Shown here piece after piece: positions 1-64,000 of a DNA stretch of 64,000 nucleotides. The notes below the pieces were generated by a model. It was not told the origin of the DNA. It was given only the letters and a program-made list of their open reading frames with translations, and did no database searches. Each line of letters opens with the position of its first letter. The stretch's first letter is position 1. Location of the stretch: the NCBI RefSeq assembly GCF_030362835.1, contig NZ_JAUCGQ010000001.1, positions 496,001-560,000 on the forward strand, read 5' to 3'. The position numbers and the translations under genes were made by a program. The DNA comes from Cellulomonas alba. Its GTDB lineage: Bacteria; Actinomycetota; Actinomycetes; Actinomycetales; Cellulomonadaceae.

Positions 1-249
1 CGCGCCGTAGTTCGCCCCGCTGATCGTGCTGAACAGGTCGTTCGAGCCCGTCAGCGTGCCGCTCGGGTTCAGCGACGCGGACAGCACGTAGAGGAGCGGC
101 AGCACGCAGAAGACGATGGTGACGACGCCGACGAGGTGGCGCCAGCCGAGCTCCTTGCACCACCGGCCGAACCGGACGGGGGCCGACGCGCGGGGCCGGC
201 TGCCGGGCACCGCGGAGCTGCGCGGCTCGACGGACGTGGTCGTGGCCAT
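1..249 (-). CDS. malG: Maltose/maltodextrin ABC transporter permease MalG (partial, 3' part beyond window)
   Basis: N-terminal 83 codons of the second permease of a carbohydrate ABC importer; the gene reads leftwards off the window. The visible protein has a polar N-terminal tail of about 40 residues followed by one hydrophobic segment (VGVVTIVFCVLPLLYVLSA, about residues 40-58), as MalG-type permeases begin. The ATG at 249 lies 1 nt after the malF stop, so it is translated as part of the malE-F-G operon. The name rests on position after malF and on the N-terminal topology, because the EAA loop is not in view. Confidence 0.85.
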   Translation of the reverse strand, partial: MATTTSVEPRSSAVPGSRPRASAPVRFGRWCKELGWRHLVGVVTIVFCVLPLLYVLSASLNPSGTLTGSNDLFSTISGANYGA

Positions 250-250
250 G

Positions 251-1885
251 TCAGAGCTCCTCGAGGGTGCGCGTCTGGCGGAAGCCGAGCCAGGAGATCA
301 GCCCGACGACCAGGAAGATGAGGATCGAGACCGCCGCGGCGAGGCCGTAGTCGTGGCCGCCCGTGCCGAACGCGATCGAGTAGACGAACGAGATCAGGAT
401 GTCGGTGTGCCCGACCGGCACCGGCGCGCCGACGAACTGCGGGCCGCCGTTGTTGAGCATGTAGATCAACGTGAAGTTGTTGAAGTTGAACGCGAAGCTC
501 GCGATGAGCAGCGGCGCGACCGAGACCATGAGCAGCGGCAGCGTGATCGCGCGGAACACTCGCAGCGGACCCGCGCCGTCCATCCTCGCCGACTCGGTGA
601 CGTCGCCGGGGATCGACTGCAGGGCACCCGTGCAGATGATGAACATGTACGGGAACCCGAGCCACGTGTTGACGAGCAGCACCGAGAACTTGGCCAGCCA
701 GGGGTCGCCGAACCAGTCGATCTGCGCCCCGCCCAGCAGCACCTCGTTGACGAAGCCGAACCGCGGGTTGAGCATGCCGCGCCAGACGAGGGCCGCGACG
801 AACCCGGGGAACGCGTACGGCAGGATCAGCAGCGCGCGGTAGACCTTCCGCCCCCGCACCCGCGGGTCGTTGAAGACGATCGCGAGGAACAGGCCGAGGA
901 AGAACGTGATCGCGACCGACAGGAACGCGAACGCGAACGTCCAGACGATGACCTGGGCGAAGATCCCAGACAGGTCCGAGTTGCGGAACATCTCGGTGAA
1001 GTTCGAGAACCCGACTCCGACGCGCCAGCCCGGCTCGAGCTTGTCGCCGCTCGACGAGACGAAGTAGCCCTGGTCGCTCGCGGTGTAGGTGACGCCGGTC
1101 TGCGTGTTGGTGAAGGTGTCGGTCTTCGCGTCGTACTCGAGCACCGGCGCGAAGACGTACGCGATCGTCCCGTTCTGGGTGCGGAGCGTGCCGTCGGCGG
1201 CGTCCTCCGAGACCGGGACCGCGAGCGCGGTCACCTCCTGCGAGCGCTGGGCGATGTCGGCGAAGCTCAGCACCTGGTAGCCGGGCACGGCGGTGACCTG
1301 CTGGCCGGCGACGGTCGCCCCCTGCGCGGGGGCGAGCGGCTCGTCGGCGGTCCCGACGACGGCCTTGCCGTCCTGGACCACCGCGAAGCCGAGGTCGTTG
1401 CCCTGGAGCACGACCGTGACGGGGTACGCGGGCGAGCCCTCGACGCGCACCTGGTTGCCCAGCTGGATGGCCGAGATCGCGTCCGACTTCGTCGAGTTGT
1501 GTCCGTCGCCGTAGTTCGTGAAGGCGATGTAGCCCGTGTAGAGCATGACGAACAGCTGGTAGACGAGCAGGAAGATCAGGCCCGGCACGAGGTACTTCGC
1601 CGGGACGGCGCGCCGCGAGAAGTACGCCCAGTTCACCAGCGCGAGCGCGAAGACGAGGAAGACGACGATCCACCACGCCTGGACGCCGCTCGCGGCGAGG
1701 ATGCCGTACACGCCCAGCGCGTCGACGAGGCCGACGAGCACGAGCTTGACGATCCAGCCCGGTGAGAACCGGCGCGCGTGCGCGTTCTCGTCGGGGTTGC
1801 GGGTCCTGCCTGTGCCGTGCGCGGTGCCGTCACCGGCGTCGTCGGTCCGCGGGGGCTCGACCGTGGTCAGCTGAGGGTCGGACAT
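251..1885 (-). CDS. malF: Maltose/maltodextrin ABC transporter permease MalF
   Basis: 544-residue inner-membrane permease that forms the translocation pore with MalG for maltose or maltodextrin import. It has three membrane segments near residues 46-66, 70-89 and 99-122, then a large extracytoplasmic loop of about 190 residues (the MalF P2-type loop that contacts the binding protein), then further segments from about 313 onward. The EAA motif that docks on the ATPase is at ESARMDGAGPLRVFRAITLP, about residues 430-449. No ATPase gene is in view; such importers in actinobacteria often share an MsiK-type ATPase encoded elsewhere (family knowledge). It follows malE after a strong intercistronic hairpin. 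Confidence 0.93.
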   Translation of the reverse strand: MSDPQLTTVEPPRTDDAGDGTAHGTGRTRNPDENAHARRFSPGWIVKLVLVGLVDALGVYGILAASGVQAWWIVVFLVFALALVNWAYFSRRAVPAKYLVPGLIFLLVYQLFVMLYTGYIAFTNYGDGHNSTKSDAISAIQLGNQVRVEGSPAYPVTVVLQGNDLGFAVVQDGKAVVGTADEPLAPAQGATVAGQQVTAVPGYQVLSFADIAQRSQEVTALAVPVSEDAADGTLRTQNGTIAYVFAPVLEYDAKTDTFTNTQTGVTYTASDQGYFVSSSGDKLEPGWRVGVGFSNFTEMFRNSDLSGIFAQVIVWTFAFAFLSVAITFFLGLFLAIVFNDPRVRGRKVYRALLILPYAFPGFVAALVWRGMLNPRFGFVNEVLLGGAQIDWFGDPWLAKFSVLLVNTWLGFPYMFIICTGALQSIPGDVTESARMDGAGPLRVFRAITLPLLMVSVAPLLIASFAFNFNNFTLIYMLNNGGPQFVGAPVPVGHTDILISFVYSIAFGTGGHDYGLAAAVSILIFLVVGLISWLGFRQTRTLEEL

Positions 1886-1947
1886 CGTCTGCTCTCTCTG
1901 GGGGGGCGCTTCGTGGCGCGGCGCGGCAGCGCTGCTGCGGTGCGGTC

Positions 1948-1984
1948 GTCCGCCGGCCCGCCGGGGTGGGGCGGGCCGGCGGAC
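1948..1984. terminator. malE-malF intercistronic hairpin
   Basis: Perfect 15-bp inverted repeat (arms 1948-1962 and 1970-1984) with a 7-nt loop, lying between the malE stop (1996) and the malF start (1885). There is no U-tract on the transcript side. A likely role is partial termination or 3'-end protection that keeps malE mRNA in excess over malF-malG, as is known for enteric mal operons. The role is inferred; the stem is directly visible. Confidence 0.75.
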
Positions 1985-1995
1985 CCTGCGTCAGG

Positions 1996-3246
1996 TCAGC
2001 CCTTCGACTTGTCGATGGCGGCCTGGATGTTCTTGATCATCGTGTCCCAGGCTGCCGACGGGTCCTTGGCCTGGCCGGAGATGATCTGGGCCTCCGTGGT
2101 GCCCCAGTACTGCCACACCGAGTCCATGGCCGGGATCGACGGCATCGGCGAGTTGCCCGCCGCGTCGGAGAAGCCCTTGGTGATCGGGTCGGTGACCTTG
2201 TCGGCGGCGGCCGTCAGCGCCGGCATGCGCTGGCCCGCGGTGTAGAGCTCGGTCTGGACCGGCTCCGAGGCGAGGAAGTTCGTCACGAAGTCGTTCGCGA
2301 CGATCGCGTTCTGCGTCTTGGCGCTGATGAACGCGCCCTGGACACCGGAGAACGGCTGCGCGTCCTGGCCGCCCGCGCTCGGCACCGGCAGGACCGAGAA
2401 GTCGACGTTCGCCTTCTTGAACGCGTCGACGTTCCAGGGGCCCGTGATGATGTACGGCGTCTGGCCCTTGGTGAACGCGTCGGTCGCCTTCTGCGAGTCG
2501 ATCGCGGTGTCGAGGACCTTGTCCTTGCCGAGCTTCTGCAGGTAGGCCGCGAACTTGTGGCCGGCGTCGCCGCTCATGCCGATCTCGTCGGAGTACGAGC
2601 CGTCGGAGTTCTGCTTGAACACCGGGGCGCCGAACGAGGTCTGCAGCGGGTACAGGTGGTACGGGTCGCCGTTCGCGCCCTGCTGGATGACGAGCGAGTA
2701 CTTCGTCTTGAGCGACTTGCCCTGCTCGATCAGCTTGTCGAGGGTGTCGGGCGTCGAGGTGGCGAGCTTGTTGTTGCGGACGAGCGCGATGTTCTCGATG
2801 GCGTAGGGCACGCCCCAGACCTGGCCGTCGTAGGTGAACGCCGAGATCGAGACCTGCGAGAAGTCCTTGGTCTTGTCACCGAGCTGGACCGGCTGGATGG
2901 TGCCGTTCGTGACGAGGTTCCCGATCGCGTCGTGCGCCGTGACGATGATGTCCGGGCCCTGACCGGTCGGCTCCTGCTTGACGAAGTCCGCGCGGATGTC
3001 GCCCGACGGCTTCTGCACGACGTTGAGCGTGACGCCGGTCTTCTGCTGGTACTCGGCACCGAGCTGCTTGAAGACGTCGATCCGGGTCTCGTCGACCCAG
3101 ACGGTCAGCGAGCCGGTGAGCTTGGGGGCTGCCGAGGTCGGCGCCGACGTGGCGGTCTCGCCGGATCCGCTCGAGCCCGACGAGCAGGCGGCGAGCGCGA
3201 AGGTGGTCGCGCCGACCGCGAGGACAGTGAGGATGCTCCGTCGCAT
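1996..3246 (-). CDS. malE: Maltose/maltodextrin-binding lipoprotein MalE
   Basis: 416-residue extracellular substrate-binding protein of the maltodextrin importer. The start at 3246 is chosen because it gives a lipoprotein signal (MRRSILTVLAVG..., lipobox ALAAC with Cys21) and has an AGGAG ribosome site at 3253-3257. The longer in-frame reading to 3369 would bury the signal peptide and run through the operator region. A Ser/Thr-rich linker is followed by the solute-binding fold (LTVWVDETRIDVFKQLGAEY...). It heads malE-F-G, is divergent from the LacI regulator, and is preceded by several inverted repeats. Specificity is inferred from the neighbouring alpha-glucosidase and amylase. Confidence 0.92.
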   Translation of the reverse strand: MRRSILTVLAVGATTFALAACSSGSSGSGETATSAPTSAAPKLTGSLTVWVDETRIDVFKQLGAEYQQKTGVTLNVVQKPSGDIRADFVKQEPTGQGPDIIVTAHDAIGNLVTNGTIQPVQLGDKTKDFSQVSISAFTYDGQVWGVPYAIENIALVRNNKLATSTPDTLDKLIEQGKSLKTKYSLVIQQGANGDPYHLYPLQTSFGAPVFKQNSDGSYSDEIGMSGDAGHKFAAYLQKLGKDKVLDTAIDSQKATDAFTKGQTPYIITGPWNVDAFKKANVDFSVLPVPSAGGQDAQPFSGVQGAFISAKTQNAIVANDFVTNFLASEPVQTELYTAGQRMPALTAAADKVTDPITKGFSDAAGNSPMPSIPAMDSVWQYWGTTEAQIISGQAKDPSAAWDTMIKNIQAAIDKSKG

Positions 3247-3313
3247 CGTCGATCTCCTGGTTCGGTGGGGTTGCCGTAGCGGCGTGTTCCCACCGCCGTC
3301 GGCTTGATGAGAC

Positions 3314-3376
3314 GCAACGTAACCTCGTTGCCACCGGCGTTGCAAGCCGTTACGGTAACTTTCAGGCAACGGTTGC
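3314..3376. promoter_or_regulatory. malE / lacI-type regulator control region with multiple operator-like repeats
   Basis: The 254-nt divergent region 3247-3500 holds three inverted repeats: GCAACG-N6-CGTTGC (3314-3331), GTTAC-G-GTAAC (3349-3359) and GCAAC-G-GTTGC (3366-3376), plus a TTGCAA core at 3340-3345. On the minus strand TTGCAA (3340-3345) and TACGTT (3316-3321) sit 18 nt apart and could be the -35 and -10 of malE, so the repeats would overlap the promoter. The GCAAC/GTTGC arms match the palindrome at 8090-8105. Binding by the adjacent LacI-family protein is inferred. Confidence 0.7.
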
Positions 3377-3500
3377 AGAGACTGGTGACGACGCCCGTCC
3401 GTGCCCGTGGCCCGACCCGAGGAGCGTCACGGAAATGCCCGCTGACCAGCACACGAACGGCTCAGGACGAGGAGGTCCGGTGTCACCTACGCTGCACCCC

Positions 3501-4553
3501 GTGCGCACGCGTCTGACCGACCTGGCCGCCCAGGCCGGCGTCAGCACGGCCACGGTCTCGCGCGTCCTGAACGGCAAGGCGGGAGTCTCGAGCGATGCGC
3601 GTCAGGCCGTCCTGACAGCGCTCGACGTGCTCGGGTACGAGCGGCCGGAGAAGCTGCGCGGGCGGTCTGCCGGCCTGGTCGGCCTCGTCGTCCCCGAGCT
3701 GTCCAACCCGGTGTTCCCCGCGCTCGCGCAGGTGATCGAGTCGATGCTCACCGAGCGCGGGTTCACGCCGCTGCTGTGCACGCAGGTCGCCGGCGGCACG
3801 ACCGAGGACCAGTACGTCGACGTGCTCCTCGAGCACGCGGTCGACGGCATCATCTTCGTCTCCGGCCTGCACGCCGACACCTCCGCGAGCAAGGACCGGT
3901 ACCACCGCCTGCGCAGCCGCGGCCTGCCGATCGTGCTGGTCAACGGCTTCGCCGACGGCGTCGACGCCCCGATGCTCTCGACGGACGACACCGTCGCCCT
4001 CGACCTCGCGTTCCGGCACCTCGTCGCGCTCGGGCACCGCTCGATCGGCCTCGCCATCGGCCCGCAGCGGTTCGTCCCGACGCAGCGCAAGCGCGCCGCG
4101 TTCGCCGCGAACCTCGCCCGGCACCTCGGCATCCAGGACGACTCGGCGCACGTGGTGTCGACCCTGTTCACCGTGGAGGGCGGCCAGGCCGCGGCGCAGC
4201 AGCTCGTCGACACCGGCCACACCGCGATCATCTGCGGCTCGGACCTCATGGCCCTGGGTGCGATCCGGTCGGTGCGCTCGCGCGGCATGTCGGTGCCCGA
4301 TGACATCTCGGTCGTCGGCTTCGACGACTCGCCGCTCATCGCGTTCACCGACCCGCCGCTCACCACGGTGCGGCAGCCCGTCACCTCGCTCGGGCACGCG
4401 GCCGTCGCCGCGCTGCTGTCCGAGATCGGCGGCACGCCGTCGACGCGGACCGAGCTCACGTTCCACCCCGAGCTGATCGTGCGTGGGTCGACGGGTGCCG
4501 TCCGCGCCGCCGAGGCGCCCGCGCCGGTGGCCGCCGCGCACGTCGCGCTCTGA
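3501..4553 (+). CDS. LacI-family transcriptional regulator (probable maltodextrin repressor)
   Basis: 350-residue LacI/GalR repressor. The HTH begins directly at the N-terminus (RLTDLAAQAGVSTATVSRVL, residues 4-23), followed by a periplasmic-binding-protein-like effector domain (GLVVPELSNPVFPALAQVIE onward; VVGFDDSPL near the C-terminal part). I chose GTG 3501 because a -10-like TACGCT (3488-3493) ends exactly 7 nt upstream, the leaderless layout seen repeatedly here, and because LacI HTH domains normally start within a few residues of the N-terminus. Earlier in-frame starts at 3480 (GTG after GGAGG) and 3435 (ATG) remain possible. Divergent from malE and upstream of the alpha-glucosidase, it probably represses both on a maltodextrin signal. 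Confidence 0.9.
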   Translation: MRTRLTDLAAQAGVSTATVSRVLNGKAGVSSDARQAVLTALDVLGYERPEKLRGRSAGLVGLVVPELSNPVFPALAQVIESMLTERGFTPLLCTQVAGGTTEDQYVDVLLEHAVDGIIFVSGLHADTSASKDRYHRLRSRGLPIVLVNGFADGVDAPMLSTDDTVALDLAFRHLVALGHRSIGLAIGPQRFVPTQRKRAAFAANLARHLGIQDDSAHVVSTLFTVEGGQAAAQQLVDTGHTAIICGSDLMALGAIRSVRSRGMSVPDDISVVGFDDSPLIAFTDPPLTTVRQPVTSLGHAAVAALLSEIGGTPSTRTELTFHPELIVRGSTGAVRAAEAPAPVAAAHVAL

Positions 4554-4692
4554 CGGCACGCGACCCGACGCGCGCCACCCGCGCAGGGCCCGCTCCGACG
4601 CGCCCGGCCCGGTCGCCCGCCGGCGGCGCTCCCCCGAGACCTTCCGCACGACAGTCCCCTCCGCACCACAGCACGAATCGAGGCACGCCCCC

Positions 4693-6429
4693 GTGACGAC
4701 CGACGCCCTGCCCACCACCGCACTCGTGCACGCGCCGGGCACCTCCGACGCCGCGTGGTGGCGCGACGCCGTGATCTACCAGGTCTACCCGCGCTCGTTC
4801 GCCGACGCCTCGGGCGACGGCATCGGCGACCTGCCCGGCGTCACGTCGCGGCTCGACCACCTCGCCGACCTCGGCGTCGACGCCGTCTGGCTCTCGCCGT
4901 TCTACCGCTCGCCGCAGGCCGACGCCGGCTACGACGTCGCCGACTACCGCGACGTCGACCCGCTGTTCGGCACGCTCGCGGACTTCGACGCGCTGCTCAC
5001 CCGGGCGCACGGGCTCGGGCTGCGTGTGATGGTCGACCTGGTGCCGAACCACACGTCCGACGAGCACGTCTGGTTCCAGCAGGCGCTCGCTGCCGCCCCC
5101 GGGTCGCCGGAGCGCGCGCGCTACCACTTCCGGCCCGGTCGCGGCGCCGACGGGTCTGAGCCGCCGAACAACTGGCAGTCGATCTTCGGCGGCCCGGCGT
5201 GGACGCGCCTGCCCGACGGCGAGTGGTACCTGCACCTGTTCGACTCGCGCCAGCCGGACCTCGACTGGGACCACCCCGAGGTGCGCGCCGAGTTCGAGGA
5301 CGTGCTGCGGTTCTGGCTCGACCGCGGCGTCGACGGATTCCGGGTCGACGTCGCGCACGGCATGGTCAAGGCGCCGGGGCTGCCCGACTGGGCCGGCCAC
5401 GTGTCGATGATCGAGGGCGCCGAGCCCGTCGACCGCGCGGACGAGGTGACGGGCAGCGGCAACCAGGGCCCGATGTTCGACCAGGACGGCGTGCACGAGA
5501 TCTACCGCGCCTGGAACCGGGTGCTCGCGCAGTACGACGGCGACCGGGCGCTCGTCGCCGAGGCGTGGGTCGAGCCGCTCTCGCGCCTCGCGCGGTACGT
5601 GCGCGCCGACGAGGCGCAGCAGGCGTTCAACTTCGCGTTCCTCGCCGCCGGCTGGGACGCGGCCGCGATCCGCTCCGTGGTCGAGGCGTCGTACACGGTG
5701 AACGACGCGGTCGGCGCACCGACGACGTGGGTGCTCTCGAACCACGACGTCGTGCGGCACGCCTCGCGGTTCGGCCTCTCCGACCCCACGGCGCGACCCA
5801 ACGGCATCGCGCGCACCGACGAGCAGCCGGACGTCGAGCTCGGGCTGCGCCGTGCGCGCGCCGCGACGCTGCTGATGCTCGGCCTGCCCGGCTCGGCGTA
5901 CCTGTACCAGGGCGAGGAGCTCGGCCTGCCCGACCACACGTCGCTCGAGGACGAGTACCGCCAGGACCCGGCGTTCTTCCGCACCGGCGGGCTCGAGCGC
6001 GGCCGGGACGGGTGCCGCGTGCCGCTGCCGTGGTCGGCCGGCGAGCCGGGGCACGGGTTCTCCCCGACCGGCGTCACCTGGCTCCCCCAGCCCGCCGCTT
6101 GGGCGCGGTACGCCGTCGACGCTCAGCGGGGGATCCCCGGCTCGACGCTCGAGACGTACCGGGCGGCGCTGCGCACGCGCCGCGCGGAGGCGCTCGGCAG
6201 CGGCGGCCTCGAGTGGCTCGCCGAGCTGGACGGCGCTGACGCGTTCGGTCCGGACGTCGTCGCGTTCCGCAACCGCGACGTCGTGGTGCTCGGGAACCTC
6301 GGCGACCGGCTCCTGGTGCTGCCCGCCGACGCCGCGGTGCTCGGCGCGTCGGTCGAGCTCGAGCGCGACGCCGCCGGCGCGCTCGTCCTGCCGGCCGACA
6401 CGACCGTCTGGCTGCGTGCGCAGGCCTGA
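4693..6429 (+). CDS. GH13 alpha-glucosidase (oligo-1,6-/alpha-1,4-glucosidase type)
   Basis: 578-residue cytoplasmic glycoside hydrolase that releases glucose from imported maltose or maltodextrins. It has no signal peptide. The GH13 conserved regions are visible: DLVPNHTSDEH (region I), GFRVDVAHG (region II, nucleophile Asp), EAWV (region III, acid/base Glu) and LSNHD (region IV). The opening WWRDAVIYQVYPRSFADASG is typical of the oligo-1,6-glucosidase/alpha-glucosidase subfamily. GTG 4693 has GAGG about 9 nt upstream; the longer open frame back to 4483 overlaps the regulator gene and is not credible. It is co-directional with the LacI-type regulator. Isomaltase versus alpha-1,4 preference cannot be told from sequence. 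Confidence 0.92.
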   Translation: MTTDALPTTALVHAPGTSDAAWWRDAVIYQVYPRSFADASGDGIGDLPGVTSRLDHLADLGVDAVWLSPFYRSPQADAGYDVADYRDVDPLFGTLADFDALLTRAHGLGLRVMVDLVPNHTSDEHVWFQQALAAAPGSPERARYHFRPGRGADGSEPPNNWQSIFGGPAWTRLPDGEWYLHLFDSRQPDLDWDHPEVRAEFEDVLRFWLDRGVDGFRVDVAHGMVKAPGLPDWAGHVSMIEGAEPVDRADEVTGSGNQGPMFDQDGVHEIYRAWNRVLAQYDGDRALVAEAWVEPLSRLARYVRADEAQQAFNFAFLAAGWDAAAIRSVVEASYTVNDAVGAPTTWVLSNHDVVRHASRFGLSDPTARPNGIARTDEQPDVELGLRRARAATLLMLGLPGSAYLYQGEELGLPDHTSLEDEYRQDPAFFRTGGLERGRDGCRVPLPWSAGEPGHGFSPTGVTWLPQPAAWARYAVDAQRGIPGSTLETYRAALRTRRAEALGSGGLEWLAELDGADAFGPDVVAFRNRDVVVLGNLGDRLLVLPADAAVLGASVELERDAAGALVLPADTTVWLRAQA

Positions 6430-6447
6430 GCCCGCGCACGACCGGCA

Positions 6448-6478
6448 AGGCCCGGCCCCCGCTCCCGGGGCCGGGCCT
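6448..6478. terminator. Bidirectional terminator hairpin between alpha-glucosidase and alpha-amylase
   Basis: Perfect 12-bp stem (AGGCCCGGCCCC / GGGGCCGGGCCT, arms 6448-6459 and 6467-6478) with a 7-nt loop, between two convergent genes ending at 6429 and 6562. There is no T-run, as is usual for high-GC actinobacterial terminators. Confidence 0.8.
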
Positions 6479-6561
6479 CGCCGTCGTCGGCGCCAGTCCG
6501 ACGCAGCGCGCTCGTCCCCGGGCACGTTCGGCGGTGCGGCCTCCGGAGCGACGGAGAGCGC

Positions 6562-8070
6562 CTAGCGAGCCCGGGCCGCGACGTCGAACGCCTGCGCGGT
6601 CCGCGCCGGCACCTCCACCGCCACCCGGCCGTCCTTGACGCGGACGGCGGCGTCGCCGCAGCCGGTGCCCGGCGCCGCGGCGGTCAGGACGTCGCAGTAG
6701 CGGCCGTCGGGCAGCCGGGTCGCCAGCGTGGTCGTCAGCGGCGCCTGGCCGTTGTTGACGACGACGAACCCGCGCTCGCCACGGCCGAACGCGACGGCGT
6801 CGCCCTGACCCCACCGGTCCACGACCGGTGCGTCGCCGACGACGCCGCGCCACGCGACCATGCCCGCGATCTCGGCCCACCGGTGCTGGCACACCCAGTC
6901 GCCGTCCGAGCGCTGCGCCGCCGGCCCGGGCGAGGCGGCGCACCGGGCGTCGACGACCGCGCCCCGGGCGTCCTGCACGGGGCCGGCGTCGCGGTCCGAG
7001 AACGCGTACCCGGAGTAGACCATCGGCTCGCCGTACGCGCCGCCGAGCATCAGCACGTTCGCGAGCGCGTACTCGGCGCCGTCGGCGTAGCTCAGCGTGG
7101 AGCCGTCGCGCTCGGTGTCGTGGTCGTCGACGAACACCACGGCGTCGTCCGAGGGCAGGTACCCCGCCTTGCCGAGGTCGAGGGCCGCGCCCGGCGTCCC
7201 CGCGAGCACGCCCTTGACGTCGCGGCCCCAGGCGAACTCGAAGACCTTGCCGTTGCCGGCGTAGTCCTCGGGCTGGATCGGCTCGCCGCTCCCGCGGATG
7301 ACCTCCTGCACGATGGCGGTGCCGGCGGGCAGCGCGCCCACGATCGCGGCCACGTCGGACGCCGGCATGTGCTTGGCGGCGTCGATCCGGAAGCCGTCGA
7401 CGCCCAGCGAGAGCAGGTCCTTCAGGTACGCGACCTCGGTCGCGCGCACCTTCGGCGACGACGTGTCGAGGTCCGCGAGGTTCACGAGCTCGCACGTCTG
7501 CACCTGCTGCGCGTCGAGGTAGCTCGCGATGTCGTCGTCCGGCGTCAGGCCGCAGTGGTGGAAGTCGGCGCTCGTGTAGAGGCCCGGGTAGTCGTAGTGC
7601 GAGTACGACGATCCCGCCCACCCGGTGCCGGGCGCGTCCTGGCCCGTCATGTGGTTGAGGATCGCGTCGGTCCGGACCTCGACGCCCGCGCGGTGGCACG
7701 TGTCGGCCATCGCCGCGAACTGCTCGCGTGTGCCGAGCCGCGACTCGACCTTGTAGCTGACGGGCTGGTACGCGGTCCACCACGCCGGGCCGAGGATGTG
7801 CTCCTGCGGCGGCGACGTCAGCACCCAGGCGTAGCCGGCCGGCCCGAGGTCGTCGGTGCACTCGCGCCCGATCGCGTCCCACGTCCACTGGAACAGCTCG
7901 ACGCCGACATCGTGGCCCGAGCCGTCGGTCGCGGGGCTCGCGTCCGGGTCGGCAGGCGGCGAGCCCGAGCACGCCGACAGGAGCAGCGCCGACGCGGCGC
8001 CGAGGGCGAGCGCTGCGCGGGTGAGCGGGCGGCGCCGGGCACGGCCGGGTCGCACGGGCGGGTACGTCAT
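6562..8070 (-). CDS. Secreted lipoprotein alpha-amylase (GH13)
   Basis: About 502-residue extracellular endo-amylase that makes the maltodextrins imported by MalEFG. A basic N-terminus, hydrophobic stretch and lipobox LLLSAC (Cys near residue 35) predict a membrane-anchored lipoprotein. GH13 motifs are RTDAILNH (region I), GFRIDAAKH (region II, nucleophile Asp), a Glu in IVQEVI (region III) and FVDDHDTER (region IV). The opening GVELFQWTWDAIGREC resembles bacterial and animal-type alpha-amylases of about 500 residues. The start could be ATG 8070 (GGTGGTG just upstream) or GTG 8079. The gene is divergent from the PfkB kinase, and a perfect 16-bp palindrome lies 11-20 nt upstream, so it is probably under LacI-type control. 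Confidence 0.9.
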   Translation of the reverse strand: MTYPPVRPGRARRRPLTRAALALGAASALLLSACSGSPPADPDASPATDGSGHDVGVELFQWTWDAIGRECTDDLGPAGYAWVLTSPPQEHILGPAWWTAYQPVSYKVESRLGTREQFAAMADTCHRAGVEVRTDAILNHMTGQDAPGTGWAGSSYSHYDYPGLYTSADFHHCGLTPDDDIASYLDAQQVQTCELVNLADLDTSSPKVRATEVAYLKDLLSLGVDGFRIDAAKHMPASDVAAIVGALPAGTAIVQEVIRGSGEPIQPEDYAGNGKVFEFAWGRDVKGVLAGTPGAALDLGKAGYLPSDDAVVFVDDHDTERDGSTLSYADGAEYALANVLMLGGAYGEPMVYSGYAFSDRDAGPVQDARGAVVDARCAASPGPAAQRSDGDWVCQHRWAEIAGMVAWRGVVGDAPVVDRWGQGDAVAFGRGERGFVVVNNGQAPLTTTLATRLPDGRYCDVLTAAAPGTGCGDAAVRVKDGRVAVEVPARTAQAFDVAARAR

Positions 8071-8089
8071 CGTCACCACCGGGTGAAGG

Positions 8090-8105
8090 CTGCAACATGT
8101 TGCAG
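8090..8105. promoter_or_regulatory. Perfect 16-bp palindromic operator (LacI-family type)
   Basis: CTGCAACATGTTGCAG is identical to its reverse complement. It sits between the amylase start and a minus-strand TAGGGT (plus 8125-8130) that could be its -10, placing the palindrome about 12-28 nt downstream of the inferred transcript start, a classic roadblock position. Its GCAAC...GTTGC arms match those upstream of malE, which suggests one repressor for both. Confidence 0.8.
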
Positions 8106-8158
8106 CAAGTTTCAGGATCGGCCCACCCTAGCGGCCGTCGCCGCGTACGGTGACGCAC

Positions 8159-9055
8159 GTGCCTCGCGTCCTCGTCAACGGTCCGGCCTCCTGGAACACC
8201 CTCGTGCGCGTCGGCGCGCTCCCGGACGCGCGGCCCCAGACGCTCTTCGCGTCCGGGCACCGGGACGCGCTCGGCGGGACGTCCGCCGGCAAGGCCGTCA
8301 CGCTGGCGGCGCTCGGCGTGGACGTGACGCTCCGGACGGTGCTCGGCGAGGACGACGAGGCACGGCACGTGCGCGCCGCGCTCGACGTGCCGGGCCTCCG
8401 GCTCGAGGCCGTCCCCGCCGCGGCCGGCCGGACCGAGCGTCACCTCAACCTGATGGCCGACGACGGCTCGCGCGTCTCCGTCTACCTGGAGCTGCCGCAG
8501 GCATGGACCGACGCCGGCGCGGTGGCGGCGCTCGCCCGCGACGCCGACGCCGTCGTCCTCGACCTGGCGGACCACAGCCGCGAGCTGCTCGACGCGGTGC
8601 GCGCCACCGGCCGGCCCGTGTGGTGTGACGTGCACGACCACGACGGGCTCGCCGACTACCAGCGACCGTTCGTCGAGGCCGCCGACGTGCTGCTCGTCAG
8701 CGACGCGCGCCTCGCGGACCCTGCGGAGTACCTGCGGCTCGCGCGCGCCGGCGGATGCGGCCTCGCCGTCTGCACGCGCGGCGCGGAGGGCGCGCTCGCG
8801 CTCGACGCCGACGGCTGGTGGGACGTGCCGGCCGCACCCGCGCCCGCGGTCGTCGACACGAACGGTGCGGGCGACGCGTTCCTCGCCGGGCTGCTGGCCG
8901 CGACGCTCGCGGGCGCGCCGACGCCCGTCGCGCTCGCGCAGGCGTCGGCCGCGGGGGCGCTGGCGGTCGGGACCGAGGAGCTGGGCGCGCCGCACGCCAG
9001 CACGGCGGCCGTCGCTGGGCTCGCGCGGCGCGTGGACGTGCGGCGCATCGCGTGA
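8159..9055 (+). CDS. PfkB/ribokinase-family carbohydrate kinase
   Basis: 298-residue sugar or nucleoside kinase of the PfkB fold. Visible are the N-terminal glycine-rich region GGTSAGKAVTLAALGVDV (about residues 40-57) and the C-terminal signature DTNGAGDAFLAGLLAATL, whose Asp in GAGD is the catalytic base. GTG 8159 is favoured over GTG 8150 because TACGGT (8146-8151) ends exactly 7 nt before it, indicating a leaderless mRNA. It is divergent from the amylase, with the operator-like palindrome between them. The substrate is unknown; a link to sugar use is suggested only by its neighbours. Confidence 0.85.
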   Translation: MPRVLVNGPASWNTLVRVGALPDARPQTLFASGHRDALGGTSAGKAVTLAALGVDVTLRTVLGEDDEARHVRAALDVPGLRLEAVPAAAGRTERHLNLMADDGSRVSVYLELPQAWTDAGAVAALARDADAVVLDLADHSRELLDAVRATGRPVWCDVHDHDGLADYQRPFVEAADVLLVSDARLADPAEYLRLARAGGCGLAVCTRGAEGALALDADGWWDVPAAPAPAVVDTNGAGDAFLAGLLAATLAGAPTPVALAQASAAGALAVGTEELGAPHASTAAVAGLARRVDVRRIA

Positions 9056-9098
9056 CGCCGCGGCTCGCCGCGACCGCCGACGCGCAGGGGCGGGTGCG

Positions 9099-10283
9099 TC
9101 AGCCCCCGGAGACGGACAGCTCCGCCTCGTGCAGCGCGCGCCGGAAGTCCTCGGACAGCTCGCGCGAGTCGAGCCAGCCCTCCGGCAGGATCGGCCGCTT
9201 GGGCGCTCCCGCCCGGCCGCGCTGGCCCTCGGCGGGCTCGCCCGGGTAGGGCTGCGTCAGGTCGAGCTGCGCGATCAGGTCGTCGAGCTCGACGAGCGTC
9301 GAGACGAGCCCGAACCGCGCGCGCAGCTCGCCGCCCACCACGTAGCCCTTGAAGTACCAGGCCATGTGCTTGCGCATCTCGCGCATCGCCTTCGACTCGT
9401 CGCCGAAGTGGGCGACCATCAGCTCCGCGTGCCGGCGGATCACGCGCGCCACCTCGCCGAGGCCCGGACGCACGCGCTCCGGCCGCCCGGCGAAGGCCGC
9501 CACCAGGTCGGCGAACAGCCACGGCCGACCCTGGCACCCGCGCCCGACGACGACGCCGTCGCAGCCCGTGTGCTCGACCATCGCGAGCGCGTCCTCGGCC
9601 GACCAGATGTCGCCGTTGCCGAGCACCGGGATGTCCGTCACCGTCTCCTTGAGCCGCGCGATCGCGTCCCAGTCGGCCGTGCCGGAGTAGTAGTCCGCGG
9701 CCGTGCGCCCGTGCAGCGACACCGCGGCGACGCCGACCTCCTGCGCGACGAGGCCCGCCTCGAGGTACGTGAGGTGCTGCTCGTCGATGCCCTTGCGCAT
9801 CTTGACGGTCACCGGCACGCCGTACGGCGCGGCCGCCTCGACGGCGCCTTGGACGATCGCGCGGAACAGGTCGCGCTTCCAGGGCAGCACCGCTCCCCCG
9901 CCGCGGCGCGTCACCTTCGGCACCGGGCAGCCGAAGTTGAGGTCGACGTGGTCGGCGCGGTCCTCCGACGCGATGAGGTGGACCGCAGCGCGCACGGTCG
10001 CCGGGTCGACGCCGTAGACCTGCACCGACCGCGGCTGCTCGTCGGGCTCGAACGAGATGATGCGCATCGACTCCTCGCCGCGCTCGACCAGCGCCCGGCT
10101 CGTCACCATCTCGGCGACGTACAGCCCGGCGCCGGACTCGCGGCACAGCCGCCGGAACGCGGCGTTCGTCACGCCCGCCATCGGCGCGAGCACGACCGGG
10201 GTGTCGACGGTGAGCGGCCCGATCCGCAGGGGCGGCAGCACGGCGCCCGCGGGCGCGCTCGTGTCCTGGGTCGTGGCGGTCAT
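9099..10283 (-). CDS. dusB: tRNA-dihydrouridine synthase (DusB family)
   Basis: 394-residue FMN enzyme that reduces uridines in the tRNA D-loop to dihydrouridine. The TIM-barrel starts with VLAPMAGVTNAAFRRL (about residues 30-45). The catalytic Cys is in LNFGCPVPKVTRRGGGAVL, and VVGRGCQGRPWLF is the phosphate-binding C-terminal part of the barrel. A C-terminal helical domain ends the protein. ATG 10283 is preceded by GACAAT with a 6-nt gap (plus 10284-10295), so it is probably leaderless. A longer reading to 10580 overlaps the response regulator gene and is rejected. Confidence 0.93.
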   Translation of the reverse strand: MTATTQDTSAPAGAVLPPLRIGPLTVDTPVVLAPMAGVTNAAFRRLCRESGAGLYVAEMVTSRALVERGEESMRIISFEPDEQPRSVQVYGVDPATVRAAVHLIASEDRADHVDLNFGCPVPKVTRRGGGAVLPWKRDLFRAIVQGAVEAAAPYGVPVTVKMRKGIDEQHLTYLEAGLVAQEVGVAAVSLHGRTAADYYSGTADWDAIARLKETVTDIPVLGNGDIWSAEDALAMVEHTGCDGVVVGRGCQGRPWLFADLVAAFAGRPERVRPGLGEVARVIRRHAELMVAHFGDESKAMREMRKHMAWYFKGYVVGGELRARFGLVSTLVELDDLIAQLDLTQPYPGEPAEGQRGRAGAPKRPILPEGWLDSRELSEDFRRALHEAELSVSGG

Positions 10284-10305
10284 CGCGCCATTGTCCCATC
10301 CGCGC

Positions 10306-10929
10306 TCAGGCGAGCAGCCAGCCGTTCTCGTCGGCGATCCGCACCGCCTCGGCGCGGGTGCGCCCGCCCGTCTTCGCCATCGCGGCCGAGAGGTAGTTCC
10401 GGACGGTTCCCTCGGACAGGAACGTGGCGCGTGCGATGTCGGCGACCGTCCCCCCGCCCGACGCGGCCACCAGCACGTCCCGCTCGCGCTCCGTGAGCGG
10501 GCTCGTGCCGACCGCGAGCGACTCGACGGCCAGCTCCGGGTCGACCACGCGCAGCCCGCGGTGCACGCGACGCACCGCATCGGCGAGCTGCTCGGCGGGC
10601 GTGTCCTTGACCACGAACCCGCTCGCGCCCGCGTCGAGCGCGCGACGCAGGTAGCCGGGCCGGCCGAACGTCGTCACGACGAGCGACCGACAGGTCGGCA
10701 CGTGGGCACGCAGCGCGGCGGCGGCGGCGATGCCGTCGAGCCCGGGCATCTCGACGTCGAGCAGCGCGACGTCCACCCGGTAGTCGCGCGCGGCGGCCAC
10801 GACCTCGTCGCCGCGCCCGACCTGGGCGACGACGGTGAGGTCCGCCTCGAGGTCGAGCAGCGCCGCGAGGGCGCCCCGCACGAGCGCCTGGTCGTCGGCG
10901 AGGAGCAGGCGGATGGGTTGGTCGGTCAC
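10306..10929 (-). CDS. NarL/LuxR-family response regulator (DesR-like)
   Basis: 207-residue two-component response regulator. The receiver domain spans about residues 6-120, with acidic pocket LLADDQ and phosphoacceptor Asp in VALLDVEMPGLDG. The C-terminal LuxR-type HTH spans about residues 140-200 (LTERERDVLVAASGG ... LSEGTVRNYLSAAMAKTGG). GTG 10929 follows the histidine kinase stop by 28 nt. Together with the kinase and the ABC-2 exporter upstream it forms the common actinobacterial exporter + DesK/DesR-like module. The GATGAC/GTCATC array at 14124-14153 is a candidate target. Confidence 0.93.
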   Translation of the reverse strand: MTDQPIRLLLADDQALVRGALAALLDLEADLTVVAQVGRGDEVVAAARDYRVDVALLDVEMPGLDGIAAAAALRAHVPTCRSLVVTTFGRPGYLRRALDAGASGFVVKDTPAEQLADAVRRVHRGLRVVDPELAVESLAVGTSPLTERERDVLVAASGGGTVADIARATFLSEGTVRNYLSAAMAKTGGRTRAEAVRIADENGWLLA

Positions 10930-10957
10930 GGGAGGGTCCGTCCGGGGTCGGTGCCGG

Positions 10958-12223
10958 TCACGCGGTCGGCGTGCCGGGCGTCAGGGGTGCGGCGGGCGCG
11001 GCCGGCGCGGTGGAGATCTGCAGGCGGTAGCCGCCGAGCGGGCTGCGGGACACGGCCACGTGGGCGCCCGCCGCGCGGGCGCGCTCGGTGAGGCCGCGCA
11101 ACCCGTTGCCGGACGCCGGATCCGTGCGCAGGCCCTGCCCGTCGTCGTCGAACGTCAGCGTGTCGGCGGTCATCGTCACGCGGACGCGGGTCGCGTCGGA
11201 GTGGCGCAGCACGTTGGTCGTGCCCTCGCGGATGGCCCACGCGAACAGCTGGCGCAGGTCGTCGGGGACCTGCTCGATGCTGCCGGGGACGTCCGCGGCG
11301 ATGCCCGCCGAGTCGAACGCCTGACGCGCGCCGGCGAGCTCGCCCGCGAGCGTCACGGCCCGGGTCGCCGTGACCATGGCGCGCACGTCCGCGAGGGCTG
11401 CACGGGCCAGCGCGTTCACCTCGACGATCTCGGCGCGTGCGCGGTCCGCGTCGACGTCGAACATGCGCGACGCGAGCTCGGCCTTGACCGAGATCACGGT
11501 GAGCGAGTGGCCGAGGATGTCGTGCATGTCGCGCGCGATCCGTTCGCGCTCCCGCTCGACCGCGAGCACGGCGACCTCGTCACGAGCGACGCGCAGCTGC
11601 CGGTTCCGCTCGACGAGCTGCACGAAGCCGTACACCGCGAGCGTCGCGAGGAGCAGCGACATGATGATGCCGTTCTCGGCGTCCCACCCGACCAGCGGCG
11701 GCACCACCAGCACGATCACGCTCGCGATGATCGGGAGCAGCAGCACGCGGGGCTCGCGCAGCAGGAACACCGCGCTGACGCACACGAACACCAGCCCGCC
11801 CAGCCCCTCGGTGTGCGCGCCGAGCGTGGAGATCGCGACCAGCACGACCTGCACCCCGAGCACGAGCCACGCCGTGCGCCGCGGCACCGGGTCGTCGAGC
11901 GGGCGGTTGCGGACCACGACCCACGCGAAGGTCAGCGCGAGCAGCACGATCGCGACGAGCGACACCCACCGCACGACCGGGTCCGGGTGCTTCGCCGCGA
12001 CCTGCGCCGGCTGGAGCAGGAACACCGCCCAGACCACGCCCATCGACGGGCCGACGACGCGCATCACCCGTCGCGTCCGCGTCGGCGGTCCGTCGGGGTC
12101 CGCGTCGAAGGTCGAGCTCCACTCCTCGCGGCGCGGCTGGTAGGCGGCGCTCCACACGTCCCGGCGCGGCGTCAGCCGCCGGCGTGGGCGCGCGCCGTCG
12201 CCCGGCTCGGTGCTGCGCGTCAC
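10958..12223 (-). CDS. Sensor histidine kinase (HisKA_3 type, DesK-like)
   Basis: 421-residue membrane histidine kinase paired with the downstream regulator. A basic N-terminal tail of about 65 residues is followed by several hydrophobic segments (about 70-195), a coiled stretch, the HisKA_3 dimerisation/phosphoacceptor motif ERERIARDMHDILGHSLTVI (His in RDMHD), and a HATPase domain (DDDGQGL ... GNGLRGLTERA). GTG 12223 is preceded by TACGGT exactly 7 nt upstream (plus 12224-12236), pointing to a leaderless transcript separate from the exporter genes. GTG 12232 is also in frame but would lie inside that promoter. The multi-span sensor without an extracellular domain suits sensing of membrane state or of a lipophilic compound. 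Confidence 0.9.
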   Translation of the reverse strand: MTRSTEPGDGARPRRRLTPRRDVWSAAYQPRREEWSSTFDADPDGPPTRTRRVMRVVGPSMGVVWAVFLLQPAQVAAKHPDPVVRWVSLVAIVLLALTFAWVVVRNRPLDDPVPRRTAWLVLGVQVVLVAISTLGAHTEGLGGLVFVCVSAVFLLREPRVLLLPIIASVIVLVVPPLVGWDAENGIIMSLLLATLAVYGFVQLVERNRQLRVARDEVAVLAVERERERIARDMHDILGHSLTVISVKAELASRMFDVDADRARAEIVEVNALARAALADVRAMVTATRAVTLAGELAGARQAFDSAGIAADVPGSIEQVPDDLRQLFAWAIREGTTNVLRHSDATRVRVTMTADTLTFDDDGQGLRTDPASGNGLRGLTERARAAGAHVAVSRSPLGGYRLQISTAPAAPAAPLTPGTPTA

Positions 12224-12270
12224 GGCGCTCACCGTAGCCGGGCGACGGGTTCCGCCATCGAGGCGCGTCG

Positions 12271-13113
12271 TCACACCCGTGCCGTGTCCTTGCGGAACCG
12301 CCACGCCGCGCCGACCGTGAAGATCGTGGCCCACACGACCACGTTGAGCACCGCGAGCGCGAGGTTGCCGGTGTCGATGTCCGAGCCACCGCCGGTGCCC
12401 GTCAGCGGCCACCGCGCGAGCTGCGCGACGCCGTAGGTCGGGATGAACTTGGCGATCGTCGCGAACAGCCCCGTGCCGAGCGGCACGAACAGCCCGCCGG
12501 CGAACGCGAGCAGCGCGAGGATCGGGCCGAGCACCTGCATGACGTTCTCCGACGGCAGCAGGTACCCCATGAACAGGCCGAACGCTGCGAACACCGCCGA
12601 GCACACCCAGGCGAGCGCGGTCGCCGCCGCGATGCGACCCCACTGACCGTCCATCGACGGGTGGAGGCCGAGCGGCTTGGCGCCCTCGACCAGGCCGACC
12701 GTCGTCGTGACCAGCACGGACGCCAGCCCGAGCACCATCGCGGACACGACCTTGGTGAACACGTAGCTCGCCGGCCGCAGGGGCGTCAGCCGCAGCTGGC
12801 GCGTCCAGCCCTGCGACCGCTCGATCGAGACGCTCGCGCCGCCGCTCGTCGTGGCGAGCATCGCGCCGTACAGCGCCATCGAGACCATGATCCAAGCAGT
12901 GATGTTCGCGTACCCGACGGACTTCGTCTTGTACTCCTGCACGGTGCCGAACAGCAGGAAGAACACCGGCGGCATGATCAGCGCGAAGATCAGCGTCCGC
13001 CGGTTGCGGAGCAGGCGGCGCAGCTCGATCTGCAGGTAGGCCAGGTTGACGAGGCCGCGGCGCGGGGCCCGGTCGGCGGTCGTCGCCGGCGCGGTCGAGG
13101 TGATGGTGCTCAC
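12271..13113 (-). CDS. ABC-2 type transporter permease
   Basis: 280-residue membrane component of an ABC exporter. It begins with a basic cytoplasmic N-terminus and LLRNRRTLIFALIMPPVFFLLFG, typical of the ABC-2 membrane family, and has about six membrane segments with the last near the C-terminus. GTG 13113 overlaps the ATPase stop (GTGA), so the two are translationally coupled. Exported substrate unknown; related modules export lipids or antimicrobial compounds. Confidence 0.88.
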   Translation of the reverse strand: MSTITSTAPATTADRAPRRGLVNLAYLQIELRRLLRNRRTLIFALIMPPVFFLLFGTVQEYKTKSVGYANITAWIMVSMALYGAMLATTSGGASVSIERSQGWTRQLRLTPLRPASYVFTKVVSAMVLGLASVLVTTTVGLVEGAKPLGLHPSMDGQWGRIAAATALAWVCSAVFAAFGLFMGYLLPSENVMQVLGPILALLAFAGGLFVPLGTGLFATIAKFIPTYGVAQLARWPLTGTGGGSDIDTGNLALAVLNVVVWATIFTVGAAWRFRKDTARV

Positions 13114-14078
13114 GAGAGGCTCCCGGTGGTGTCGGTCTGGGTGTCGCCGGTGAGCGCGAGGAACGCGTCCTCGAGGCCGCGGGCGGTGATCTCGACGTCG
13201 GTGGCCGCGGTCTGCGTCAGCAGGTGCCGCGCGACGCCGTCCGAGTCGGACGTGCGCAGGATGACCCGGTCGCGGCGGACCTCGAGGTCGAGGACGCCCG
13301 GCAGGGCGCGCAGCGCGGCGACCTCGGGCGCGTCGGCGAGCAGGCCCGGCAGCGTCGCGCTGACGATGCGGCCCGCGGTCAGGCTCTTGACCTGCGCGGC
13401 CGAGCCGTCGGCCACGATCCGGCCGTGGCTGATGAGGACGATGCGGTCCGCGTACGCGTCCGCCTCCTCGAGGTAGTGCGTCGCGAACATGATCGTCCGG
13501 CCGCGCTCGGCGTCGGCGCGCAGCGCGGTCCAGAAGTCGCGCCGGCCCTCGACGTCCATGCCGGTGGTCGGCTCGTCGAGCACGATCAGCTCGGGGTCCG
13601 GCAGCAGCGCGAGCGCGAACCGCAGGCGCTGCTGCTGGCCGCCCGAGCACTTCTCGACGCGGCGGTCCGCGATGTCCGCGATGCCGGCTCGCGCCAGCAC
13701 CTCGGAGGTCGAGCGGGCGCTCGCGAAGAACGACGCCGTGAGCTCGACGGTCTCGCCGACCGTGAGGTCCTTGAGCAGGCCGCCGCTCTGCATGACGGCC
13801 GAGATGCGGCCCTCGGCGATCGCGCGCGTCGGGTCCATGCCGAGGACGCGCACGTCGCCCGCGTCGGCCTGGGCGAGACCGAGCAGCATGTCGATCGTCG
13901 TCGTCTTGCCGGCGCCGTTCGGCCCCAGGAAGGCGACGACCTCGCCGGGCTGGATCACCAGGTCGATGCCGTCGACGGCGCGCACCGGGCCGAACGCCTT
14001 GTGCAGGCCGCGCAGCTCGATCGCCGGTGCTGCGCCCGCGGCCGGGCGGGGCTGGCGGGTGGTGTCGGTGGAGGTCAT
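13110..14078 (-). CDS. ABC transporter ATP-binding protein (drug/lipid exporter type)
   Basis: 322-residue ATPase. Walker A is FLGPNGAGKTTTIDML (about residues 50-65), signature CSGGQQQRLRFALALL, Walker B LIVLDEPTTGMD, and the switch His is in ATHYLEEAD. The C-terminal extension of about 90 residues (LRALPGVLDLEV...) resembles the DUF4162-like tail of DrrA/CcmA-type exporter ATPases. The signature has Cys in place of the usual Leu. It is the first gene of the exporter operon and is divergent from the sigma factor, with repeated GATGAC/GTCATC boxes between them. Confidence 0.92.
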   Translation of the reverse strand: MTSTDTTRQPRPAAGAAPAIELRGLHKAFGPVRAVDGIDLVIQPGEVVAFLGPNGAGKTTTIDMLLGLAQADAGDVRVLGMDPTRAIAEGRISAVMQSGGLLKDLTVGETVELTASFFASARSTSEVLARAGIADIADRRVEKCSGGQQQRLRFALALLPDPELIVLDEPTTGMDVEGRRDFWTALRADAERGRTIMFATHYLEEADAYADRIVLISHGRIVADGSAAQVKSLTAGRIVSATLPGLLADAPEVAALRALPGVLDLEVRRDRVILRTSDSDGVARHLLTQTAATDVEITARGLEDAFLALTGDTQTDTTGSLS

Positions 14079-14123
14079 GGGGACGATCCTGGCGGCCGGA
14101 CGGCCGCCCGGCCACGCCTGTCC

Positions 14124-14153
14124 GTCATCGCGTCGGGATGACGAATGTCATCC
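14124..14153. promoter_or_regulatory. Triple GTCATC/GATGAC operator-like array
   Basis: GTCATC (14124-14129), GATGAC (14137-14142) and GTCATC (14147-14152) give two overlapping inverted repeats. The tighter one, GGATGAC-GAAT-GTCATCC (14136-14153), is perfect over 7 bp per arm. It lies between the exporter ATPase gene and the sigma factor gene. Possible binders are the LuxR-type regulator of the exporter module or a regulator of the sigma operon. Confidence 0.6.
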
Positions 14154-14160
14154 GCGCGAC

Positions 14161-14184
14161 AACCCTCGGACCTGCTGCTGCGTC
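14161..14184 (+). promoter_or_regulatory. ECF-sigma-type promoter for the sigma/anti-sigma-like operon
   Basis: AACC (14161-14164) and CGTC (14181-14184) are separated by 16 nt, the usual layout of ECF sigma-factor promoters (family knowledge), 19 nt upstream of the sigma gene start. This suggests autoregulation. A TACGGT at 14188-14193 could instead be a housekeeping -10. Confidence 0.5.
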
Positions 14185-14202
14185 TCCTACGGTGTGACCA
14201 CC

Positions 14203-14835
14203 ATGCCGATCCCGATCGTGCGCCGGAGCACGGGCGAGCCGCCCGCCCCGCGTACCGCGCGCGTCCGGCAGCGCGACGCGGACGAGGACCGGAGCGTGGT
14301 CGCCGACGAGACGCTCGCGGTCGTCTCCGCACGCACGCGCCCGACCCCGTCGGAACGCGACGCCGAGTTCACCGCGTTCATGACGAGCCACTCGCAGACG
14401 CTCCTGCACACCGCGTGGCTGCTGACCGGTGACGCGCACCGCGCCGAGGAGCTCACGCAGACCGCGCTGGTCCGGACCTACGCCGCGTGGGACCGCGTCT
14501 CGACCGACCCGCTGGCGTACGCGCGCCGCATCCTGGTGAACCTGCGCGTCGACACGTGGCGTCGGCGCCGGCGCGAGGTCCTGCTCGACGCGGTGCCCGA
14601 GTCCCACGCGCCCGACCAGCACGGCACGACCCACGACCGCGACCAGCTCGTCCGTGCGCTCGCCCTGCTCACCCCGCGGCAGCGGCGCGTCATCGTGCTG
14701 CGTCACCTGGTCGGTCTCCCCGAGGCCGAGGTGGCCGCCGAGCTCGGCGTGAGCGTCGGGACCGTCAAGTCCACCGCGTCGCGTGGCTTGGCGCACCTGC
14801 GCGAGGTCCTCGTGGCCGAGGGAGCCGAACGATGA
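14203..14835 (+). CDS. RNA polymerase sigma factor, SigE-type ECF family
   Basis: 210-residue ECF sigma factor. A non-conserved N-terminal extension of about 50 residues precedes region 2 (FTAFMTSHSQTLLHTAWLLT ... AEELTQTALVRTYAAWDRV) and region 4 (LTPRQRRVIVLRHLVGLPEA ... LGVSVGTVKSTASRGLAHLR), the layout of the actinobacterial SigE-70 family. ATG 14203 was chosen; GTG 14194 is in frame 9 nt earlier. Its stop overlaps the start of the next gene (ATGA), which encodes a membrane protein positioned as its anti-sigma partner. An ECF-type promoter upstream suggests autoregulation. Confidence 0.9.
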   Translation: MPIPIVRRSTGEPPAPRTARVRQRDADEDRSVVADETLAVVSARTRPTPSERDAEFTAFMTSHSQTLLHTAWLLTGDAHRAEELTQTALVRTYAAWDRVSTDPLAYARRILVNLRVDTWRRRRREVLLDAVPESHAPDQHGTTHDRDQLVRALALLTPRQRRVIVLRHLVGLPEAEVAAELGVSVGTVKSTASRGLAHLREVLVAEGAER

Positions 14836-16409
14836 CGGACCTGCGACCCGACCCGATGCTCGCCGCGCGAGCCGCCAGCGCGGCGCCACCGATGGAGCTC
14901 GACCCCGACGCCGTGCTCGCGGCAGGGCGACGGTTCGTGCGGCGTCGCACCGCCCTGCGGCTCGCCGGCGCGGCCGGCGGCGTCGCGGCGCTCATGGCCG
15001 TGACCCTGGTGACCGCCGACCTGCACGGGAACACGTCGGCTCCGCCCGCCGACGGCGACGCGCAGCGAGCGCACCCGATCGGCAGCGGTCGGACGACGGA
15101 GGTCGCCGAGGGGCTCGTCGCCACCAACCTCCCCGGTCCGGCGCACCGGCAGCCGCCGGCCGTGGCCGACTACTACGGAACGGTTCCCGCCGCTGCCCTG
15201 GAGACGTCGATCGACCTCGGGCTCGCGACGGGAGGTGGCGAGATCAGGCTCGTGGTGGGGCCGGTGCAGAACGGCGTCCAGAGCGGCTCGGTCGACTCGA
15301 CGGACGGCGGGGCCGCGTGGATCTGGGGCACGCCGCCGCGCGACTCGATCGACCCCGGCTTCCTCGGCGCCCCGGCGGACGGCGGCACCTGGTTCGACTC
15401 GTCGACGAACGACGGGGGGCGGCTCGGCGTGGCCGTCGTCCCGCTCGCGCTGCCCGACCCCCGGGTCGTCGTGTGGAGCGCGGCCGGGTTCACGGTCGGC
15501 GACGGGTCGACGTCCCACGCGGTCGAGGTCCCGACGTTCTCGGACGGCAGCCACCACCTGCTCTCGGTGTGGCGGGCCACCGGTGCCGCCGCCGGCGCGT
15601 TCGCCACGGGAGCGACGGGCGTCGTCGTGGTCGGCTCGGACGGCCGGGTGGTGGCCGAGCCGTGCGAGGCGCCCGGCGGCGCGGCGTGCCCGCAGCTGGA
15701 TGAGGTGCCAGGTCTGGCCGCGGCGGTCCGGGCCCTCGGCGGAGCGCTCGACGGCGTCCCCGCTCCGACGAACGGCGGACCGGTGTCGACGCCCTCGCCG
15801 GCTGCGACCTCGAGCGCCGCGGGAGTCGCGCAGGTCGTCGCGCCAGACGTCTTCGCCACGACGGTTCCGGTGCTCGTCGGACGGAACCTCGAGCTCGGCA
15901 CCTTCGGCGGTCTGGCCGCGCGCCTCCAGCCGTCCGGCGCGGCCGAGGGCCGCGTGCACCTGGACGTGGAGGTCGGGCCCGGCACCGCGGTCACCGGACC
16001 GGACACGGACCTGACGGCGGACCCGGTGCTCGGCGCGACGTCGGTCTCGGCTCCGACACCGGCGATGTTCACCTACGGCTCGGTGCCGCAGGACCTGCCG
16101 TCCGCGCGCGCGTTCTACGTGTCGCTCGCCGGCTTCCGCCTCGCCGACGGCCAGGTCGCCCACGCTGTCGAGCTCCCCCTGTTCCCCGTATCGCACACGG
16201 AAGGGGGTTCGCTCCGCGCGGGCCGGTGGTTCGCCGTCGGCGCCGTCGGGGAGGCGGCGACCCGGCTGCTCGACACGGAGAGCGGCGTGCTCTTCGGCCT
16301 GCCGGACGGCACGGTCGTCGACCCGGCGTGCAGCGGCACGTGCGACCGCGCCGACGCCGAGACGTTCTTCCCCGCGGTCCGTGCGCTGATCGGCGCTCCT
16401 CACCGCTGA
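14832..16409 (+). CDS. Single-pass membrane protein with duplicated ectodomain, probable anti-sigma partner
   Basis: 525 residues. A cytoplasmic part of about 40 residues (MTDLRPDPMLAARAASAAPP...) precedes one membrane segment (LRLAGAAGGVAALMAVTLVT, about residues 43-62) and a secreted part of about 460 residues. No classical zinc-binding anti-sigma motif is visible. The ectodomain is an internal duplication: half one carries AGFTVGDGSTSHAVEVPTF and a GRVVAEPCE...AAVRALGGAL ending; half two carries AGFRLADGQVAHAVELPLF and GTVVDPACS...PAVRALIGA. Start/stop overlap (ATGA) with the sigma gene implies tight coupling. I do not recognise the ectodomain family; a sensor role for the adjacent sigma factor is inferred. 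Confidence 0.8.
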   Translation: MTDLRPDPMLAARAASAAPPMELDPDAVLAAGRRFVRRRTALRLAGAAGGVAALMAVTLVTADLHGNTSAPPADGDAQRAHPIGSGRTTEVAEGLVATNLPGPAHRQPPAVADYYGTVPAAALETSIDLGLATGGGEIRLVVGPVQNGVQSGSVDSTDGGAAWIWGTPPRDSIDPGFLGAPADGGTWFDSSTNDGGRLGVAVVPLALPDPRVVVWSAAGFTVGDGSTSHAVEVPTFSDGSHHLLSVWRATGAAAGAFATGATGVVVVGSDGRVVAEPCEAPGGAACPQLDEVPGLAAAVRALGGALDGVPAPTNGGPVSTPSPAATSSAAGVAQVVAPDVFATTVPVLVGRNLELGTFGGLAARLQPSGAAEGRVHLDVEVGPGTAVTGPDTDLTADPVLGATSVSAPTPAMFTYGSVPQDLPSARAFYVSLAGFRLADGQVAHAVELPLFPVSHTEGGSLRAGRWFAVGAVGEAATRLLDTESGVLFGLPDGTVVDPACSGTCDRADAETFFPAVRALIGAPHR

Positions 16410-16440
16410 CCGGCGCGTCGTGCGTCGGCGCGATCGTCGT

Positions 16441-16491
16441 GCACGCACAGCGGGGCGCGACCCGGAAGGTCGCGCCCCGCTGTGTCCGTGC
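16441..16491. terminator. Strong bidirectional terminator between converging genes
   Basis: Perfect 17-bp stem (arms 16446-16462 and 16468-16484) with a CGGAA loop, extended by GCACG/CGTGC on the outside with a 2-nt bulge. It sits between the membrane protein stop (16409) and the glycyl-tRNA synthetase stop (16493). Confidence 0.88.
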
Positions 16492-16492
16492 G

Positions 16493-17878
16493 TCAGGCGC
16501 CGATCAGGTGCTGGGCCAGGTAGCCCGCGACCTGGTCGAGCGCGACGCGCTGCTGCGACATGTCGTCGCGGTGGCGGATCGTCACGGCCTGGTCGTCGAG
16601 CGTGTCGAAGTCGACCGTGATGCAGAACGGCGTGCCGATCTCGTCCTGCCGGCGGTAACGGCGGCCGATCGCGCCCGCGTCGTCGAAGTCGACGTTCCAC
16701 GCCTTGCGCAGCTCGGCGGCGAGGTCGCGCGCCTTGGGCGAGAGCTGCTCGTTGCGCGACAGCGGCAGGACCGCGGCCTTGACCGGCGCGAGGCGCGGGT
16801 CGAGCTTGAGCACGACGCGGGTGTCGACGCCGCCCTTGGTGTTGGGCGCCTCGTCCTCGGCGTACGCCTCGACCAGGAACGCCATGAGGCTGCGCGTCAG
16901 GCCGGCCGCGGGCTCGATGACGTACGGCACGTACCGCTCGTTCTTGGCCTGGTCGAAGAACGACAGGTCCTGGCCCGAGTGCTCGGTGTGCGTCGACAGG
17001 TCGAAGTCCGTGCGGTTCGCGATGCCCTCGAGCTCGCCCCACTCGCTGCCCTGGAAGCCGAACCGGTACTCGATGTCGACCGTGCGCTTCGAGTAGTGGC
17101 TCAGCTTCTCCTTCGGGTGCTCGAAGTGGCGCAGGTTCTCGCGGCTGATGCCGAGGTCGGTGTACCAGTCGGTGCGCGTGTCGATCCAGTACTGGTGCCA
17201 CGTCTCGTCGGTGCCGGGCTCGACGAAGAACTCCATCTCCATCTGCTCGAACTCGCGCGTGCGGAAGATGAAGTTGCCGGGTGTGATCTCGTTGCGGAAC
17301 GACTTGCCGATCTGGCCGATGCCGAACGGCGGGCGCATGCGCGCCGCGGTGTAGACGTTCTTGAAGTTGACGAAGATGCCCTGCGCCGTCTCGGGCCGCA
17401 GGTAGTGCAGGCCGGACTCGTCCTCGACGGGGCCGAGGTACGTCTTGAGCATCATGTTGAAGTCGCGGGGCTCGGTCCACTGGCCCTTGGTGCCGCAGTT
17501 CGGGCAGTTGACGCCCGCGAGGCCGCCCTCGGGCTCGTGGCCCTTGCGCTCGGTGAACTCCTCGACCAGCTGGTCCTCGCGGAAGCGCTTGTGGCAGCTG
17601 AGGCACTCGGTGAGCGGGTCGGTGAAGACGCCGACGTGGCCCGACGCTACCCAGACCTGGCGGGGCAGGATCACCGCCGAGTCGAGACCGACGATGTCGT
17701 CACGGCTCGTGACCATCGCGCGCCACCACTGGCGCTTGATGTTCTCCTTGAGCTCGACGCCGAGCGGTCCGTAGTCCCACGCGGAGCGCGTACCTCCGTA
17801 GATCTCGCCGCTCGGGAAGACGAACCCACGCCGCTTGGCGAGGGAGACGACGGCGTCCAGGCGGGAGACAGCGGCCAC
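16493..17878 (-). CDS. glyQS: Glycyl-tRNA synthetase (single-chain, class II)
   Basis: 461-residue homodimeric GlyRS that charges tRNA-Gly. The N-terminal part has [20 protein letters not shown]. Zinc-type Cys pairs are visible (CLSCHKRF and CPNCG, about residues 95-150). Class II motif 2 is around [16 protein letters not shown], and the C-terminal anticodon-binding domain carries [23 protein letters not shown] 17878 is preceded by GGAG, gives the length usual in actinobacteria, and avoids the AT-rich Zur region. The longer frame to 18067 crosses the divergent znu promoter and is rejected. Confidence 0.95.
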
Positions 17879-17987
17879 GGGAGACTCCAGGTGGTGGGCC
17901 CGCGGCTGGGTGTCGCGGGCGGACGGGATGCGCGGCGGGAGCGCCGCGACGAGCGCCCTCAGGCTACCGGGCGACCGCATCCCGGTT

Positions 17988-18024
17988 TTGACATTCGTTC
18001 TCAGCAAGATGAGAATGATCGTCA
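17988..18024 (+). promoter_or_regulatory. Zinc-regulated (Zur) promoter of znuACB
   Basis: A TTGACA -35 (17988-17993) and GAGAAT -10 (18011-18016) are 17 nt apart. The -10 overlaps a Zur-box-like TGAGAATGATCGTCA (18010-18024; actinobacterial consensus TGAnAATGATnnTCA). TTCTCA (17998-18003) also forms an inverted repeat with TGAGAA (18010-18015). The -10 ends 7 nt before ATG 18024, so the mRNA would be leaderless and Zur-Zn would cover the -10 and start site. Confidence 0.8.
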
Positions 18025-19073
18025 TGAGCATTCCGGCCGCCGCACACGCGTCGCACCGGGTGCCCACCCGCGGCGAGCGTCCCCCCTCGCGCCGCGGGGC
18101 CGGCGCGAGCCGCCGCGGCCGAGCGCGGTCGTGGGCGGCCGCGCTGGTTGTCGCCGTCGCCGCGCCGTTCGCGCTGGCCGGCTGCGCGCAGAGCGCGCAG
18201 GCCGACGACGGCCACCTCCAGGTGATGACGTCGTTCTACCCCCTGCAGTTCGTCGCCGAGCAGGTCGGTGGCGACCTCGTCCACGTGCGGTCGCTGACGC
18301 CGCCGGGGGCCGAGCCGCACGACGTCGAGCTGTCGCCGCGGCAGGTGTCGCAGCTCGAGACGGCCGACCTCGTCGTGTACCAGTCGGGCTTCCAGGCGGC
18401 GGTCGACGACGCGGTCGAGCAGGTCCGGCCGAAGCGCGTCGTCGACGCGTCCGCGCACGTCCACCTCATGACGGTCGACGAGGAGCACCGCCACGGCGCG
18501 CGGTCCGGCGACGACGCCGACCACGAGGCGGACGACGAGTCGCACGACGCCCACGTGGGCGTCGACCCGCACTTCTGGCTCGACCCGGACCGTCTGCGCC
18601 CGGTCGTCGACGCCGTGGCCGACCAGCTCGCCGCCGCCGACCCCGCCTCCGCCGAGACGTTCCGCACCCACGCGGCCGCGCTGGACGCGCAGCTGGCCGA
18701 CCTGACCCGCGCGTTCACGACCGGGCTCGAGACGTGCCGCACACGCACGTTCGTCACGTCGCACGAGGCGTTCGGGTACCTCGCGGAGCGCTTCGACCTC
18801 GTCCAGGTCGGCATCTCCGGCCTCGACCCCGAGTCCGACCCGTCGCCCGCGCGCCTCGCCGAGGTGGGGCGCCTCGTGAAGGATCAAGGCATCACGACGA
18901 TCTTCTACGAGACGCTCGTGAGCCCGAAGGTGGCCAAGACGCTGGCCTCCGAGCTCGGCGTCACGGCCGAGGTGCTCGACCCGATCGAAGGGATCACGAC
19001 CACGGGCGACGACTACTTCTCTGTCCAGCACCGCAACCTCGACGCCCTCCGCGGCGCGCTGGGGTGCTCGTGA
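18024..19073 (+). CDS. znuA: Zinc ABC transporter substrate-binding lipoprotein ZnuA
   Basis: 349-residue cluster A-I metal-binding protein that captures extracellular Zn(II). A long basic N-terminal stretch (about 40 residues) precedes a hydrophobic segment and lipobox FALAGC. Metal ligands are visible in [13 protein letters not shown], in [10 protein letters not shown] after a His/Asp-rich loop (EEHRHG...[12 protein letters not shown]), in [11 protein letters not shown], and in the C-terminal lobe ([22 protein letters not shown]). The His-rich loop favours zinc over manganese. ATG 18024 fits the leaderless promoter; ATG 18009 and 18015 are also in frame but lie in the Zur box. Confidence 0.92.
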
Positions 19074-19903
19074 GCGCCCTGGCCGGCGGCCCGACCACCG
19101 GCGCCGCGCGGACCGCTGATCTCGACGGCGCCGCCGTGCCGACGATCGCCGCCGAGGACGTCTCGGTCGTGATCGGCGGCCAGCCGATCCTGTCCCACGT
19201 GTCGGTGACGGTGGCGCCCGGAGAGGTGCTCGCGCTGCTCGGTGCGAACGGGTCGGGCAAGTCGACGCTCGTGCGCGCGCTGCTCGGCGTCATGCCCGCG
19301 ACGTCCGGGACGGTCCGGCTCTTCGGCGCCCCGCTGGGGCCCACCGTGCCGTGGGACCGCGTGGGCTACGTGCCGCAGCGGCTGCCCGCGGCGTCGGGCG
19401 TGCCCGCGACCGCGCTCGAGGTCGTGACGTCGGGGCTGCTGCACGGGCGGCGGCTCCGACCGCCCCGCGGGGCGCGCGCCCGGGCACTCGCCGCGCTCGA
19501 GTCCGTGAGCCTCGCCGACCACGCGCACCGGCGCGTGCAGGAGATGTCCGGCGGCCAGCAGCAGCGCGTGCTCATCGCACGGGCGCTGGTCAGCGACCCC
19601 GACCTGCTCGTGCTCGACGAGCCCACCACGGGCATCGACGTGCCGACGCAGGCCACGTTCGTCGACACCGTCGCGCGGCTGCACGACGCCGGCACGAGCG
19701 TCGTCGTGATCCTGCACGAGATCGGCGCGTTCGCACCGCTGATCGACCGCGCCGTCGTGCTGCGGCACGGCCGCGTCGTGCACGACGGCCCCCCGCCGGC
19801 CGCGCGGGCCGACCACGCCGGCGCGCACCACGTGCACGAGCACGCCCACCCCGACCCCGAGCCGCCGCCGACGGGGCCGACCCTGAACGTGGAGGTGCCA
19901 TGA
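19070..19903 (+). CDS. znuC: Zinc ABC transporter ATP-binding protein ZnuC
   Basis: 277-residue ATPase of the zinc importer. Walker A is LLGANGSGKSTLVRALL (about residues 58-74), signature MSGGQQQRVLIARAL, Walker B LLVLDEPTTGID, and the switch His is in VVILHEIGAF. It ends in a His-rich tail (HHVHEHAHPDPEPP) common in zinc/cobalt transporter ATPases. GTG 19070 overlaps the znuA stop (GTGA) and the stop overlaps the permease start (ATGA), so the three genes are coupled. Confidence 0.93.
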   Translation: MSALAGGPTTGAARTADLDGAAVPTIAAEDVSVVIGGQPILSHVSVTVAPGEVLALLGANGSGKSTLVRALLGVMPATSGTVRLFGAPLGPTVPWDRVGYVPQRLPAASGVPATALEVVTSGLLHGRRLRPPRGARARALAALESVSLADHAHRRVQEMSGGQQQRVLIARALVSDPDLLVLDEPTTGIDVPTQATFVDTVARLHDAGTSVVVILHEIGAFAPLIDRAVVLRHGRVVHDGPPPAARADHAGAHHVHEHAHPDPEPPPTGPTLNVEVP

Positions 19904-20820
19904 GCCCGGTCGTGGAGATGCTGACCTCGCCGCTCATGCAGCGGGCTCTCGTCGCCGCCGTGCTGGTCGGTGCCTGCGCGCCCATCGTGGGCACGTTCCT
20001 GGTGCAGCGGCGCATGGCGCTCATGGGCGACGGCATCGGGCACGTGGCTCTGACGGGCGTCGCGCTCGGCTGGCTCGTCGGCAGCTGGGCCGGCGTCGTG
20101 CCCAACGACGCCCTCGCCGTCCCGGGCGCTGTCGTGGCAGCCGTGGTCGGGTCGCTGGTCATGGAGCTCGTCCGCGAGCGCGGCCGGACGTCGGGCGACC
20201 TCGCGCTCGCGCTGATGTTCTACGGCGGGATCGCGGGCGGCGTGCTGCTCATCAAGGTCGCGGGCGGCACGAACGCCAACCTGATCAGCTACCTGTTCGG
20301 CTCGATCGCCACGGTCTCGGCGTCCGACGTCTGGCTGACGGTCGCGCTGGCCGCGGTGATCCTCGGCGTCGGCCTCGGGCTGCGCAGCGCGCTGTTCGCC
20401 GTGAGCCACGACGAGGAGTTTGCCCGTGCGTCGGGCCTGCCCGTGCGCGTGCTGTCGATGCTCGTCGCCGTGATCGCCGCGCTGACGGTGACGATCGCCA
20501 TGCGCGTCGTCGGCCTGCTCCTGGTCAGCGCGCTGATGATCGTGCCGGTCGCCGTCTCGCAGCTGTACGCGCGCTCGTTCGCTCGGACGATGCTCGGCGC
20601 CTCGGTGGTCGGAGTGTCTGTCAGCCTCGTCGGGCTCGTCATCACGTACTGGTGGGACATCCCGCCGGGCGCGACGATCGTCGTCCTCGCGATCCTCGTC
20701 TACGGCGCCGCCGCGGCGCTCCGACCCGTGCTGCGCCACCCCGCCCCGGTGCACGACCCGCACCCCGAGGTGGTCGACGACGTGCTGCTCGCCGACGAGC
20801 CGGAGCTGGCCCGCGACTGA
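19900..20820 (+). CDS. znuB: Zinc ABC transporter permease ZnuB
   Basis: 306-residue ABC-3 family permease with about eight membrane segments (first MQRALVAAVLVGACAPIVGT, with a cytoplasmic loop QRRMALMGDGIGHVALTGVA typical of the family). The C-terminal tail is acidic (DPHPEVVDDVLLADEPELARD). It completes the znuACB importer. No hairpin follows; the next gene converges 10 nt away. Confidence 0.93.
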   Translation: MSPVVEMLTSPLMQRALVAAVLVGACAPIVGTFLVQRRMALMGDGIGHVALTGVALGWLVGSWAGVVPNDALAVPGAVVAAVVGSLVMELVRERGRTSGDLALALMFYGGIAGGVLLIKVAGGTNANLISYLFGSIATVSASDVWLTVALAAVILGVGLGLRSALFAVSHDEEFARASGLPVRVLSMLVAVIAALTVTIAMRVVGLLLVSALMIVPVAVSQLYARSFARTMLGASVVGVSVSLVGLVITYWWDIPPGATIVVLAILVYGAAAALRPVLRHPAPVHDPHPEVVDDVLLADEPELARD

Positions 20821-20830
20821 ACGGCCCGCC

Positions 20831-21172
20831 TCAGCCCTGCGCGACGCAGAACTGGTTGCCGTCGGGGTCCGCGAGCACGACCCACGAGAACCCGCCCTCG
20901 TCGTGTGCCGCGACGTACGTCGCGCCATCGGCCACGAGGCGGTCGACCTCGGCTGCGCGGTCGGCAGCCATGAGGTCGAGGTGCTGACGGTTCTTGCCCG
21001 GTGTCGGGTCGCCGACCTTCTGGAAGCCGAGCCGGACGGCGCCGCCCTCGACCGTGACGAACCAGCCGTCCGCCTCGTCGCGGACCGCGCCACCGGTCTG
21101 CCGTGCCCACCACGCGGCGAGCGCGCGCGGGTCGAGCGAGTCGAACGTCACCATCTCGAGAGCCAGCGTCAT
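20831..21172 (-). CDS. VOC-superfamily (glyoxalase/bleomycin-resistance fold) protein
   Basis: 113-residue small enzyme or binding protein of the vicinal-oxygen-chelate fold: paired beta-alpha-beta units with a C-terminal HDEGGFSWVVLADPDGNQFCVAQ, typical of this superfamily. It opens MTLALEMVTFDSLDPRALAAWW. ATG 21172 is preceded by TAGCCT 7 nt upstream (plus 21173-21185), a leaderless layout. No substrate can be assigned. Confidence 0.82.
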   Translation of the reverse strand: MTLALEMVTFDSLDPRALAAWWARQTGGAVRDEADGWFVTVEGGAVRLGFQKVGDPTPGKNRQHLDLMAADRAAEVDRLVADGATYVAAHDEGGFSWVVLADPDGNQFCVAQG

Positions 21173-21240
21173 GCCGGGCAGGCTAGCGGCGGCCACCGAC
21201 AGCACCGGCGTCGCGCGCCCCGCCTCCAGTCCGCCCCGCG

Positions 21241-22017
21241 TTACTCCCCCGAGGGCTGGTCCACCGCGCCGCCGTAGCGCCGGTCGCGCCGCGCGTACTC
21301 CTCGACAGCGCGCCACAGGTGACGACGGTCGACGTCGGGCCACGGCTCGTCGAGGAACACGAGCTCCGCGTACGCGGCCTGCCAGATCATGAAGTTGCTG
21401 GTCCGCTGCTCGCCCGACGACCGCAGGAACAGGTCGACGTCCGGCAGGTCGGGCTCGTCGAGGTACTTCGCGACGAGCTTCTCGTTGACCTTGTCCGGCT
21501 TGATGCGGCCCGCGGCGACCTCACGCGCGATGGCCTGCGCGGCGTCGGCGATCTCCGCGCGCCCGCCGTAGTTGACGCACATCGTGAGCGTGCAGGTCGA
21601 GTTGCCCGCGGTCAGCCGCTCGGCCTCCTCGAGCTCCGAGATCACCGAGCGCCACAGCCGTGGCCGGCGGCCCGCCCAGCGCACGCGGACGCCCCAGCTG
21701 TTCATGAGGTCGCGGCGGCGGCGCAGCACGTCCCGGTTGAAGCCCATGAGGAAGCGCACCTCGTCGGGCGAGCGCGCCCAGTTCTCCGTCGAGAACGCGT
21801 AGGCCGACACGTACTCCACGCCGATCTCGATCGCGCCGGCGACGACGTCGAGCAGCGACGCCTCCCCCGCGCGGTGCCCCTCGGTGCGCGGCAGCCCGCG
21901 CGCGTTCGCCCACCGGCCGTTGCCGTCCATGACGACCGCGACGTGGCGCGGCACGAACTCCTTCGGGATGGCGGGCGGGCGCGCGCCGGACGGGTGCGGG
22001 TACGGGGGCTGCGGCAC
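21241..22017 (-). CDS. uppS: Isoprenyl (undecaprenyl-type) diphosphate synthase
   Basis: 258-residue cis-prenyltransferase that makes the polyprenyl carrier for peptidoglycan and glycan synthesis. It has [20 protein letters not shown] with the catalytic Asp (about residues 28-47), YAFSTENW, and [21 protein letters not shown] near the C-terminus. The N-terminal 20 residues are Pro-rich and variable. GTG 22017 has CAGAAT 6 nt upstream (plus 22018-22029), so it probably has its own leaderless promoter behind the NUDIX gene. Chain length (C50 or C55) cannot be read from sequence. Confidence 0.94.
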
Positions 22018-22041
22018 GCGCCCATTCTGCCCGGGGCCGCG

Positions 22042-22476
22042 TCAGACCTCGGGAGGCTCCCACCCGGCGAACCGGCGGGCGGTGTCGACCAGCTCGACGC
22101 GGTCCAGATCGTCGACCTCGCGCGGGCTGAACCACGCCGCCTCGTCGGTCGAGCCGTCGGCCTCGTCGGTCAGCTCGCCGCCCACCACGTGCGCGCGGTA
22201 CACGATGCGCAACAGCTGCACCGGCTCGTCGGCAGTCGGCCGCTGGTCGGCCGGGATCACGATCGAGTCGACGCCGATCAGCTCGTCGAGCTCGACGGCG
22301 TACCCGGTCTCCTCGCGCACCTCGCGGACCGCGGCGTCGGCGGGGTGCTCGCCCGGCTCGAGGCCGCCGCCGGGGAGCGTCCACGCCGAGCGGCCCGGGC
22401 CGTCGTTCCAGTGCGCCAGCAGCATCGCCTCGTCGTCGCCGATCACCACCGCGTACGCCGCGACCCGGAGCTCCAC
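22042..22476 (-). CDS. NUDIX hydrolase
   Basis: 144-residue nucleoside-diphosphate-linked pyrophosphatase family protein. The Nudix box is intact: GGGLEPGEHPADAAVREVREETGYAVEL (about residues 37-64) with the REVREE metal-binding Glu residues. GTG 22476 starts 1 nt after the recO stop, so the two form an operon. The substrate is not predictable. Confidence 0.9.
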   Translation of the reverse strand: MELRVAAYAVVIGDDEAMLLAHWNDGPGRSAWTLPGGGLEPGEHPADAAVREVREETGYAVELDELIGVDSIVIPADQRPTADEPVQLLRIVYRAHVVGGELTDEADGSTDEAAWFSPREVDDLDRVELVDTARRFAGWEPPEV

Positions 22477-22477
22477 G

Positions 22478-23209
22478 TCAGACCCTCTCGACGAGCGGCA
22501 ACGAACGCAGCTGGCGCTCGAGGTGGAACTGGCAGAACGCGGCGACGAGCCCGTTGCCCTCGCCGCGGTGCCGCTCGGCGCTCGCGTCGGCTGTCGCCCA
22601 GTCCCCCGCGAGCAGGGCCGCGAGCAGCGCGAACGTCTCGGGCGCAGGTGCCGCGGACCCCGGCGGCCGGCACGCGGCGCAGACAGCGCCGCCGGACGCG
22701 ACCGCGAACGCGTGGTGCGGGCCCGGCTCGCCGCAGCGCGCGCAGTCGGTGAAGCTCGGCGCCCAGCCGGCGACCGCGAGCGCGCGCAGCAGGTAGGAGT
22801 CGAGCACCAGGCCCGGGGCGTGCTCACGGCCCGCGAGCGCCCGGACGGCTCCGACGAGCAGCCAGTACTGCTGCAGCGCGGGCTCGTGCTCCGCCTCGAC
22901 CAGCCGCTCGGCCGTCTCGAGCATCACGGTGCCCGCGGTGTACAGCGCGTAGTCCTCGCAGACGGGACGCCCGTAGGCGCCGAGCGTCTCGGCCTGCGTG
23001 ACGATGTCGAGGTTGCGCCCGCTCGAGAGCTGCACGTCGACGTGCATGAACGGCTCGAGCCGCGACCCGAACCGCGACGTCGTGCGGCGCACTCCCTTGC
23101 CGACGGCGCGCACCTTGCCGTGCGAGCGCGTCAGGAGCGTGACGATGCGGTCGGCCTCCCCCAGCTTGTGGGTGCGCAGGACGATCGCCTCGTCGCGGTA
23201 CAGGGGCAC
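22478..23209 (-). CDS. recO: DNA repair protein RecO
   Basis: 243-residue recombination mediator that loads RecA with RecR. It has an N-terminal OB-fold ([20 protein letters not shown]...[19 protein letters not shown]) and a C-terminal helical domain with a C4 zinc finger (CARCGEPGP ... CAAC). GTG 23209 has GACAAT exactly 6 nt upstream (plus 23210-23221), the same hexamer and spacing as dusB, so a leaderless mRNA is likely. The longer frame to 23761 overlaps leuA and is rejected. Confidence 0.94.
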
Positions 23210-23280
23210 GCCGCCATTGTCCCCCGTGGCACCGACATCGCCCGCGGGCTCGCCGCCGGGCGCCGGGTGACGGACGTGCG

Positions 23281-23323
23281 GCGAGCGTGCGGTCCAGCCC
23301 GAACCTCTGGACCGCACGCTCGC
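23281..23323. terminator. Long perfect hairpin downstream of leuA
   Basis: Perfect 17-bp inverted repeat (arms 23281-23297 and 23307-23323) with a 9-nt loop, in the 295-nt stretch 23210-23504 between the leuA stop and the recO promoter. It is probably the leuA terminator, about 180 nt past the stop codon. I see no gene, tRNA or other element in the rest of this stretch. Confidence 0.75.
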
Positions 23324-23504
23324 GAGCGGTGCAGGCGCTGCCGCTGGAGTGGGTGGCGGCGCCGGTGTCGTGAGCCGCACGCGCCGGATCGGCGCGCACG
23401 GCACGGCGTGCGCGGACCGTGCACGGGTTCGCCGAGGCTCGGCCCGACGCGCCCGGTGCCCCACGGGGGTGGTGCAGGGACCGGGAAGTCGGGTGCGAGC
23501 AGCC

Positions 23505-25316
<1,812 letters not shown>

Positions 25317-25332
<16 letters not shown>

Positions 25333-25364
25333 CGGCGACGAAGAAGGAGCGTGCGCCCGAACAC
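25317..25364 (-). CDS. leuA leader peptide (15 aa, three consecutive Leu codons)
   Basis: Short ORF VFGRTLLLRRRGGAF-stop (GTG at 25364, TAG at 25319-25317) ending 66 nt before the leuA start. The Leu run is coded CTC CTT CTT; CTT is rare in this GC-rich genome, so translation would be sensitive to charged tRNA-Leu. A TAGGGT -10 (plus 25372-25377) ends exactly 7 nt before the GTG, so the leader would be translated from a leaderless transcript 5' end. Leu-rich leaders upstream of leuA are established in actinobacteria; this instance is read from sequence only. Confidence 0.75.
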
Positions 25365-25451
25365 GAGTGGAACCCTACCCTGCGGACGGCGCCCGGGCGC
25401 AAGCCGACGTCCGCTGCCGCCGCCGCCGCCGGCCGCCGGACGGACGCCGGG

Positions 25452-26915
25452 TCAGCCGTAGACAACGATCGAGTCGGCTGTCCGCGCGACGACATGACCT
25501 GCGGCGACGCCGACGCTCACGACGTGGCGCGGCAGCGCGACGGTCCATGCCGGCACGCCGTCCCCGAGGTGGAACGCCTCGAGCCGCAGCGCACCGGTGG
25601 GCGAGTCGCCCGGGCCCATGACGAGCGCGCCGTCGGACAGGGGCGGCCACGGCACGGGCTCCCCGAGCGCGACGGACCACAGCTCGCGGCCGTCGCGCGG
25701 GTCCAGCACGCCCCAGCGGTTGTCGCCTGCGACCACGAGCCGGTGCGACACGCGCGACACGAGGTCCATCACCTGCGGCTGCGACCAGAGCGCGTGGCCG
25801 TCGGCGGGGTCGAGGCCGCGCAGGGTCGTGCCCGAGTCGACCACGAGCAGGCGGCCCGTCGAGCCGTCGTCGGCCGCCGCGAGGGTCGGCGCGCCCGGCA
25901 GCCGGTACCGCAGGGTCCCGTCCAGCTTCGTGACGAGCCAGCCCGTGCCGATGTGCCACGTCGCGATGTCGCCGTCGACCGGCACCGCCCGGACGTTCTC
26001 GAGCGACGGCTCGTCGAGCAGCACCGCGCCGGTCGCCGCGTCGAGGACGAGCGTCCCCGCGCCGTGCACCACGAGCCATCGGCCGACGACCGTCACCGTG
26101 GTGGCCGGCGTCGCGCGCGCCAGGTCGAGCAGGTCGTCGCTGCGCACCGCCCAGCGCGTCGTGCCGCTCGCCGCCGCCCGGCGCTCCACGCCCAGGTAGC
26201 CGTCGTGGTCGTAGGTCACGAGCACGAGGTCGTCGTCGATGCGGGCGACGTCGAGCACCGCGTCGGTGGTCTGCCACCGCCCGAGCGCGCGGCCGTCGTC
26301 CGCGGCGAACGAGAGCGCGGTGGTGGGCGTGCCGGACCGACGGCCCGCGCCGGTCGCGTACAGGCTGCGCGCCGGGGTGACCACGCACGCGACGAGCGGT
26401 CCGACGTCCCCGCCGTCCGACGGGCAGAGCACCTCGGGACCCTCCGTGTCGCCGGTGGGTGCCTTGGCCAGCGGCCGCCTCCAGTGCTCGGCGCCCGAGG
26501 TCAGGTCGCGTGCAGCGAGGACGAGCTCGTCGCCGACCTGCGAGACGACAGCGAGCCGACCGTCGGCAGCCTCGACGCCGGACGTCGCCGACAACGCCGG
26601 CGCGGTCCACAGCGCGCGGGGCGGCCCGTCCAGCGGGCGGACCAGACCGGGGACGGCGGTGATGCGGCGCACGTACGCGCGGTCGTGCGCCGCGCCGATC
26701 TGCCACGCGGCGACCACGGCGCACACGGCCGCGACGACGACCAGCCACCAGCGGCGCGGCAGCCGACCGCGCCTCGCGCCGCCAGGCGTCGGGGGCACGG
26801 GACCGGGCGCGTCCGGCAGGCCGGCCTCGACGGCGAGCGGCTGTCCGGGCGCGACGGCATCGACCTCGTCGACCCGGACGAGCTGCATCCGTGCAGCCTG
26901 GCGTCGCTCCGCCAT
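25452..26915 (-). CDS. Membrane-anchored PQQ-like beta-propeller protein
   Basis: 487 residues. A cytoplasmic tail of about 55 residues is followed by one membrane segment (WWLVVVAAVCAVVAAWQIGA) and an extracytoplasmic beta-propeller of the PQQ-like/WD40-like type, with repeats such as LDPADGHALWSQPQVM, LDPRDGRELWSVALGE and LDAATGAVLLDEPSLE. There is no enzyme signature; a binding or scaffold role is likely. It is the last gene of the kinase/Fn3/MoxR run but also has its own TAGAGT-N6-ATG leaderless-type promoter (plus 26916-26927). Function unknown. Confidence 0.8.
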   Translation of the reverse strand: MAERRQAARMQLVRVDEVDAVAPGQPLAVEAGLPDAPGPVPPTPGGARRGRLPRRWWLVVVAAVCAVVAAWQIGAAHDRAYVRRITAVPGLVRPLDGPPRALWTAPALSATSGVEAADGRLAVVSQVGDELVLAARDLTSGAEHWRRPLAKAPTGDTEGPEVLCPSDGGDVGPLVACVVTPARSLYATGAGRRSGTPTTALSFAADDGRALGRWQTTDAVLDVARIDDDLVLVTYDHDGYLGVERRAAASGTTRWAVRSDDLLDLARATPATTVTVVGRWLVVHGAGTLVLDAATGAVLLDEPSLENVRAVPVDGDIATWHIGTGWLVTKLDGTLRYRLPGAPTLAAADDGSTGRLLVVDSGTTLRGLDPADGHALWSQPQVMDLVSRVSHRLVVAGDNRWGVLDPRDGRELWSVALGEPVPWPPLSDGALVMGPGDSPTGALRLEAFHLGDGVPAWTVALPRHVVSVGVAAGHVVARTADSIVVYG

Positions 26916-26936
26916 GGTCCGACTCTAGGCCAGGGA

Positions 26937-28412
26937 TCACGGCGCGGGCGGCGATCCCGGGCCCCGGACCAGGCGCAGCGCGCAGTCGCCGAACACCACG
27001 ACCGACCCGACGCGCAGCCGCACGCGCTGGTCGACGCCGCACCGCACCTGGCCGCCGTCGGGCAGCGTGACGACGGTCCCGTTCGTCGAGCCGCGGTCCG
27101 CGACCCAGACCCCGCCCGGCTCGACGCCGATCTGCAGGTGCGTCTTCGAGACCGAGCGGTTCGGGTCGTGCACGCGGATCGCGCGGACGTTCGTGCGGGC
27201 GACCGGGTTGCGGCCGACGAGGGCCGTGCGCTCGACGTAGAGCCGGCGGCCGTCGGAGAGCTCGATCTCGGCGGTCTCCGGGCCGGTGAACGGCAGCGTC
27301 TCCTCCGAGACGTCGTCGAGGCCGAGCGCGTCGGGCCGCGGCACCGCTCGGTGGGTGAGCTCGAGCTCCGGGTCGAGCGTCGACGGGGTGCCGGCCGACG
27401 CCGCGACAGGCGCCACCGCGGTGACCTGCTCGGCGACGGCTTGCACGGGTCCGGCGGCGCGCGCCGCGAGAGCAGCCGCTCCGGCCGGACCCGCAGCGTC
27501 GGGCGCCGCCGCGCCCGGCGTCGGGACGTCCGGCGCGAAGCCGGCCGGTGCGGAGCCGGCCGGCGCGGACGCGGCGCGCACGACCGGGATCGCACGGGTG
27601 TCCAGGTCGGGCCCGCTGCGCTGCGGGGCCAGCGGGGCGAGCCGCAGCGAGCCCGTCACGGCCGGCATCTCGTGCTGCGCCGACGCCGACCACGGGCGGA
27701 GCGCGGGCACGTCGGTCGGCGCGAGCACCGAGCTGGCCCAGGCCGGCACGGGCGCCGCGGGCGTCCCGGCAGTCACCTCGTCGGGCACGTCCGGCGCCAA
27801 GGAGGTCGAGCCACCGACCGCGACGCCGCCCACCGCGCGCGCGGCTCGCGTCGGAGCAGGGTCGTCCGCCGCACCGGGCCGCAGCGCGCGCGCGTCGAGC
27901 ACCTCGTCACGCGCCGCCCGGTCGTGCCAGCCGCGCCGCCTGCCGGTCGGGTCGACGAGCGGCGACGCCAGCACCAGGAAGGCGCCGACCAGGCACGCGA
28001 GCGCGCCGGCCGCGACGACCAGACCGCGTACCAGCACGCGGCCCATCCCGATCGGCCTGCGCGTCTCGGCGTCGACGGTCCGGATGTCCGTGAGCAGCCG
28101 ACCGAACGTCCAGCCCCGCCGACCGTGCAGCACCCACTGCACGACCGCGAGCACGACGCCGAGCCCGCCCGCGGCCGCGAGCACCCCGACGGGCAGCGCG
28201 TCCCCGTCCGCGGGTCGCACCACGAGCGCCACCCAGCCACTCGCGGCGAACGCGAGGACGAGGTCGACCACGAACGCACCGACGCGGCGCGGGTAGGACG
28301 CGAGGTCCGCCTCGGACGCCGGGCGTCCCGGCCGCGGCGCGTGGTCCACGGCCGGCGCGTAGAGGTCGTCGGCCGCGGTGCGCGGGTCTCGGGCGTGCTG
28401 CGGATCGGTCAT
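26937..28412 (-). CDS. RDD-family membrane protein with C-terminal FHA domain
   Basis: 491 residues. The N-terminal RDD-type membrane domain covers about residues 40-185 (YPRRVGAFVVDLVLAFAASG ... GWTFGRLLTDIRTVD). A long Ala/Pro/Gly-rich linker (about 190-385) leads to a C-terminal FHA domain (ALVGRNPVARTNVRAIRV ... SVSKTHLQI ... DRGSTNGTVV) that binds phosphothreonine. The overlap with the transglutaminase stop (ATGA at 28409-28412) places it in the kinase operon, where it is a likely membrane-bound reader of kinase targets. Confidence 0.87.
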   Translation of the reverse strand: MTDPQHARDPRTAADDLYAPAVDHAPRPGRPASEADLASYPRRVGAFVVDLVLAFAASGWVALVVRPADGDALPVGVLAAAGGLGVVLAVVQWVLHGRRGWTFGRLLTDIRTVDAETRRPIGMGRVLVRGLVVAAGALACLVGAFLVLASPLVDPTGRRRGWHDRAARDEVLDARALRPGAADDPAPTRAARAVGGVAVGGSTSLAPDVPDEVTAGTPAAPVPAWASSVLAPTDVPALRPWSASAQHEMPAVTGSLRLAPLAPQRSGPDLDTRAIPVVRAASAPAGSAPAGFAPDVPTPGAAAPDAAGPAGAAALAARAAGPVQAVAEQVTAVAPVAASAGTPSTLDPELELTHRAVPRPDALGLDDVSEETLPFTGPETAEIELSDGRRLYVERTALVGRNPVARTNVRAIRVHDPNRSVSKTHLQIGVEPGGVWVADRGSTNGTVVTLPDGGQVRCGVDQRVRLRVGSVVVFGDCALRLVRGPGSPPAP

Positions 28413-30838
28413 CGTGTTCCTCGGCGGACGTGCGGTTCAGCGGGTCGGCGGGCGCCACGGGGCGCGCGGACGGGTGCGGCGGTCGGCCGCGGCCGGGCGG
28501 CCCGACGGCGCAGCGACGCCGTCGACAGCCGGGCGCGCACGCGGCGGCGCCAGCGCACGGAGCGCGACATCGCGGACAGCGCCGCATCGACGTCGGCCCA
28601 GTACGCCCGGGTCTCGGCGTCGCTCGGCGTGCCCGGGGCGAAGACGGCGCGGTCGGCGGCGCGGGCGAGCGCGTCCACGCGGGTCGCGACGCCGGCGCGC
28701 GCGGGCGCGTCCGCGAACGCCGTGGCCAGTGCGCGGGCGGCCTCGACGCGCGTCGCCGTGGGGGGTACCGGGCGGCGCAGGTCGCGCGCGCGGTCCAGCA
28801 CCTCGGCGTACCCCCCGGCGACGCGCGCCACGGGGTCGCGGTCACGGCGCCGCCGGCGCCGGCGCCGGGCCTTGAGCAGGCCGATCACGACGAAGGGAAG
28901 CGCGACGACCGCCAGCGGGACCGCGACCGCCCCCGCGACCGTCGCGACGGTGCGCCAGCGGTCGTCGGCCGAGTCGGCCCGCGGCGGAGCGTCGGTCTGC
29001 GGCTGCTCGGTGTCGACGTCGGGCGGCTTGACCGCGGCCGGGGGCACGGGCGGCGGCTGGACGACCTGCGGGTCGGGCTCGGCGGGCTTGGGCTTCTGCT
29101 GCTGCTGCGGCGTCTGCTGCGCGGGGGGCGTCGCGTCGAACGGGACCCAGCCGTAGCCGACGAAGTCGACCTCGACCCAGGCCTGGACGTCCCGGCCCTT
29201 GACGGCGACGGCGCCGCTCGCGGCCTTGCCGTCCGACGTCGAGCCCGCCGCCTTGTCCGACGGCGTCCCCGAGCCGGGCACGAAGCCGAGCACCACGCGC
29301 GCCGGCAGGCCCATCGCGCGGGCCATCAGCGCCATCGCCGAGGCGTACTGCTCGCCGTCGCCGACCATCACGTCGGAGCCGAGCAGCGTCGTCATGCGGT
29401 CGGCGCCGTGGCCCGAGAGCGACGGGAAGTCGCCGCGCGTCGTGATGCCGTGGCTGAAGTACCCCTGCGTCGACAGCCAGGTGGCGAGCGTGCGTGCGAC
29501 CTGGACCGGGGTACCCGCGTCGCGCGCGACGTCGGCGGCCGTCACGGAGACGCTCTGCGGCGCGCCGTCCGGGTCGCGCAGCGTGACCTTGGCCAACCGC
29601 GCCTTGGCGAGCGTGGTGTCGTCCGGCACGGGCGGCACGACGACGTCGACCGAGTACGCGTCGCCGGGGTGGACGCCCGACGTGAGGACCGCCCCGCCGG
29701 TCGCGTCGTTGTAGCGCAGGTCTGCAGCGTCCGCGGCCGCGAGGTGGAACGAGCGCGCGTCGCCGACCGTCGGCAGCCAGACGCCGGTGAGCTTGTCGAT
29801 CGTGACCCGGACGCGGGCGGCCGTTCCCCGCGCCGTCGTGCCCGTCGTCGCGCCGACGCGGCGGAACTCGCCCGACGCGGCCGACCCGTCACCCGACACG
29901 TTCCAGACGACGCCGTCGTACCGGTCCATCGTCGCGAGCCGGATGCGCCCACCGGCCGGCAGGCCGGACACGGTGAACAGCGTCTCGTCGTCGTCCTTGA
30001 CGAACGCGCGGAACGCCGACAGCGGGCTCGGGTAGGCCGACGGGTCGAAGGGCGGCACGACCTCGTCGCGCACCACGTACCGGGGGGTCGAGCCGACCGC
30101 GACCGGGCCGCCCAGCGCGGCCGCGCCGAGCCCGACGAGCACGACCAGCCCGGTCGCGACCACGCGTCTCGCCCGCAGCGTCCCCGCGCGCCACGCCGCC
30201 CAGCCGAGCAGCAGGGCGGCCTCCACGACGCCCGTCAGCCGCGGCGCGGGGTGCGGCCACCGGGTCCCGAGCACGATCACGGCCACCGTCCCGGCTACCG
30301 GGACGAGCGCGGCGAGCGTCGCGACCTGCGGGTGGCGTACGCGCAGCGCGATCGACAGCGCGGCAGCCGCGCCGACGAGCGCGAGCAGGTAGGCGGGGAC
30401 GAGCACCGCGCCGGACGAGCCGAGCGGGGTCGTGAGCGTGACGACCTGCTTCCAGCCCGACGTCGCGCCCGTGACCAGCGCGCGCGCCGTCTGCGCCGTG
30501 GGCACGACCCCCGCGACGGTGGTCGCCGGGACGGCGAGCGCTCCCCCGCCGAGGACGCCCACCACGAGGAGGAGCGCGACGGTCGTCGCCGCCGACCAGC
30601 GCCGTGCCGCGCCCGCCGCGGCGACGCCGGCGCCGAGCAGGAGCCCGCCGACGAGCGCAGGCAGCGCCGTGGCTCCGCCGTAGACGCCGAGCAGAGGGGC
30701 GAGCGCGAACCCGAGCGCCGTGAGCAGGCACAGCGCGTCGACAGCACCCTGCCGGACGCCGCGGCGGGCGGGGCGTCGCGCGGCGCGGCGCGTCACGGGA
30801 GGCGCCGTCCGGGGCGTCGGCGCGATCGTGGTGCTCAT
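28409..30838 (-). CDS. TgpA-like membrane transglutaminase-fold protein lacking catalytic Cys and His
   Basis: 809 residues. The N-terminal membrane part (about residues 30-240, roughly six to seven segments) precedes an extracytoplasmic transglutaminase-like core (about 430-600), a Pro/Gln linker (PAQQTPQQQQKPKPAEPD), one more membrane segment and a basic C-terminal cytoplasmic domain. In the core, the position normally holding the catalytic Cys reads VGDGEQYASAMALMARAMGL (Cys replaced by Gly) and the His position reads RDVQAWVEV (His replaced by Gln); the Asp in WVPFDATPP remains. It is therefore probably a non-catalytic binding or scaffold protein. Start overlaps the DUF58 stop. Corresponds to tgm of the PFNA cluster. 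Confidence 0.87.
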   Translation of the reverse strand: MSTTIAPTPRTAPPVTRRAARRPARRGVRQGAVDALCLLTALGFALAPLLGVYGGATALPALVGGLLLGAGVAAAGAARRWSAATTVALLLVVGVLGGGALAVPATTVAGVVPTAQTARALVTGATSGWKQVVTLTTPLGSSGAVLVPAYLLALVGAAAALSIALRVRHPQVATLAALVPVAGTVAVIVLGTRWPHPAPRLTGVVEAALLLGWAAWRAGTLRARRVVATGLVVLVGLGAAALGGPVAVGSTPRYVVRDEVVPPFDPSAYPSPLSAFRAFVKDDDETLFTVSGLPAGGRIRLATMDRYDGVVWNVSGDGSAASGEFRRVGATTGTTARGTAARVRVTIDKLTGVWLPTVGDARSFHLAAADAADLRYNDATGGAVLTSGVHPGDAYSVDVVVPPVPDDTTLAKARLAKVTLRDPDGAPQSVSVTAADVARDAGTPVQVARTLATWLSTQGYFSHGITTRGDFPSLSGHGADRMTTLLGSDVMVGDGEQYASAMALMARAMGLPARVVLGFVPGSGTPSDKAAGSTSDGKAASGAVAVKGRDVQAWVEVDFVGYGWVPFDATPPAQQTPQQQQKPKPAEPDPQVVQPPPVPPAAVKPPDVDTEQPQTDAPPRADSADDRWRTVATVAGAVAVPLAVVALPFVVIGLLKARRRRRRRRDRDPVARVAGGYAEVLDRARDLRRPVPPTATRVEAARALATAFADAPARAGVATRVDALARAADRAVFAPGTPSDAETRAYWADVDAALSAMSRSVRWRRRVRARLSTASLRRRAARPRPTAAPVRAPRGARRPAEPHVRRGTR

Positions 30839-31977
30839 CCGGTCGCCCGCCGCAGCAGCCGGGGCAGGTCGGCGAGGGTGCCGAGCGTCGCGAGGCTGAG
30901 CGACCCCTGCGTGCGCACCTCGACGTCGGCGCCGCGCGCGCACCGCACGACGAGCACACGCGTGCCCGCCGGCACGTGGCGGGCGCCGAGCCGCAGGTCC
31001 GCGTCCGAGGGCCCCGAGCCGGTGACGAGCACCGCGACGGACGCGCCTGCGGCCTCGCGCGCGACGCGGCGGCCGAGCAGCACGACGCCCGCGTCGCCCG
31101 CCGCGAGCGCGAGGCCCGAGCAGTCGTCGAGCAGGCGGGGGGGCGTGTCGACCCGGAGCGCACCGGGACCCGCCAGGACGGCCAGCTCGCGCTCGTCGCG
31201 CAGGGTCTGGACGCCGATCGACGCGACCGCGCTGACCGCGAGCTCGAACTCGTCGTCGTCGGTGTAGTCGGCGGGGCTCGTCGCGAGCGCGAGCGCCGTC
31301 AGGGTGCGGCGCGTGTCCTCGAACTGCTTGACCATCAGGCGGTCGTGCCGCGCCGAGCTCCGCCAGTGGATGTTGCGCCGGTCGTCGCCCGCGACGTAGT
31401 CGCGCAGCGCGTGGAACGACATGTCGGACTCCGACAGGTCGCGCGTGGCCTGCCCCTCGAGGTCGCGCAGCAGGCCCGCGTTCGCGCCCGCGAGCCCGAC
31501 CAGCGCCGGGTGCACGAACAGCTCGACGGGCTGCGTCCAGCGCACCGACCGGCGCACGAGCCCGAGCGGGTCGCCGCGGACCGAGCGCACGGGCCCGACC
31601 ACGATCACCGCGCGGCGCGAGGTGGGGATCGAGAAGAGCTCGTCGTGGCTCGCGCCCGGCGCCAGGCTCGGCACCGCGAGCTCCGCCACGCTCGCGCCCA
31701 CCGGCAGCTCGACGCGCGACGGCAGCGCGCGCCGGCGCGCCGCGTTCCGGATCTCGAGGCCACCCGTCGCGCGGTCCCCGACGCGCACGCGGTGGTCCGC
31801 GAGGTCGAGGTCGACGGCGTACCGCGCCCGGCCGATCGTCATGAGCAGCGCGACGACACACACGGCCGCGCACGCGGCGCCGACCGCCGCGAGCTCGAGC
31901 CAGCCGAGCCGCCGGCCCACGACGAGGCCGAGGACCGCGACGACCGCGGTCCCCCAGCCGAGCGGGGTGATGCGCAT
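30835..31977 (-). CDS. DUF58 domain protein (MoxR-associated)
   Basis: 380 residues. Two N-terminal membrane segments (about residues 5-48) precede a beta-rich region and the DUF58 core with the hallmark FHALRDYVAGDDRRNIHWRS (about residues 192-211), then a vWA-like remainder. DUF58 proteins are the usual partners of MoxR AAA ATPases. The start overlaps the MoxR stop by one base (TGATG) and the stop overlaps the next start (ATGA). Confidence 0.92.
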   Translation of the reverse strand: MRITPLGWGTAVVAVLGLVVGRRLGWLELAAVGAACAAVCVVALLMTIGRARYAVDLDLADHRVRVGDRATGGLEIRNAARRRALPSRVELPVGASVAELAVPSLAPGASHDELFSIPTSRRAVIVVGPVRSVRGDPLGLVRRSVRWTQPVELFVHPALVGLAGANAGLLRDLEGQATRDLSESDMSFHALRDYVAGDDRRNIHWRSSARHDRLMVKQFEDTRRTLTALALATSPADYTDDDEFELAVSAVASIGVQTLRDERELAVLAGPGALRVDTPPRLLDDCSGLALAAGDAGVVLLGRRVAREAAGASVAVLVTGSGPSDADLRLGARHVPAGTRVLVVRCARGADVEVRTQGSLSLATLGTLADLPRLLRRATG

Positions 31978-32933
31978 CAGACCGTCCGCAGCACCGGCGG
32001 CGCGACCTGGTCGAGCAGGCGGTCGAGCACGTCGAGGCTCGTGACGCCCGCGAACTCCGCCTCGACGTCGAGCACGAGCCGGTGCGCGAGCACGGGCTGT
32101 GCGAGCTCCTTCACGTCGTCCGGCGTCACGTACTCGCGCCCCGCCGCGGCGGCCCACACCTTGGCGCAGCGGACCAGCGCGAGACCGCCGCGCACGCTCG
32201 CGCCGAGCGAGGTCTGCGCGTCGTCGCGCGTCGCCTCGAGCAGCCGCGCGACGTAGTCGAGCACCACCGGGTCGACGTGCACGGCCTGCGCGAGGTCAGC
32301 CATGGTGCCGACGACCTCGGTCGTGATGCGCGGGGTGAGGCCGGCGGTCCGGTCGCGTGCGCCGCCGAGGATCTCGATCGACGACGCGCGGTCCGGGTAC
32401 CCGAGGCTCGTCTTGACCAGGAAGCGGTCGAGCTGCGCCTCCGGGAGGCGGTACGTGCCCGCCTGCTCGATCGGGTTCTGCGTGGCGATGACCATGAACG
32501 GCCGACCGACCGGGTGCGCCACGCCGTCGACCGTGACGTTGCCCTCCTCCATGACCTCGAGCAGCGCGGCCTGGGTCTTCGGCGAGGCCCGGTTGATCTC
32601 GTCCGCCAGCACGACCGACGCGAAGATCGGCCCCGGGTGGAACTCGAACGTGCGGCTGCCCTGGTCGTAGATCGTCACGCCGGTGACGTCGCTCGGCAGG
32701 AGGTCGGGCGTGAACTGGATGCGGCTGTGCGTGCCCTGCACGGTCGCGGCGAGCGCCTTCGCGAGGCTGGTCTTGCCGGTGCCGGGCGCGTCCTCGAGCA
32801 GCACGTGGCCCTCGGCCACCAGCGCCGTGAGCACGAGCCGGACGGGCTTCTCCTTGCCGAGCACGGCGCGCCCGACGTTGCTGACGAGCGCGCCGAACGT
32901 CTCGGCGAACCAGACGGACTGCTCGGGGGTCAT
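31977..32933 (-). CDS. MoxR-family AAA+ ATPase
   Basis: 318-residue AAA+ chaperone-like ATPase. Walker A is LLEDAPGTGKTSLAKALA (about residues 40-57), Walker B/motif FASVVLADEINRASPKTQAALLEVM, sensor 1 MVIATQNPIEQAGTYRLPEAQLDRF, and a C-terminal lid domain. ATG 32933 is chosen because GAAAGGA lies about 6 nt upstream; the longer frame to 32993 overlaps the Fn3 gene. It probably remodels or activates a protein together with the downstream DUF58 and transglutaminase-like proteins. Corresponds to aaa-atp of the PFNA cluster. Confidence 0.94.
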   Translation of the reverse strand: MTPEQSVWFAETFGALVSNVGRAVLGKEKPVRLVLTALVAEGHVLLEDAPGTGKTSLAKALAATVQGTHSRIQFTPDLLPSDVTGVTIYDQGSRTFEFHPGPIFASVVLADEINRASPKTQAALLEVMEEGNVTVDGVAHPVGRPFMVIATQNPIEQAGTYRLPEAQLDRFLVKTSLGYPDRASSIEILGGARDRTAGLTPRITTEVVGTMADLAQAVHVDPVVLDYVARLLEATRDDAQTSLGASVRGGLALVRCAKVWAAAAGREYVTPDDVKELAQPVLAHRLVLDVEAEFAGVTSLDVLDRLLDQVAPPVLRTV

Positions 32934-32982
32934 GGGGGTCCTTTCGGGGGTGGCCGGTCGAGTCGCGGGTGGTGGGGGCTGC

Positions 32983-35900
32983 TCAGCCGCCACCCGGGCC
33001 CGCCGCGGGGTCCGAGATCGTCACGGTCAGGGCGGTCGACGTGCCGCGCGCGCTCGCGCCCACGTCGTTGGACGCGCGGATGGCGACCGTGATCGTGTGG
33101 TCGCCGGGGGTCGGGTTCGGCCCGAGCACCTTGTCGATCGCGACGGGTGCGGTCGGCGCGTCCTGCCACGCCGTCCACGCGCCGCCGTCGACCTGCCACT
33201 GCACGTCGTGGCCGGTGATCGGCAGGCCGCCGGTGTCGGTGGGGTCGGTCCACGCGACCGTCAGCTGCGTCGGGTCCGTCGCCTGGTCGGGGGTCAGCGT
33301 GACGTCGGTCACGGCGCCGGGCGCCGAGCCCCAGGTCCCGATCGTGCGCGTCGCCTTGCCGGCGTCGCTCGTGAGGGTGGTGCCCGACACGACGGTGGTC
33401 GCCGTGACGCTCACCGTGACGGCGGTGCCGCCGACGGGCCAGTTCCAGCCGCTCACGTCGATGCCCGGCACCGACGTGTCGGTGGTCGTTCCCGACCTGG
33501 AACCGCCCTTGCCCGTGACGGTCCAGGTGTACGACACGGGCGCCGAGGAGCCCGGCGCCGGCGCGGACCAGGCGATGTCGAGCGCGCGCGGCCGCCCGGA
33601 CGGGGCGGTGTCCGACACCACCGGGTCGGACACGTTCGGCGTGCCCGGCGGTGTCGTCGCCGTCGCGGACGCCGGGTCGCTCCAGCCGCTGACGTAGCCG
33701 GCGTCGCCCCCGCCACCCGCGTTCTGCGCCTGCACGACGAAGACGTAGCTCTGACCGCCGGTCAGGTGGTCGGCGGTGTAGCTCGTCCCGCGCACGGTGA
33801 CCGGGTCGCCGCCGTTGATCCGCACGTGGTACTCGGCGATCGGCGAGCCGTTGCCGTCCGACGGTGACCAGCTGACGTCGATCGCGCCCGCGCCGACGCG
33901 CGCGACGGCCGACACGTTCTCCGGCGTCGTCGGGGCACCGAACGTCGTGGCGTCCACGGTCGCCGCGGGCCCCCAGTCCGCGCGGTTCCGGGCGCGCACC
34001 GCGAAGTGGTATCCCACGCCGTTGCGCGCGTCGAGCAGCGCGTACGACGTCGTCGCGGTACCGTCGAACGTCTTGACGAGGCTCGAGCCGTTGCCGGTGA
34101 TCGTCAGCTCGTAGCCGGAGATCGCGGCGCCGTTGTCCGCGGGCTGCGTCCACGACACGGAGATCTGGCCGCCGAGCGGCGTGCTGGCGCGCTGCGCGAC
34201 GAGGTCGCCCGGTGCGTCCGGCGGCGCGGCCGGCGTCTCCTGCGCGGCCGGCGACCACTCGCTCGGGTCGGGCGCGCGGTTGTGGGCCCGCACCTGGACC
34301 GCGTAGCGCGTGCCGTTCGCGAGGCCCTCGAACGTGTAGGACGTCGACGTCGTGTCGACGGTCGACGGCCCGGACGGCGGGGCGGGCGTGATCATCAGCG
34401 TGTAGCCCGTCACCGGCGACCCGCTGGAGTGCGGCGCGACCCACGACGCCTCGATGCGCCGGTCGCCGAACCGGAGCGTCGGTGCCGCCGGCGCGTCGGG
34501 CACGGTGTCGGGCCGCGCGCTGCCCGACGGCAGGCTCGGGTCCGACGTGCCGACCGCGTTCCGCGCGGCGACGGTGAACGTGTAGTCCACGTCGTTCGTC
34601 AGGCCGGTGATCGTGCACGTCGTGGCGGGGCACTGCTGGACGACGTGGCCCGGGCTCGCCACCACCTCGTAGCCCGTGATCGCCGCGCCCCGGTTGTCGG
34701 GCGCGACCCAGGACAGCACGACCGACCGGTCGCCCACCGAGACCACCTGCGGGGCGTCGGGCTGCGCGGGCTTGCCACGCACGACGACCGTGATCCGGCC
34801 CTCGACGGCGCGGTCGGGGTCGCCCGTGACGTCGCGGACCGTGAACCGCGTGACCATCTGGCCGATGAAGCCGACGGCGGGCCGGACCGAGACGGTGCTG
34901 CCCGTGACGCCGGCCGTGCCGGCGTCGGGTGTCTCGACGGCGGCGCCCACGACGAGGAGCGGCTGCCCCGGGAACGGGTTGTACGCGCCCTCGAGCACCG
35001 CGACCGTGCGCGCGACCCCCTCGACGCCGTCGGCGATGGTCGTGTCGACCACGCGCGCGGTGGGCCGCGTGCTGGCCACCACGCGCAGCGGCACGCTGAC
35101 GTCGAGGTGGCCGGAGGTGCCGTAGCCGATCCGGAGGTCGACCGAGTCGGTGCGGCCCTTGGGCGTGCTGACGGCGGCGCCGACCGACAGGACGCTCCCC
35201 TTGAGCGACGCGGTGAAGCCTGCCGGCACGGCGGACGACACGGTGTACGTGTACGCCGCGGCGGCACCCGTCGCGCCCTCGGGCCCGTGCGTGAACGCGC
35301 GCAGGTCGACCGCGAGGGGCTCCTCCCCCGGCGCCACGTCGATCACCGAGGCGTCGAACGCGGGCGGGTGGTCGTCGACCGCGAAGACGGTGATGGGCAG
35401 CGTGATGACCGCGGTGTGCGCCGTGGAGTCGCCCGCCGACCGCGCGTCGGTGACGGGCACCGTGATCGACGCGGGCCCGGCGTACCCGGCGGCCGACGTG
35501 AACTGCAGCTGCGTCGAGCTCTTGACCAGCGACGAGCCGTCGGACCGCGTCGCCGTGACGCCGACCGGGTCGGCGACCGACGGGCTGCGGCCGGGCGCGA
35601 CCTGGATCTGCTCGTCCAGCGAGATGACGAGCGGCTGGCCCGACGCGACGCGCAGCTCGGGCGCCTTCGGCCGCGGCGTGGGCGGGAAGAACCCGAGCGC
35701 CGGGACGGTGATGAACGCGTACGACGACGCCTTGCCGCCCGGCGAGGTCGTGTTCGTGAGCAGGAACGGCACCGTCTGCGCGTGGTCCGCGAGGGTCACG
35801 ACGACCTTGCCGGTCGCGTCGACGCGCGCGACCGCGGCGAACGCCGCGGGAACGGACGCCTGCAGGTCGGACAGGGGGCCGCTCGGGTTCTGCGCGACCG

Positions 35901-38900
35901 CGAGGACGTCGACGACGACCTCGGTCCGGTCGATCGTCTCGGTCGCGGGCACGACGACGTCGCGCGCGATCGGCGGCAGGACGGGCGCGTCGGACACGAC
36001 CTTCACGGTGAGCACCGCCGAGTCGTGGCCACCGCGCTCGTCGCGCGCGGTGTAGGCGATCTGGATCGTGCCGTCCTTGCTGGGCGCGTGGACGACGATC
36101 CGGCGGCCCTCGACGTGCGCGTCGGTGCCCTGCGGCATCTCGAGCGACGCGTCGAGCGAGAGGTCCGCGCCGCTCGAGTCGACGTCGTTGGCGAGCACCC
36201 GGACCTCGACCGTCTGGTCGGGCTTGACGGTCACCTCGTCGTCGCGCGCCACGACCGAGGAGGCCGACGTCGGTCGCGGGGCGATGCCGATGCGCACCGT
36301 CGCGACCGCGCGCTGGCCGGTCCAGTCCTCGACCGCGTACGTGAACGCGTCGGTGCCGACCGCGTCGGCGTACGCTTCGAACTCGAGCCAGTCGGCGCCC
36401 TGGTCGACGACGCGGCCCTGCTTCGGCGCCGACGCCTGGCCGAGCAGCGTGACGCCGTCGCCGTCGGAGTCGATGCCGACGAGCGGCACCGAGACGCGCA
36501 CCGTGTCGCCCGCGAACACGCGCGCCGTGAGGTCCTTCGGCCGTGGCGGCGCCTTGGTGGACGCGTCCGACGCGTGCACGTGCACCGTCACCTGGGCCGC
36601 GGTCCGGTTGCCCGTCGAGTCGATGACCTCGAACGTCGCGCGCACCGTCCCGGGCGTCCCGGACGCCTGGTAGCGCAGCACGTCGCCCGACACGAACATC
36701 AGGCCGACCGGCGGCGGCTCGGGCAGCTGCGTCTCGAGCGCGATGTCGTCGCCGTCGGGGTCGTACGCGGTGTCGAGCACCGGGATCGTGACGACACCGC
36801 CCGTGCGCACCTCCGCGTCGACGTTCGGCACGACGGGCGCCTGCGAGGACGAGCGCGGCGGGACCGGGTGCACGACGATCTCGCCGACCGCGCTCGCCTG
36901 GCCGTTCGAGATCGTGTAGCTCAGCGAGACCGGCCCGTCGAGCGTCCGCTCGCCGCGGATCTGCACGAGGTCGTGGTCGATCACCGCGACCTTGAGGCCG
37001 GACCCGGACGGCACCGCGACGTCCTGCACGACGAGCACGTTGCCCGCGGGGTCCGAGTCGTTGGCGAGCGGGTCGATCGTCACCTGGCCGCCCGACGGCA
37101 GGAACGCGGCGTCGCGCACCGCGACCGGGGGCTCGGCCTTGTCGGGCCACGGCAGCACGTCGATCCGCGCGAGGCCGGTGGCCTGCTGCGGCGCCGCGAC
37201 GACGAGGAACGAGACGTAGTACGTGCCGGCACGCGCGGACGCGAAGCTGAAGGTGCCGCCCTGCAGGTCGGGCGTGATCGTCGCGCCCGCCGCGTCGTCG
37301 ACGCTCGCGAGCCGCGGCGGCTCGGCCGAGCTGCTCCGCACGGCGTCGAGCGGCCGCACCTGCACCGGCTGGTTGACGTACGTGACGGCGTGCACGGGGT
37401 CGATGTGCGGCGCGAGCGAGCCCGCCGGCCGCACCTCGACGTCGAGCGTGCCGGTCGTCTTCTCGGTGCCGTCGGAGACCTCGAGCGTCACCGTGGTCCG
37501 GCCCAGCCGCGCGGACGCGCCCGCGACGAACGTCAACGACCCGTCCTGCTTGAACCGCACGGTGCCGGCCGCGCCACCCGCCGCGAGGCGCGCGCCGGTG
37601 AGCAGCAGGTCGTCGCCGTCGGGGTCGGTGAAGTCGGCGAGCACGTTCTGCTCGGCCTGGCCGCCCTGCTCGACGCGCAGCAGCCCGGTCCGCACCTGCT
37701 TGGGCGGGCGGTTGCCCGCCGGCGTGGCGACCAGGTGCACGTGGGCGGTCGACGGCGTCGAGCCGCGGCCGTCGGTGATCGTGTAGGTGAAGTCGGCGGA
37801 GCCGGTGGCGCCGGCCGCGACCTCGACCTGGAGCGCGCGGCCGCCGTAGATCTTCTCGATCGTGCCGAAGTCGGGGTCGAGCTGGTCGAACTGGGAGACC
37901 ACGAGGATGCCGCAGTCGGACGTCGAGTCGTCGTCGAGGACCGGCAGGATCGTGGTGCGGCCGGGACGCACGCCGAACTCGTCGTCGGCGGCCGTGGGCG
38001 GCGCCTGCTCGTGCGTGCACTCGGTGACGAGGTCCTGCGTGGTGTCGGTCGTGTCCTTCTGCTGGTCGTCCTCGTCCGGCGTGTCCTCGGGCACGATGTC
38101 GTCCCAGTTGGGCACGCGCGCCTTCGCGTCTTGCGTCGGCAGCCACACGCGGCCCTGCACCGTGTCGTTCAACGCCACGACGTTGCGGTTGACGCGGAAC
38201 CGCAGGTGCTCGGAGCTCGTCATGCCCTGCAGGTCGACGACCTTGGTGCGGCCGTCGCACAGGCTCAGGTAGGAACCGGTCGCGGCGGCCCACGCGGCGT
38301 GCGTGCACGACCCGACCTGCACCGGCTGGGCCGGCGTGCCGCCGGCACCGCGCGTCCGGTGGCTGACCACGGCGCCGCCGCCGAGCGGCACCTCGAGCAG
38401 CGCCGTCCGGCTCGCGACGAGCACGCGCGACGACGCGGGACCTGGCTGCTGGAGCTGCAGGTCGTCGCCCTCGAGCTCGACCGCGCCGTGCGGCGTGCGC
38501 AGCGTGCTGCCGCTGAGCGTCACCGGCACGTCGCCGACCGCGGTGAGCTGGTCGACCGGCCCGGCGCCCAGCGACCCGGCCGCGACCGGCGTGCCGCCCG
38601 CCACCATGCGCGTCACCCGGCCGTCGGCGGGCGCGACGCCCAGCACGGTGCCGTCGCGCGCCACGACGGCCTTGCCGCCCTCGCCGAGCGCGACGTCGCC
38701 CGCGTCGGTCCCGACCTGCAGGCCCGCGAGCCCCGCGAGCCTCCGGACGTACAGGTCTCCGGCGGGGTCGACGATCGCGACCGTGCCGGCGGCCATCGAC
38801 GGCGTCACGTTCGAGACCGCGACCTGCGTGGTCGTGGTGACCGTCGCCGGGTCGACCACCGACAGCGTGGTGGGCTCGACGAGGAGCACGTCACCGCCGT

Positions 38901-39147
38901 CCTGCAGCACGTCGAACTGGTTCCCGGTCGTGACGATGCCGCCGTTGAGCTCCTCGACCTGCGCGTTGAAGCGGCCCAGCTTGAGCTGCGCGGTCGCGGT
39001 GAGCCAGACGCCGCCGTCATTGAGGTCGACGCGCGCGAGCGGGAAGCCCCGGCCGACGATCGCGAGCGCGGCGACGACCACCGGGATGGTGACGACCGCC
39101 GCCGTGCTCGTGACGCGCCGGCGCACGGACTCCCCGCGCCACCTCAT
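32983..39147 (-). CDS. Giant membrane-anchored Ig-like/fibronectin type III repeat protein
   Basis: 2054 residues, the largest gene in the window. A basic N-terminus and one membrane segment (about residues 12-34) are followed by an extracellular region of about 330 residues resembling a propeller (LYVRRLAGLAGLQVGTDAGD...). Then come roughly eleven Ig-like/cadherin-like modules (about residues 380-1450), many with a PVLDxxxDPDGDD-type motif, and about six Fn3 domains to the C-terminus (PDAPQVVSVGDRSVVLSWVA, ITGYEVVA, YTFTVAARN...). There is no LPXTG or C-terminal anchor. Its start overlaps the kinase stop (ATGA). A cell-surface adhesin or sensor reporting to the kinase is inferred; it corresponds to fn3 of the PFNA cluster. 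Confidence 0.9.
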   Translation of the reverse strand: MRWRGESVRRRVTSTAAVVTIPVVVAALAIVGRGFPLARVDLNDGGVWLTATAQLKLGRFNAQVEELNGGIVTTGNQFDVLQDGGDVLLVEPTTLSVVDPATVTTTTQVAVSNVTPSMAAGTVAIVDPAGDLYVRRLAGLAGLQVGTDAGDVALGEGGKAVVARDGTVLGVAPADGRVTRMVAGGTPVAAGSLGAGPVDQLTAVGDVPVTLSGSTLRTPHGAVELEGDDLQLQQPGPASSRVLVASRTALLEVPLGGGAVVSHRTRGAGGTPAQPVQVGSCTHAAWAAATGSYLSLCDGRTKVVDLQGMTSSEHLRFRVNRNVVALNDTVQGRVWLPTQDAKARVPNWDDIVPEDTPDEDDQQKDTTDTTQDLVTECTHEQAPPTAADDEFGVRPGRTTILPVLDDDSTSDCGILVVSQFDQLDPDFGTIEKIYGGRALQVEVAAGATGSADFTYTITDGRGSTPSTAHVHLVATPAGNRPPKQVRTGLLRVEQGGQAEQNVLADFTDPDGDDLLLTGARLAAGGAAGTVRFKQDGSLTFVAGASARLGRTTVTLEVSDGTEKTTGTLDVEVRPAGSLAPHIDPVHAVTYVNQPVQVRPLDAVRSSSAEPPRLASVDDAAGATITPDLQGGTFSFASARAGTYYVSFLVVAAPQQATGLARIDVLPWPDKAEPPVAVRDAAFLPSGGQVTIDPLANDSDPAGNVLVVQDVAVPSGSGLKVAVIDHDLVQIRGERTLDGPVSLSYTISNGQASAVGEIVVHPVPPRSSSQAPVVPNVDAEVRTGGVVTIPVLDTAYDPDGDDIALETQLPEPPPVGLMFVSGDVLRYQASGTPGTVRATFEVIDSTGNRTAAQVTVHVHASDASTKAPPRPKDLTARVFAGDTVRVSVPLVGIDSDGDGVTLLGQASAPKQGRVVDQGADWLEFEAYADAVGTDAFTYAVEDWTGQRAVATVRIGIAPRPTSASSVVARDDEVTVKPDQTVEVRVLANDVDSSGADLSLDASLEMPQGTDAHVEGRRIVVHAPSKDGTIQIAYTARDERGGHDSAVLTVKVVSDAPVLPPIARDVVVPATETIDRTEVVVDVLAVAQNPSGPLSDLQASVPAAFAAVARVDATGKVVVTLADHAQTVPFLLTNTTSPGGKASSYAFITVPALGFFPPTPRPKAPELRVASGQPLVISLDEQIQVAPGRSPSVADPVGVTATRSDGSSLVKSSTQLQFTSAAGYAGPASITVPVTDARSAGDSTAHTAVITLPITVFAVDDHPPAFDASVIDVAPGEEPLAVDLRAFTHGPEGATGAAAAYTYTVSSAVPAGFTASLKGSVLSVGAAVSTPKGRTDSVDLRIGYGTSGHLDVSVPLRVVASTRPTARVVDTTIADGVEGVARTVAVLEGAYNPFPGQPLLVVGAAVETPDAGTAGVTGSTVSVRPAVGFIGQMVTRFTVRDVTGDPDRAVEGRITVVVRGKPAQPDAPQVVSVGDRSVVLSWVAPDNRGAAITGYEVVASPGHVVQQCPATTCTITGLTNDVDYTFTVAARNAVGTSDPSLPSGSARPDTVPDAPAAPTLRFGDRRIEASWVAPHSSGSPVTGYTLMITPAPPSGPSTVDTTSTSYTFEGLANGTRYAVQVRAHNRAPDPSEWSPAAQETPAAPPDAPGDLVAQRASTPLGGQISVSWTQPADNGAAISGYELTITGNGSSLVKTFDGTATTSYALLDARNGVGYHFAVRARNRADWGPAATVDATTFGAPTTPENVSAVARVGAGAIDVSWSPSDGNGSPIAEYHVRINGGDPVTVRGTSYTADHLTGGQSYVFVVQAQNAGGGGDAGYVSGWSDPASATATTPPGTPNVSDPVVSDTAPSGRPRALDIAWSAPAPGSSAPVSYTWTVTGKGGSRSGTTTDTSVPGIDVSGWNWPVGGTAVTVSVTATTVVSGTTLTSDAGKATRTIGTWGSAPGAVTDVTLTPDQATDPTQLTVAWTDPTDTGGLPITGHDVQWQVDGGAWTAWQDAPTAPVAIDKVLGPNPTPGDHTITVAIRASNDVGASARGTSTALTVTISDPAAGPGGG

Positions 39148-40664
39148 GCCGTGCAGCCCTCCGTCGGGCGCACCGACTCGCGCCGGTCCGCCCGCACGAT
39201 CGAGACCTCGATGCACACCTGGCCCGACGCCTGCGCTGCCGGCACGGTGACGGTCGTCGTCCCGACGAGCGCGAGCGTCGGCTCGCCGGTCGCCTGGCGG
39301 ACACCCCACACGTACTGGTCGCCCTGCTGCGGGTCCGGGTTGGTCCAGCGGAACACGACCGACCCGTCGGCCTGGCGGGCGCCGGCGAGCTCCGTCGGGC
39401 TCGGGACCGCGCCCCCGACCGTGGGCGGCGGCGCGGGCGCGAGCGCCGTCGTCGTCGGCCCGGCGTCCGCCGAGCCCGAGCCCTGCGCCGCCACGGCGAT
39501 CGCGCCGCCCGCGGCGGCGAGCACGACGACGCCGGCCACCACCCCGGCCACGACGCGACCGCGGCCCGACGGGGCCGCCTCGACCTCGTCCTCGACCTCG
39601 GCCGGCACCTCGAAGCGCGGACCGGGACCGGCCGGCGGCGCCTCGGGCGTCACCTGCACCGCGCCGCGCACGCGCGTCCGGTCGTCGTCGACGGGTGCCC
39701 CGGTGGGCGCGACCGGGTCGACCGCGACGATGCCACGCAGGCGCGTCGCATCGGGGTGGTCGGCACGCTCGGCGGCGGCGGGCGGCGCGGGCTCGTCCGT
39801 GAGGTCGAGCGGCGTCACGGGCACCCGGAGCTCGGCCTCGACCTGCTGGAACGCGCGGCCCAGCGCCGCGGCCGACGGGAAGCGCCGCGCGGGGTGCTTC
39901 GCCATCGCGCGCTCGAGCACCTGCTGGAGGCTCGCGGGCACGTCGGCTCGGCCGGTCGGCGGCAGCGCGGCGCGCTCGATGCGCGCGACGAGCTGCTGCG
40001 CGGTGTTCTGCCCGCCGGGAAGCTCGAACGGCGTGCGACCCGCGAGCAGCGAGTAGACCGTGGCGGCGAGCGAGTACACGTCGGAGCGCGCGTCGCCGGT
40101 GGGGTGCTCTCCCAGCAGCTCGGGCGGCGACCACGGGATCGACATGCCGACGGTCGCGGCGCCGTCCGGGCCCGTCGTCGCGGCGATGCCGAAGTCGGTG
40201 AGCGCCGGCCAGCCGAAGTCGGTGGTCAGGACGTTCGCCGGCTTGATGTCGCGGTGCAGGATGCCCGCGCGGTGGGCGGTCTCGACGGCCGACGCGAGCC
40301 GGATGCCGATGCGCAGCGCCTCGGCGACGGCGATCCGCTCGGTGCGGTACCGCTCCGCGAGGCCGGGCCGCGAGCAGTACTCCATGACGAGGTACGGCCG
40401 CCCGTCGGCCGCGATGTCCGCCTGGTACACGGTGACGATCGACGGGTGGTGCGAGAGCTGCGCCATGAGGTTCGCCTCGGTGCGGAACCGGCGCCGCACG
40501 TCGTCGTCCATGCTCCCCGCGAGCAGCACCTTGACCGCGACCTCGCGACGCGGGAGGTCCTGGCGGTACAGGAAGACGTCGGCGAAGCCGCCGAGGCCGA
40601 GCAGGCGGACGTGCTCGTGGCCCGGCAGCGCCGGTGGTGCGGAGGGCTCGCGGCGTGCGGTCAC
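39144..40664 (-). CDS. Transmembrane serine/threonine protein kinase with Fn3-like ectodomain
   Basis: 506 residues. The kinase domain covers about residues 18-275: glycine loop LGLGGFADVFLYRQ, Lys in VAVKVL, catalytic loop HRDIKPANVL, DFG in LTDFGIA, and SPPE in place of APE. A juxtamembrane linker is followed by one membrane segment (VVAGVVAGVVVLAAAGGAIAV) and an ectodomain of about 100 residues that reads as a single Fn3-like fold (PSPTELAGARQADGSVVFRW ... VCIEVSIVRADRRESV). There are no PASTA repeats, so it is not the PknB/StkP cell-wall sensor type. GTG 40664 overlaps the FHA gene stop. Likely partners are the adjacent PP2C phosphatase and the two FHA proteins. Confidence 0.92.
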   Translation of the reverse strand: MTARREPSAPPALPGHEHVRLLGLGGFADVFLYRQDLPRREVAVKVLLAGSMDDDVRRRFRTEANLMAQLSHHPSIVTVYQADIAADGRPYLVMEYCSRPGLAERYRTERIAVAEALRIGIRLASAVETAHRAGILHRDIKPANVLTTDFGWPALTDFGIAATTGPDGAATVGMSIPWSPPELLGEHPTGDARSDVYSLAATVYSLLAGRTPFELPGGQNTAQQLVARIERAALPPTGRADVPASLQQVLERAMAKHPARRFPSAAALGRAFQQVEAELRVPVTPLDLTDEPAPPAAAERADHPDATRLRGIVAVDPVAPTGAPVDDDRTRVRGAVQVTPEAPPAGPGPRFEVPAEVEDEVEAAPSGRGRVVAGVVAGVVVLAAAGGAIAVAAQGSGSADAGPTTTALAPAPPPTVGGAVPSPTELAGARQADGSVVFRWTNPDPQQGDQYVWGVRQATGEPTLALVGTTTVTVPAAQASGQVCIEVSIVRADRRESVRPTEGCTA

Positions 40665-41905
40665 GTGCCTCGCTCCACGGTGAACGTCACGCCGTCGCCG
40701 AGGTCCACCACCTCGCCGGCCTCGACGACGCTCGGCTCGCCCGGGTGGAGACGACGCGCACCCTGCCCCGGCCGCGCCACGTGCACGCCGTTCGTGGAGT
40801 CCAGGTCGGTGACGAGCACGACGTCGCCGTCCGACCGCACCTCGGCGTGCGTGCGCGAGATGTCCTGCTGCGGGCTCGGCACGGTGACGAGCCGCGGCAG
40901 CTCGCTGTTCGTCACGCGCGCGACCTGCGGCGCGCGCCCGACGAGCACGGCCCGGTCGAGCTCGACGACGACGCCCGTCGACAGGACGATGCGCGCCGGC
41001 GCCGCCGCCGGCGTCGGCACGGTGAATGCCGAGCGCGCGTCGTCGGCCGCCCACGCGGGCAGCTGGTCGCGGATCGAGGCGAGGTCGGCCGACATGATCG
41101 TCATGCCGTCGTGGTCGTCGGGCGAGGCGCCCTCCACCGTGACCGGCGCCTGCAGCAGCGCCTCGGCGGCGGCCACCACGTCCGCCGGCTCGGGGTCGGG
41201 CGTCGCGTGCGTCGGGAACCAGGGCACCACCGGCGGGGCGTCGTACGCGTCGGCGCGCAGGTCGGGCGCGTCCGTCACCGCCGCGGCACCGACCGGCTCG
41301 GACGGATCGGCACCGCCGCCCGGCCGCGCCGCGTCGTCGGGCTCCTCGTCCTCGAGCGGCTCGAGCGCGACGAGCGCGTGGTCCATGCGCTCCGGCTCGA
41401 CGTAGCCGCCCTCGGCGGGCTCGGCCTCGTCCGGCTCGGCGGCCGGGGCGTCGAGGCCGGCCGCGACGTCAGCGGCGACGGGCGCCTCGTCGGCGACGAA
41501 CCCCACGCGCACGGCCGAGGCACGCACGACGCCCTCCGCGATCGGCAGCTCGGCGCCGGGCACGGCACCGGGCGTGCGCACGACTACTCCCGGCGCGTCG
41601 TCGACGACGCGCTCGCTCCACGTGCTCACCTCGCCGGGGATCAGCACCTCGGCTCCGACCTCGACCTCGACGTCACCGCGCAGCGCGACGTGCAGCCGTC
41701 GCCGGTCGACGGCGACGATCGCGAACGGCGGCAGTCCCTCGAAGCCCTCGCGCGCGAGCAGCGCGAGCACGCCGAGCACACCCGCGTCGGTGGCCGCCCA
41801 CACCGCGCGCACCGTCGCCTGCGGCACCTGCGGGCCGAGCAGCGCGACGAAGCCCGGACGGACCACGGCGGTCCAGTCCCCGGCGGAGTACTCGGGCACG
41901 GTCAT
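40661..41905 (-). CDS. FHA-domain protein
   Basis: 414 residues. The N-terminal 130 residues form a folded domain I do not recognise (MTVPEYSAGDWTAVVRPGFV...). An acidic, Ala/Pro-rich linker follows (about 150-310), then a C-terminal FHA domain (about 315-412) with the phosphothreonine-binding pattern VGRAPQV ... PSPQQDISRTHAEV ... DLDSTNGVHV. It is soluble, with no membrane segment. Start and stop overlap the phosphatase and kinase genes, so it is a likely direct substrate or adaptor of that kinase. Confidence 0.9.
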   Translation of the reverse strand: MTVPEYSAGDWTAVVRPGFVALLGPQVPQATVRAVWAATDAGVLGVLALLAREGFEGLPPFAIVAVDRRRLHVALRGDVEVEVGAEVLIPGEVSTWSERVVDDAPGVVVRTPGAVPGAELPIAEGVVRASAVRVGFVADEAPVAADVAAGLDAPAAEPDEAEPAEGGYVEPERMDHALVALEPLEDEEPDDAARPGGGADPSEPVGAAAVTDAPDLRADAYDAPPVVPWFPTHATPDPEPADVVAAAEALLQAPVTVEGASPDDHDGMTIMSADLASIRDQLPAWAADDARSAFTVPTPAAAPARIVLSTGVVVELDRAVLVGRAPQVARVTNSELPRLVTVPSPQQDISRTHAEVRSDGDVVLVTDLDSTNGVHVARPGQGARRLHPGEPSVVEAGEVVDLGDGVTFTVERGT

Positions 41906-42819
41906 GGCGCGTTCCCCTCGATCGTGTCGGCGGGTGGTTCGGTGCGGCGCGCGCGAGGCACGGTCGCGCCGTTGAGCATCTCGTCCCAGAGGTGGGGCCC
42001 GAGGTCGGCACCGAGACGCGGCACGGTGATGTGCGCGTCGTCGTTCGCCCCGATGGTCGTGGCGACGTCGACCACGACGACGCTGACGTTGTCGCGCCCG
42101 CCCCGGTCGAGCGCGAGCCCCACGAGCCGCGTCGCGGCCTCCTGCGGGTCCGCCACGTCCGCCAGCACCGCACCCAGCTCGGCGTCACCGACGTCCCGCG
42201 TCAGGCCGTCCGTGCAGATCAGCAGCCGGTCCGTGCGGCCCGCGGGCAGCAGCCAGTAGTCGGGCTCGTGCGCCTCGCCGGTGCCGAGCGCGCGTGTCAG
42301 CACGTGCCGCTCGGGGTGTGACGCCACCTCCGCGGGGTCGATCGCGCCCTGGTCGAGCAGCTCCTGGACGACGGAGTGGTCGACGCTGACGCGCTCGAGA
42401 CCCTCCTCGTTCCAGCGGTACACGCGCGAGTCGCCGACGTTGAACACGAGCCAGTAGGACCCGCCGTCGTGCTCGGTCACCGCGACGCCCGCGACGGTCG
42501 TGCCGCCCTGCCGGCCGCCGGTGAACTCGCCGCGGATCCGGGTCGCGGTCCGCGCGAAGCACGCGTGGACGTCGTCGGCGCTCGCCGCGGCCTGACCGGC
42601 CAGCTGCGCGAACTCCTCGACGGCGATCCGGCTCGCCAGGTCGCCGGCGTCGTGGCCGCCCATGCCGTCGGCGACCAGGAAGACCGGCGGGTACGCGAGG
42701 AGCGCGTCCTCGTTCACCTCGCGGACCAGGCCACGGTCGGTCGCCGAGCCCCACGACGTGCGCACACGGCCCCCTCGCCTCGACTCGTTGCCGGAGGACA
42801 GGCGTCCCCCGGTGGACAT
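41902..42819 (-). CDS. PP2C-family serine/threonine phosphatase (PrpC/PstP-like)
   Basis: 305-residue metal-dependent phosphatase. Metal-binding and core motifs are visible: TDRGLVREVNEDALL, LVADGMGGHDAGDLAS, VFNVGDSRVYRW, LICTDGLTRDV and GGRDNVSVVVVD. It has no membrane segment, unlike PstP. First gene of the kinase cluster, it is probably the antagonist of the downstream kinase (prpC of the PFNA cluster). Upstream, 42820-43007 holds the promoter region shared with the divergent lipoprotein; I see no clear operator there. Confidence 0.93.
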   Translation of the reverse strand: MSTGGRLSSGNESRRGGRVRTSWGSATDRGLVREVNEDALLAYPPVFLVADGMGGHDAGDLASRIAVEEFAQLAGQAAASADDVHACFARTATRIRGEFTGGRQGGTTVAGVAVTEHDGGSYWLVFNVGDSRVYRWNEEGLERVSVDHSVVQELLDQGAIDPAEVASHPERHVLTRALGTGEAHEPDYWLLPAGRTDRLLICTDGLTRDVGDAELGAVLADVADPQEAATRLVGLALDRGGRDNVSVVVVDVATTIGANDDAHITVPRLGADLGPHLWDEMLNGATVPRARRTEPPADTIEGNAP

Positions 42820-43007
42820 CGGCGCACATCGTGCCCGACTTGAGGCGACGTTGGCGAAGACGCCCGACCTGTGGGCGCCGCGCGACTGCCCTGCGGGCCG
42901 GGCGTCGCGCCTCGCCGGGACCGCCCGCGGCCGCCGGAAAGCCGTTGTCCGCCGCCTGCCGCGGCTGCCAGCATCGTGGGCGCACCAAACCGATCGAGGG
43001 GGCTTCG

Positions 43008-43436
43008 GTGAGTACCAGGACTTCCGCGCGCGCCGCGCTGCTCGTCACGGCGGTCGTCGCCGTGACCGGCGGCGTCGCGTCGTGCTCGGCGCCGCCGGCG
43101 CCGAACTGCCTGCCGTCGACGCTGCACGTGCAGCCGTCGACCTTCCGGCCGGGCAGCACCATCACGGTCTCGAGCGTCCCGGCCGTGTGCACGTTCGACC
43201 GCGGCACGTACGGCGACTACAAGATCCACCTGCGGACCGCGCGCGCGGACACCGTCCTCGGCTCGGCGGTCGCCGGCGACCACGGCGAGTTCCGCACCGT
43301 GGTCCAGGTCCCGAGCGACGTGCCTGTGGGGCGTGTCCTCATCGCCGTCAGCGGCAGCGCGTTCGACTACTGCGACGACCCCTCGGCGGGCTGCGCGGCG
43401 TTCGAGCAGCACGCGGTCGTCACGCCGGGCCACTAG
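43008..43436 (+). CDS. Small putative lipoprotein of unknown function
   Basis: 142 residues. A basic N-terminus, hydrophobic stretch and lipobox VASC (Cys about residue 27) predict a secreted lipoprotein. The mature part of about 115 residues looks beta-rich with several Cys (APNCLPSTL, AVCTFDRG, YCDDPSAGCAAF) and resembles a single Ig-like domain. GTG 43008 follows a GAGGGGG ribosome site. It is divergent from the phosphatase gene, so it may belong to the same surface-signalling system. No family recognised. Confidence 0.8.
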   Translation: MSTRTSARAALLVTAVVAVTGGVASCSAPPAPNCLPSTLHVQPSTFRPGSTITVSSVPAVCTFDRGTYGDYKIHLRTARADTVLGSAVAGDHGEFRTVVQVPSDVPVGRVLIAVSGSAFDYCDDPSAGCAAFEQHAVVTPGH

Positions 43437-43452
43437 CCGCGGGAGCGGCTAG
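43433..43452. terminator. Convergent terminator hairpin containing both stop codons
   Basis: CTAGCCGC-GGGA-GCGGCTAG is a perfect 8-bp stem with a 4-nt loop. The TAG of the plus-strand lipoprotein (43434-43436) and the TAG of the minus-strand hydrolase (43449-43451) lie in its two arms. Confidence 0.7.
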
Positions 43453-45041
43453 ATGCCGAGCTGGTAGACGCCCCAGTACGCCAGCACGACGAGCAGCACG
43501 GCCGACGCGAGCACGACGGCCCAGAGCGCGGTCACCCGCACGACACCGCGGGCGACCGCCTCGTCCGCGGCCGCGAGCAGGCGCACGCGACGCAGCAGCA
43601 GCACCGCGGCGACGACCGCGCCGATGCCGAGCAGCCGGACGAGCACCCAGCCGCCCTGCACGACGACGCCGTTGCGCTGGTAGTCGAGCGCGAGCCGCGC
43701 GATCGCGACCAGGTACCAGAGCAGCGCCACGACCGTCACGACGGCACCGCCACCCACGGCCGCGAGCCGCCACGCGACGCCGCGCCCGTACCGCACGTGC
43801 TCGTACGGCTCGCCCGGCCGGTGCGCGCGGGCGCGGGCGTGCACCACCTCCCACAGGCGCGTGAGGCCGAGCGCGAGGCCCGCGAGCACGAGCACGCCCA
43901 CCGCACCGAGCACGCCGCCGAACACGAGGTTGCCGCTGCGCAGCCAGCGCGGCTGCGGCACGGGTGCGGCGACGAACTCCTGGAACGGCTGGTCCCCCGC
44001 GATCCGCGGCGGCGCGGTCGCCGTGGCGGGCAGCCCGAGCACCCAGCCGGGCAGGTCGCGCAGGAAGTCCGGCGACATCGGGCCTTCCATGCTCCCGAGG
44101 TGGAGACCGTGGTTCGCGCCCGCGTAGTACCGGACGGTCACCTGGCCGTTCCCCGCGATCGCGGTGTCGCGCAGGATCTGCTCGGCGCCCTGCACGATCG
44201 GCATCGACGCGTCCGCGGTGCCGTAGACGACGAGCACGGGCTGCGTCATCTTGCGCTGCCACGGCGTCACGTCGAAGTCCGCGTACTCGAACCCGCCGCC
44301 CGGGATCGACATGCCGACGGCGCGCGGGATCGCGCGGAACACGCCCTTCGGCACACCGGTGTTGCGCAGGTAGGAGTCGACCGCGAACGCCGCCTGCTCA
44401 CGTGGCGGGACGACCGGCGCGGAGGCCAGCACGACGAACGCGAGGCGCCGGTCCTTCGCCGCCATGACGGGGCCGATCCACGCGCCCTCGCTCTCGGCAT
44501 AGATGCCGACGCGGGCCGGGTCGACGCCCGGCACGGTGCGCAGGTACTCGACCGAGCGCTCGTAGTCGGCGGCCATCGTCACGTAGTCGCGGTCGCGGGT
44601 CGTGTACGTGTCGAGCCGCTTGTCGGGCACGAGCGTCGCGACGCCGGCGCGCGACAGCGCCGCCACCTGCTCGCGGAACGCGGTCTCGTGGCTGCCGGTG
44701 CCCGCACCGTGCAGGAAGACGATGCCCGGCACGGCGCCGGCGGTGCCCTGCGGCACGGTCAGCCGCGCGGTGATCGTCGCGCCGTCGAGGTGGACCGGCA
44801 CGTCGCGCTGCACCGTCGCGTAGCTGCCGAGCGTCGGCGCACCGCCGATGGCGGTGGAGTCGGTCTCCACCTGGAGCGGGTCGGTGAGCGGCTGCGGGTC
44901 CCAGTCGGGCCCGAGCGACGCGCCGAGGATCGCCAGCAGGATCACGCCGACCGCGGTCGCGGCGATCACGCGGTACACCTCGCCCAGGTGCCGCTCGACC
45001 TGCTTCTGCGTCTCGCTGCGCCGCGTCCTGCGCCTCAGCAC
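43449..45041 (-). CDS. Alpha/beta hydrolase embedded between membrane segments
   Basis: 530 residues. One N-terminal membrane segment (VIAATAVGVILLAILGASLG) precedes an extracytoplasmic alpha/beta-hydrolase domain (about residues 65-330) with oxyanion-type HGAG (FLHGAGTGSH), nucleophile elbow YAESEG (about residue 165), an acid region VVYGTADASMP and catalytic His in YYAGANHGLHL. Four C-terminal membrane segments follow. A Ser in the elbow and the Asp/His positions suggest it is active, probably on an ester or peptide outside the membrane. GTG 45041 starts 1 nt after the era stop. Substrate unknown. Confidence 0.85.
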   Translation of the reverse strand: MLRRRTRRSETQKQVERHLGEVYRVIAATAVGVILLAILGASLGPDWDPQPLTDPLQVETDSTAIGGAPTLGSYATVQRDVPVHLDGATITARLTVPQGTAGAVPGIVFLHGAGTGSHETAFREQVAALSRAGVATLVPDKRLDTYTTRDRDYVTMAADYERSVEYLRTVPGVDPARVGIYAESEGAWIGPVMAAKDRRLAFVVLASAPVVPPREQAAFAVDSYLRNTGVPKGVFRAIPRAVGMSIPGGGFEYADFDVTPWQRKMTQPVLVVYGTADASMPIVQGAEQILRDTAIAGNGQVTVRYYAGANHGLHLGSMEGPMSPDFLRDLPGWVLGLPATATAPPRIAGDQPFQEFVAAPVPQPRWLRSGNLVFGGVLGAVGVLVLAGLALGLTRLWEVVHARARAHRPGEPYEHVRYGRGVAWRLAAVGGGAVVTVVALLWYLVAIARLALDYQRNGVVVQGGWVLVRLLGIGAVVAAVLLLRRVRLLAAADEAVARGVVRVTALWAVVLASAVLLVVLAYWGVYQLGI

Positions 45042-45042
45042 G

Positions 45043-45957
45043 TCAGAACCCCAGCCGGCCGAGCTGCTTCGGGTCGCGCTGCCAGTCCTTCGCCACCTTG
45101 ACGTGCAGGTCCAGGTAGACGCGAGCGCCGAGCAGGCCCTCGATCCCGCGGCGGGCCTGGCTGCCGACGTCGCGCAGCCGCGCGCCGCCCTTGCCGATGA
45201 CGATCGCCTTCTGGCTGTCGCGCTCGACGAACAGGTTGACGCGCACGTCGAGCATCGGCGTCCCGTCCCGCGCCGGCTCCTCGCGCGGCACGATCTCCTC
45301 GACGACGACCGCGAGCGAGTGCGGCAGCTCGTCGCGGACGCCCTCGAGCGCCGCCTCCCGCACGAGCTCGGCGACCATGACGGACTCGGGCTCGTCCGTG
45401 AGCTCGCCCTCGGGGTAGAGCGCGGGGCCCTCGGGAAGGTGGCCGACGAGAACGTCCGTGAGCTCGCCGACCTGGAAGCCGTCCTGCGCCGAGACCGGCA
45501 CGACGTCGGCCCACTCCCCCAGCTGCGACACCGCGACCAGCTGCTCGGCCATGCGCGGTCGCGGCACGAGGTCCGCCTTGGTGACGATGGCGACGACGGG
45601 CGTCCCCTGGCGGTCGCGCGCGAGCTCGGCGAGCTGGTCCGCGATGAACCGGTCGCCGGGACCCACACGCTGGTCGGCCGGGATGCAGAAGCCGACGACG
45701 TCGACCTCGGTGAGCGTGTCCTTGACCAGGTCGTTGAGGCGCTCGCCGAGCAGCGTGCGCGGCCGGTGCAGCCCGGGCGTGTCGACGAGGACGAGCTGCG
45801 CGTCGGCGCGGTGCACGATGCCGCGGATGACGTGCCGCGTGGTCTGGGGGCGGCCCGAGGTGATCGCGACCTTCTGCCCCACCAGCGCGTTCGTGAGCGT
45901 CGACTTGCCCGCGTTCGGGCGGCCGACGAAGCACGCGAAGCCGGAGCGGAAGGTCAT
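45043..45957 (-). CDS. era: GTPase Era
   Basis: 304-residue ribosome-assembly GTPase that binds the 3' end of 16S rRNA. G1 CFVGRPNAGKSTLTNAL, G2 region SGRPQTTRHVIRGI, G3 LVDTPGLHRP, G4 VTKADLV and G5 SAQDG are visible, and the C-terminal KH domain has AIVIGKGGARLRDVGSQAR. Start overlaps the CNNM gene stop (ATGA). Confidence 0.96.
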   Translation of the reverse strand: MTFRSGFACFVGRPNAGKSTLTNALVGQKVAITSGRPQTTRHVIRGIVHRADAQLVLVDTPGLHRPRTLLGERLNDLVKDTLTEVDVVGFCIPADQRVGPGDRFIADQLAELARDRQGTPVVAIVTKADLVPRPRMAEQLVAVSQLGEWADVVPVSAQDGFQVGELTDVLVGHLPEGPALYPEGELTDEPESVMVAELVREAALEGVRDELPHSLAVVVEEIVPREEPARDGTPMLDVRVNLFVERDSQKAIVIGKGGARLRDVGSQARRGIEGLLGARVYLDLHVKVAKDWQRDPKQLGRLGF

Positions 45958-47249
45958 CGGGCAGCTCCCTGAGCGGTGGTGTCGTGGTGCTGGTCGTGGT
46001 CGGCCGGCGCGTCGGTCGGCGCGACGAGGCTCACGAGCACGGTCGCGAGCCGGCGGCGCCTGCCCTCGACGCGGTCCGCGACCAGGTGCAGGCCGTGGAT
46101 CTCGCCGACCGAGCCGGGCAGTGGCACCTTACCCAGCGCCTTGGCCAGCAGCCCTCCTGCGCTGTCGACGTCCTCGTCGTCGACCTCGAGGTCGAACAGC
46201 TCGCCGAGCTCGTCGCGGCCGAGCCGCGCCGGCACCCGGAAGACGCCGTCGCCCAGGTCCTCGATCTCGGGCGCGTGCGGGTCGTGCTCGTCGGTGAGCT
46301 CGCCGACGATCTCCTCGAGCGCGTCCTCGATCGTGACGAGCCCCGCGATGCCGCCGTACTCGTCGACCACGAGCGCGAGGTGCGACGAGCCCTCCTGCAG
46401 CTCGCGCAGCAGCTCGTCCACGGGCTTCGACTCGGGCACGAACACCGCGGCCCGTGCGACCTGGGCCGCCGTCAGGTGGCGGCTCGCCGGGTCGGCCTCG
46501 AGGCGCGCCACGACGTCCTTGAGGTAGAGCACGCCGCGCAGCTCGTCGACGGACTCGCCGACGACGGGCACGCGCGAGAACCCCGAGCGCAGCAGCAGCG
46601 CGAGCGCCTTGGGCAGGGGCGTCTCCGCGGGCGTCGTCACCATGTCGGTGCGCGGCACCATGACCTCGCGGGTCAGCGTGTCGCCGAGCTCGAGCACCGA
46701 GCGGAACATCTCGCGCTCGTCGTCCTCGATGGCCTCGGACTCCGAGACGCGCTGCACGGCCTCGCGGAGCTCCTCCTCGTCCTGCTCAGACGTGCCGCCC
46801 TCGCCGCGCGCCGCGCCGCCCAGCCCGCCGAACACCGCCGCCCAGCCCAGCGGGCGCGCCATCAGCAGCAGCGTGCCGACCGGGTGGTGCCGGCCGAGCC
46901 GCCGCGGGCTCACCCGGACGAGCAGGAAGGCGACCAGCCCGCAGACCGCGACGGCCACGAGGAGCACGGCCCACCAGACCAGCCCGCCCGACGCGACCGC
47001 GAGCGTGATGCCGACGGTCGCCGTCATCTCGGCGAGCAGCCGGACGAACGACGCGCCTGCGGCGACGCGCGCCGAGTCCTCGACGAGGTCCCGCACGCGC
47101 AGCGCGGCGGGCCGCCGGTCCGCGATCAGCTCGGCGACGGCCGCCCGGGAGACGTGCCCGACCGCCACCTCGCCCGCCGAGAGGAGCGCCGCCGCCACGA
47201 TGCCGAGCACCGCCAGGACGACGAGCAGCACGACGGGCGCATCGTTCAT
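45954..47249 (-). CDS. CNNM/CorC-type hemolysin-family transporter
   Basis: 431 residues. The N-terminal DUF21/CNNM membrane domain (about 1-150, three to four segments), a pair of CBS domains (about 200-330; [40 protein letters not shown]) and a CorC_HlyC C-terminal domain (about 345-415) are present. Family members are linked to magnesium or other divalent cation efflux. The gene overlaps ybeY and era, the conserved actinobacterial order. The hemolysin label is historical only. Confidence 0.92.
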
Positions 47250-47698
47250 CGGCCGGCCAGGAACGTCAGCAGGAGACGGCGCTGCAGCGCGAACATCTCC
47301 TTCTCCTCCTCGGGCTCGGCGTGGTCGAACCCGAGCAGGTGGAGGATCCCGTGGGTCGTCAGGAGCAGCAGCTCCTCGGCGGTCGAGTGGCCCGCGGCGC
47401 GGGCCTGCTGGGCCGCCACGTCCGGGCACAGCACGACGTCGCCGAGCAGGCCGGCGGGCGTCGTCTCACCCTCGCGACCGGGGCGGAGCTCGTCCATCGG
47501 GAAGCTGAGCACGTCGGTCGGGCCCGGCTCGTCCATCCACTTGACGTGCAGGTCCGTCATCACGTCGGTGCCGACGAGCAGGATCGACAGGTCCGTCTGC
47601 GGGTGCACGTGCATCTCGTCCAGCACGTAGCGTGCGAGCGCCGCGAACTCGGCCTCGTCGACCTCGTAGCCTGACTCGTTGTTGACCTCGATGCTCAT
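47246..47698 (-). CDS. ybeY: rRNA maturation endoribonuclease YbeY
   Basis: 150-residue zinc-dependent endoribonuclease acting in 16S rRNA 3'-end maturation. The zinc motif HxxxHxxxxxH is visible as [12 protein letters not shown] near the C-terminus, and the N-terminal domain has DVLSFPMDE. It starts 10 nt after the phoH stop and overlaps the next gene. Confidence 0.96.
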
Positions 47699-47708
47699 GC
47701 CGGCTCCG

Positions 47709-48713
47709 TCAGCTCCTGTCCCAGCGCGCGTACGCGTCGATGATGTCGCTGACCAGGCGGTGCCGGACCACGTCCGACGACGTCAGGCGGCAGAACGCGA
47801 CGTCGTCCACCCCGCCGAGGATCTGCTCGACGACGCGCAGGCCGCTCGTCACGCCCGCGCCCAGGTCGACCTGCGTCACGTCGCCCGTCACGACGACCCT
47901 CGACCCGAACCCGAGGCGGGTCAGGAACATCTTCATCTGCTCGACCGACGTGTTCTGCGCCTCGTCGAGGATGATGAACGAGTCGTTGAGCGTCCGGCCG
48001 CGCATGTAGGCGAGCGGCGCGACCTCGATCGTCCCGGCCTCCATGAGCCGCGGGATCGACTCGGGGTCGACCATGTCGTGCAGCGCGTCGTACAGCGGGC
48101 GCAGGTACGGGTCGATCTTCTCGGTGAGAGTGCCGGGCAGGAAGCCGAGGCGCTCGCCCGCCTCGACCGCGGGGCGCGTGAGCACGATGCGGTTGACCGT
48201 GCGGTCGTTCAGCGCCTGCACGGCCTTCGCCATCGCGAGGTACGTCTTGCCCGTGCCCGCCGGGCCGATGCCGAACGTCACGGTGTGCCGGTCGATCGCG
48301 TCGACGTACTCCTTCTGGCCCGCCGTCTTCGGCCGGATCGTGCGGCCGCGCGTCGAGAGGATGTTGAACGTCAGGACGTCGGCCGGCCGCGCGTTCGAGC
48401 CCGCGGCGGTGAGCATCTGCACGCTGCGGCTCACGACGTCGGGCGTGAGCGGCGTGCCGCCGGCGGCGACCTCGACGAGCTCGTCGACCAGGCGCGCGAC
48501 CAGCGCGACGTCGCCGGCCGGACCGGTCAGCGTGAACTCGTTGCCGCGCACGTGCACGTCCACCGTGGTGAACCCCTGCTCGATCGCGCGCAGCACCTCG
48601 TCGCGGCGACCCAGGAGCTCGACCATCGACACGTCGGCCGGGACGCTGATCCGGTGCTCGACCCGCGCGTGCGGGGCTCCCGCGGTACGCGGGGCGGGAT
48701 TGGACTCGGCCAT
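47709..48713 (-). CDS. phoH: PhoH-family ATPase
   Basis: 334-residue PhoH-like P-loop protein. An N-terminal KH-like region (about residues 20-110) precedes the PhoH domain with Walker [16 protein letters not shown] (about residues 147-161), Walker [21 protein letters not shown] and [13 protein letters not shown]. It heads the phoH-ybeY-CNNM-era operon, where it is thought to act in RNA metabolism. A minus-strand TAGACT near 48770 could be the -10. Confidence 0.94.
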
Positions 48714-48859
48714 CGGCTCGGCTGGCGCCGGATCTCCTGACGAACGGCGGGACGTGTGCTGCGCCAGTCTACCGAGCAGGTGTCGCCTGGTCCCGCGTGA
48801 AAGCTCCGCGCGGCGCCCAACCGGGCCCGCACGGCCGCAGGCGCGCTAGCGTCACGCGG

Positions 48860-49819
48860 GTGAGCGACCCCGTCGTCGACTGGCTCCTCGACTCCGACCC
48901 CGCCATCCGGTGGCAGGTGCTGCGCGACCTGCTCGACCGGCCCGAGGCCGAGTGGCGGGCCGAGCGCGCGCGCGTCGAGACGGACGGCTGGGGCGCGCGC
49001 CTGCTCGCGCTCGAGGGTCCGGACGGCCAGTGGGCCGGTGGCGCCTTCCTGCCGGACGGCTTCACGCGCCAGCTCTGGGACGCCGAGGGGCAGCCGTGGA
49101 CCGCGACGTCGCACGTGCTCACGCAGCTGCGTGAGCTCGGGCTGGACCCGTCGTCCAGGGCGGCGCGGCGGATCGTCGCCCTGCTGTCCGACGGACCGAA
49201 CTGGTGGCCGGGTGCGCCGTTCTGGGGCGGCGAGACCGAGGAGTGCATCAACGGCCGGCTCGTCGCGGACGGCGCGTACCTCGGCGTGGACATGTCCGCT
49301 CTCGCGGACCGGCTCGTCGGCGAGCGGCTCGCGGACGGCGGGTGGAACTGCGAACGCGTCGAGGGCTCGGTCCGCTCGTCGTTCGACACGACGATCAACG
49401 TGCTCGACGGGCTCCGCGAGCTCGAGCTCGCGACCGGCGGCACCGCCGCGTCGCGCGAGGCACGGGGGACCGGCGAGGAGTTCCTCCTCGAGCGCACGCT
49501 GTTCCGCCGGCTGTCGACCGGCGAGCCGGCCGATCCGGACTACCTCTCGTTCGCGCACCCCCGGCGGTGGCACTACGACGTGCTGCGCGGGCTCGACCAC
49601 TTCCGGCGGGCGTCCGCGCTCGACGGACGCCCGGACCCGCGCCTCGCGGAGGCCGTCGAGGTCGTGCGGCGACGGCGGACGCCCGACGGCGTCTGGCTGC
49701 TCGACCGCACGCCGCGGGGCCGGGTGTGGTTCGACGTCGACGAGGGCGTCGGGCGCCCTTCGCGCTGGCTGACGCTCGACGCGATGCGCGTGCTCCGGTG
49801 GTGGGACGCAGAGGCGTGA
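48860..49819 (+). CDS. Terpene-cyclase/prenyltransferase-fold (alpha-alpha toroid) protein, squalene-cyclase-like
   Basis: 319 residues. Repeated helical units with W-rich turns (DGQWAGGAFLPDGFTRQLWD, GGWNCERVEGSVRSSFDTTI, DGVWLLDRTPRGRVWFDVD) resemble the QW-type repeats of squalene-hopene cyclases and prenyltransferase beta subunits, but no DxDD cyclase motif is seen and the length is about half. The catalytic role is unknown. GTG 48860 has TAGCGT ending 7 nt upstream (48847-48852), so it is leaderless. It is divergent from phoH and not in an operon with terpenoid genes. Confidence 0.78.
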   Translation: MSDPVVDWLLDSDPAIRWQVLRDLLDRPEAEWRAERARVETDGWGARLLALEGPDGQWAGGAFLPDGFTRQLWDAEGQPWTATSHVLTQLRELGLDPSSRAARRIVALLSDGPNWWPGAPFWGGETEECINGRLVADGAYLGVDMSALADRLVGERLADGGWNCERVEGSVRSSFDTTINVLDGLRELELATGGTAASREARGTGEEFLLERTLFRRLSTGEPADPDYLSFAHPRRWHYDVLRGLDHFRRASALDGRPDPRLAEAVEVVRRRRTPDGVWLLDRTPRGRVWFDVDEGVGRPSRWLTLDAMRVLRWWDAEA

Positions 49820-49898
49820 CGCCCCTGTGGACGGCGGCGACCGGGGTGTCAGCGCCCCGACCTAACGGTGGCCGCTCCACTGCCGAGACGGGAGCCCG

Positions 49899-50486
49899 AT
49901 GCCGAAGACGCACGACGAGACGCTCGCCCTGATCCGCACGCTCCTCGCGATCGCTGACGGCGGCTCGCCGCACGAGCCCGAGCGCGACCTGGCACGGCGG
50001 CGGGCCGAGAAGCTCATGCTGCGGCACAGCGTCGACGTGGCCGCGGTGCGGATGACCGCCGACCAGGCCCGCGCGCCGATCCGGACGGACACGCCGTTCG
50101 CGGCGGACATGTCGATGGCGGCGGTGCTGTGCGACTCGCTCGAGCCGCAGCTGCTCACGGCGATGCACCGGCACGGTGGGCTGCCGAGCGACAAGCGAGC
50201 GTTCGCCGCCGGGTTCACGGCGATGGTGACGCAACGGCTGCGCGCCTTCTACGCCGAGGTGCTGACCGAGGCGGAGGCCGAGGGGACGTCGAGCGCACTC
50301 GTCCTCGCCGACCGGGACCATGAGGTCGACGCCGCCGTGGCCGTCGCGTTCCCGCGGGTGCGCACCACGACCCGCCGGCTTTCCGGGCGCGGCTGGGCCG
50401 AGGGGGTCGCGGCCGGTGGGCGCGCGGACATCGCCGTCACGGGGCGCAAGGTCACGCGAGGGCCGGGGCGGGCGCGGACGACGTGA
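49899..50486 (+). CDS. DUF2786 domain protein
   Basis: 195 residues. The N-terminal DUF2786-like motif TLALIRTLLAIADGGSPHEP ... ARRRAEKLMLRHSVD (about residues 8-50) is recognisable; the rest is a helical region found in family members (DRDHEVDAAVAVAFPRVRTT...). Soluble, basic C-terminus. A GGGAG ribosome site precedes ATG 49899. Function unknown. 50487-50628 to its right holds no gene that I can support. Confidence 0.82.
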   Translation: MPKTHDETLALIRTLLAIADGGSPHEPERDLARRRAEKLMLRHSVDVAAVRMTADQARAPIRTDTPFAADMSMAAVLCDSLEPQLLTAMHRHGGLPSDKRAFAAGFTAMVTQRLRAFYAEVLTEAEAEGTSSALVLADRDHEVDAAVAVAFPRVRTTTRRLSGRGWAEGVAAGGRADIAVTGRKVTRGPGRARTT

Positions 50487-50628
50487 GCCGGGTGGGCACG
50501 TCCCGGGTCGATCCGCCCACGTCGCTGCGCGCGGGCGACGCAGGGCGAGCCGCGCCGGGGTCGAACGGCCCAGGTCGCCAGGCGGCGCCTCGGCCCGCCA
50601 GGCCCCTGCGCGCAGCCCGTCCGGCTCG

Positions 50629-51387
50629 TCAGCCCCAGCGGCCGAGGCGCTGGGCCAGGATCGCGAGCGCGACCGGCCCCGCCGTCGACGTGCGCAGCAC
50701 GTGCGGCCCGAGGCGCACCGCGACCGCGCCGGCGTCGCGCAGCCGGTCCAGCTCGTCGTCGCCGATGCCGCCCTCGGGTCCGACGACGACCAGGCACTCG
50801 CCCGTGGTCGGCAGGACGGTCGTGGCGAGCGGCGCGGACGCCTCCTCGTGGAGCACGAGCACCGCGCCGCCCGCGGCCGTGACCTCAGCGGTCCGGGCCG
50901 CCAACAGCCGGGAGTCGTGCGGCTCGTCGACGTCAGGCACCCACGCCCGCCGCGACTGCTTCGCCGCCGCCCGCACGGTCTGCGCCCACTTGGCGCGGCT
51001 CCTCGCGCCGCGGTCGCCACGCCACTGCACGATCGACCGGTCCGCCTGCCAGGGCACGACCGCGTCCGCGCCGACCTCGGTGGCCGCCTCGATCGCGAGA
51101 TCGTCGCGGTCACCCTTCGCGAGCGCCTGCACGAGCACGAGCGCCACCGCAGGCGCCGCCTCGTCGGCCCGCTCCTCGACGCGCAGCACGAGACCGTCCG
51201 GCCCCGCCGCGTCGACCACGCCGAGCAGCCGGACGCCGCGACCGTCGACCACGTCGACCCGCTCCCCCGGCGCCCGGCGCTGGACGACCGCGGCGTGGCG
51301 CCCCTCCGCGCCCCCGAGCCGGTACGAGTCGCCCGCCCGCACGCCGTCGAGCGTCCCGGGCTCCGCCAGGAAGACCGGTGCGCTCAC
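50629..51387 (-). CDS. rsmE: 16S rRNA (uracil-1498-N3)-methyltransferase RsmE
   Basis: 252-residue SPOUT methyltransferase that methylates U1498 of 16S rRNA. It has an N-terminal PUA-like domain and a C-terminal knot with VVVGPEGGIGDDELDRLR and RLGPHVLRTSTAGPVALAIL, the SAM-binding signature of the family. GTG 51387 overlaps the dnaJ stop (GTGA), forming hrcA-dnaJ-rsmE. Confidence 0.94.
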   Translation of the reverse strand: MSAPVFLAEPGTLDGVRAGDSYRLGGAEGRHAAVVQRRAPGERVDVVDGRGVRLLGVVDAAGPDGLVLRVEERADEAAPAVALVLVQALAKGDRDDLAIEAATEVGADAVVPWQADRSIVQWRGDRGARSRAKWAQTVRAAAKQSRRAWVPDVDEPHDSRLLAARTAEVTAAGGAVLVLHEEASAPLATTVLPTTGECLVVVGPEGGIGDDELDRLRDAGAVAVRLGPHVLRTSTAGPVALAILAQRLGRWG

Positions 51388-52511
51388 CGGCCCGCGAGCT
51401 TGTCGCGCAGCTTCGAGAACACCCCGGGGTTCGCGGCCGCGAGGCGCGCCTCGGGGCGCTCCTCGCCGCGCAGCGTCGCGAGCCGGCGCAGCAGCTCCGA
51501 CTGCTCGTCGTCGAGCGAGGTGGGCACCTCGACGTCGACGTGCACCATCAGGTCGCCGCGCCCGCCGGTGTGCAGGTGGCCGACCCCGAGGCCCTTCAGC
51601 GCGACGATCTGCGCCGGCTGCGTGCCGGGCCGCAGGTCGACCTCGCGCGCACCGTCCAGGGTGTCCAGCGTCAGCACCGTGCCGAGAGCCGCGGCGGTCA
51701 TCGGCACCGAGACGGTCGCGTGCAGGTCGTCGCCCCGGCGCAGGAACGTGTCGTGCTTGCGCTCGTGCACCTCGAGGTACACGTCGCCCGCCGGTCCGCC
51801 CGCCGGGCCCGTCTCGCCCTGGCCAGTGAGCTTGATGCGCGTGCCCGTGTCGACACCTGCCGGCACGTCCACCTGCAGCGTTCGACGCGCGCGCACGCGC
51901 CCCTCGCCCGAGCAGTCGGTGCACGGCTCGGGGATCACGGTGCCGAACCCGTGGCACGCCGGGCACGGCTGCGTCGTCATGACCTGGCCCAGGAACGAGC
52001 GCGCGACGCGCTGGACCGACCCGCGGCCACCGCAGACCTCGCAGGTGCGCGGCGACGTACCGGGCCGGCAGCAGGTGCCGTTGCACGTCGGGCAGACGAC
52101 GGCCGTGTCGACGGGCACCTCGCGGTGCGTGCCGAACGTGACCTCCGCGAGGTCGAGGTCGATCCGGACGAGCGCGTCCTGCCCGCGCCGGGCGCGCGGC
52201 ACCGGGCCCCGCGCCGACGGGCCGCCGGTCGCCGCGCCGAAGAACGTCTCGAAGATGTCCTGGAAGCCGAAGCCGCCACCCATGCCGCCGCCGGGCGACG
52301 CGGGGTCCGCGCCCAGGTCGTAGGCGCGCCGCTTCTCCGGGTTGCTCAGCACGTCGTACGCGCGCGAGACGTCCTTGAAGCGCTCCTCGGAGGCCGCGTC
52401 GGCGCCTGCCACGTCCGGGTGGTGCTCGCGCGCGAGCTTCCGGTAGGCCTTCTTGATCTGCTCGGGCGTCGCGTCTCGCGGCACGCCGAGGATCTCGTAG
52501 TAGTCGGTCAC
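51384..52511 (-). CDS. dnaJ: Chaperone DnaJ
   Basis: 375-residue type I J-protein that partners DnaK. J-domain (residues 1-66) with HPD in REHHPDVAG, a Gly/Phe-rich linker, and a zinc-finger region with four CxxCxG-type motifs (CPTCNGTC, CEVCGGRG, CPACHGFG, CTDCSGEG; the first ends in Cys rather than Gly), then the C-terminal substrate domains. GTG 52511 gives the standard VTDYYEILGV start. It lies 46 nt after hrcA, so it is the HrcA-controlled dnaJ. Confidence 0.96.
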   Translation of the reverse strand: MTDYYEILGVPRDATPEQIKKAYRKLAREHHPDVAGADAASEERFKDVSRAYDVLSNPEKRRAYDLGADPASPGGGMGGGFGFQDIFETFFGAATGGPSARGPVPRARRGQDALVRIDLDLAEVTFGTHREVPVDTAVVCPTCNGTCCRPGTSPRTCEVCGGRGSVQRVARSFLGQVMTTQPCPACHGFGTVIPEPCTDCSGEGRVRARRTLQVDVPAGVDTGTRIKLTGQGETGPAGGPAGDVYLEVHERKHDTFLRRGDDLHATVSVPMTAAALGTVLTLDTLDGAREVDLRPGTQPAQIVALKGLGVGHLHTGGRGDLMVHVDVEVPTSLDDEQSELLRRLATLRGEERPEARLAAANPGVFSKLRDKLAGR

Positions 52512-52557
52512 GGGTGCGTGTGCTCGCTTCCCTGGTGCGGACGGCCGGTCGGGCCGC

Positions 52558-53583
52558 TCATCCGGCAAGGATCCTGGTCAGGTACCGCGCCACGGCGCGG
52601 ACGGTCGACATGGTTCCGGGGTAGTCCATGCGCAACGGGCCGATGGCGCCGACGCGGGCCACGGACGCGCCGCTCTCGTCGCCGTAGCCCGACGTGACGA
52701 AGCTCGTCTCGAGCAGCCCCTCGTGCTGCGTCTCGCGGCCGATCCGGACCGCGACGGCGGCGTTGTCCTCGGCCATCTCGCCGAGCAGCCGCAGCAGCAC
52801 GACCTGCTCCTCGAGCGCCTCGAGCACGGGGCCGATCGTGCGCGCGAAGTCGATGCCCGAGGATCGCGCGAGGTGCGACGTGCCGGCCAGCACGACCCGC
52901 TCCTCGCTCTCCTGCGCGAGCGTCTCCTCGACCACGCGCAGCACCGCCCGCACCATCGGCTCGTCCGTCTGCGCGAAAGCGTCGGGCACCGAGGCCAGCA
53001 CCGTGGGCAGCTCGGACAGCCGGCGCCCCGCGGTGCTCGCGTTCAGCCACGCGCGCAGCCGGGCGACGATCGCCTCGTCGAGATCGGCCTCGAGCTCGAG
53101 CGTCCGTTGCTCGACGCGGCCGGTGTCGGTGATCAGCACGACGAGCAGGTGCCGCGCACCGACCGCGACGAGCTCGACGTGGCGCAGCGCCGATCGCCGC
53201 AGCGACGGGTACTGCACCACGGCGACCTGCTGGGTCAGCTGCGCGATGAGCCGGACGGCGCGGTCCACGACGTCGTCGAGGTCCACCGCGTTCTCGAGGA
53301 ACGTGCCGATCGCGCGCTGCTCGGCGGTCGAGAGCGGCTTGACGGTCGAGAGGCGGTCGACGAAGACGCGGTAGCCGAGGTCGGTCGGCACGCGACCCGC
53401 CGAGGTGTGCGGCTGCGCGATGAAGCCGCCCTCCTCGAGCGCCGCCATGTCGTTGCGGATCGTCGCGGGCGAGACACCGAGCGCGTGCCGCTCGACCAGT
53501 GCGCGCGAGCCCACGGGCTCGCGCGTCGCCACGTAGTCCTCGACGATCGCCCGCAGCACGTCGAGCCGCCGGTCCTCGCTCAC
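52558..53583 (-). CDS. hrcA: Heat-inducible transcription repressor HrcA
   Basis: 341-residue repressor that binds CIRCE. The N-terminal winged HTH is [20 protein letters not shown] ... [20 protein letters not shown]; the GAF-like and C-terminal parts follow ([27 protein letters not shown] ending). GTG 53583 is preceded by a strong GGGAGGAGG. The CIRCE at 53625-53651 lies 41 nt upstream, giving autoregulation of hrcA-dnaJ. Confidence 0.96.
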
Positions 53584-53624
53584 GCCGCCTCCTCCCGGGC
53601 CGTCCCTGCCGAGTGCACCCACGG

Positions 53625-53651
53625 GTAGCACTCGGCGCTCCTGAGTGCCAA
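53625..53651 (-). promoter_or_regulatory. CIRCE operator of hrcA-dnaJ
   Basis: On the minus strand: TTGGCACTC-N9-GAGTGCTAC, matching TTAGCACTC-N9-GAGTGCTAA at all but two positions. It follows a minus-strand TAGGAT (plus 53651-53656) that could be the -10, so HrcA would cover the transcript start. Confidence 0.93.
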
Positions 53652-53755
53652 TCCTACGTCGGAGCGCCGATGCACCCGCGGTGCGCGGCGGCGACCTCGA
53701 GACACGCGGCGCGCGGACCGGCGACACGCCGCGACGAGCGCCTACGGTGCCGGAC

Positions 53756-54604
53756 GTGCCCGACCGCTACGGACCCGACGTCCTCTCGTCCTCGCCCCAC
53801 CCGCCGCGCACCCGGACCTCGCGCCCGCAGCCGGCCGAGCCGGGCCTCGTGGTGGAGGAGGTCACGACGGGCTGGGTCGGCGCCGTGGTCCGCGTCGAGA
53901 AGTCGGGCGGCGTCCACGTCGTCGTGCTCGAGGACCGGCGGGGACGGACCCGCTCGTTCCCGCTCGGGCCCGGGTTCTGGGTCGACGGCGAGCCCGTGGT
54001 CCTCACCGCGCCCGTGACGAGCCGCGCGCCCGTCCGCCCCACCCGCACCGCGTCGGGCTCGGTCGCGGTCCGCGACGCGCCCGCGCGGGTCGCGCGCGGC
54101 AGCCGCATCCTCGTCGAGGGCAGGCACGACGCCGAGCTCGTCGAGCGCGTGTGGGGCGACGACCTGCGCGTCGAGGGTGTCGTCGTCGAGCTGCTCGACG
54201 GCGTCGACCACCTGCCCGACGTCGTGCGCTCGTTCGCGCCCGGGTCCGGACGACGCCTCGGCGTGCTGGTCGACCACCTCGTGCCAGGCTCGAAGGAGAG
54301 CCGGATCGCCGCCGACGCGATGCGCGCGGCGCCGTCCGGGACCGTGCTGGTGCTCGGCCATCCCTACGTCGACGTCTGGCAGGCCGTGCGACCCGAGCGG
54401 ATCGGCCTCACCGCATGGCCCACGATCGAGCGCGGCACGGAGTGGAAGCAGGGCGTGCTCCGCGAGCTCGGGTGGCCCGCCGCCGACCACCGCGACGTCG
54501 CTGCCGCGTGGCAGCGCATCCTGCGGTCCGTGCGCAGCTACGCCGACCTCGAGCCGAGCCTGCTCGGCCGCGTCGAGGAGCTCATCGACTTCGTCACCGC
54601 CTGA
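53756..54604 (+). CDS. DUF3097 family protein
   Basis: 282 residues. Conserved actinobacterial protein with an N-terminal beta-domain ([20 protein letters not shown] ... [14 protein letters not shown]) and a C-terminal domain resembling a TOPRIM/nucleotidyl fold ([20 protein letters not shown] ... [17 protein letters not shown] ... [13 protein letters not shown]), with acidic residues in VEGRHDAEL and LVDHL. GTG 53756 has TACGGT ending exactly 7 nt upstream (53743-53748), so it is leaderless. Divergent from hrcA. Role unknown; a nucleic-acid-metal function is a guess from the TOPRIM-like motif. Confidence 0.88.
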
Positions 54605-54610
54605 CCCGTC

Positions 54611-54656
54611 GACGACGGCGACCCGCGGGCTCGATGCTCCGCGGGCCGCCGTCGTC
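54611..54656. terminator. Bidirectional terminator between DUF3097 and the proline-rich membrane protein
   Basis: Two-part stem: GACGACGGC (54611-54619) with GCCGTCGTC (54648-54656), and CCCGCGG (54622-54628) with CCGCGGG (54639-54645), separated by a 2-nt internal loop. The genes converge here. Confidence 0.82.
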
Positions 54657-54664
54657 CTGCCTGG

Positions 54665-55933
54665 TCAGAGCGGCTGCGCGATCGGCCCGCCGATCAGACG
54701 GCGGTAGGCGAAGACGCTGAACAGCATCGCGACCGGCACGCTGACGAGCGCGCCGATGCCGCAGACGAGGAACCCGACCGCCGCGATCAACCACGTCAGC
54801 ACGACGACGAGGATCGACGTGCCGACGTCGCGCGTCTGGAGCGCGATGCTCTCCTTGATCGCGTCGATCGGCGGCAGGTCGCGCTGCACGAGCGAGTGGA
54901 ACGCGAAGAAGCCGAAGTACCCGATGACGAGGCCCGCGAGCTGGCCGAGCACGGGGATCAGTCCGCCGACGAAGCTCGCGGCCGCGAAGATCAACGCGAG
55001 GACGAACGCCGGCCCGGCGTGCGCGAAGTCGAAGAGGTCGCCGACAGTGACCGGCTGGCCGTCCGCGATCTTGAGGCCCGTTCGGACGAACGCCGAGTAG
55101 AACAGGCCGACGAGGAACGCGGTGATCGCCGCGGCGAGCAGTCCGCCGATGCCGACGGACGAGAACAGGAACAGCGAGCTCCCCGTCCGGTCCCGGAGGT
55201 GGCTGAAGCCGCCGAGCACCGCGAACGCGAGCGCCCAGACCACGGTGATCCCGACGAACCAGATCAGCAGGCCGAAGACGAGCGTGACCCAGTTCCGGGC
55301 GAACGCGCTCCACGACCAGGACCACGCCTGGCCGATGTCCACCACCGCGGGCGGCGCGGGCTGGTAGCCGCCCGGGGCGGGCGGCGGGTACGCGCCGGCG
55401 GGCGGGTACGCACCCGGCGGGTACGCGCCGGCCGGGCCGGCCGGGGGCGGGTACGCGCCCGCGGGCGGGTAGGCGCCGGGCTGGCCGGCCGGGGGCGGGT
55501 ACGCGCCGGGCTGGCCGGCCGGGGGCGGGTAGGCGCCGGGTTGGCCGGCCGGGGGCGGGTACGCGCCGGGTTGCGGGCCCGGAGGCGGGTAGGCGCCGGG
55601 CGGCGGGTACGCACCCGGCTCACCGGCCGCAGGCGGCGGGTACGCACCCGGCTGACCCGCGACGGGCGGCGGCGGAGAGGCGCCGGGCGGCGGCGGCGCA
55701 GGCGTCTCGCCAGAGGCGGGCGCGTCCGGCACCGCTGGGGCGGGGGGCGTCGAAGGGGCGGGAGGTGCGGGCGGCGTGACGGGCGCCGGGGGCGCCGCGG
55801 GCTCGCCAGGCGCGTCGGGTGCGGACGGCTCGGCGGGCGCGGGCGGCGTCACGGGCTGCGGCGCAGTCGGCTCCGCGGGCGGGTCGGTCGGCTGGTCGTC
55901 GCTCGGCGGGTTGCCGCCGGGGTTCTCGCTCAT
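54665..55933 (-). CDS. Proline-rich repeat membrane protein
   Basis: 422 residues. The first 190 residues are low-complexity: Pro/Ala-rich, then about a dozen units of the type GAYPPPAGQP. The C-terminal part (about 200-420) has about five to six membrane segments (NWVTLVFGLLIWFVGITVVW, ALIFAAASFVGGLIPVLGQL, SILVVVLTWLIAAVGFLVCG). It resembles Pro/Gly/Tyr-rich actinobacterial membrane proteins of unknown role; the repeat tail is presumably cytoplasmic. A 30-bp tandem repeat at DNA level indicates slippage-prone expansion. Confidence 0.85.
   Translation of the reverse strand: MSENPGGNPPSDDQPTDPPAEPTAPQPVTPPAPAEPSAPDAPGEPAAPPAPVTPPAPPAPSTPPAPAVPDAPASGETPAPPPPGASPPPPVAGQPGAYPPPAAGEPGAYPPPGAYPPPGPQPGAYPPPAGQPGAYPPPAGQPGAYPPPAGQPGAYPPAGAYPPPAGPAGAYPPGAYPPAGAYPPPAPGGYQPAPPAVVDIGQAWSWSWSAFARNWVTLVFGLLIWFVGITVVWALAFAVLGGFSHLRDRTGSSLFLFSSVGIGGLLAAAITAFLVGLFYSAFVRTGLKIADGQPVTVGDLFDFAHAGPAFVLALIFAAASFVGGLIPVLGQLAGLVIGYFGFFAFHSLVQRDLPPIDAIKESIALQTRDVGTSILVVVLTWLIAAVGFLVCGIGALVSVPVAMLFSVFAYRRLIGGPIAQPL
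55471..55590. repeat. 30-bp coding tandem repeat
   Basis: Three near-identical 30-bp units (55471-55500, 55501-55530, 55531-55560) and a fourth degenerate one (55561-55590), differing at few positions. They encode the PPPAGQPGAY repeat of the overlapping membrane protein in frame (10 codons per unit). Confidence 0.9.
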
Positions 55934-56082
55934 GTCGCCTCCTGGGCCAGGACGCGGGGCCGCGCCCTGGCCCGAGCGAACCGAAGCGCCGGGTGGCGTG
56001 TCAAGGAACCGCGCCCGGCCGGCGCGTTCGGGGCAGGGCGCTCACCAGCGCCGACACGCCCGCCGGCGTCGACCCGCGCGGC

Positions 56083-56607
56083 TCACCCGACCGCGCGCTC
56101 GCGGTAGTCGCGGTCGAGCTCCGTCCAGCGGGCGTGCCACGCGGGAGCCGGCTCCTGCGCCGACCATCCGCCGGCGTGGACCGGGCCGTCGGTCTCGAGG
56201 GACCGCGCGAGGTCCTCGAGGTGCACCTGCCAGCCCGCACCGTAGAAGTGCAGCCCCTCGACCGGGAGGCCGCGCTCCTCGACGACGAGCCGCGTGCGCG
56301 CGCCCTCGGGCGTCAGCCACGCCTCGACTTGCGCCTCGTCGTCCGTCCCGGGCGCCGTCGTGAGCAGCAGGTGGTGGGGCGCGTCGCAGGCCTCGATGGT
56401 CGCCGGACCGCTCCACGTGCTGGTGAACAGCAGCTGGACCGTGCCGCCCTGCCGGAAGTCCCCCGACACCTCGGCGATCCACCGTGCCAGCCGCTCGGGC
56501 GTCGTGCAGGCGTGCCAGAGGTCCTCGACGTCCGTCTCGAAGACGTCCTCCATGCGTACGGCGCCGCGGGTCTCGTCCAGCGCGCGCATCGTCCCGGTGA
56601 TGGTCAT
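56083..56607 (-). CDS. SRPBCC/AHSA1-like domain protein
   Basis: 174 residues of the START/SRPBCC fold: VRMEDVFETDVEDLWHACTT-type start (about residues 17-36), RLARWIAEVSGDFRQGG, and a C-terminal helix (YGAGWQVHLEDLARSLE). It probably binds a hydrophobic ligand. ATG 56607 overlaps the ArsR stop (ATGA), the typical ArsR-SRPBCC operon. Confidence 0.9.
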   Translation of the reverse strand: MTITGTMRALDETRGAVRMEDVFETDVEDLWHACTTPERLARWIAEVSGDFRQGGTVQLLFTSTWSGPATIEACDAPHHLLLTTAPGTDDEAQVEAWLTPEGARTRLVVEERGLPVEGLHFYGAGWQVHLEDLARSLETDGPVHAGGWSAQEPAPAWHARWTELDRDYRERAVG

Positions 56608-56921
56608 CTCGGCGTCCTCTTCCCTCGTGCGATCTCGGTGTGCAGCGCGTCGAGGCGGTTGCGCCACAGCGCTCGGTAGCCCTCGAGCCAGTCGTCGATC
56701 TCGACGAGAGCCTCGGGACGCAGGGTGTAGATGCGGCGCTGCGCGTCGGCGTGCACGTCGACGAGGCCGGCCTCGCGCAGCACCCGCAGGTGCCGTGAGA
56801 CGCCCGGCCGGGCGATCGGCAGCGCATCGGCGAGCTCGCCCGCCGTCGCCGGGCCGGCGCGGAGGATCTCGAGCACCGTCCGCCGGCTCGGGTCGGCGAT
56901 CGCCTGCAGCACCGCGTCCAT
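56604..56921 (-). CDS. ArsR-family transcriptional regulator
   Basis: 105-residue winged-HTH regulator (AIADPSRRTVLEILRAGPAT ... ARPGVSRHLRVLREAGLVDV). There are no Cys metal ligands, so it is the non-metal type that accompanies SRPBCC proteins. ATG 56921 has TACGGT 6 nt upstream (plus 56922-56933), so it is leaderless, and a palindrome lies just beyond, consistent with autorepression. Confidence 0.92.
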   Translation of the reverse strand: MDAVLQAIADPSRRTVLEILRAGPATAGELADALPIARPGVSRHLRVLREAGLVDVHADAQRRIYTLRPEALVEIDDWLEGYRALWRNRLDALHTEIARGKRTPR

Positions 56922-56930
56922 GGGTCGACC

Positions 56931-56952
56931 GTAACTCTTTGGTTACGTAACC
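56931..56952. promoter_or_regulatory. ArsR-type operator in the ArsR-SRPBCC promoter
   Basis: GGTTACGTAACC (56941-56952) is a perfect 12-bp palindrome; GTAAC (56931-56935) also pairs with GTTAC (56942-56946). It lies 8-19 nt upstream of the minus-strand -10 (plus 56928-56933), between -10 and -35. Confidence 0.75.
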
Positions 56953-56983
56953 ACAAGGGTACGCACAGCCCCGGTGTACGACG

Positions 56984-58201
56984 TCAGGCGGCCAGCGTCC
57001 GCACGACCGCGTCCGCGAGCAGGCGCCCGCGCCGTGTCAGCACCAGGCGCCGGTCGCGCACCGCCCGCGCGCCGTCGACGAGCCCGTCCGCGACCAGCGA
57101 CGCGACCGAGCCCGCGGGCAGCCCGTCGGTCGGCATGCCCTCCGCCAGCCGCACCCCGAGCATCAGGCGCTCGAGCCCGGCCGCCTCGTCGTCGAGCAGC
57201 TCGCGGCCCGCAGCGGGGCTCAGCCCGCGGGCGAGCCGGTCCGCGTAGGCGCGCGGGTGCTTGACGTTCCACCACCGCACGCCGCCGACGTGGCTGTGCG
57301 CGCCGGGGCCGACGCCCCACCAGTCGTCACCGCGCCAGTACGCGAGGTTGTGGCGGCACTCGTCCGCCGGGGTGCGGGCCCAGTTGCTCACCTCGTACCA
57401 GTGCAGCCCCGCGGCGGCGAGCAGGTCGTCGGCGAGCTCGTACTTCGTCGCCTGGTCGTCCGGGTCGGGCATCGGGAGCTCGCCGCGCCGCACCTGCACA
57501 CCCATCCGCGTACCCGCCTCGACCACGAGCGCGTAGGCCGAGACGTGGTCGACGCCCGTCGCGAGCGCCGCCTCGACGGACGTTCGCCAGTCGTCGACCG
57601 ACTCTCCCGGCGTGCCGTAGATCAGGTCGAGCGAGACCGCGAGCCCCGCGTCCCGCGCCCACCGGACGACGTCCGGGATGCGCCGCGGGTCGTGCGTCCG
57701 GTCGAGCGTCGCGAGCACGTGCCCGACCGCGGACTGCATGCCGAACGACACCCGGGTGAACCCGGCGGCCGCGAGCGCGGCGAGCGACTCGGGCGTCACC
57801 GAGTCGGGGTTCGCCTCGGTGGTGACCTCGGCGTCCGCCGTGAGGCCCCAGGAGGAGCGCACGCCGTCGAGCATCCTCGCGAGGTCCCCCACGGGCAGCA
57901 CGGTCGGCGTGCCGCCCCCGACGAAGACCGTCGACACCTCGCGCGCCGGCAGCCCGGCGTCGGCCAGCACCCGGGCGCCCAGCGCGAGCTCGCGCAGTGC
58001 CGTGTCGGCGTACGACGCCTGGCTCGCGCCACCACCGAGCTCCGTGGCCGTGTACGTGTTGAAGTCGCAGTACCCGCAGCGCACGGTGCAGAACGGGACG
58101 TGCAGGTACACGCCGAGGCGGCGCGCGTCGGCACCCGCGCGGACGGACGCGGGCAGCGCGCCGTCGTCGGGCGCGGGCAGGCCGTCGGGCAGCGAGGGCA
58201 C
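56984..58201 (-). CDS. hemW: Radical SAM heme chaperone HemW
   Basis: 405-residue radical SAM protein related to HemN. The cluster-binding CxxxCxxC is FCTVRCGYCDFNTYT (about residues 37-51), VFVGGGTPTVL is a SAM-binding stretch, and the C-terminal wHTH-like domain carries HNLAYWRGDDWWGVGPGAHS. It lies 39 nt after lepA and shares its direction, the common lepA-hemW pair. HemW delivers heme rather than acting as a coproporphyrinogen dehydrogenase (family knowledge). Confidence 0.94.
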   Translation of the reverse strand: MPSLPDGLPAPDDGALPASVRAGADARRLGVYLHVPFCTVRCGYCDFNTYTATELGGGASQASYADTALRELALGARVLADAGLPAREVSTVFVGGGTPTVLPVGDLARMLDGVRSSWGLTADAEVTTEANPDSVTPESLAALAAAGFTRVSFGMQSAVGHVLATLDRTHDPRRIPDVVRWARDAGLAVSLDLIYGTPGESVDDWRTSVEAALATGVDHVSAYALVVEAGTRMGVQVRRGELPMPDPDDQATKYELADDLLAAAGLHWYEVSNWARTPADECRHNLAYWRGDDWWGVGPGAHSHVGGVRWWNVKHPRAYADRLARGLSPAAGRELLDDEAAGLERLMLGVRLAEGMPTDGLPAGSVASLVADGLVDGARAVRDRRLVLTRRGRLLADAVVRTLAA

Positions 58202-58240
58202 GTCAGGCTCCCGACGCCGCGGCCCGAGCGCCGGACGTCG

Positions 58241-60127
<1,887 letters not shown>

Positions 60128-60230
60128 GCGGCAGGGCTCCCGGCTGGTGGGCGGCGCGATGGCGCCGGATCGACGGTCGTTGGCTGCCGCCAGTCTCTCG
60201 GACGTCGGCGGGCAGCCCCACCATGGTCCC

Positions 60231-60935
60231 ATGGCCGAGCCGCTGCCCTACCTGGACCTGCTGTCGCGGTTGCAGGGCGCGTTCCTGGCGGGCATCGACG
60301 ACGTGCCGGCCGCGACGCGCGTGCCGTGGTGCGGGCGGTGGCGCGTGCGTGACCTCGTCGTGCACCTGGCGCGCATCCACCACTGGGCGGCCGCGGAGGC
60401 CCGGCGCCGGCCCGAGACGCCGCTCGGCCGCGGCCCGTTCGACCTCCCGGAGCTGTACTCGCGCTGCGCCGCCGAGCTGCGCGAGACCCTCGGCGAGCTC
60501 GACCCGGAGGCGACCGCCAGCACGCTGCTCGGTCCCGGTCCCGTCGCGTTCTGGCACCGCCGCCAGGTCCACGAGACGCTCGTCCACCTGTGGGACCTGC
60601 GGACCGCCGCCGGGCGCACCCTCGACGTCGAGCCGGTGGTGTGGGTCGACACCGTCGACGAGGTCGTCACCGTGATGCAGCCGCGTCAGGAGCGGCTCGG
60701 GCGCATGGCGCCTCTCGACGCACCGATCGCGCTCGCCGCGACGGACGTCGCGCACGAGTGGCTGCTCGGCGGTCCGGCAGGCGATCGGGCCACCGCGGCG
60801 ACGCGCGTGTCGGGACCGGCCGAGCGGCTCGCGCTCCTGCTCTGGGGGCGCACGACGGCCGACGACCCCGCGCTCGTCGTCACCGGGGACGAGGCGGCGC
60901 TCGCGTCGGCGCTCGAGCGCCGCCTGACGCCCTGA
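60231..60935 (+). CDS. Maleylpyruvate-isomerase-type mycothiol-dependent enzyme
   Basis: 234 residues of the DinB/MDMPI fold. Metal-binding positions are visible in [10 protein letters not shown] and [18 protein letters not shown]; the C-terminal domain (about 140-234) is the MDMPI C-terminal type. Such enzymes use mycothiol for detoxification or isomerisation, which fits an actinobacterium. ATG 60231 has CACCAT 6 nt upstream (60219-60224). Divergent from lepA. Reaction unknown. Confidence 0.88.
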
Positions 60936-60999
60936 CGGGCGGCTCCACGGCCGCGCGCGCTGCGTCACGCGGTCGGCGCCACCCGCGCGGCGCCCTTCG

Positions 61000-61836
61000 T
61001 CACGCGACGCGCGTCATCCGCACCTCGACCGTGAGGTCCGACGTGCCCGTGCCCGCGTAGATCCCGCGCAGCGGCGGCACGTCGTCGTAGGAACGGGCGC
61101 GCGCCAGCATCACGTGGTGCTCGCCCACCGGCACGCGGTTCGTCGGGTCGTAGCCCGTCCACGCGCCGACCCACCACTCGACCCACGCATGCGACTCGCC
61201 GACCACGGTCTCGCCCACGTCGGCATCCGGCTGCGGGTGCAGGTAGCCCGAGACGTACCGCGCGGGGATGCCGAGCGCGTGCAGCGCGCCGACCGCGAGG
61301 TGCGCGAGGTCCTGGCACACGCCGGCGCGCGCCTCCCACGCCTCGGCGGCCGGCGTGTGCGCGGTCGTCACGCCCGGGATGTACGCGACCGCGTCCCGCA
61401 GGGCGTCGCACGCCGCGACCGCCGCCTCGTGCGGCGGGAGATCGCCCGCGGCCTGGCGCGCGAGGTCCGCGACCGCCTCGGGGACCGCCGTCGTCGGCAG
61501 GTCCGTGAGGAACTCCGCCTGTTCGTCCCGCACGCGCGGGGACCGCAGCACGTCCCACCCGACGGGGTCGTCGGCCAGGTGCCGGTCCCCCACCTCGACC
61601 AGGTGCTCCGCGGTGATGACGAGCGCCTCGTGCGGCGCGAGGACCTCGAAGGCCGTCACGGCCGTGCCCCAGTAGTCGACGAAGCCGGTGGTCCAGGTGT
61701 GCGGGGTCAGGTCGATCCGCGTGGACAGCACCCGCTGGGCCGCGTCCGACACGGGCGTCATCCGCGCCTCGTTGTACGACGCGACGACCGGCGCGTCATA
61801 CCGGAACGCGGACGTGTGGACGACCTTCAGCCTCAC
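61000..61836 (-). CDS. Transglutaminase-family protein (active-site residues intact)
   Basis: 278 residues. An N-terminal beta domain (VVHTSAFRYDAPVVASYNEA...) precedes a transglutaminase-like core with the catalytic Cys in GVCQDLAHLAVGALHALGIP, His in ESHAWVEWWV and Asp in WTGYDPTNRV. GTG 61836 overlaps the alpha-E gene stop (GTGA). Third gene of the ATP-grasp/alpha-E/transglutaminase operon, predicted to modify or ligate a peptide or small compound. Contrast with the inactive homologue at 28409-30838. Confidence 0.9.
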   Translation of the reverse strand: MRLKVVHTSAFRYDAPVVASYNEARMTPVSDAAQRVLSTRIDLTPHTWTTGFVDYWGTAVTAFEVLAPHEALVITAEHLVEVGDRHLADDPVGWDVLRSPRVRDEQAEFLTDLPTTAVPEAVADLARQAAGDLPPHEAAVAACDALRDAVAYIPGVTTAHTPAAEAWEARAGVCQDLAHLAVGALHALGIPARYVSGYLHPQPDADVGETVVGESHAWVEWWVGAWTGYDPTNRVPVGEHHVMLARARSYDDVPPLRGIYAGTGTSDLTVEVRMTRVA

Positions 61837-62762
61837 AGCAGCTCCCCCACCCAGGTCGTGGTCGGCGCGGTCGGGAAGTACCGGCCGCGGATCGCGTCGG
61901 ACGCCGCGGAGCACGCGCGCTGCACCTGCTCCATCTCGTGGGGCAGCCCTGCGAGGACGTCCGCGAGCGGCCGGTACTCGAGGTTCATCCGGACGAGGCC
62001 GATGTGACGGCGCGCCTCGTCGGCTGCGCTCCGGTCGTCGGCGGGCTCGAGGTCGGCGAGGCACTGCTCCGCCTGGTCGAGCGCCGAGACGATCGACCGC
62101 GGGAAGAACCGGTCGAGCAGCAGGAACCCCGCGGCGCGCTCGTCCGAGGCCGACCCGCGGTACGTGCGCAGGAACGCCTCGTGGGCGCCGCAGGAACGCA
62201 GCAGCGTCGTCCAGCTGGGACCCGCCGACCCCGCGAGCGCCCGCGTGGTCAGCAGCCGCGCCGTCATGTCGGCCCGCTCGATCGACCTGCCGAGCACCAT
62301 GAAGTGGCGGGTCTCGTCCCGCGACGTGGCCGACTCCATGATCCCGGCGACGGTCGCGCCGCGTTCGCGCACCCAGGCGAAGAAGTCGTGGGGCCGCGCC
62401 GGTCGCAGGTGCGACGGCAGCTGGTTCCACGTCGTGTTGAGGCACTCCCAGAGCTCGGTCGAGACGATCTCGCGCGCCCGCCGGGCGTTCTCGCGCGCCG
62501 CGACGAGCGCACCGGCGATCGCAGACGGGGCCACTCGGTCGTACGCGAGCGCGTCGAGCACGTGGTCGCGTCCCACCACCACGTCGCGCGGCGGTGCGGG
62601 CCGGTCCATGACCGCCAGCAGCGAGCGGCACGCGAGGTCCTCCTCGGCCCACGGGTCCTCGAGCAGGATCTGCAGGTGGACGTCGAGCAGGCGCGCGGTG
62701 TCGTCCGCCCGCTCGACGTACCTGCCGATCCAGAACAGCGACTCGGCGATGCGGCTCAGCAC
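61833..62762 (-). CDS. Alpha-E domain protein
   Basis: 309 residues, all-alpha. Begins VLSRIAESLFWIGRYVERADDTARLL, the hallmark of alpha-E proteins, repeated near residue 165 (VLGRSIERADMTARLLTTRA). Consistently found between circularly permuted ATP-grasp and transglutaminase genes, as here. GTG 62762 overlaps the ATP-grasp stop by 7 nt. Molecular role unknown; probably a partner of the ATP-grasp enzyme. Confidence 0.92.
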   Translation of the reverse strand: MLSRIAESLFWIGRYVERADDTARLLDVHLQILLEDPWAEEDLACRSLLAVMDRPAPPRDVVVGRDHVLDALAYDRVAPSAIAGALVAARENARRAREIVSTELWECLNTTWNQLPSHLRPARPHDFFAWVRERGATVAGIMESATSRDETRHFMVLGRSIERADMTARLLTTRALAGSAGPSWTTLLRSCGAHEAFLRTYRGSASDERAAGFLLLDRFFPRSIVSALDQAEQCLADLEPADDRSAADEARRHIGLVRMNLEYRPLADVLAGLPHEMEQVQRACSAASDAIRGRYFPTAPTTTWVGELL

Positions 62763-64000
62763 GGCGCGCCTCCCCTCGTGCGTGCACGCTCCTGCTGCTG
62801 CTGCTGGAGCACCTGCGCGCTCAGGTCGTCGTCGGGGTTCGCGTCGATGGGGACGGCCGCGGCCATCGGGGCGCCGCGGCGCGCGGCCTGCGGGTCCGCC
62901 CGGGGCGGCGCGGCACCACCGAGCACCCAGGTGTCCTTCGACCCGCCGCCCTGCGACGAGTTCACGACGAGCTGCCCCTCGGGGAGCGCGACGCGCGTCA
63001 GGCCGCCCGGCAGCACAGAGACCGTCTCCCCGTCGTTCACCGCGAACGGGCGCAGATCTGTGTGCCGCGGCCGCAGCCCCGCGTCGACGAGCGTCGGGAT
63101 CGTCGACAGCTGGATGACGGGCTGCGCGATCCACCCCCGGGGGTCGGCCCGCAGGCGAGCCCGCAGCACGTCGAGCTCGGCGCGCGACGCGCGCGGCCCG
63201 ACCACCAGCCCCTTGCCGCCCGACCCGTCGACGGGCTTGACCACGAGCTCGTCGAGCCGGTCGAGCACCTCCTCGAGCGCGCCGGGCTCCTCGAGCCGCC
63301 AGGTGTGGACGTTCGGCAGGATCGGCTCCTCGTGCAGGTAGTAGCGCACGAGGTCGGGCACGTACGTGTACAGCAGCTTGTCGTCCGCGACGCCGTTGCC
63401 CACCGCGTTCGCGATCGTCACGGTCCCCTGGCGCGCGCACGTCATGAGTCCCGGGCACCCCAGCACCGAGTCCGACCGGAACACGACGGGGTCGAGGAAC
63501 TCGTCGTCGACGCGGCGGTAGACGACGTCGACGCGGCGGCGTCCGCGCGTCGTGCGCATCCACACGTGCCCCTGCGCGCAGAACAGGTCGCGGCCCTCGA
63601 CGAGCTCGACACCCATCATCCGGGCGAGCAGCGCGTGCTCGAAGTACGCGCTGTTGTAGACGCCGGGCGTCAGCACGACGACCGTCGGGTCGACGACGCC
63701 CGAGGGCGCCGACGCCTGCAGCGCCGCGAGCAACCGCCGCGGGTAGTCCGCCACCGGACGGATGCGCAGTGCCGCGAACAGCTCGGGGAACGTCTGCGCC
63801 ATCGCGCGTCGGTTCGACAGCACGTACGAGACACCGCTCGGCACGCGCGCGTTGTCCTCGAGCACGCGCCACGTGCCCGCCTGGTCGCGGACCAGGTCGA
63901 TGCCCGCGACGTGGACCCGCACGCCGTTCGGCGTCCGGACACCGTGCGACTGCCGTTGGAAGTGGGTCGACGAGACGACGACCGACCGCGGCACGACGCC
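62756..64000 (-). CDS. Circularly permuted type 2 ATP-grasp protein (partial, N-terminus beyond window)
   Basis: C-terminal 414 codons. Visible family motifs include VPRSVVVSSTHFQRQSHGVR, VRVHVAGIDLVRDQAGTWRV, LEDNARVPSGVSYVLSNRR, GVYNSAYFEHALLARMMGVE, IANAVGNGVADDKLLYTYVP, VVKPVDGSGGKGLVVGPRAS and VVNSSQGGGSKDTWVL. The C-terminal tail is Gln-rich (QVLQQQQQERART). Family members are predicted amide-bond-forming ligases acting with alpha-E and transglutaminase proteins. A possible internal ATG at 63994 is not the true start, since the frame stays open to the window edge. Confidence 0.93.
   Translation of the reverse strand, partial: GVVPRSVVVSSTHFQRQSHGVRTPNGVRVHVAGIDLVRDQAGTWRVLEDNARVPSGVSYVLSNRRAMAQTFPELFAALRIRPVADYPRRLLAALQASAPSGVVDPTVVVLTPGVYNSAYFEHALLARMMGVELVEGRDLFCAQGHVWMRTTRGRRRVDVVYRRVDDEFLDPVVFRSDSVLGCPGLMTCARQGTVTIANAVGNGVADDKLLYTYVPDLVRYYLHEEPILPNVHTWRLEEPGALEEVLDRLDELVVKPVDGSGGKGLVVGPRASRAELDVLRARLRADPRGWIAQPVIQLSTIPTLVDAGLRPRHTDLRPFAVNDGETVSVLPGGLTRVALPEGQLVVNSSQGGGSKDTWVLGGAAPPRADPQAARRGAPMAAAVPIDANPDDDLSAQVLQQQQQERARTRGGAPC

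Follow-up and report, generated by a model that had tools for sequence, protein, structure and literature searches.

The closest described relative of the locus reported here is the PFNA operon of bifidobacteria, published as pkb2, fn3, aaa-atp, duf58 and tgm, with prpC and fha added in some species. In print, PFNA is species-specific to bifidobacteria and its tgm product is called an enzyme. According to the accessible text on Bifidobacterium longum, the Pkb2 kinase phosphorylates MoxR (PMC8430577), and this is the only species for which co-transcription of the operon is published in the sources available.

Two further systems resemble part of the locus. In the MoxR-vWA-beta-propeller ternary systems (bpMoxR, PF20030; PMC7159879), as far as the available text describes them, MoxR likewise has a propeller-bearing partner, but our locus has DUF58 rather than a plain vWA protein and its giant's propeller is predicted to lie outside the membrane. 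In the mycobacterial moxR1-DUF58 operon (PMC12067865), MoxR adjoins DUF58 as it does here, and the authors remark on the resemblance to PFNA; unlike in our locus, a giant, a kinase and a TGm are not mentioned in the available part of that text.

The PFNA-type locus of Cellulomonas alba and its relatives

The locus lies in a window of 64,000 nucleotides from C. alba, where nine minus-strand genes at 25452-42819 follow the order PP2C, FHA, kinase, Fn3/Ig giant, MoxR, DUF58, TGm, RDD-FHA and beta-propeller gene (Table 1). Pfam matches, ORF starts and junctions bear out the preliminary description, which had placed nine genes with these domains here, given the giant its length and called the starts and stops mostly overlapping: at six of the eight junctions, neighbouring genes share 1-4 bases. 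The FHA gene overlaps both the PP2C and the kinase gene by 4 bases, and gaps of 49 and 21 bases separate giant from MoxR and RDD-FHA from the propeller gene. For MoxR we adopted the ATG start; a GTG at 32993 is a possible alternative. A scan of 42600-43600 found no promoter or terminator, and a search of viral contigs gave no matches. The MoxR protein matches PF20030 above its cut-off (33.6 versus 27 bits) and AAA_3 far better (207 bits); no effector or plain vWA domain in the block had a Pfam match.

Table 1. Features of the locus (window coordinates)
Feature	Position	Strand	Evidence
PP2C phosphatase, 305 aa, opening the block	41902..42819	-	PF13672 3e-10; NF033484 Stp1 1e-55, below its cut-off
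PP2C C-tail Thr motif ATVPR (T286)	41953..41967	-	TxPR in 30/31 tails; shuffle mean 0.6, max 4
FHA protein, 414 aa, FHA domain at 337-403	40661..41905	-	PF00498 6e-8
FHA-protein motif DHDGMTI (T269), linker ahead of FHA domain	41096..41116	-	DHDGxT[IV] in 27/32; shuffle 0
Ser/Thr kinase, 506 aa, GTG start: kinase domain, TRxR linker, TM 371-389, ectodomain	39144..40664	-	PF00069 9e-39; TM prediction
Kinase juxtamembrane motif ATRLRG (T307)	39732..39749	-	TRxR in 72/80 linkers; shuffle mean 5, max 13
Kinase motif 2, RTRVRG (T330)	39663..39680	-	T in 58/68 aligned residues; +3 Arg 82%
Kinase ectodomain with a predicted Fn3 fold	39147..39407	-	AF2 pLDDT 90.5; Foldseek best matches fibcon and FN3con
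Giant surface protein of 2054 aa with TM anchor 14-32 at its N terminus	32983..39147	-	PF00041, PF17963, PF17892
Giant: predicted beta-propeller next to the membrane, residues about 42-350	38098..39024	-	AF2 pLDDT mostly 91-98 over 51-350; Foldseek BamB 8e-8
Giant: Ig/cadherin-like stalk, residues 376-1440	34828..38022	-	Big_9, Cadherin_5; identity 0.55-0.79
Giant: Fn3 array with hypervariable distal tip	32986..34827	-	PF00041; identity down to 0.19-0.26 past residue 1800
MoxR AAA+ ATPase, 318 aa	31977..32933	-	AAA_3 1e-61, AAA_lid_2 6e-23 (scored on 338-aa reading)
DUF58 protein, 380 aa, two TM-like segments N-terminally	30835..31977	-	PF01882 1e-10
TgpA-like pseudo-transglutaminase (TGm), 809 aa: six TM-like segments, then ectodomain, a single TM and tail	28409..30838	-	PF01841 8e-17 (Transglut_core); solved relative 6g49
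TGm dead catalytic site GDGEQYA, Cys position = Gly495	29342..29362	-	Cys in 0/120 aligned sequences including the window's own
TGm catalytic His position, here Gln552	29183..29185	-	His in 7/120
RDD-FHA protein, 491 aa	26937..28412	-	PF06271 1e-15, PF00498 2e-8
RDD-FHA linker motif ELTHR (T353)	27348..27362	-	[DE]xT[RKH] in 58/71; shuffle mean 6.3, max 14
Ninth gene: PQQ-type propeller protein with TM anchor, 487 aa	25452..26915	-	PF13360 (PQQ_2) 8e-13

The match to bifidobacterial PFNA drawn in the preliminary description holds: homologous clusters of Bifidobacterium and many other actinobacteria have the same core order, and pkb2-fn3-aaa-atp-duf58-tgm run in that order and one direction in the window. 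Profiles seeded from the window and built with both loci included match the kinase, the giant (propeller, Ig and Fn3), MoxR, DUF58 and TGm in Bifidobacterium loci L057, whose TGm is 100% identical to that of B. gallicum, and L061. Plain tblastn of the window's proteins also finds these five in Bifidobacterium loci. Core order, a propeller-Ig-Fn3 giant (by profile), MoxR, DUF58 and a Cys-less TGm are thus common to both, and the two accessory PFNA genes, phosphatase and FHA, are present in the window. The window's locus differs in having PP2C and FHA first, RDD-FHA and the propeller gene last, and Thr motifs.

Of the 20 families sampled in the order, 12 were verified to carry the cluster, as was one family of another order. 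A pattern search of 149 genomes gave 69 matches; 67 are TGm genes, and for 63 of the 67 a giant is in view. All 12 matches in the family of the other order are TGm (10 with a giant), and the seven fetched from other families outside the order are all chance. One locus (L186) showed no giant despite room for one. Scattering of the genes in relatives, which the preliminary description named as a refutation, is not what 54 named loci with complete flanks of 10 kb show: a same-strand kinase lies within the locus in every one, and giant-MoxR-DUF58-TGm is complete in 52. From Cellulomonas to Bifidobacterium, actinobacteria keep the core of the block as a unit. The ninth gene occurs in 16 of the 54, all Cellulomonas, and RDD-FHA in 45, so that of the two genes said to extend the PFNA set here the propeller gene stands as such an extension, whereas RDD-FHA is rejected as an addition of this genome.

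The kinase half lies before or after the MoxR half and stays next to it; with the known rows, the tree needs just one or two switches between these arrangements. Many independent half-swaps were rejected, since five to six changes arise only when unseen kinases are scored as a state. In Cellulomonas fimi SB (L094), C. aerilata (L119) and genome G125 (L197), no MoxR lies between the giant and DUF58, so it is not indispensable in place. Three proteins (P0268, P0274 and P0276) carry both DUF58 and Transglut_core.

Confinement of PFNA to Bifidobacterium is rejected by these named loci, which come from Cellulomonas, Microbacterium, Actinotalea, Agreia, Jonesia and others and carry the same propeller-Ig-Fn3 giant. 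Their existence also argues against a host-immune sensor, as proposed for Bifidobacterium, in which the Fn3 protein would act as a receptor for host cytokines and the kinase would report their binding. This proposal draws on binding of TNF-alpha by a B. longum Fn3 fragment and on TNF-induced expression, as given in the accessible text of PMC8430577, PMC10688814 and PMC12607495. A signature near the published "cytokine receptor" motif, WSx[PWESDAY]S, occurs in 70 of 86 giants, two of them from Bifidobacterium loci, and the window's giant has no match to WSxxS. Being frequent in giants outside Bifidobacterium, the motif was rejected as support for an immune-specific reading, and we consider that reading very improbable.

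Loss of the catalytic Cys in TGm

Like TgpA of Pseudomonas aeruginosa (PF11992/PF01841), TGm combines a TM bundle with an extracytoplasmic transglutaminase fold, and the window's TGm aligns to 6g49 across the active-site region. The aligned triad positions hold Gly495, Gln552 and Asp568 in place of Cys-His-Asp; a Glu considered for the Cys position was replaced by Gly495 on this alignment. Having neither catalytic Cys nor His, the window's TGm does not support the enzyme implied by the name "transglutaminase" in the preliminary description. This loss sets it apart from TgpA, as does its partnership with a kinase and the surface giant.

The catalytic Cys is missing from all 120 relatives of the window's TGm, all 120 relatives of the Bifidobacterium protein, all 67 copies found by pattern and all four found via the giant; Cys and His are both kept in 30 of the 30 top-scoring TgpA homologues of the order. 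The named copies retain His in 32 of 80 and Asp in 53 of 80, so the loss is often of Cys alone. Loss of the catalytic Cys in every PFNA-type TGm examined is a new finding. Because this residue is lost, TGm would bind rather than cross-link.

Giant surface protein and Thr motifs

The giant is predicted to begin with a beta-propeller that lies outside the membrane, and this N-terminal region is kept across families. Its distal Fn3 tips vary. Conservation of stalk and propeller would suit envelope housekeeping, in which giant and dead transglutaminase form a wall scaffold built by MoxR-DUF58 and the kinase only adjusts how much of it there is as growth phase changes; the available text of PMC3507681 describes canonical TgpA as essential in Pseudomonas. 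The hypervariable tips, the tandem copies described below and the kinase ectodomain fit recognition better than a plain scaffold, and we hold the housekeeping reading to be possible but rather unlikely.

Tandem giants, two or three copies with common stalks and differing tips, occur in five genomes picked from a larger listing. In four of these the MoxR-DUF58-TGm set is in view as well, and there the tandem precedes just one such set. One pair is 100% identical over 1441-1640 and 44% over 1841-2054. Such tandems could form a recognition repertoire that discriminates neighbours, kin, phages or substrates. This is unlikely in our judgment: this genome and the mapped named loci mostly have one full-length giant, and relaxed constraint at the tip would give the same picture.

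The C-terminal end of the kinase is predicted to be an Fn3 domain, unlike in the PASTA kinases (PknB/Stk1) with their PASTA ectodomain; Pfam found no PASTA repeats in the window's kinase ectodomain, and the protein scores 176 of 450 bits against NF033483. Thr motifs sit in the variable tails of the kinase, PP2C and both FHA proteins and possibly form a docking code for FHA domains. The first motif set (Table 1) is rich in Cellulomonas and Microbacterium. In a wider set (L157-L221 and L227), TRxR is found in 18 of 35 kinases (shuffle mean 2.2, max 7), TxPR in 9 of 23 PP2C proteins (mean 0.6, max 3), DHDGxT in 5 of 7 FHA proteins and [DE]xT[RKH] in 12 of 16 RDD-FHA proteins, the shuffle statistics here and in Table 1 ignoring kinship among sequences. 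Counts of kinase TRxR and PP2C TxPR exceed shuffles in both sets. The Thr of DHDGxT is conserved in 30/30 aligned residues, and a kinase loop signature is present in 79/81 of the first set and 12/35 of the wider one. Only 3 of 28 non-cluster kinases have TRxR, as do none of eight from Bifidobacteriaceae (L057, L061 and six more). Conservation of the Thr motifs thus holds in part of the family, strongly in Cellulomonas and Microbacterium and in about half of the wider set; as a family-wide trait they are rejected. It is in the Bifidobacteriaceae, whose eight kinases examined here lack TRxR, that the published operon has been investigated.

A proposed envelope-signaling mechanism

We propose, at about even confidence for and against, that the PFNA-type cluster is a surface sensor in which the kinase governs a MoxR-DUF58 machine and this machine acts on a pseudo-transglutaminase. 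The proteins with both DUF58 and Transglut_core and the published phosphorylation of MoxR in B. longum count in favour of the proposal. Against it count the loci that lack MoxR in place, the one locus with no giant, the frequent loss of Cys alone and the partial spread of the Thr motifs, which slightly lowered our confidence in it and in the more speculative form below. The giant, on its membrane anchor, would expose propeller, Ig stalk and variable Fn3 tip outside the cell, and the membrane kinase with its predicted Fn3 ectodomain would relay the signal inward. The kinase would then phosphorylate Thr in TRxR (itself), TxPR (the phosphatase), and [DE]xT[RKH] and DHDGxT (the two FHA proteins); FHA domains would dock on these phospho-Thr motifs to assemble a complex, and the phosphatase would reverse the phosphorylation. 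The assembled complex would act on the MoxR-DUF58 pair as its controller; the pair in turn would remodel the TgpA-like protein in the membrane, and the Cys-less TGm might bind a partner, perhaps the giant or a cell-wall peptide, without cross-linking it. Co-transcription, phosphorylation sites, docking, complex and ligand are parts of this scheme that we infer.

A more speculative form, which we think has a slim but real chance, is a diversifying receptor system: giants, single or in tandem, with common stalks and changeable Fn3 tips would be read by the Fn3-bearing kinase, a phospho-Thr code would be written on kinase, phosphatase and two FHA adaptors, and MoxR-DUF58 would reset the dead transglutaminase as the peptide-binding half of the receptor. 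If true, recognition of self and neighbours or of wall damage would span the order, and cytokine binding in bifidobacteria would be a late application of the system.

Beyond the preliminary description, this analysis adds the lost triad, the propeller of the giant and the Thr motifs; the predicted Fn3 domain of the kinase and the tandem giants are likewise new. The proposed mechanism predicts that the Thr motifs are phosphorylated and bound by FHA domains, and that the TGm ectodomain binds without cross-linking. Research on PFNA treats it as an operon for immune sensing in bifidobacteria that encodes a transglutaminase. With a TGm that lacks its Cys, an fn3 protein not unique to bifidobacteria and a cluster common in genera outside Bifidobacterium, the question becomes one of a general envelope signal rather than of host cytokines.

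The nine-gene block and its relatives

The block is a member of the published Bifidobacterium PFNA kind (pkb2, fn3, aaa-atp, duf58, tgm, in some species prpC and fha) in a variant arrangement. Its description as nine minus-strand genes with mostly overlapping junctions is borne out by Pfam and start-site analysis: 6/8 junctions overlap, and the remaining gaps are 49 and 21 bases. The small gene and the hydrolase gene listed below, the latter next to era, are on the upstream side; downstream, leuA lies 159 bases away. The genome measures 3.8 Mb, and the window's closest named relatives in a MoxR+TGm tree are Cellulomonas (TGm being the TgpA-like membrane protein of the block). The neighbouring hydrolase gene has a partial match in locus L055.

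Coordinates of the block, its neighbours and three sister loci
Feature	Position	Strand	Basis
PP2C, FHA, kinase, 2054-residue Ig/Fn3 protein, MoxR, DUF58, TGm, RDD-FHA, TM-anchored PQQ-type propeller	25452-42819	minus	Pfam and start-site work
Small gene with lipoprotein-like start, oppositely oriented, beside first block gene	about 43005-43441	+	
Alpha/beta hydrolase gene, product membrane-anchored; flanked by the block and era	43449-45041		
Sister locus	L047:7419-12463		
Sister locus	L048:4711-12412		
Sister locus	L050:7352-14706		

Linkage was first sampled through Pfam TgpA_N, which matched in at least 135 of 149 genomes of the order. Among 20 regions picked from the weaker listed matches (some weaker ones were left out), 16 carried the core of giant Ig/Fn3 protein, MoxR, DUF58 and TGm. 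A kinase, FHA or PP2C was visible in 15 of these 16, and the propeller profile also matched in 15; a contig end truncates L064. Named genomes were then scanned with an alignment of cluster TGm proteins and the motif [MR][VI]G[DN]xEQ[YF]A[VSA], giving at least 592 stretches (569 relatives), the best 80 of which were examined; close kin are among these 80, and the two samples share some genomes (e.g., L055 and L071). The core was complete in 52 of the 54 loci with full flanks, and all 54 had a same-strand kinase (39 upstream, 15 downstream), so the co-occurrence in relatives that the preliminary description proposed to examine is found for core and kinase. PFNA membership likewise stands, while the RDD-FHA is not the local addition it was taken for: an RDD domain is present in 45/54. 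The ninth gene, the terminal propeller, was found by phmmer in 16/54, all Cellulomonas. Divergent copies may escape because the search used a single query sequence, and L055 gives a weak match (29%) by tblastn.

The kinase half lies either ahead of the MoxR half, as in the window, or behind it, as in Microbacterium, Agreia and others. A first tree held 97 of 141 loci (every third of the named loci); a second held 73 rows of known state, leaving out rows with unseen kinase and the long-branched L060. On the latter, one or two changes suffice for both arrangements, and the halves were therefore kept adjacent through a rearrangement. Clusters of C. fimi SB, C. aerilata and genome G125 (L094, L119, L176, L197) have no MoxR gene between those for giant and DUF58.

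To depend less on score, a further sample was drawn by a DNA-level search for [VI]G[DN]xEQ[YF]A that left the codon at x free; it gave 69 matches in 60/149 genomes of the order (reversed control, 1). Sixteen were already known (15 loci and the window) and 53 were newly examined. TGm genes account for 67/69, the two others (L162, L166) being chance; at least one real match remains in each of the 60 genomes, which span 12/20 families sampled. A missing match is not proof of absence because the pattern skips variants. The giant is visible beside 63/67 TGm genes; three of the remaining four lie at contig ends and L186 does not. L186 has kinase, PP2C, FHA, MoxR, DUF58 and TGm, with no recognisable giant within 7 kb upstream of MoxR. 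A single genome can hold as many as three separate clusters (G080, L189-L191; G111, L192-L194).

Class-wide, the pattern matched in 67/394 genomes, and 20 regions were examined. All 12 from f45, a family of another order, were TGm (10 with giant), and the single own-order match was real; all seven from other families outside the order were chance. Family f4 is Bifidobacteriaceae, and its L057 TGm is identical to that of Bifidobacterium gallicum. Locus L125, on a contig filed as Stenotrophomonas maltophilia P13, holds an actinobacterial-type TGm-RDD-FHA-PP2C stretch that is probably contamination. At the abstract level of the open-access literature, we found no report of a PFNA-type cluster outside bifidobacteria.

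Loss of the catalytic cysteine in TGm

The preliminary description placed a transglutaminase in the MoxR-DUF58 module. The fold and gene are there; the catalytic Cys is absent from all cluster TGm sets. We aligned the triad on the solved TgpA domain 6g49, for which PMC3507681 describes triad and activity. In the window's TGm and its best listed relatives of 827 (n=120), the Cys column holds G 104, D 9, S 4 and A 3, with His in 7 and Asp in 118. With a Bifidobacterium TGm as query (120 listed of 496; those with names are Bifidobacterium), Ser occupies the position in 120/120, with His and Asp in none. The 80 named loci gave Cys 0, His 32 and Asp 53, and 0/69 DNA-pattern matches had a Cys codon at x; both searches left the Cys position open and fixed its neighbours, which is a bias. 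Free of that bias, Cys occurs in 0/16 core-bearing loci picked by TgpA_N score and 0/4 clusters found via the giant. In contrast, Cys and His are present in 30/30 top-scoring TgpA_N loci of the order, for which the pattern likewise fixed neighbouring letters and not Cys. Judged by its residues, the cluster 'transglutaminase' is a dead enzyme. Open-access abstracts yielded no report of this Cys loss.

Sister loci L047, L048 and L050 carry MoxR, DUF58 and a Cys-less TGm near a WD40, PKD or Fn3 protein; the propeller-Ig giant was not found in them. These gene sets suggest a wider theme of a surface protein with MoxR-DUF58-pseudo-transglutaminase. In L046, Cys is intact and the giant absent. Proteins P0268, P0274 and P0276 (1214-1221 aa) each combine DUF58 and Transglut_core (precomputed Pfam).

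The giant surface protein

Residues 1-385 of the giant are predicted by AlphaFold2 (28 relatives) as a 29-strand propeller (mean pLDDT 85, mostly >90 over the domain), with BamB as the closest structure; this domain recurs across families, and two of its Cys are invariant (16 rows). Among 28 relatives, identity lies at 0.38-0.79 as far as residue 1800 and at 0.19-0.26 after it. Two or three tandem giants occur in five genomes picked from a listing, directly preceding a single MoxR-DUF58-TGm set in four; the view of G031 stopped at a contig end. Nine full pairwise tandem comparisons gave 22-44% over 1841-2054 and 59-85% over propeller and stalk. A passage of PMC10688814 says that FN3 occurs only in Bifidobacterium; this is ruled out by the giant's presence in other genera.

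Kinase features and threonine motifs

The kinase ectodomain is predicted to adopt an Fn3 fold (pLDDT 90.5; best Foldseek match fibcon, 1.5e-4); four of its residues (one Trp, one Val, two Cys) do not vary across 38 rows. The loop signature GxS[IL][PL]Wx[PA]PE was found in 79/81 kinases of a first set (L049-L065 and the 80 named loci, window included; rich in Cellulomonas and Microbacterium), in 12/35 and 3/6 of a wider set (L157-L221 and L227), and in 0/28 other kinases.

Short Thr motifs are prominent in variable tails of the first set: TRxR in 72/80 kinase linkers (shuffle mean 5, max 13), TxPR in 30/31 PP2C (mean 0.6, max 4), [DE]xT[RKH] in 58/71 RDD-FHA (mean 6.3, max 14) and DHDGxT[IV] in 27/32 FHA (shuffle 0); shuffles overstate significance because the rows are related. 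In the wider set, counted outside Bifidobacteriaceae, TRxR (18/35; mean 2.2, max 7) and TxPR (9/23; mean 0.6, max 3) are lower yet above shuffles; the looser TxxR reached 26/35 against a shuffle maximum of 25. Counts without shuffles were 5/7 (FHA) and 12/16 (RDD-FHA). Counted post hoc, TRxR occurs in 11/13 loci with RDD-FHA in view and 7/22 without. Bifidobacteriaceae kinases lack TRxR (6/6 of the wider set, both of the first), and the PP2C tails seen there (L057 and three others) lack TxPR. TRxR occurs in 3/28 non-cluster kinases, whose linkers are shorter (mean 75 vs 109 residues; domain ends estimated); two further loci without usable frame were left out. L177 and L179-L182 (f9) and L190, L192, L195 and L198 (f19) form a subtype: their kinase linkers are short (about 65-72 residues) and lack TRxR, and RDD-FHA is not seen in these loci.

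By analogy with known FHA-domain biology, the motif threonines would be phosphorylated and then bound by FHA domains. Such a code, if real, would be confined to part of the family, the window included. The wider distribution, seemingly dead enzyme, predicted folds, putative lineage-limited motif code and variable tips alter the reading of the known PFNA operon.
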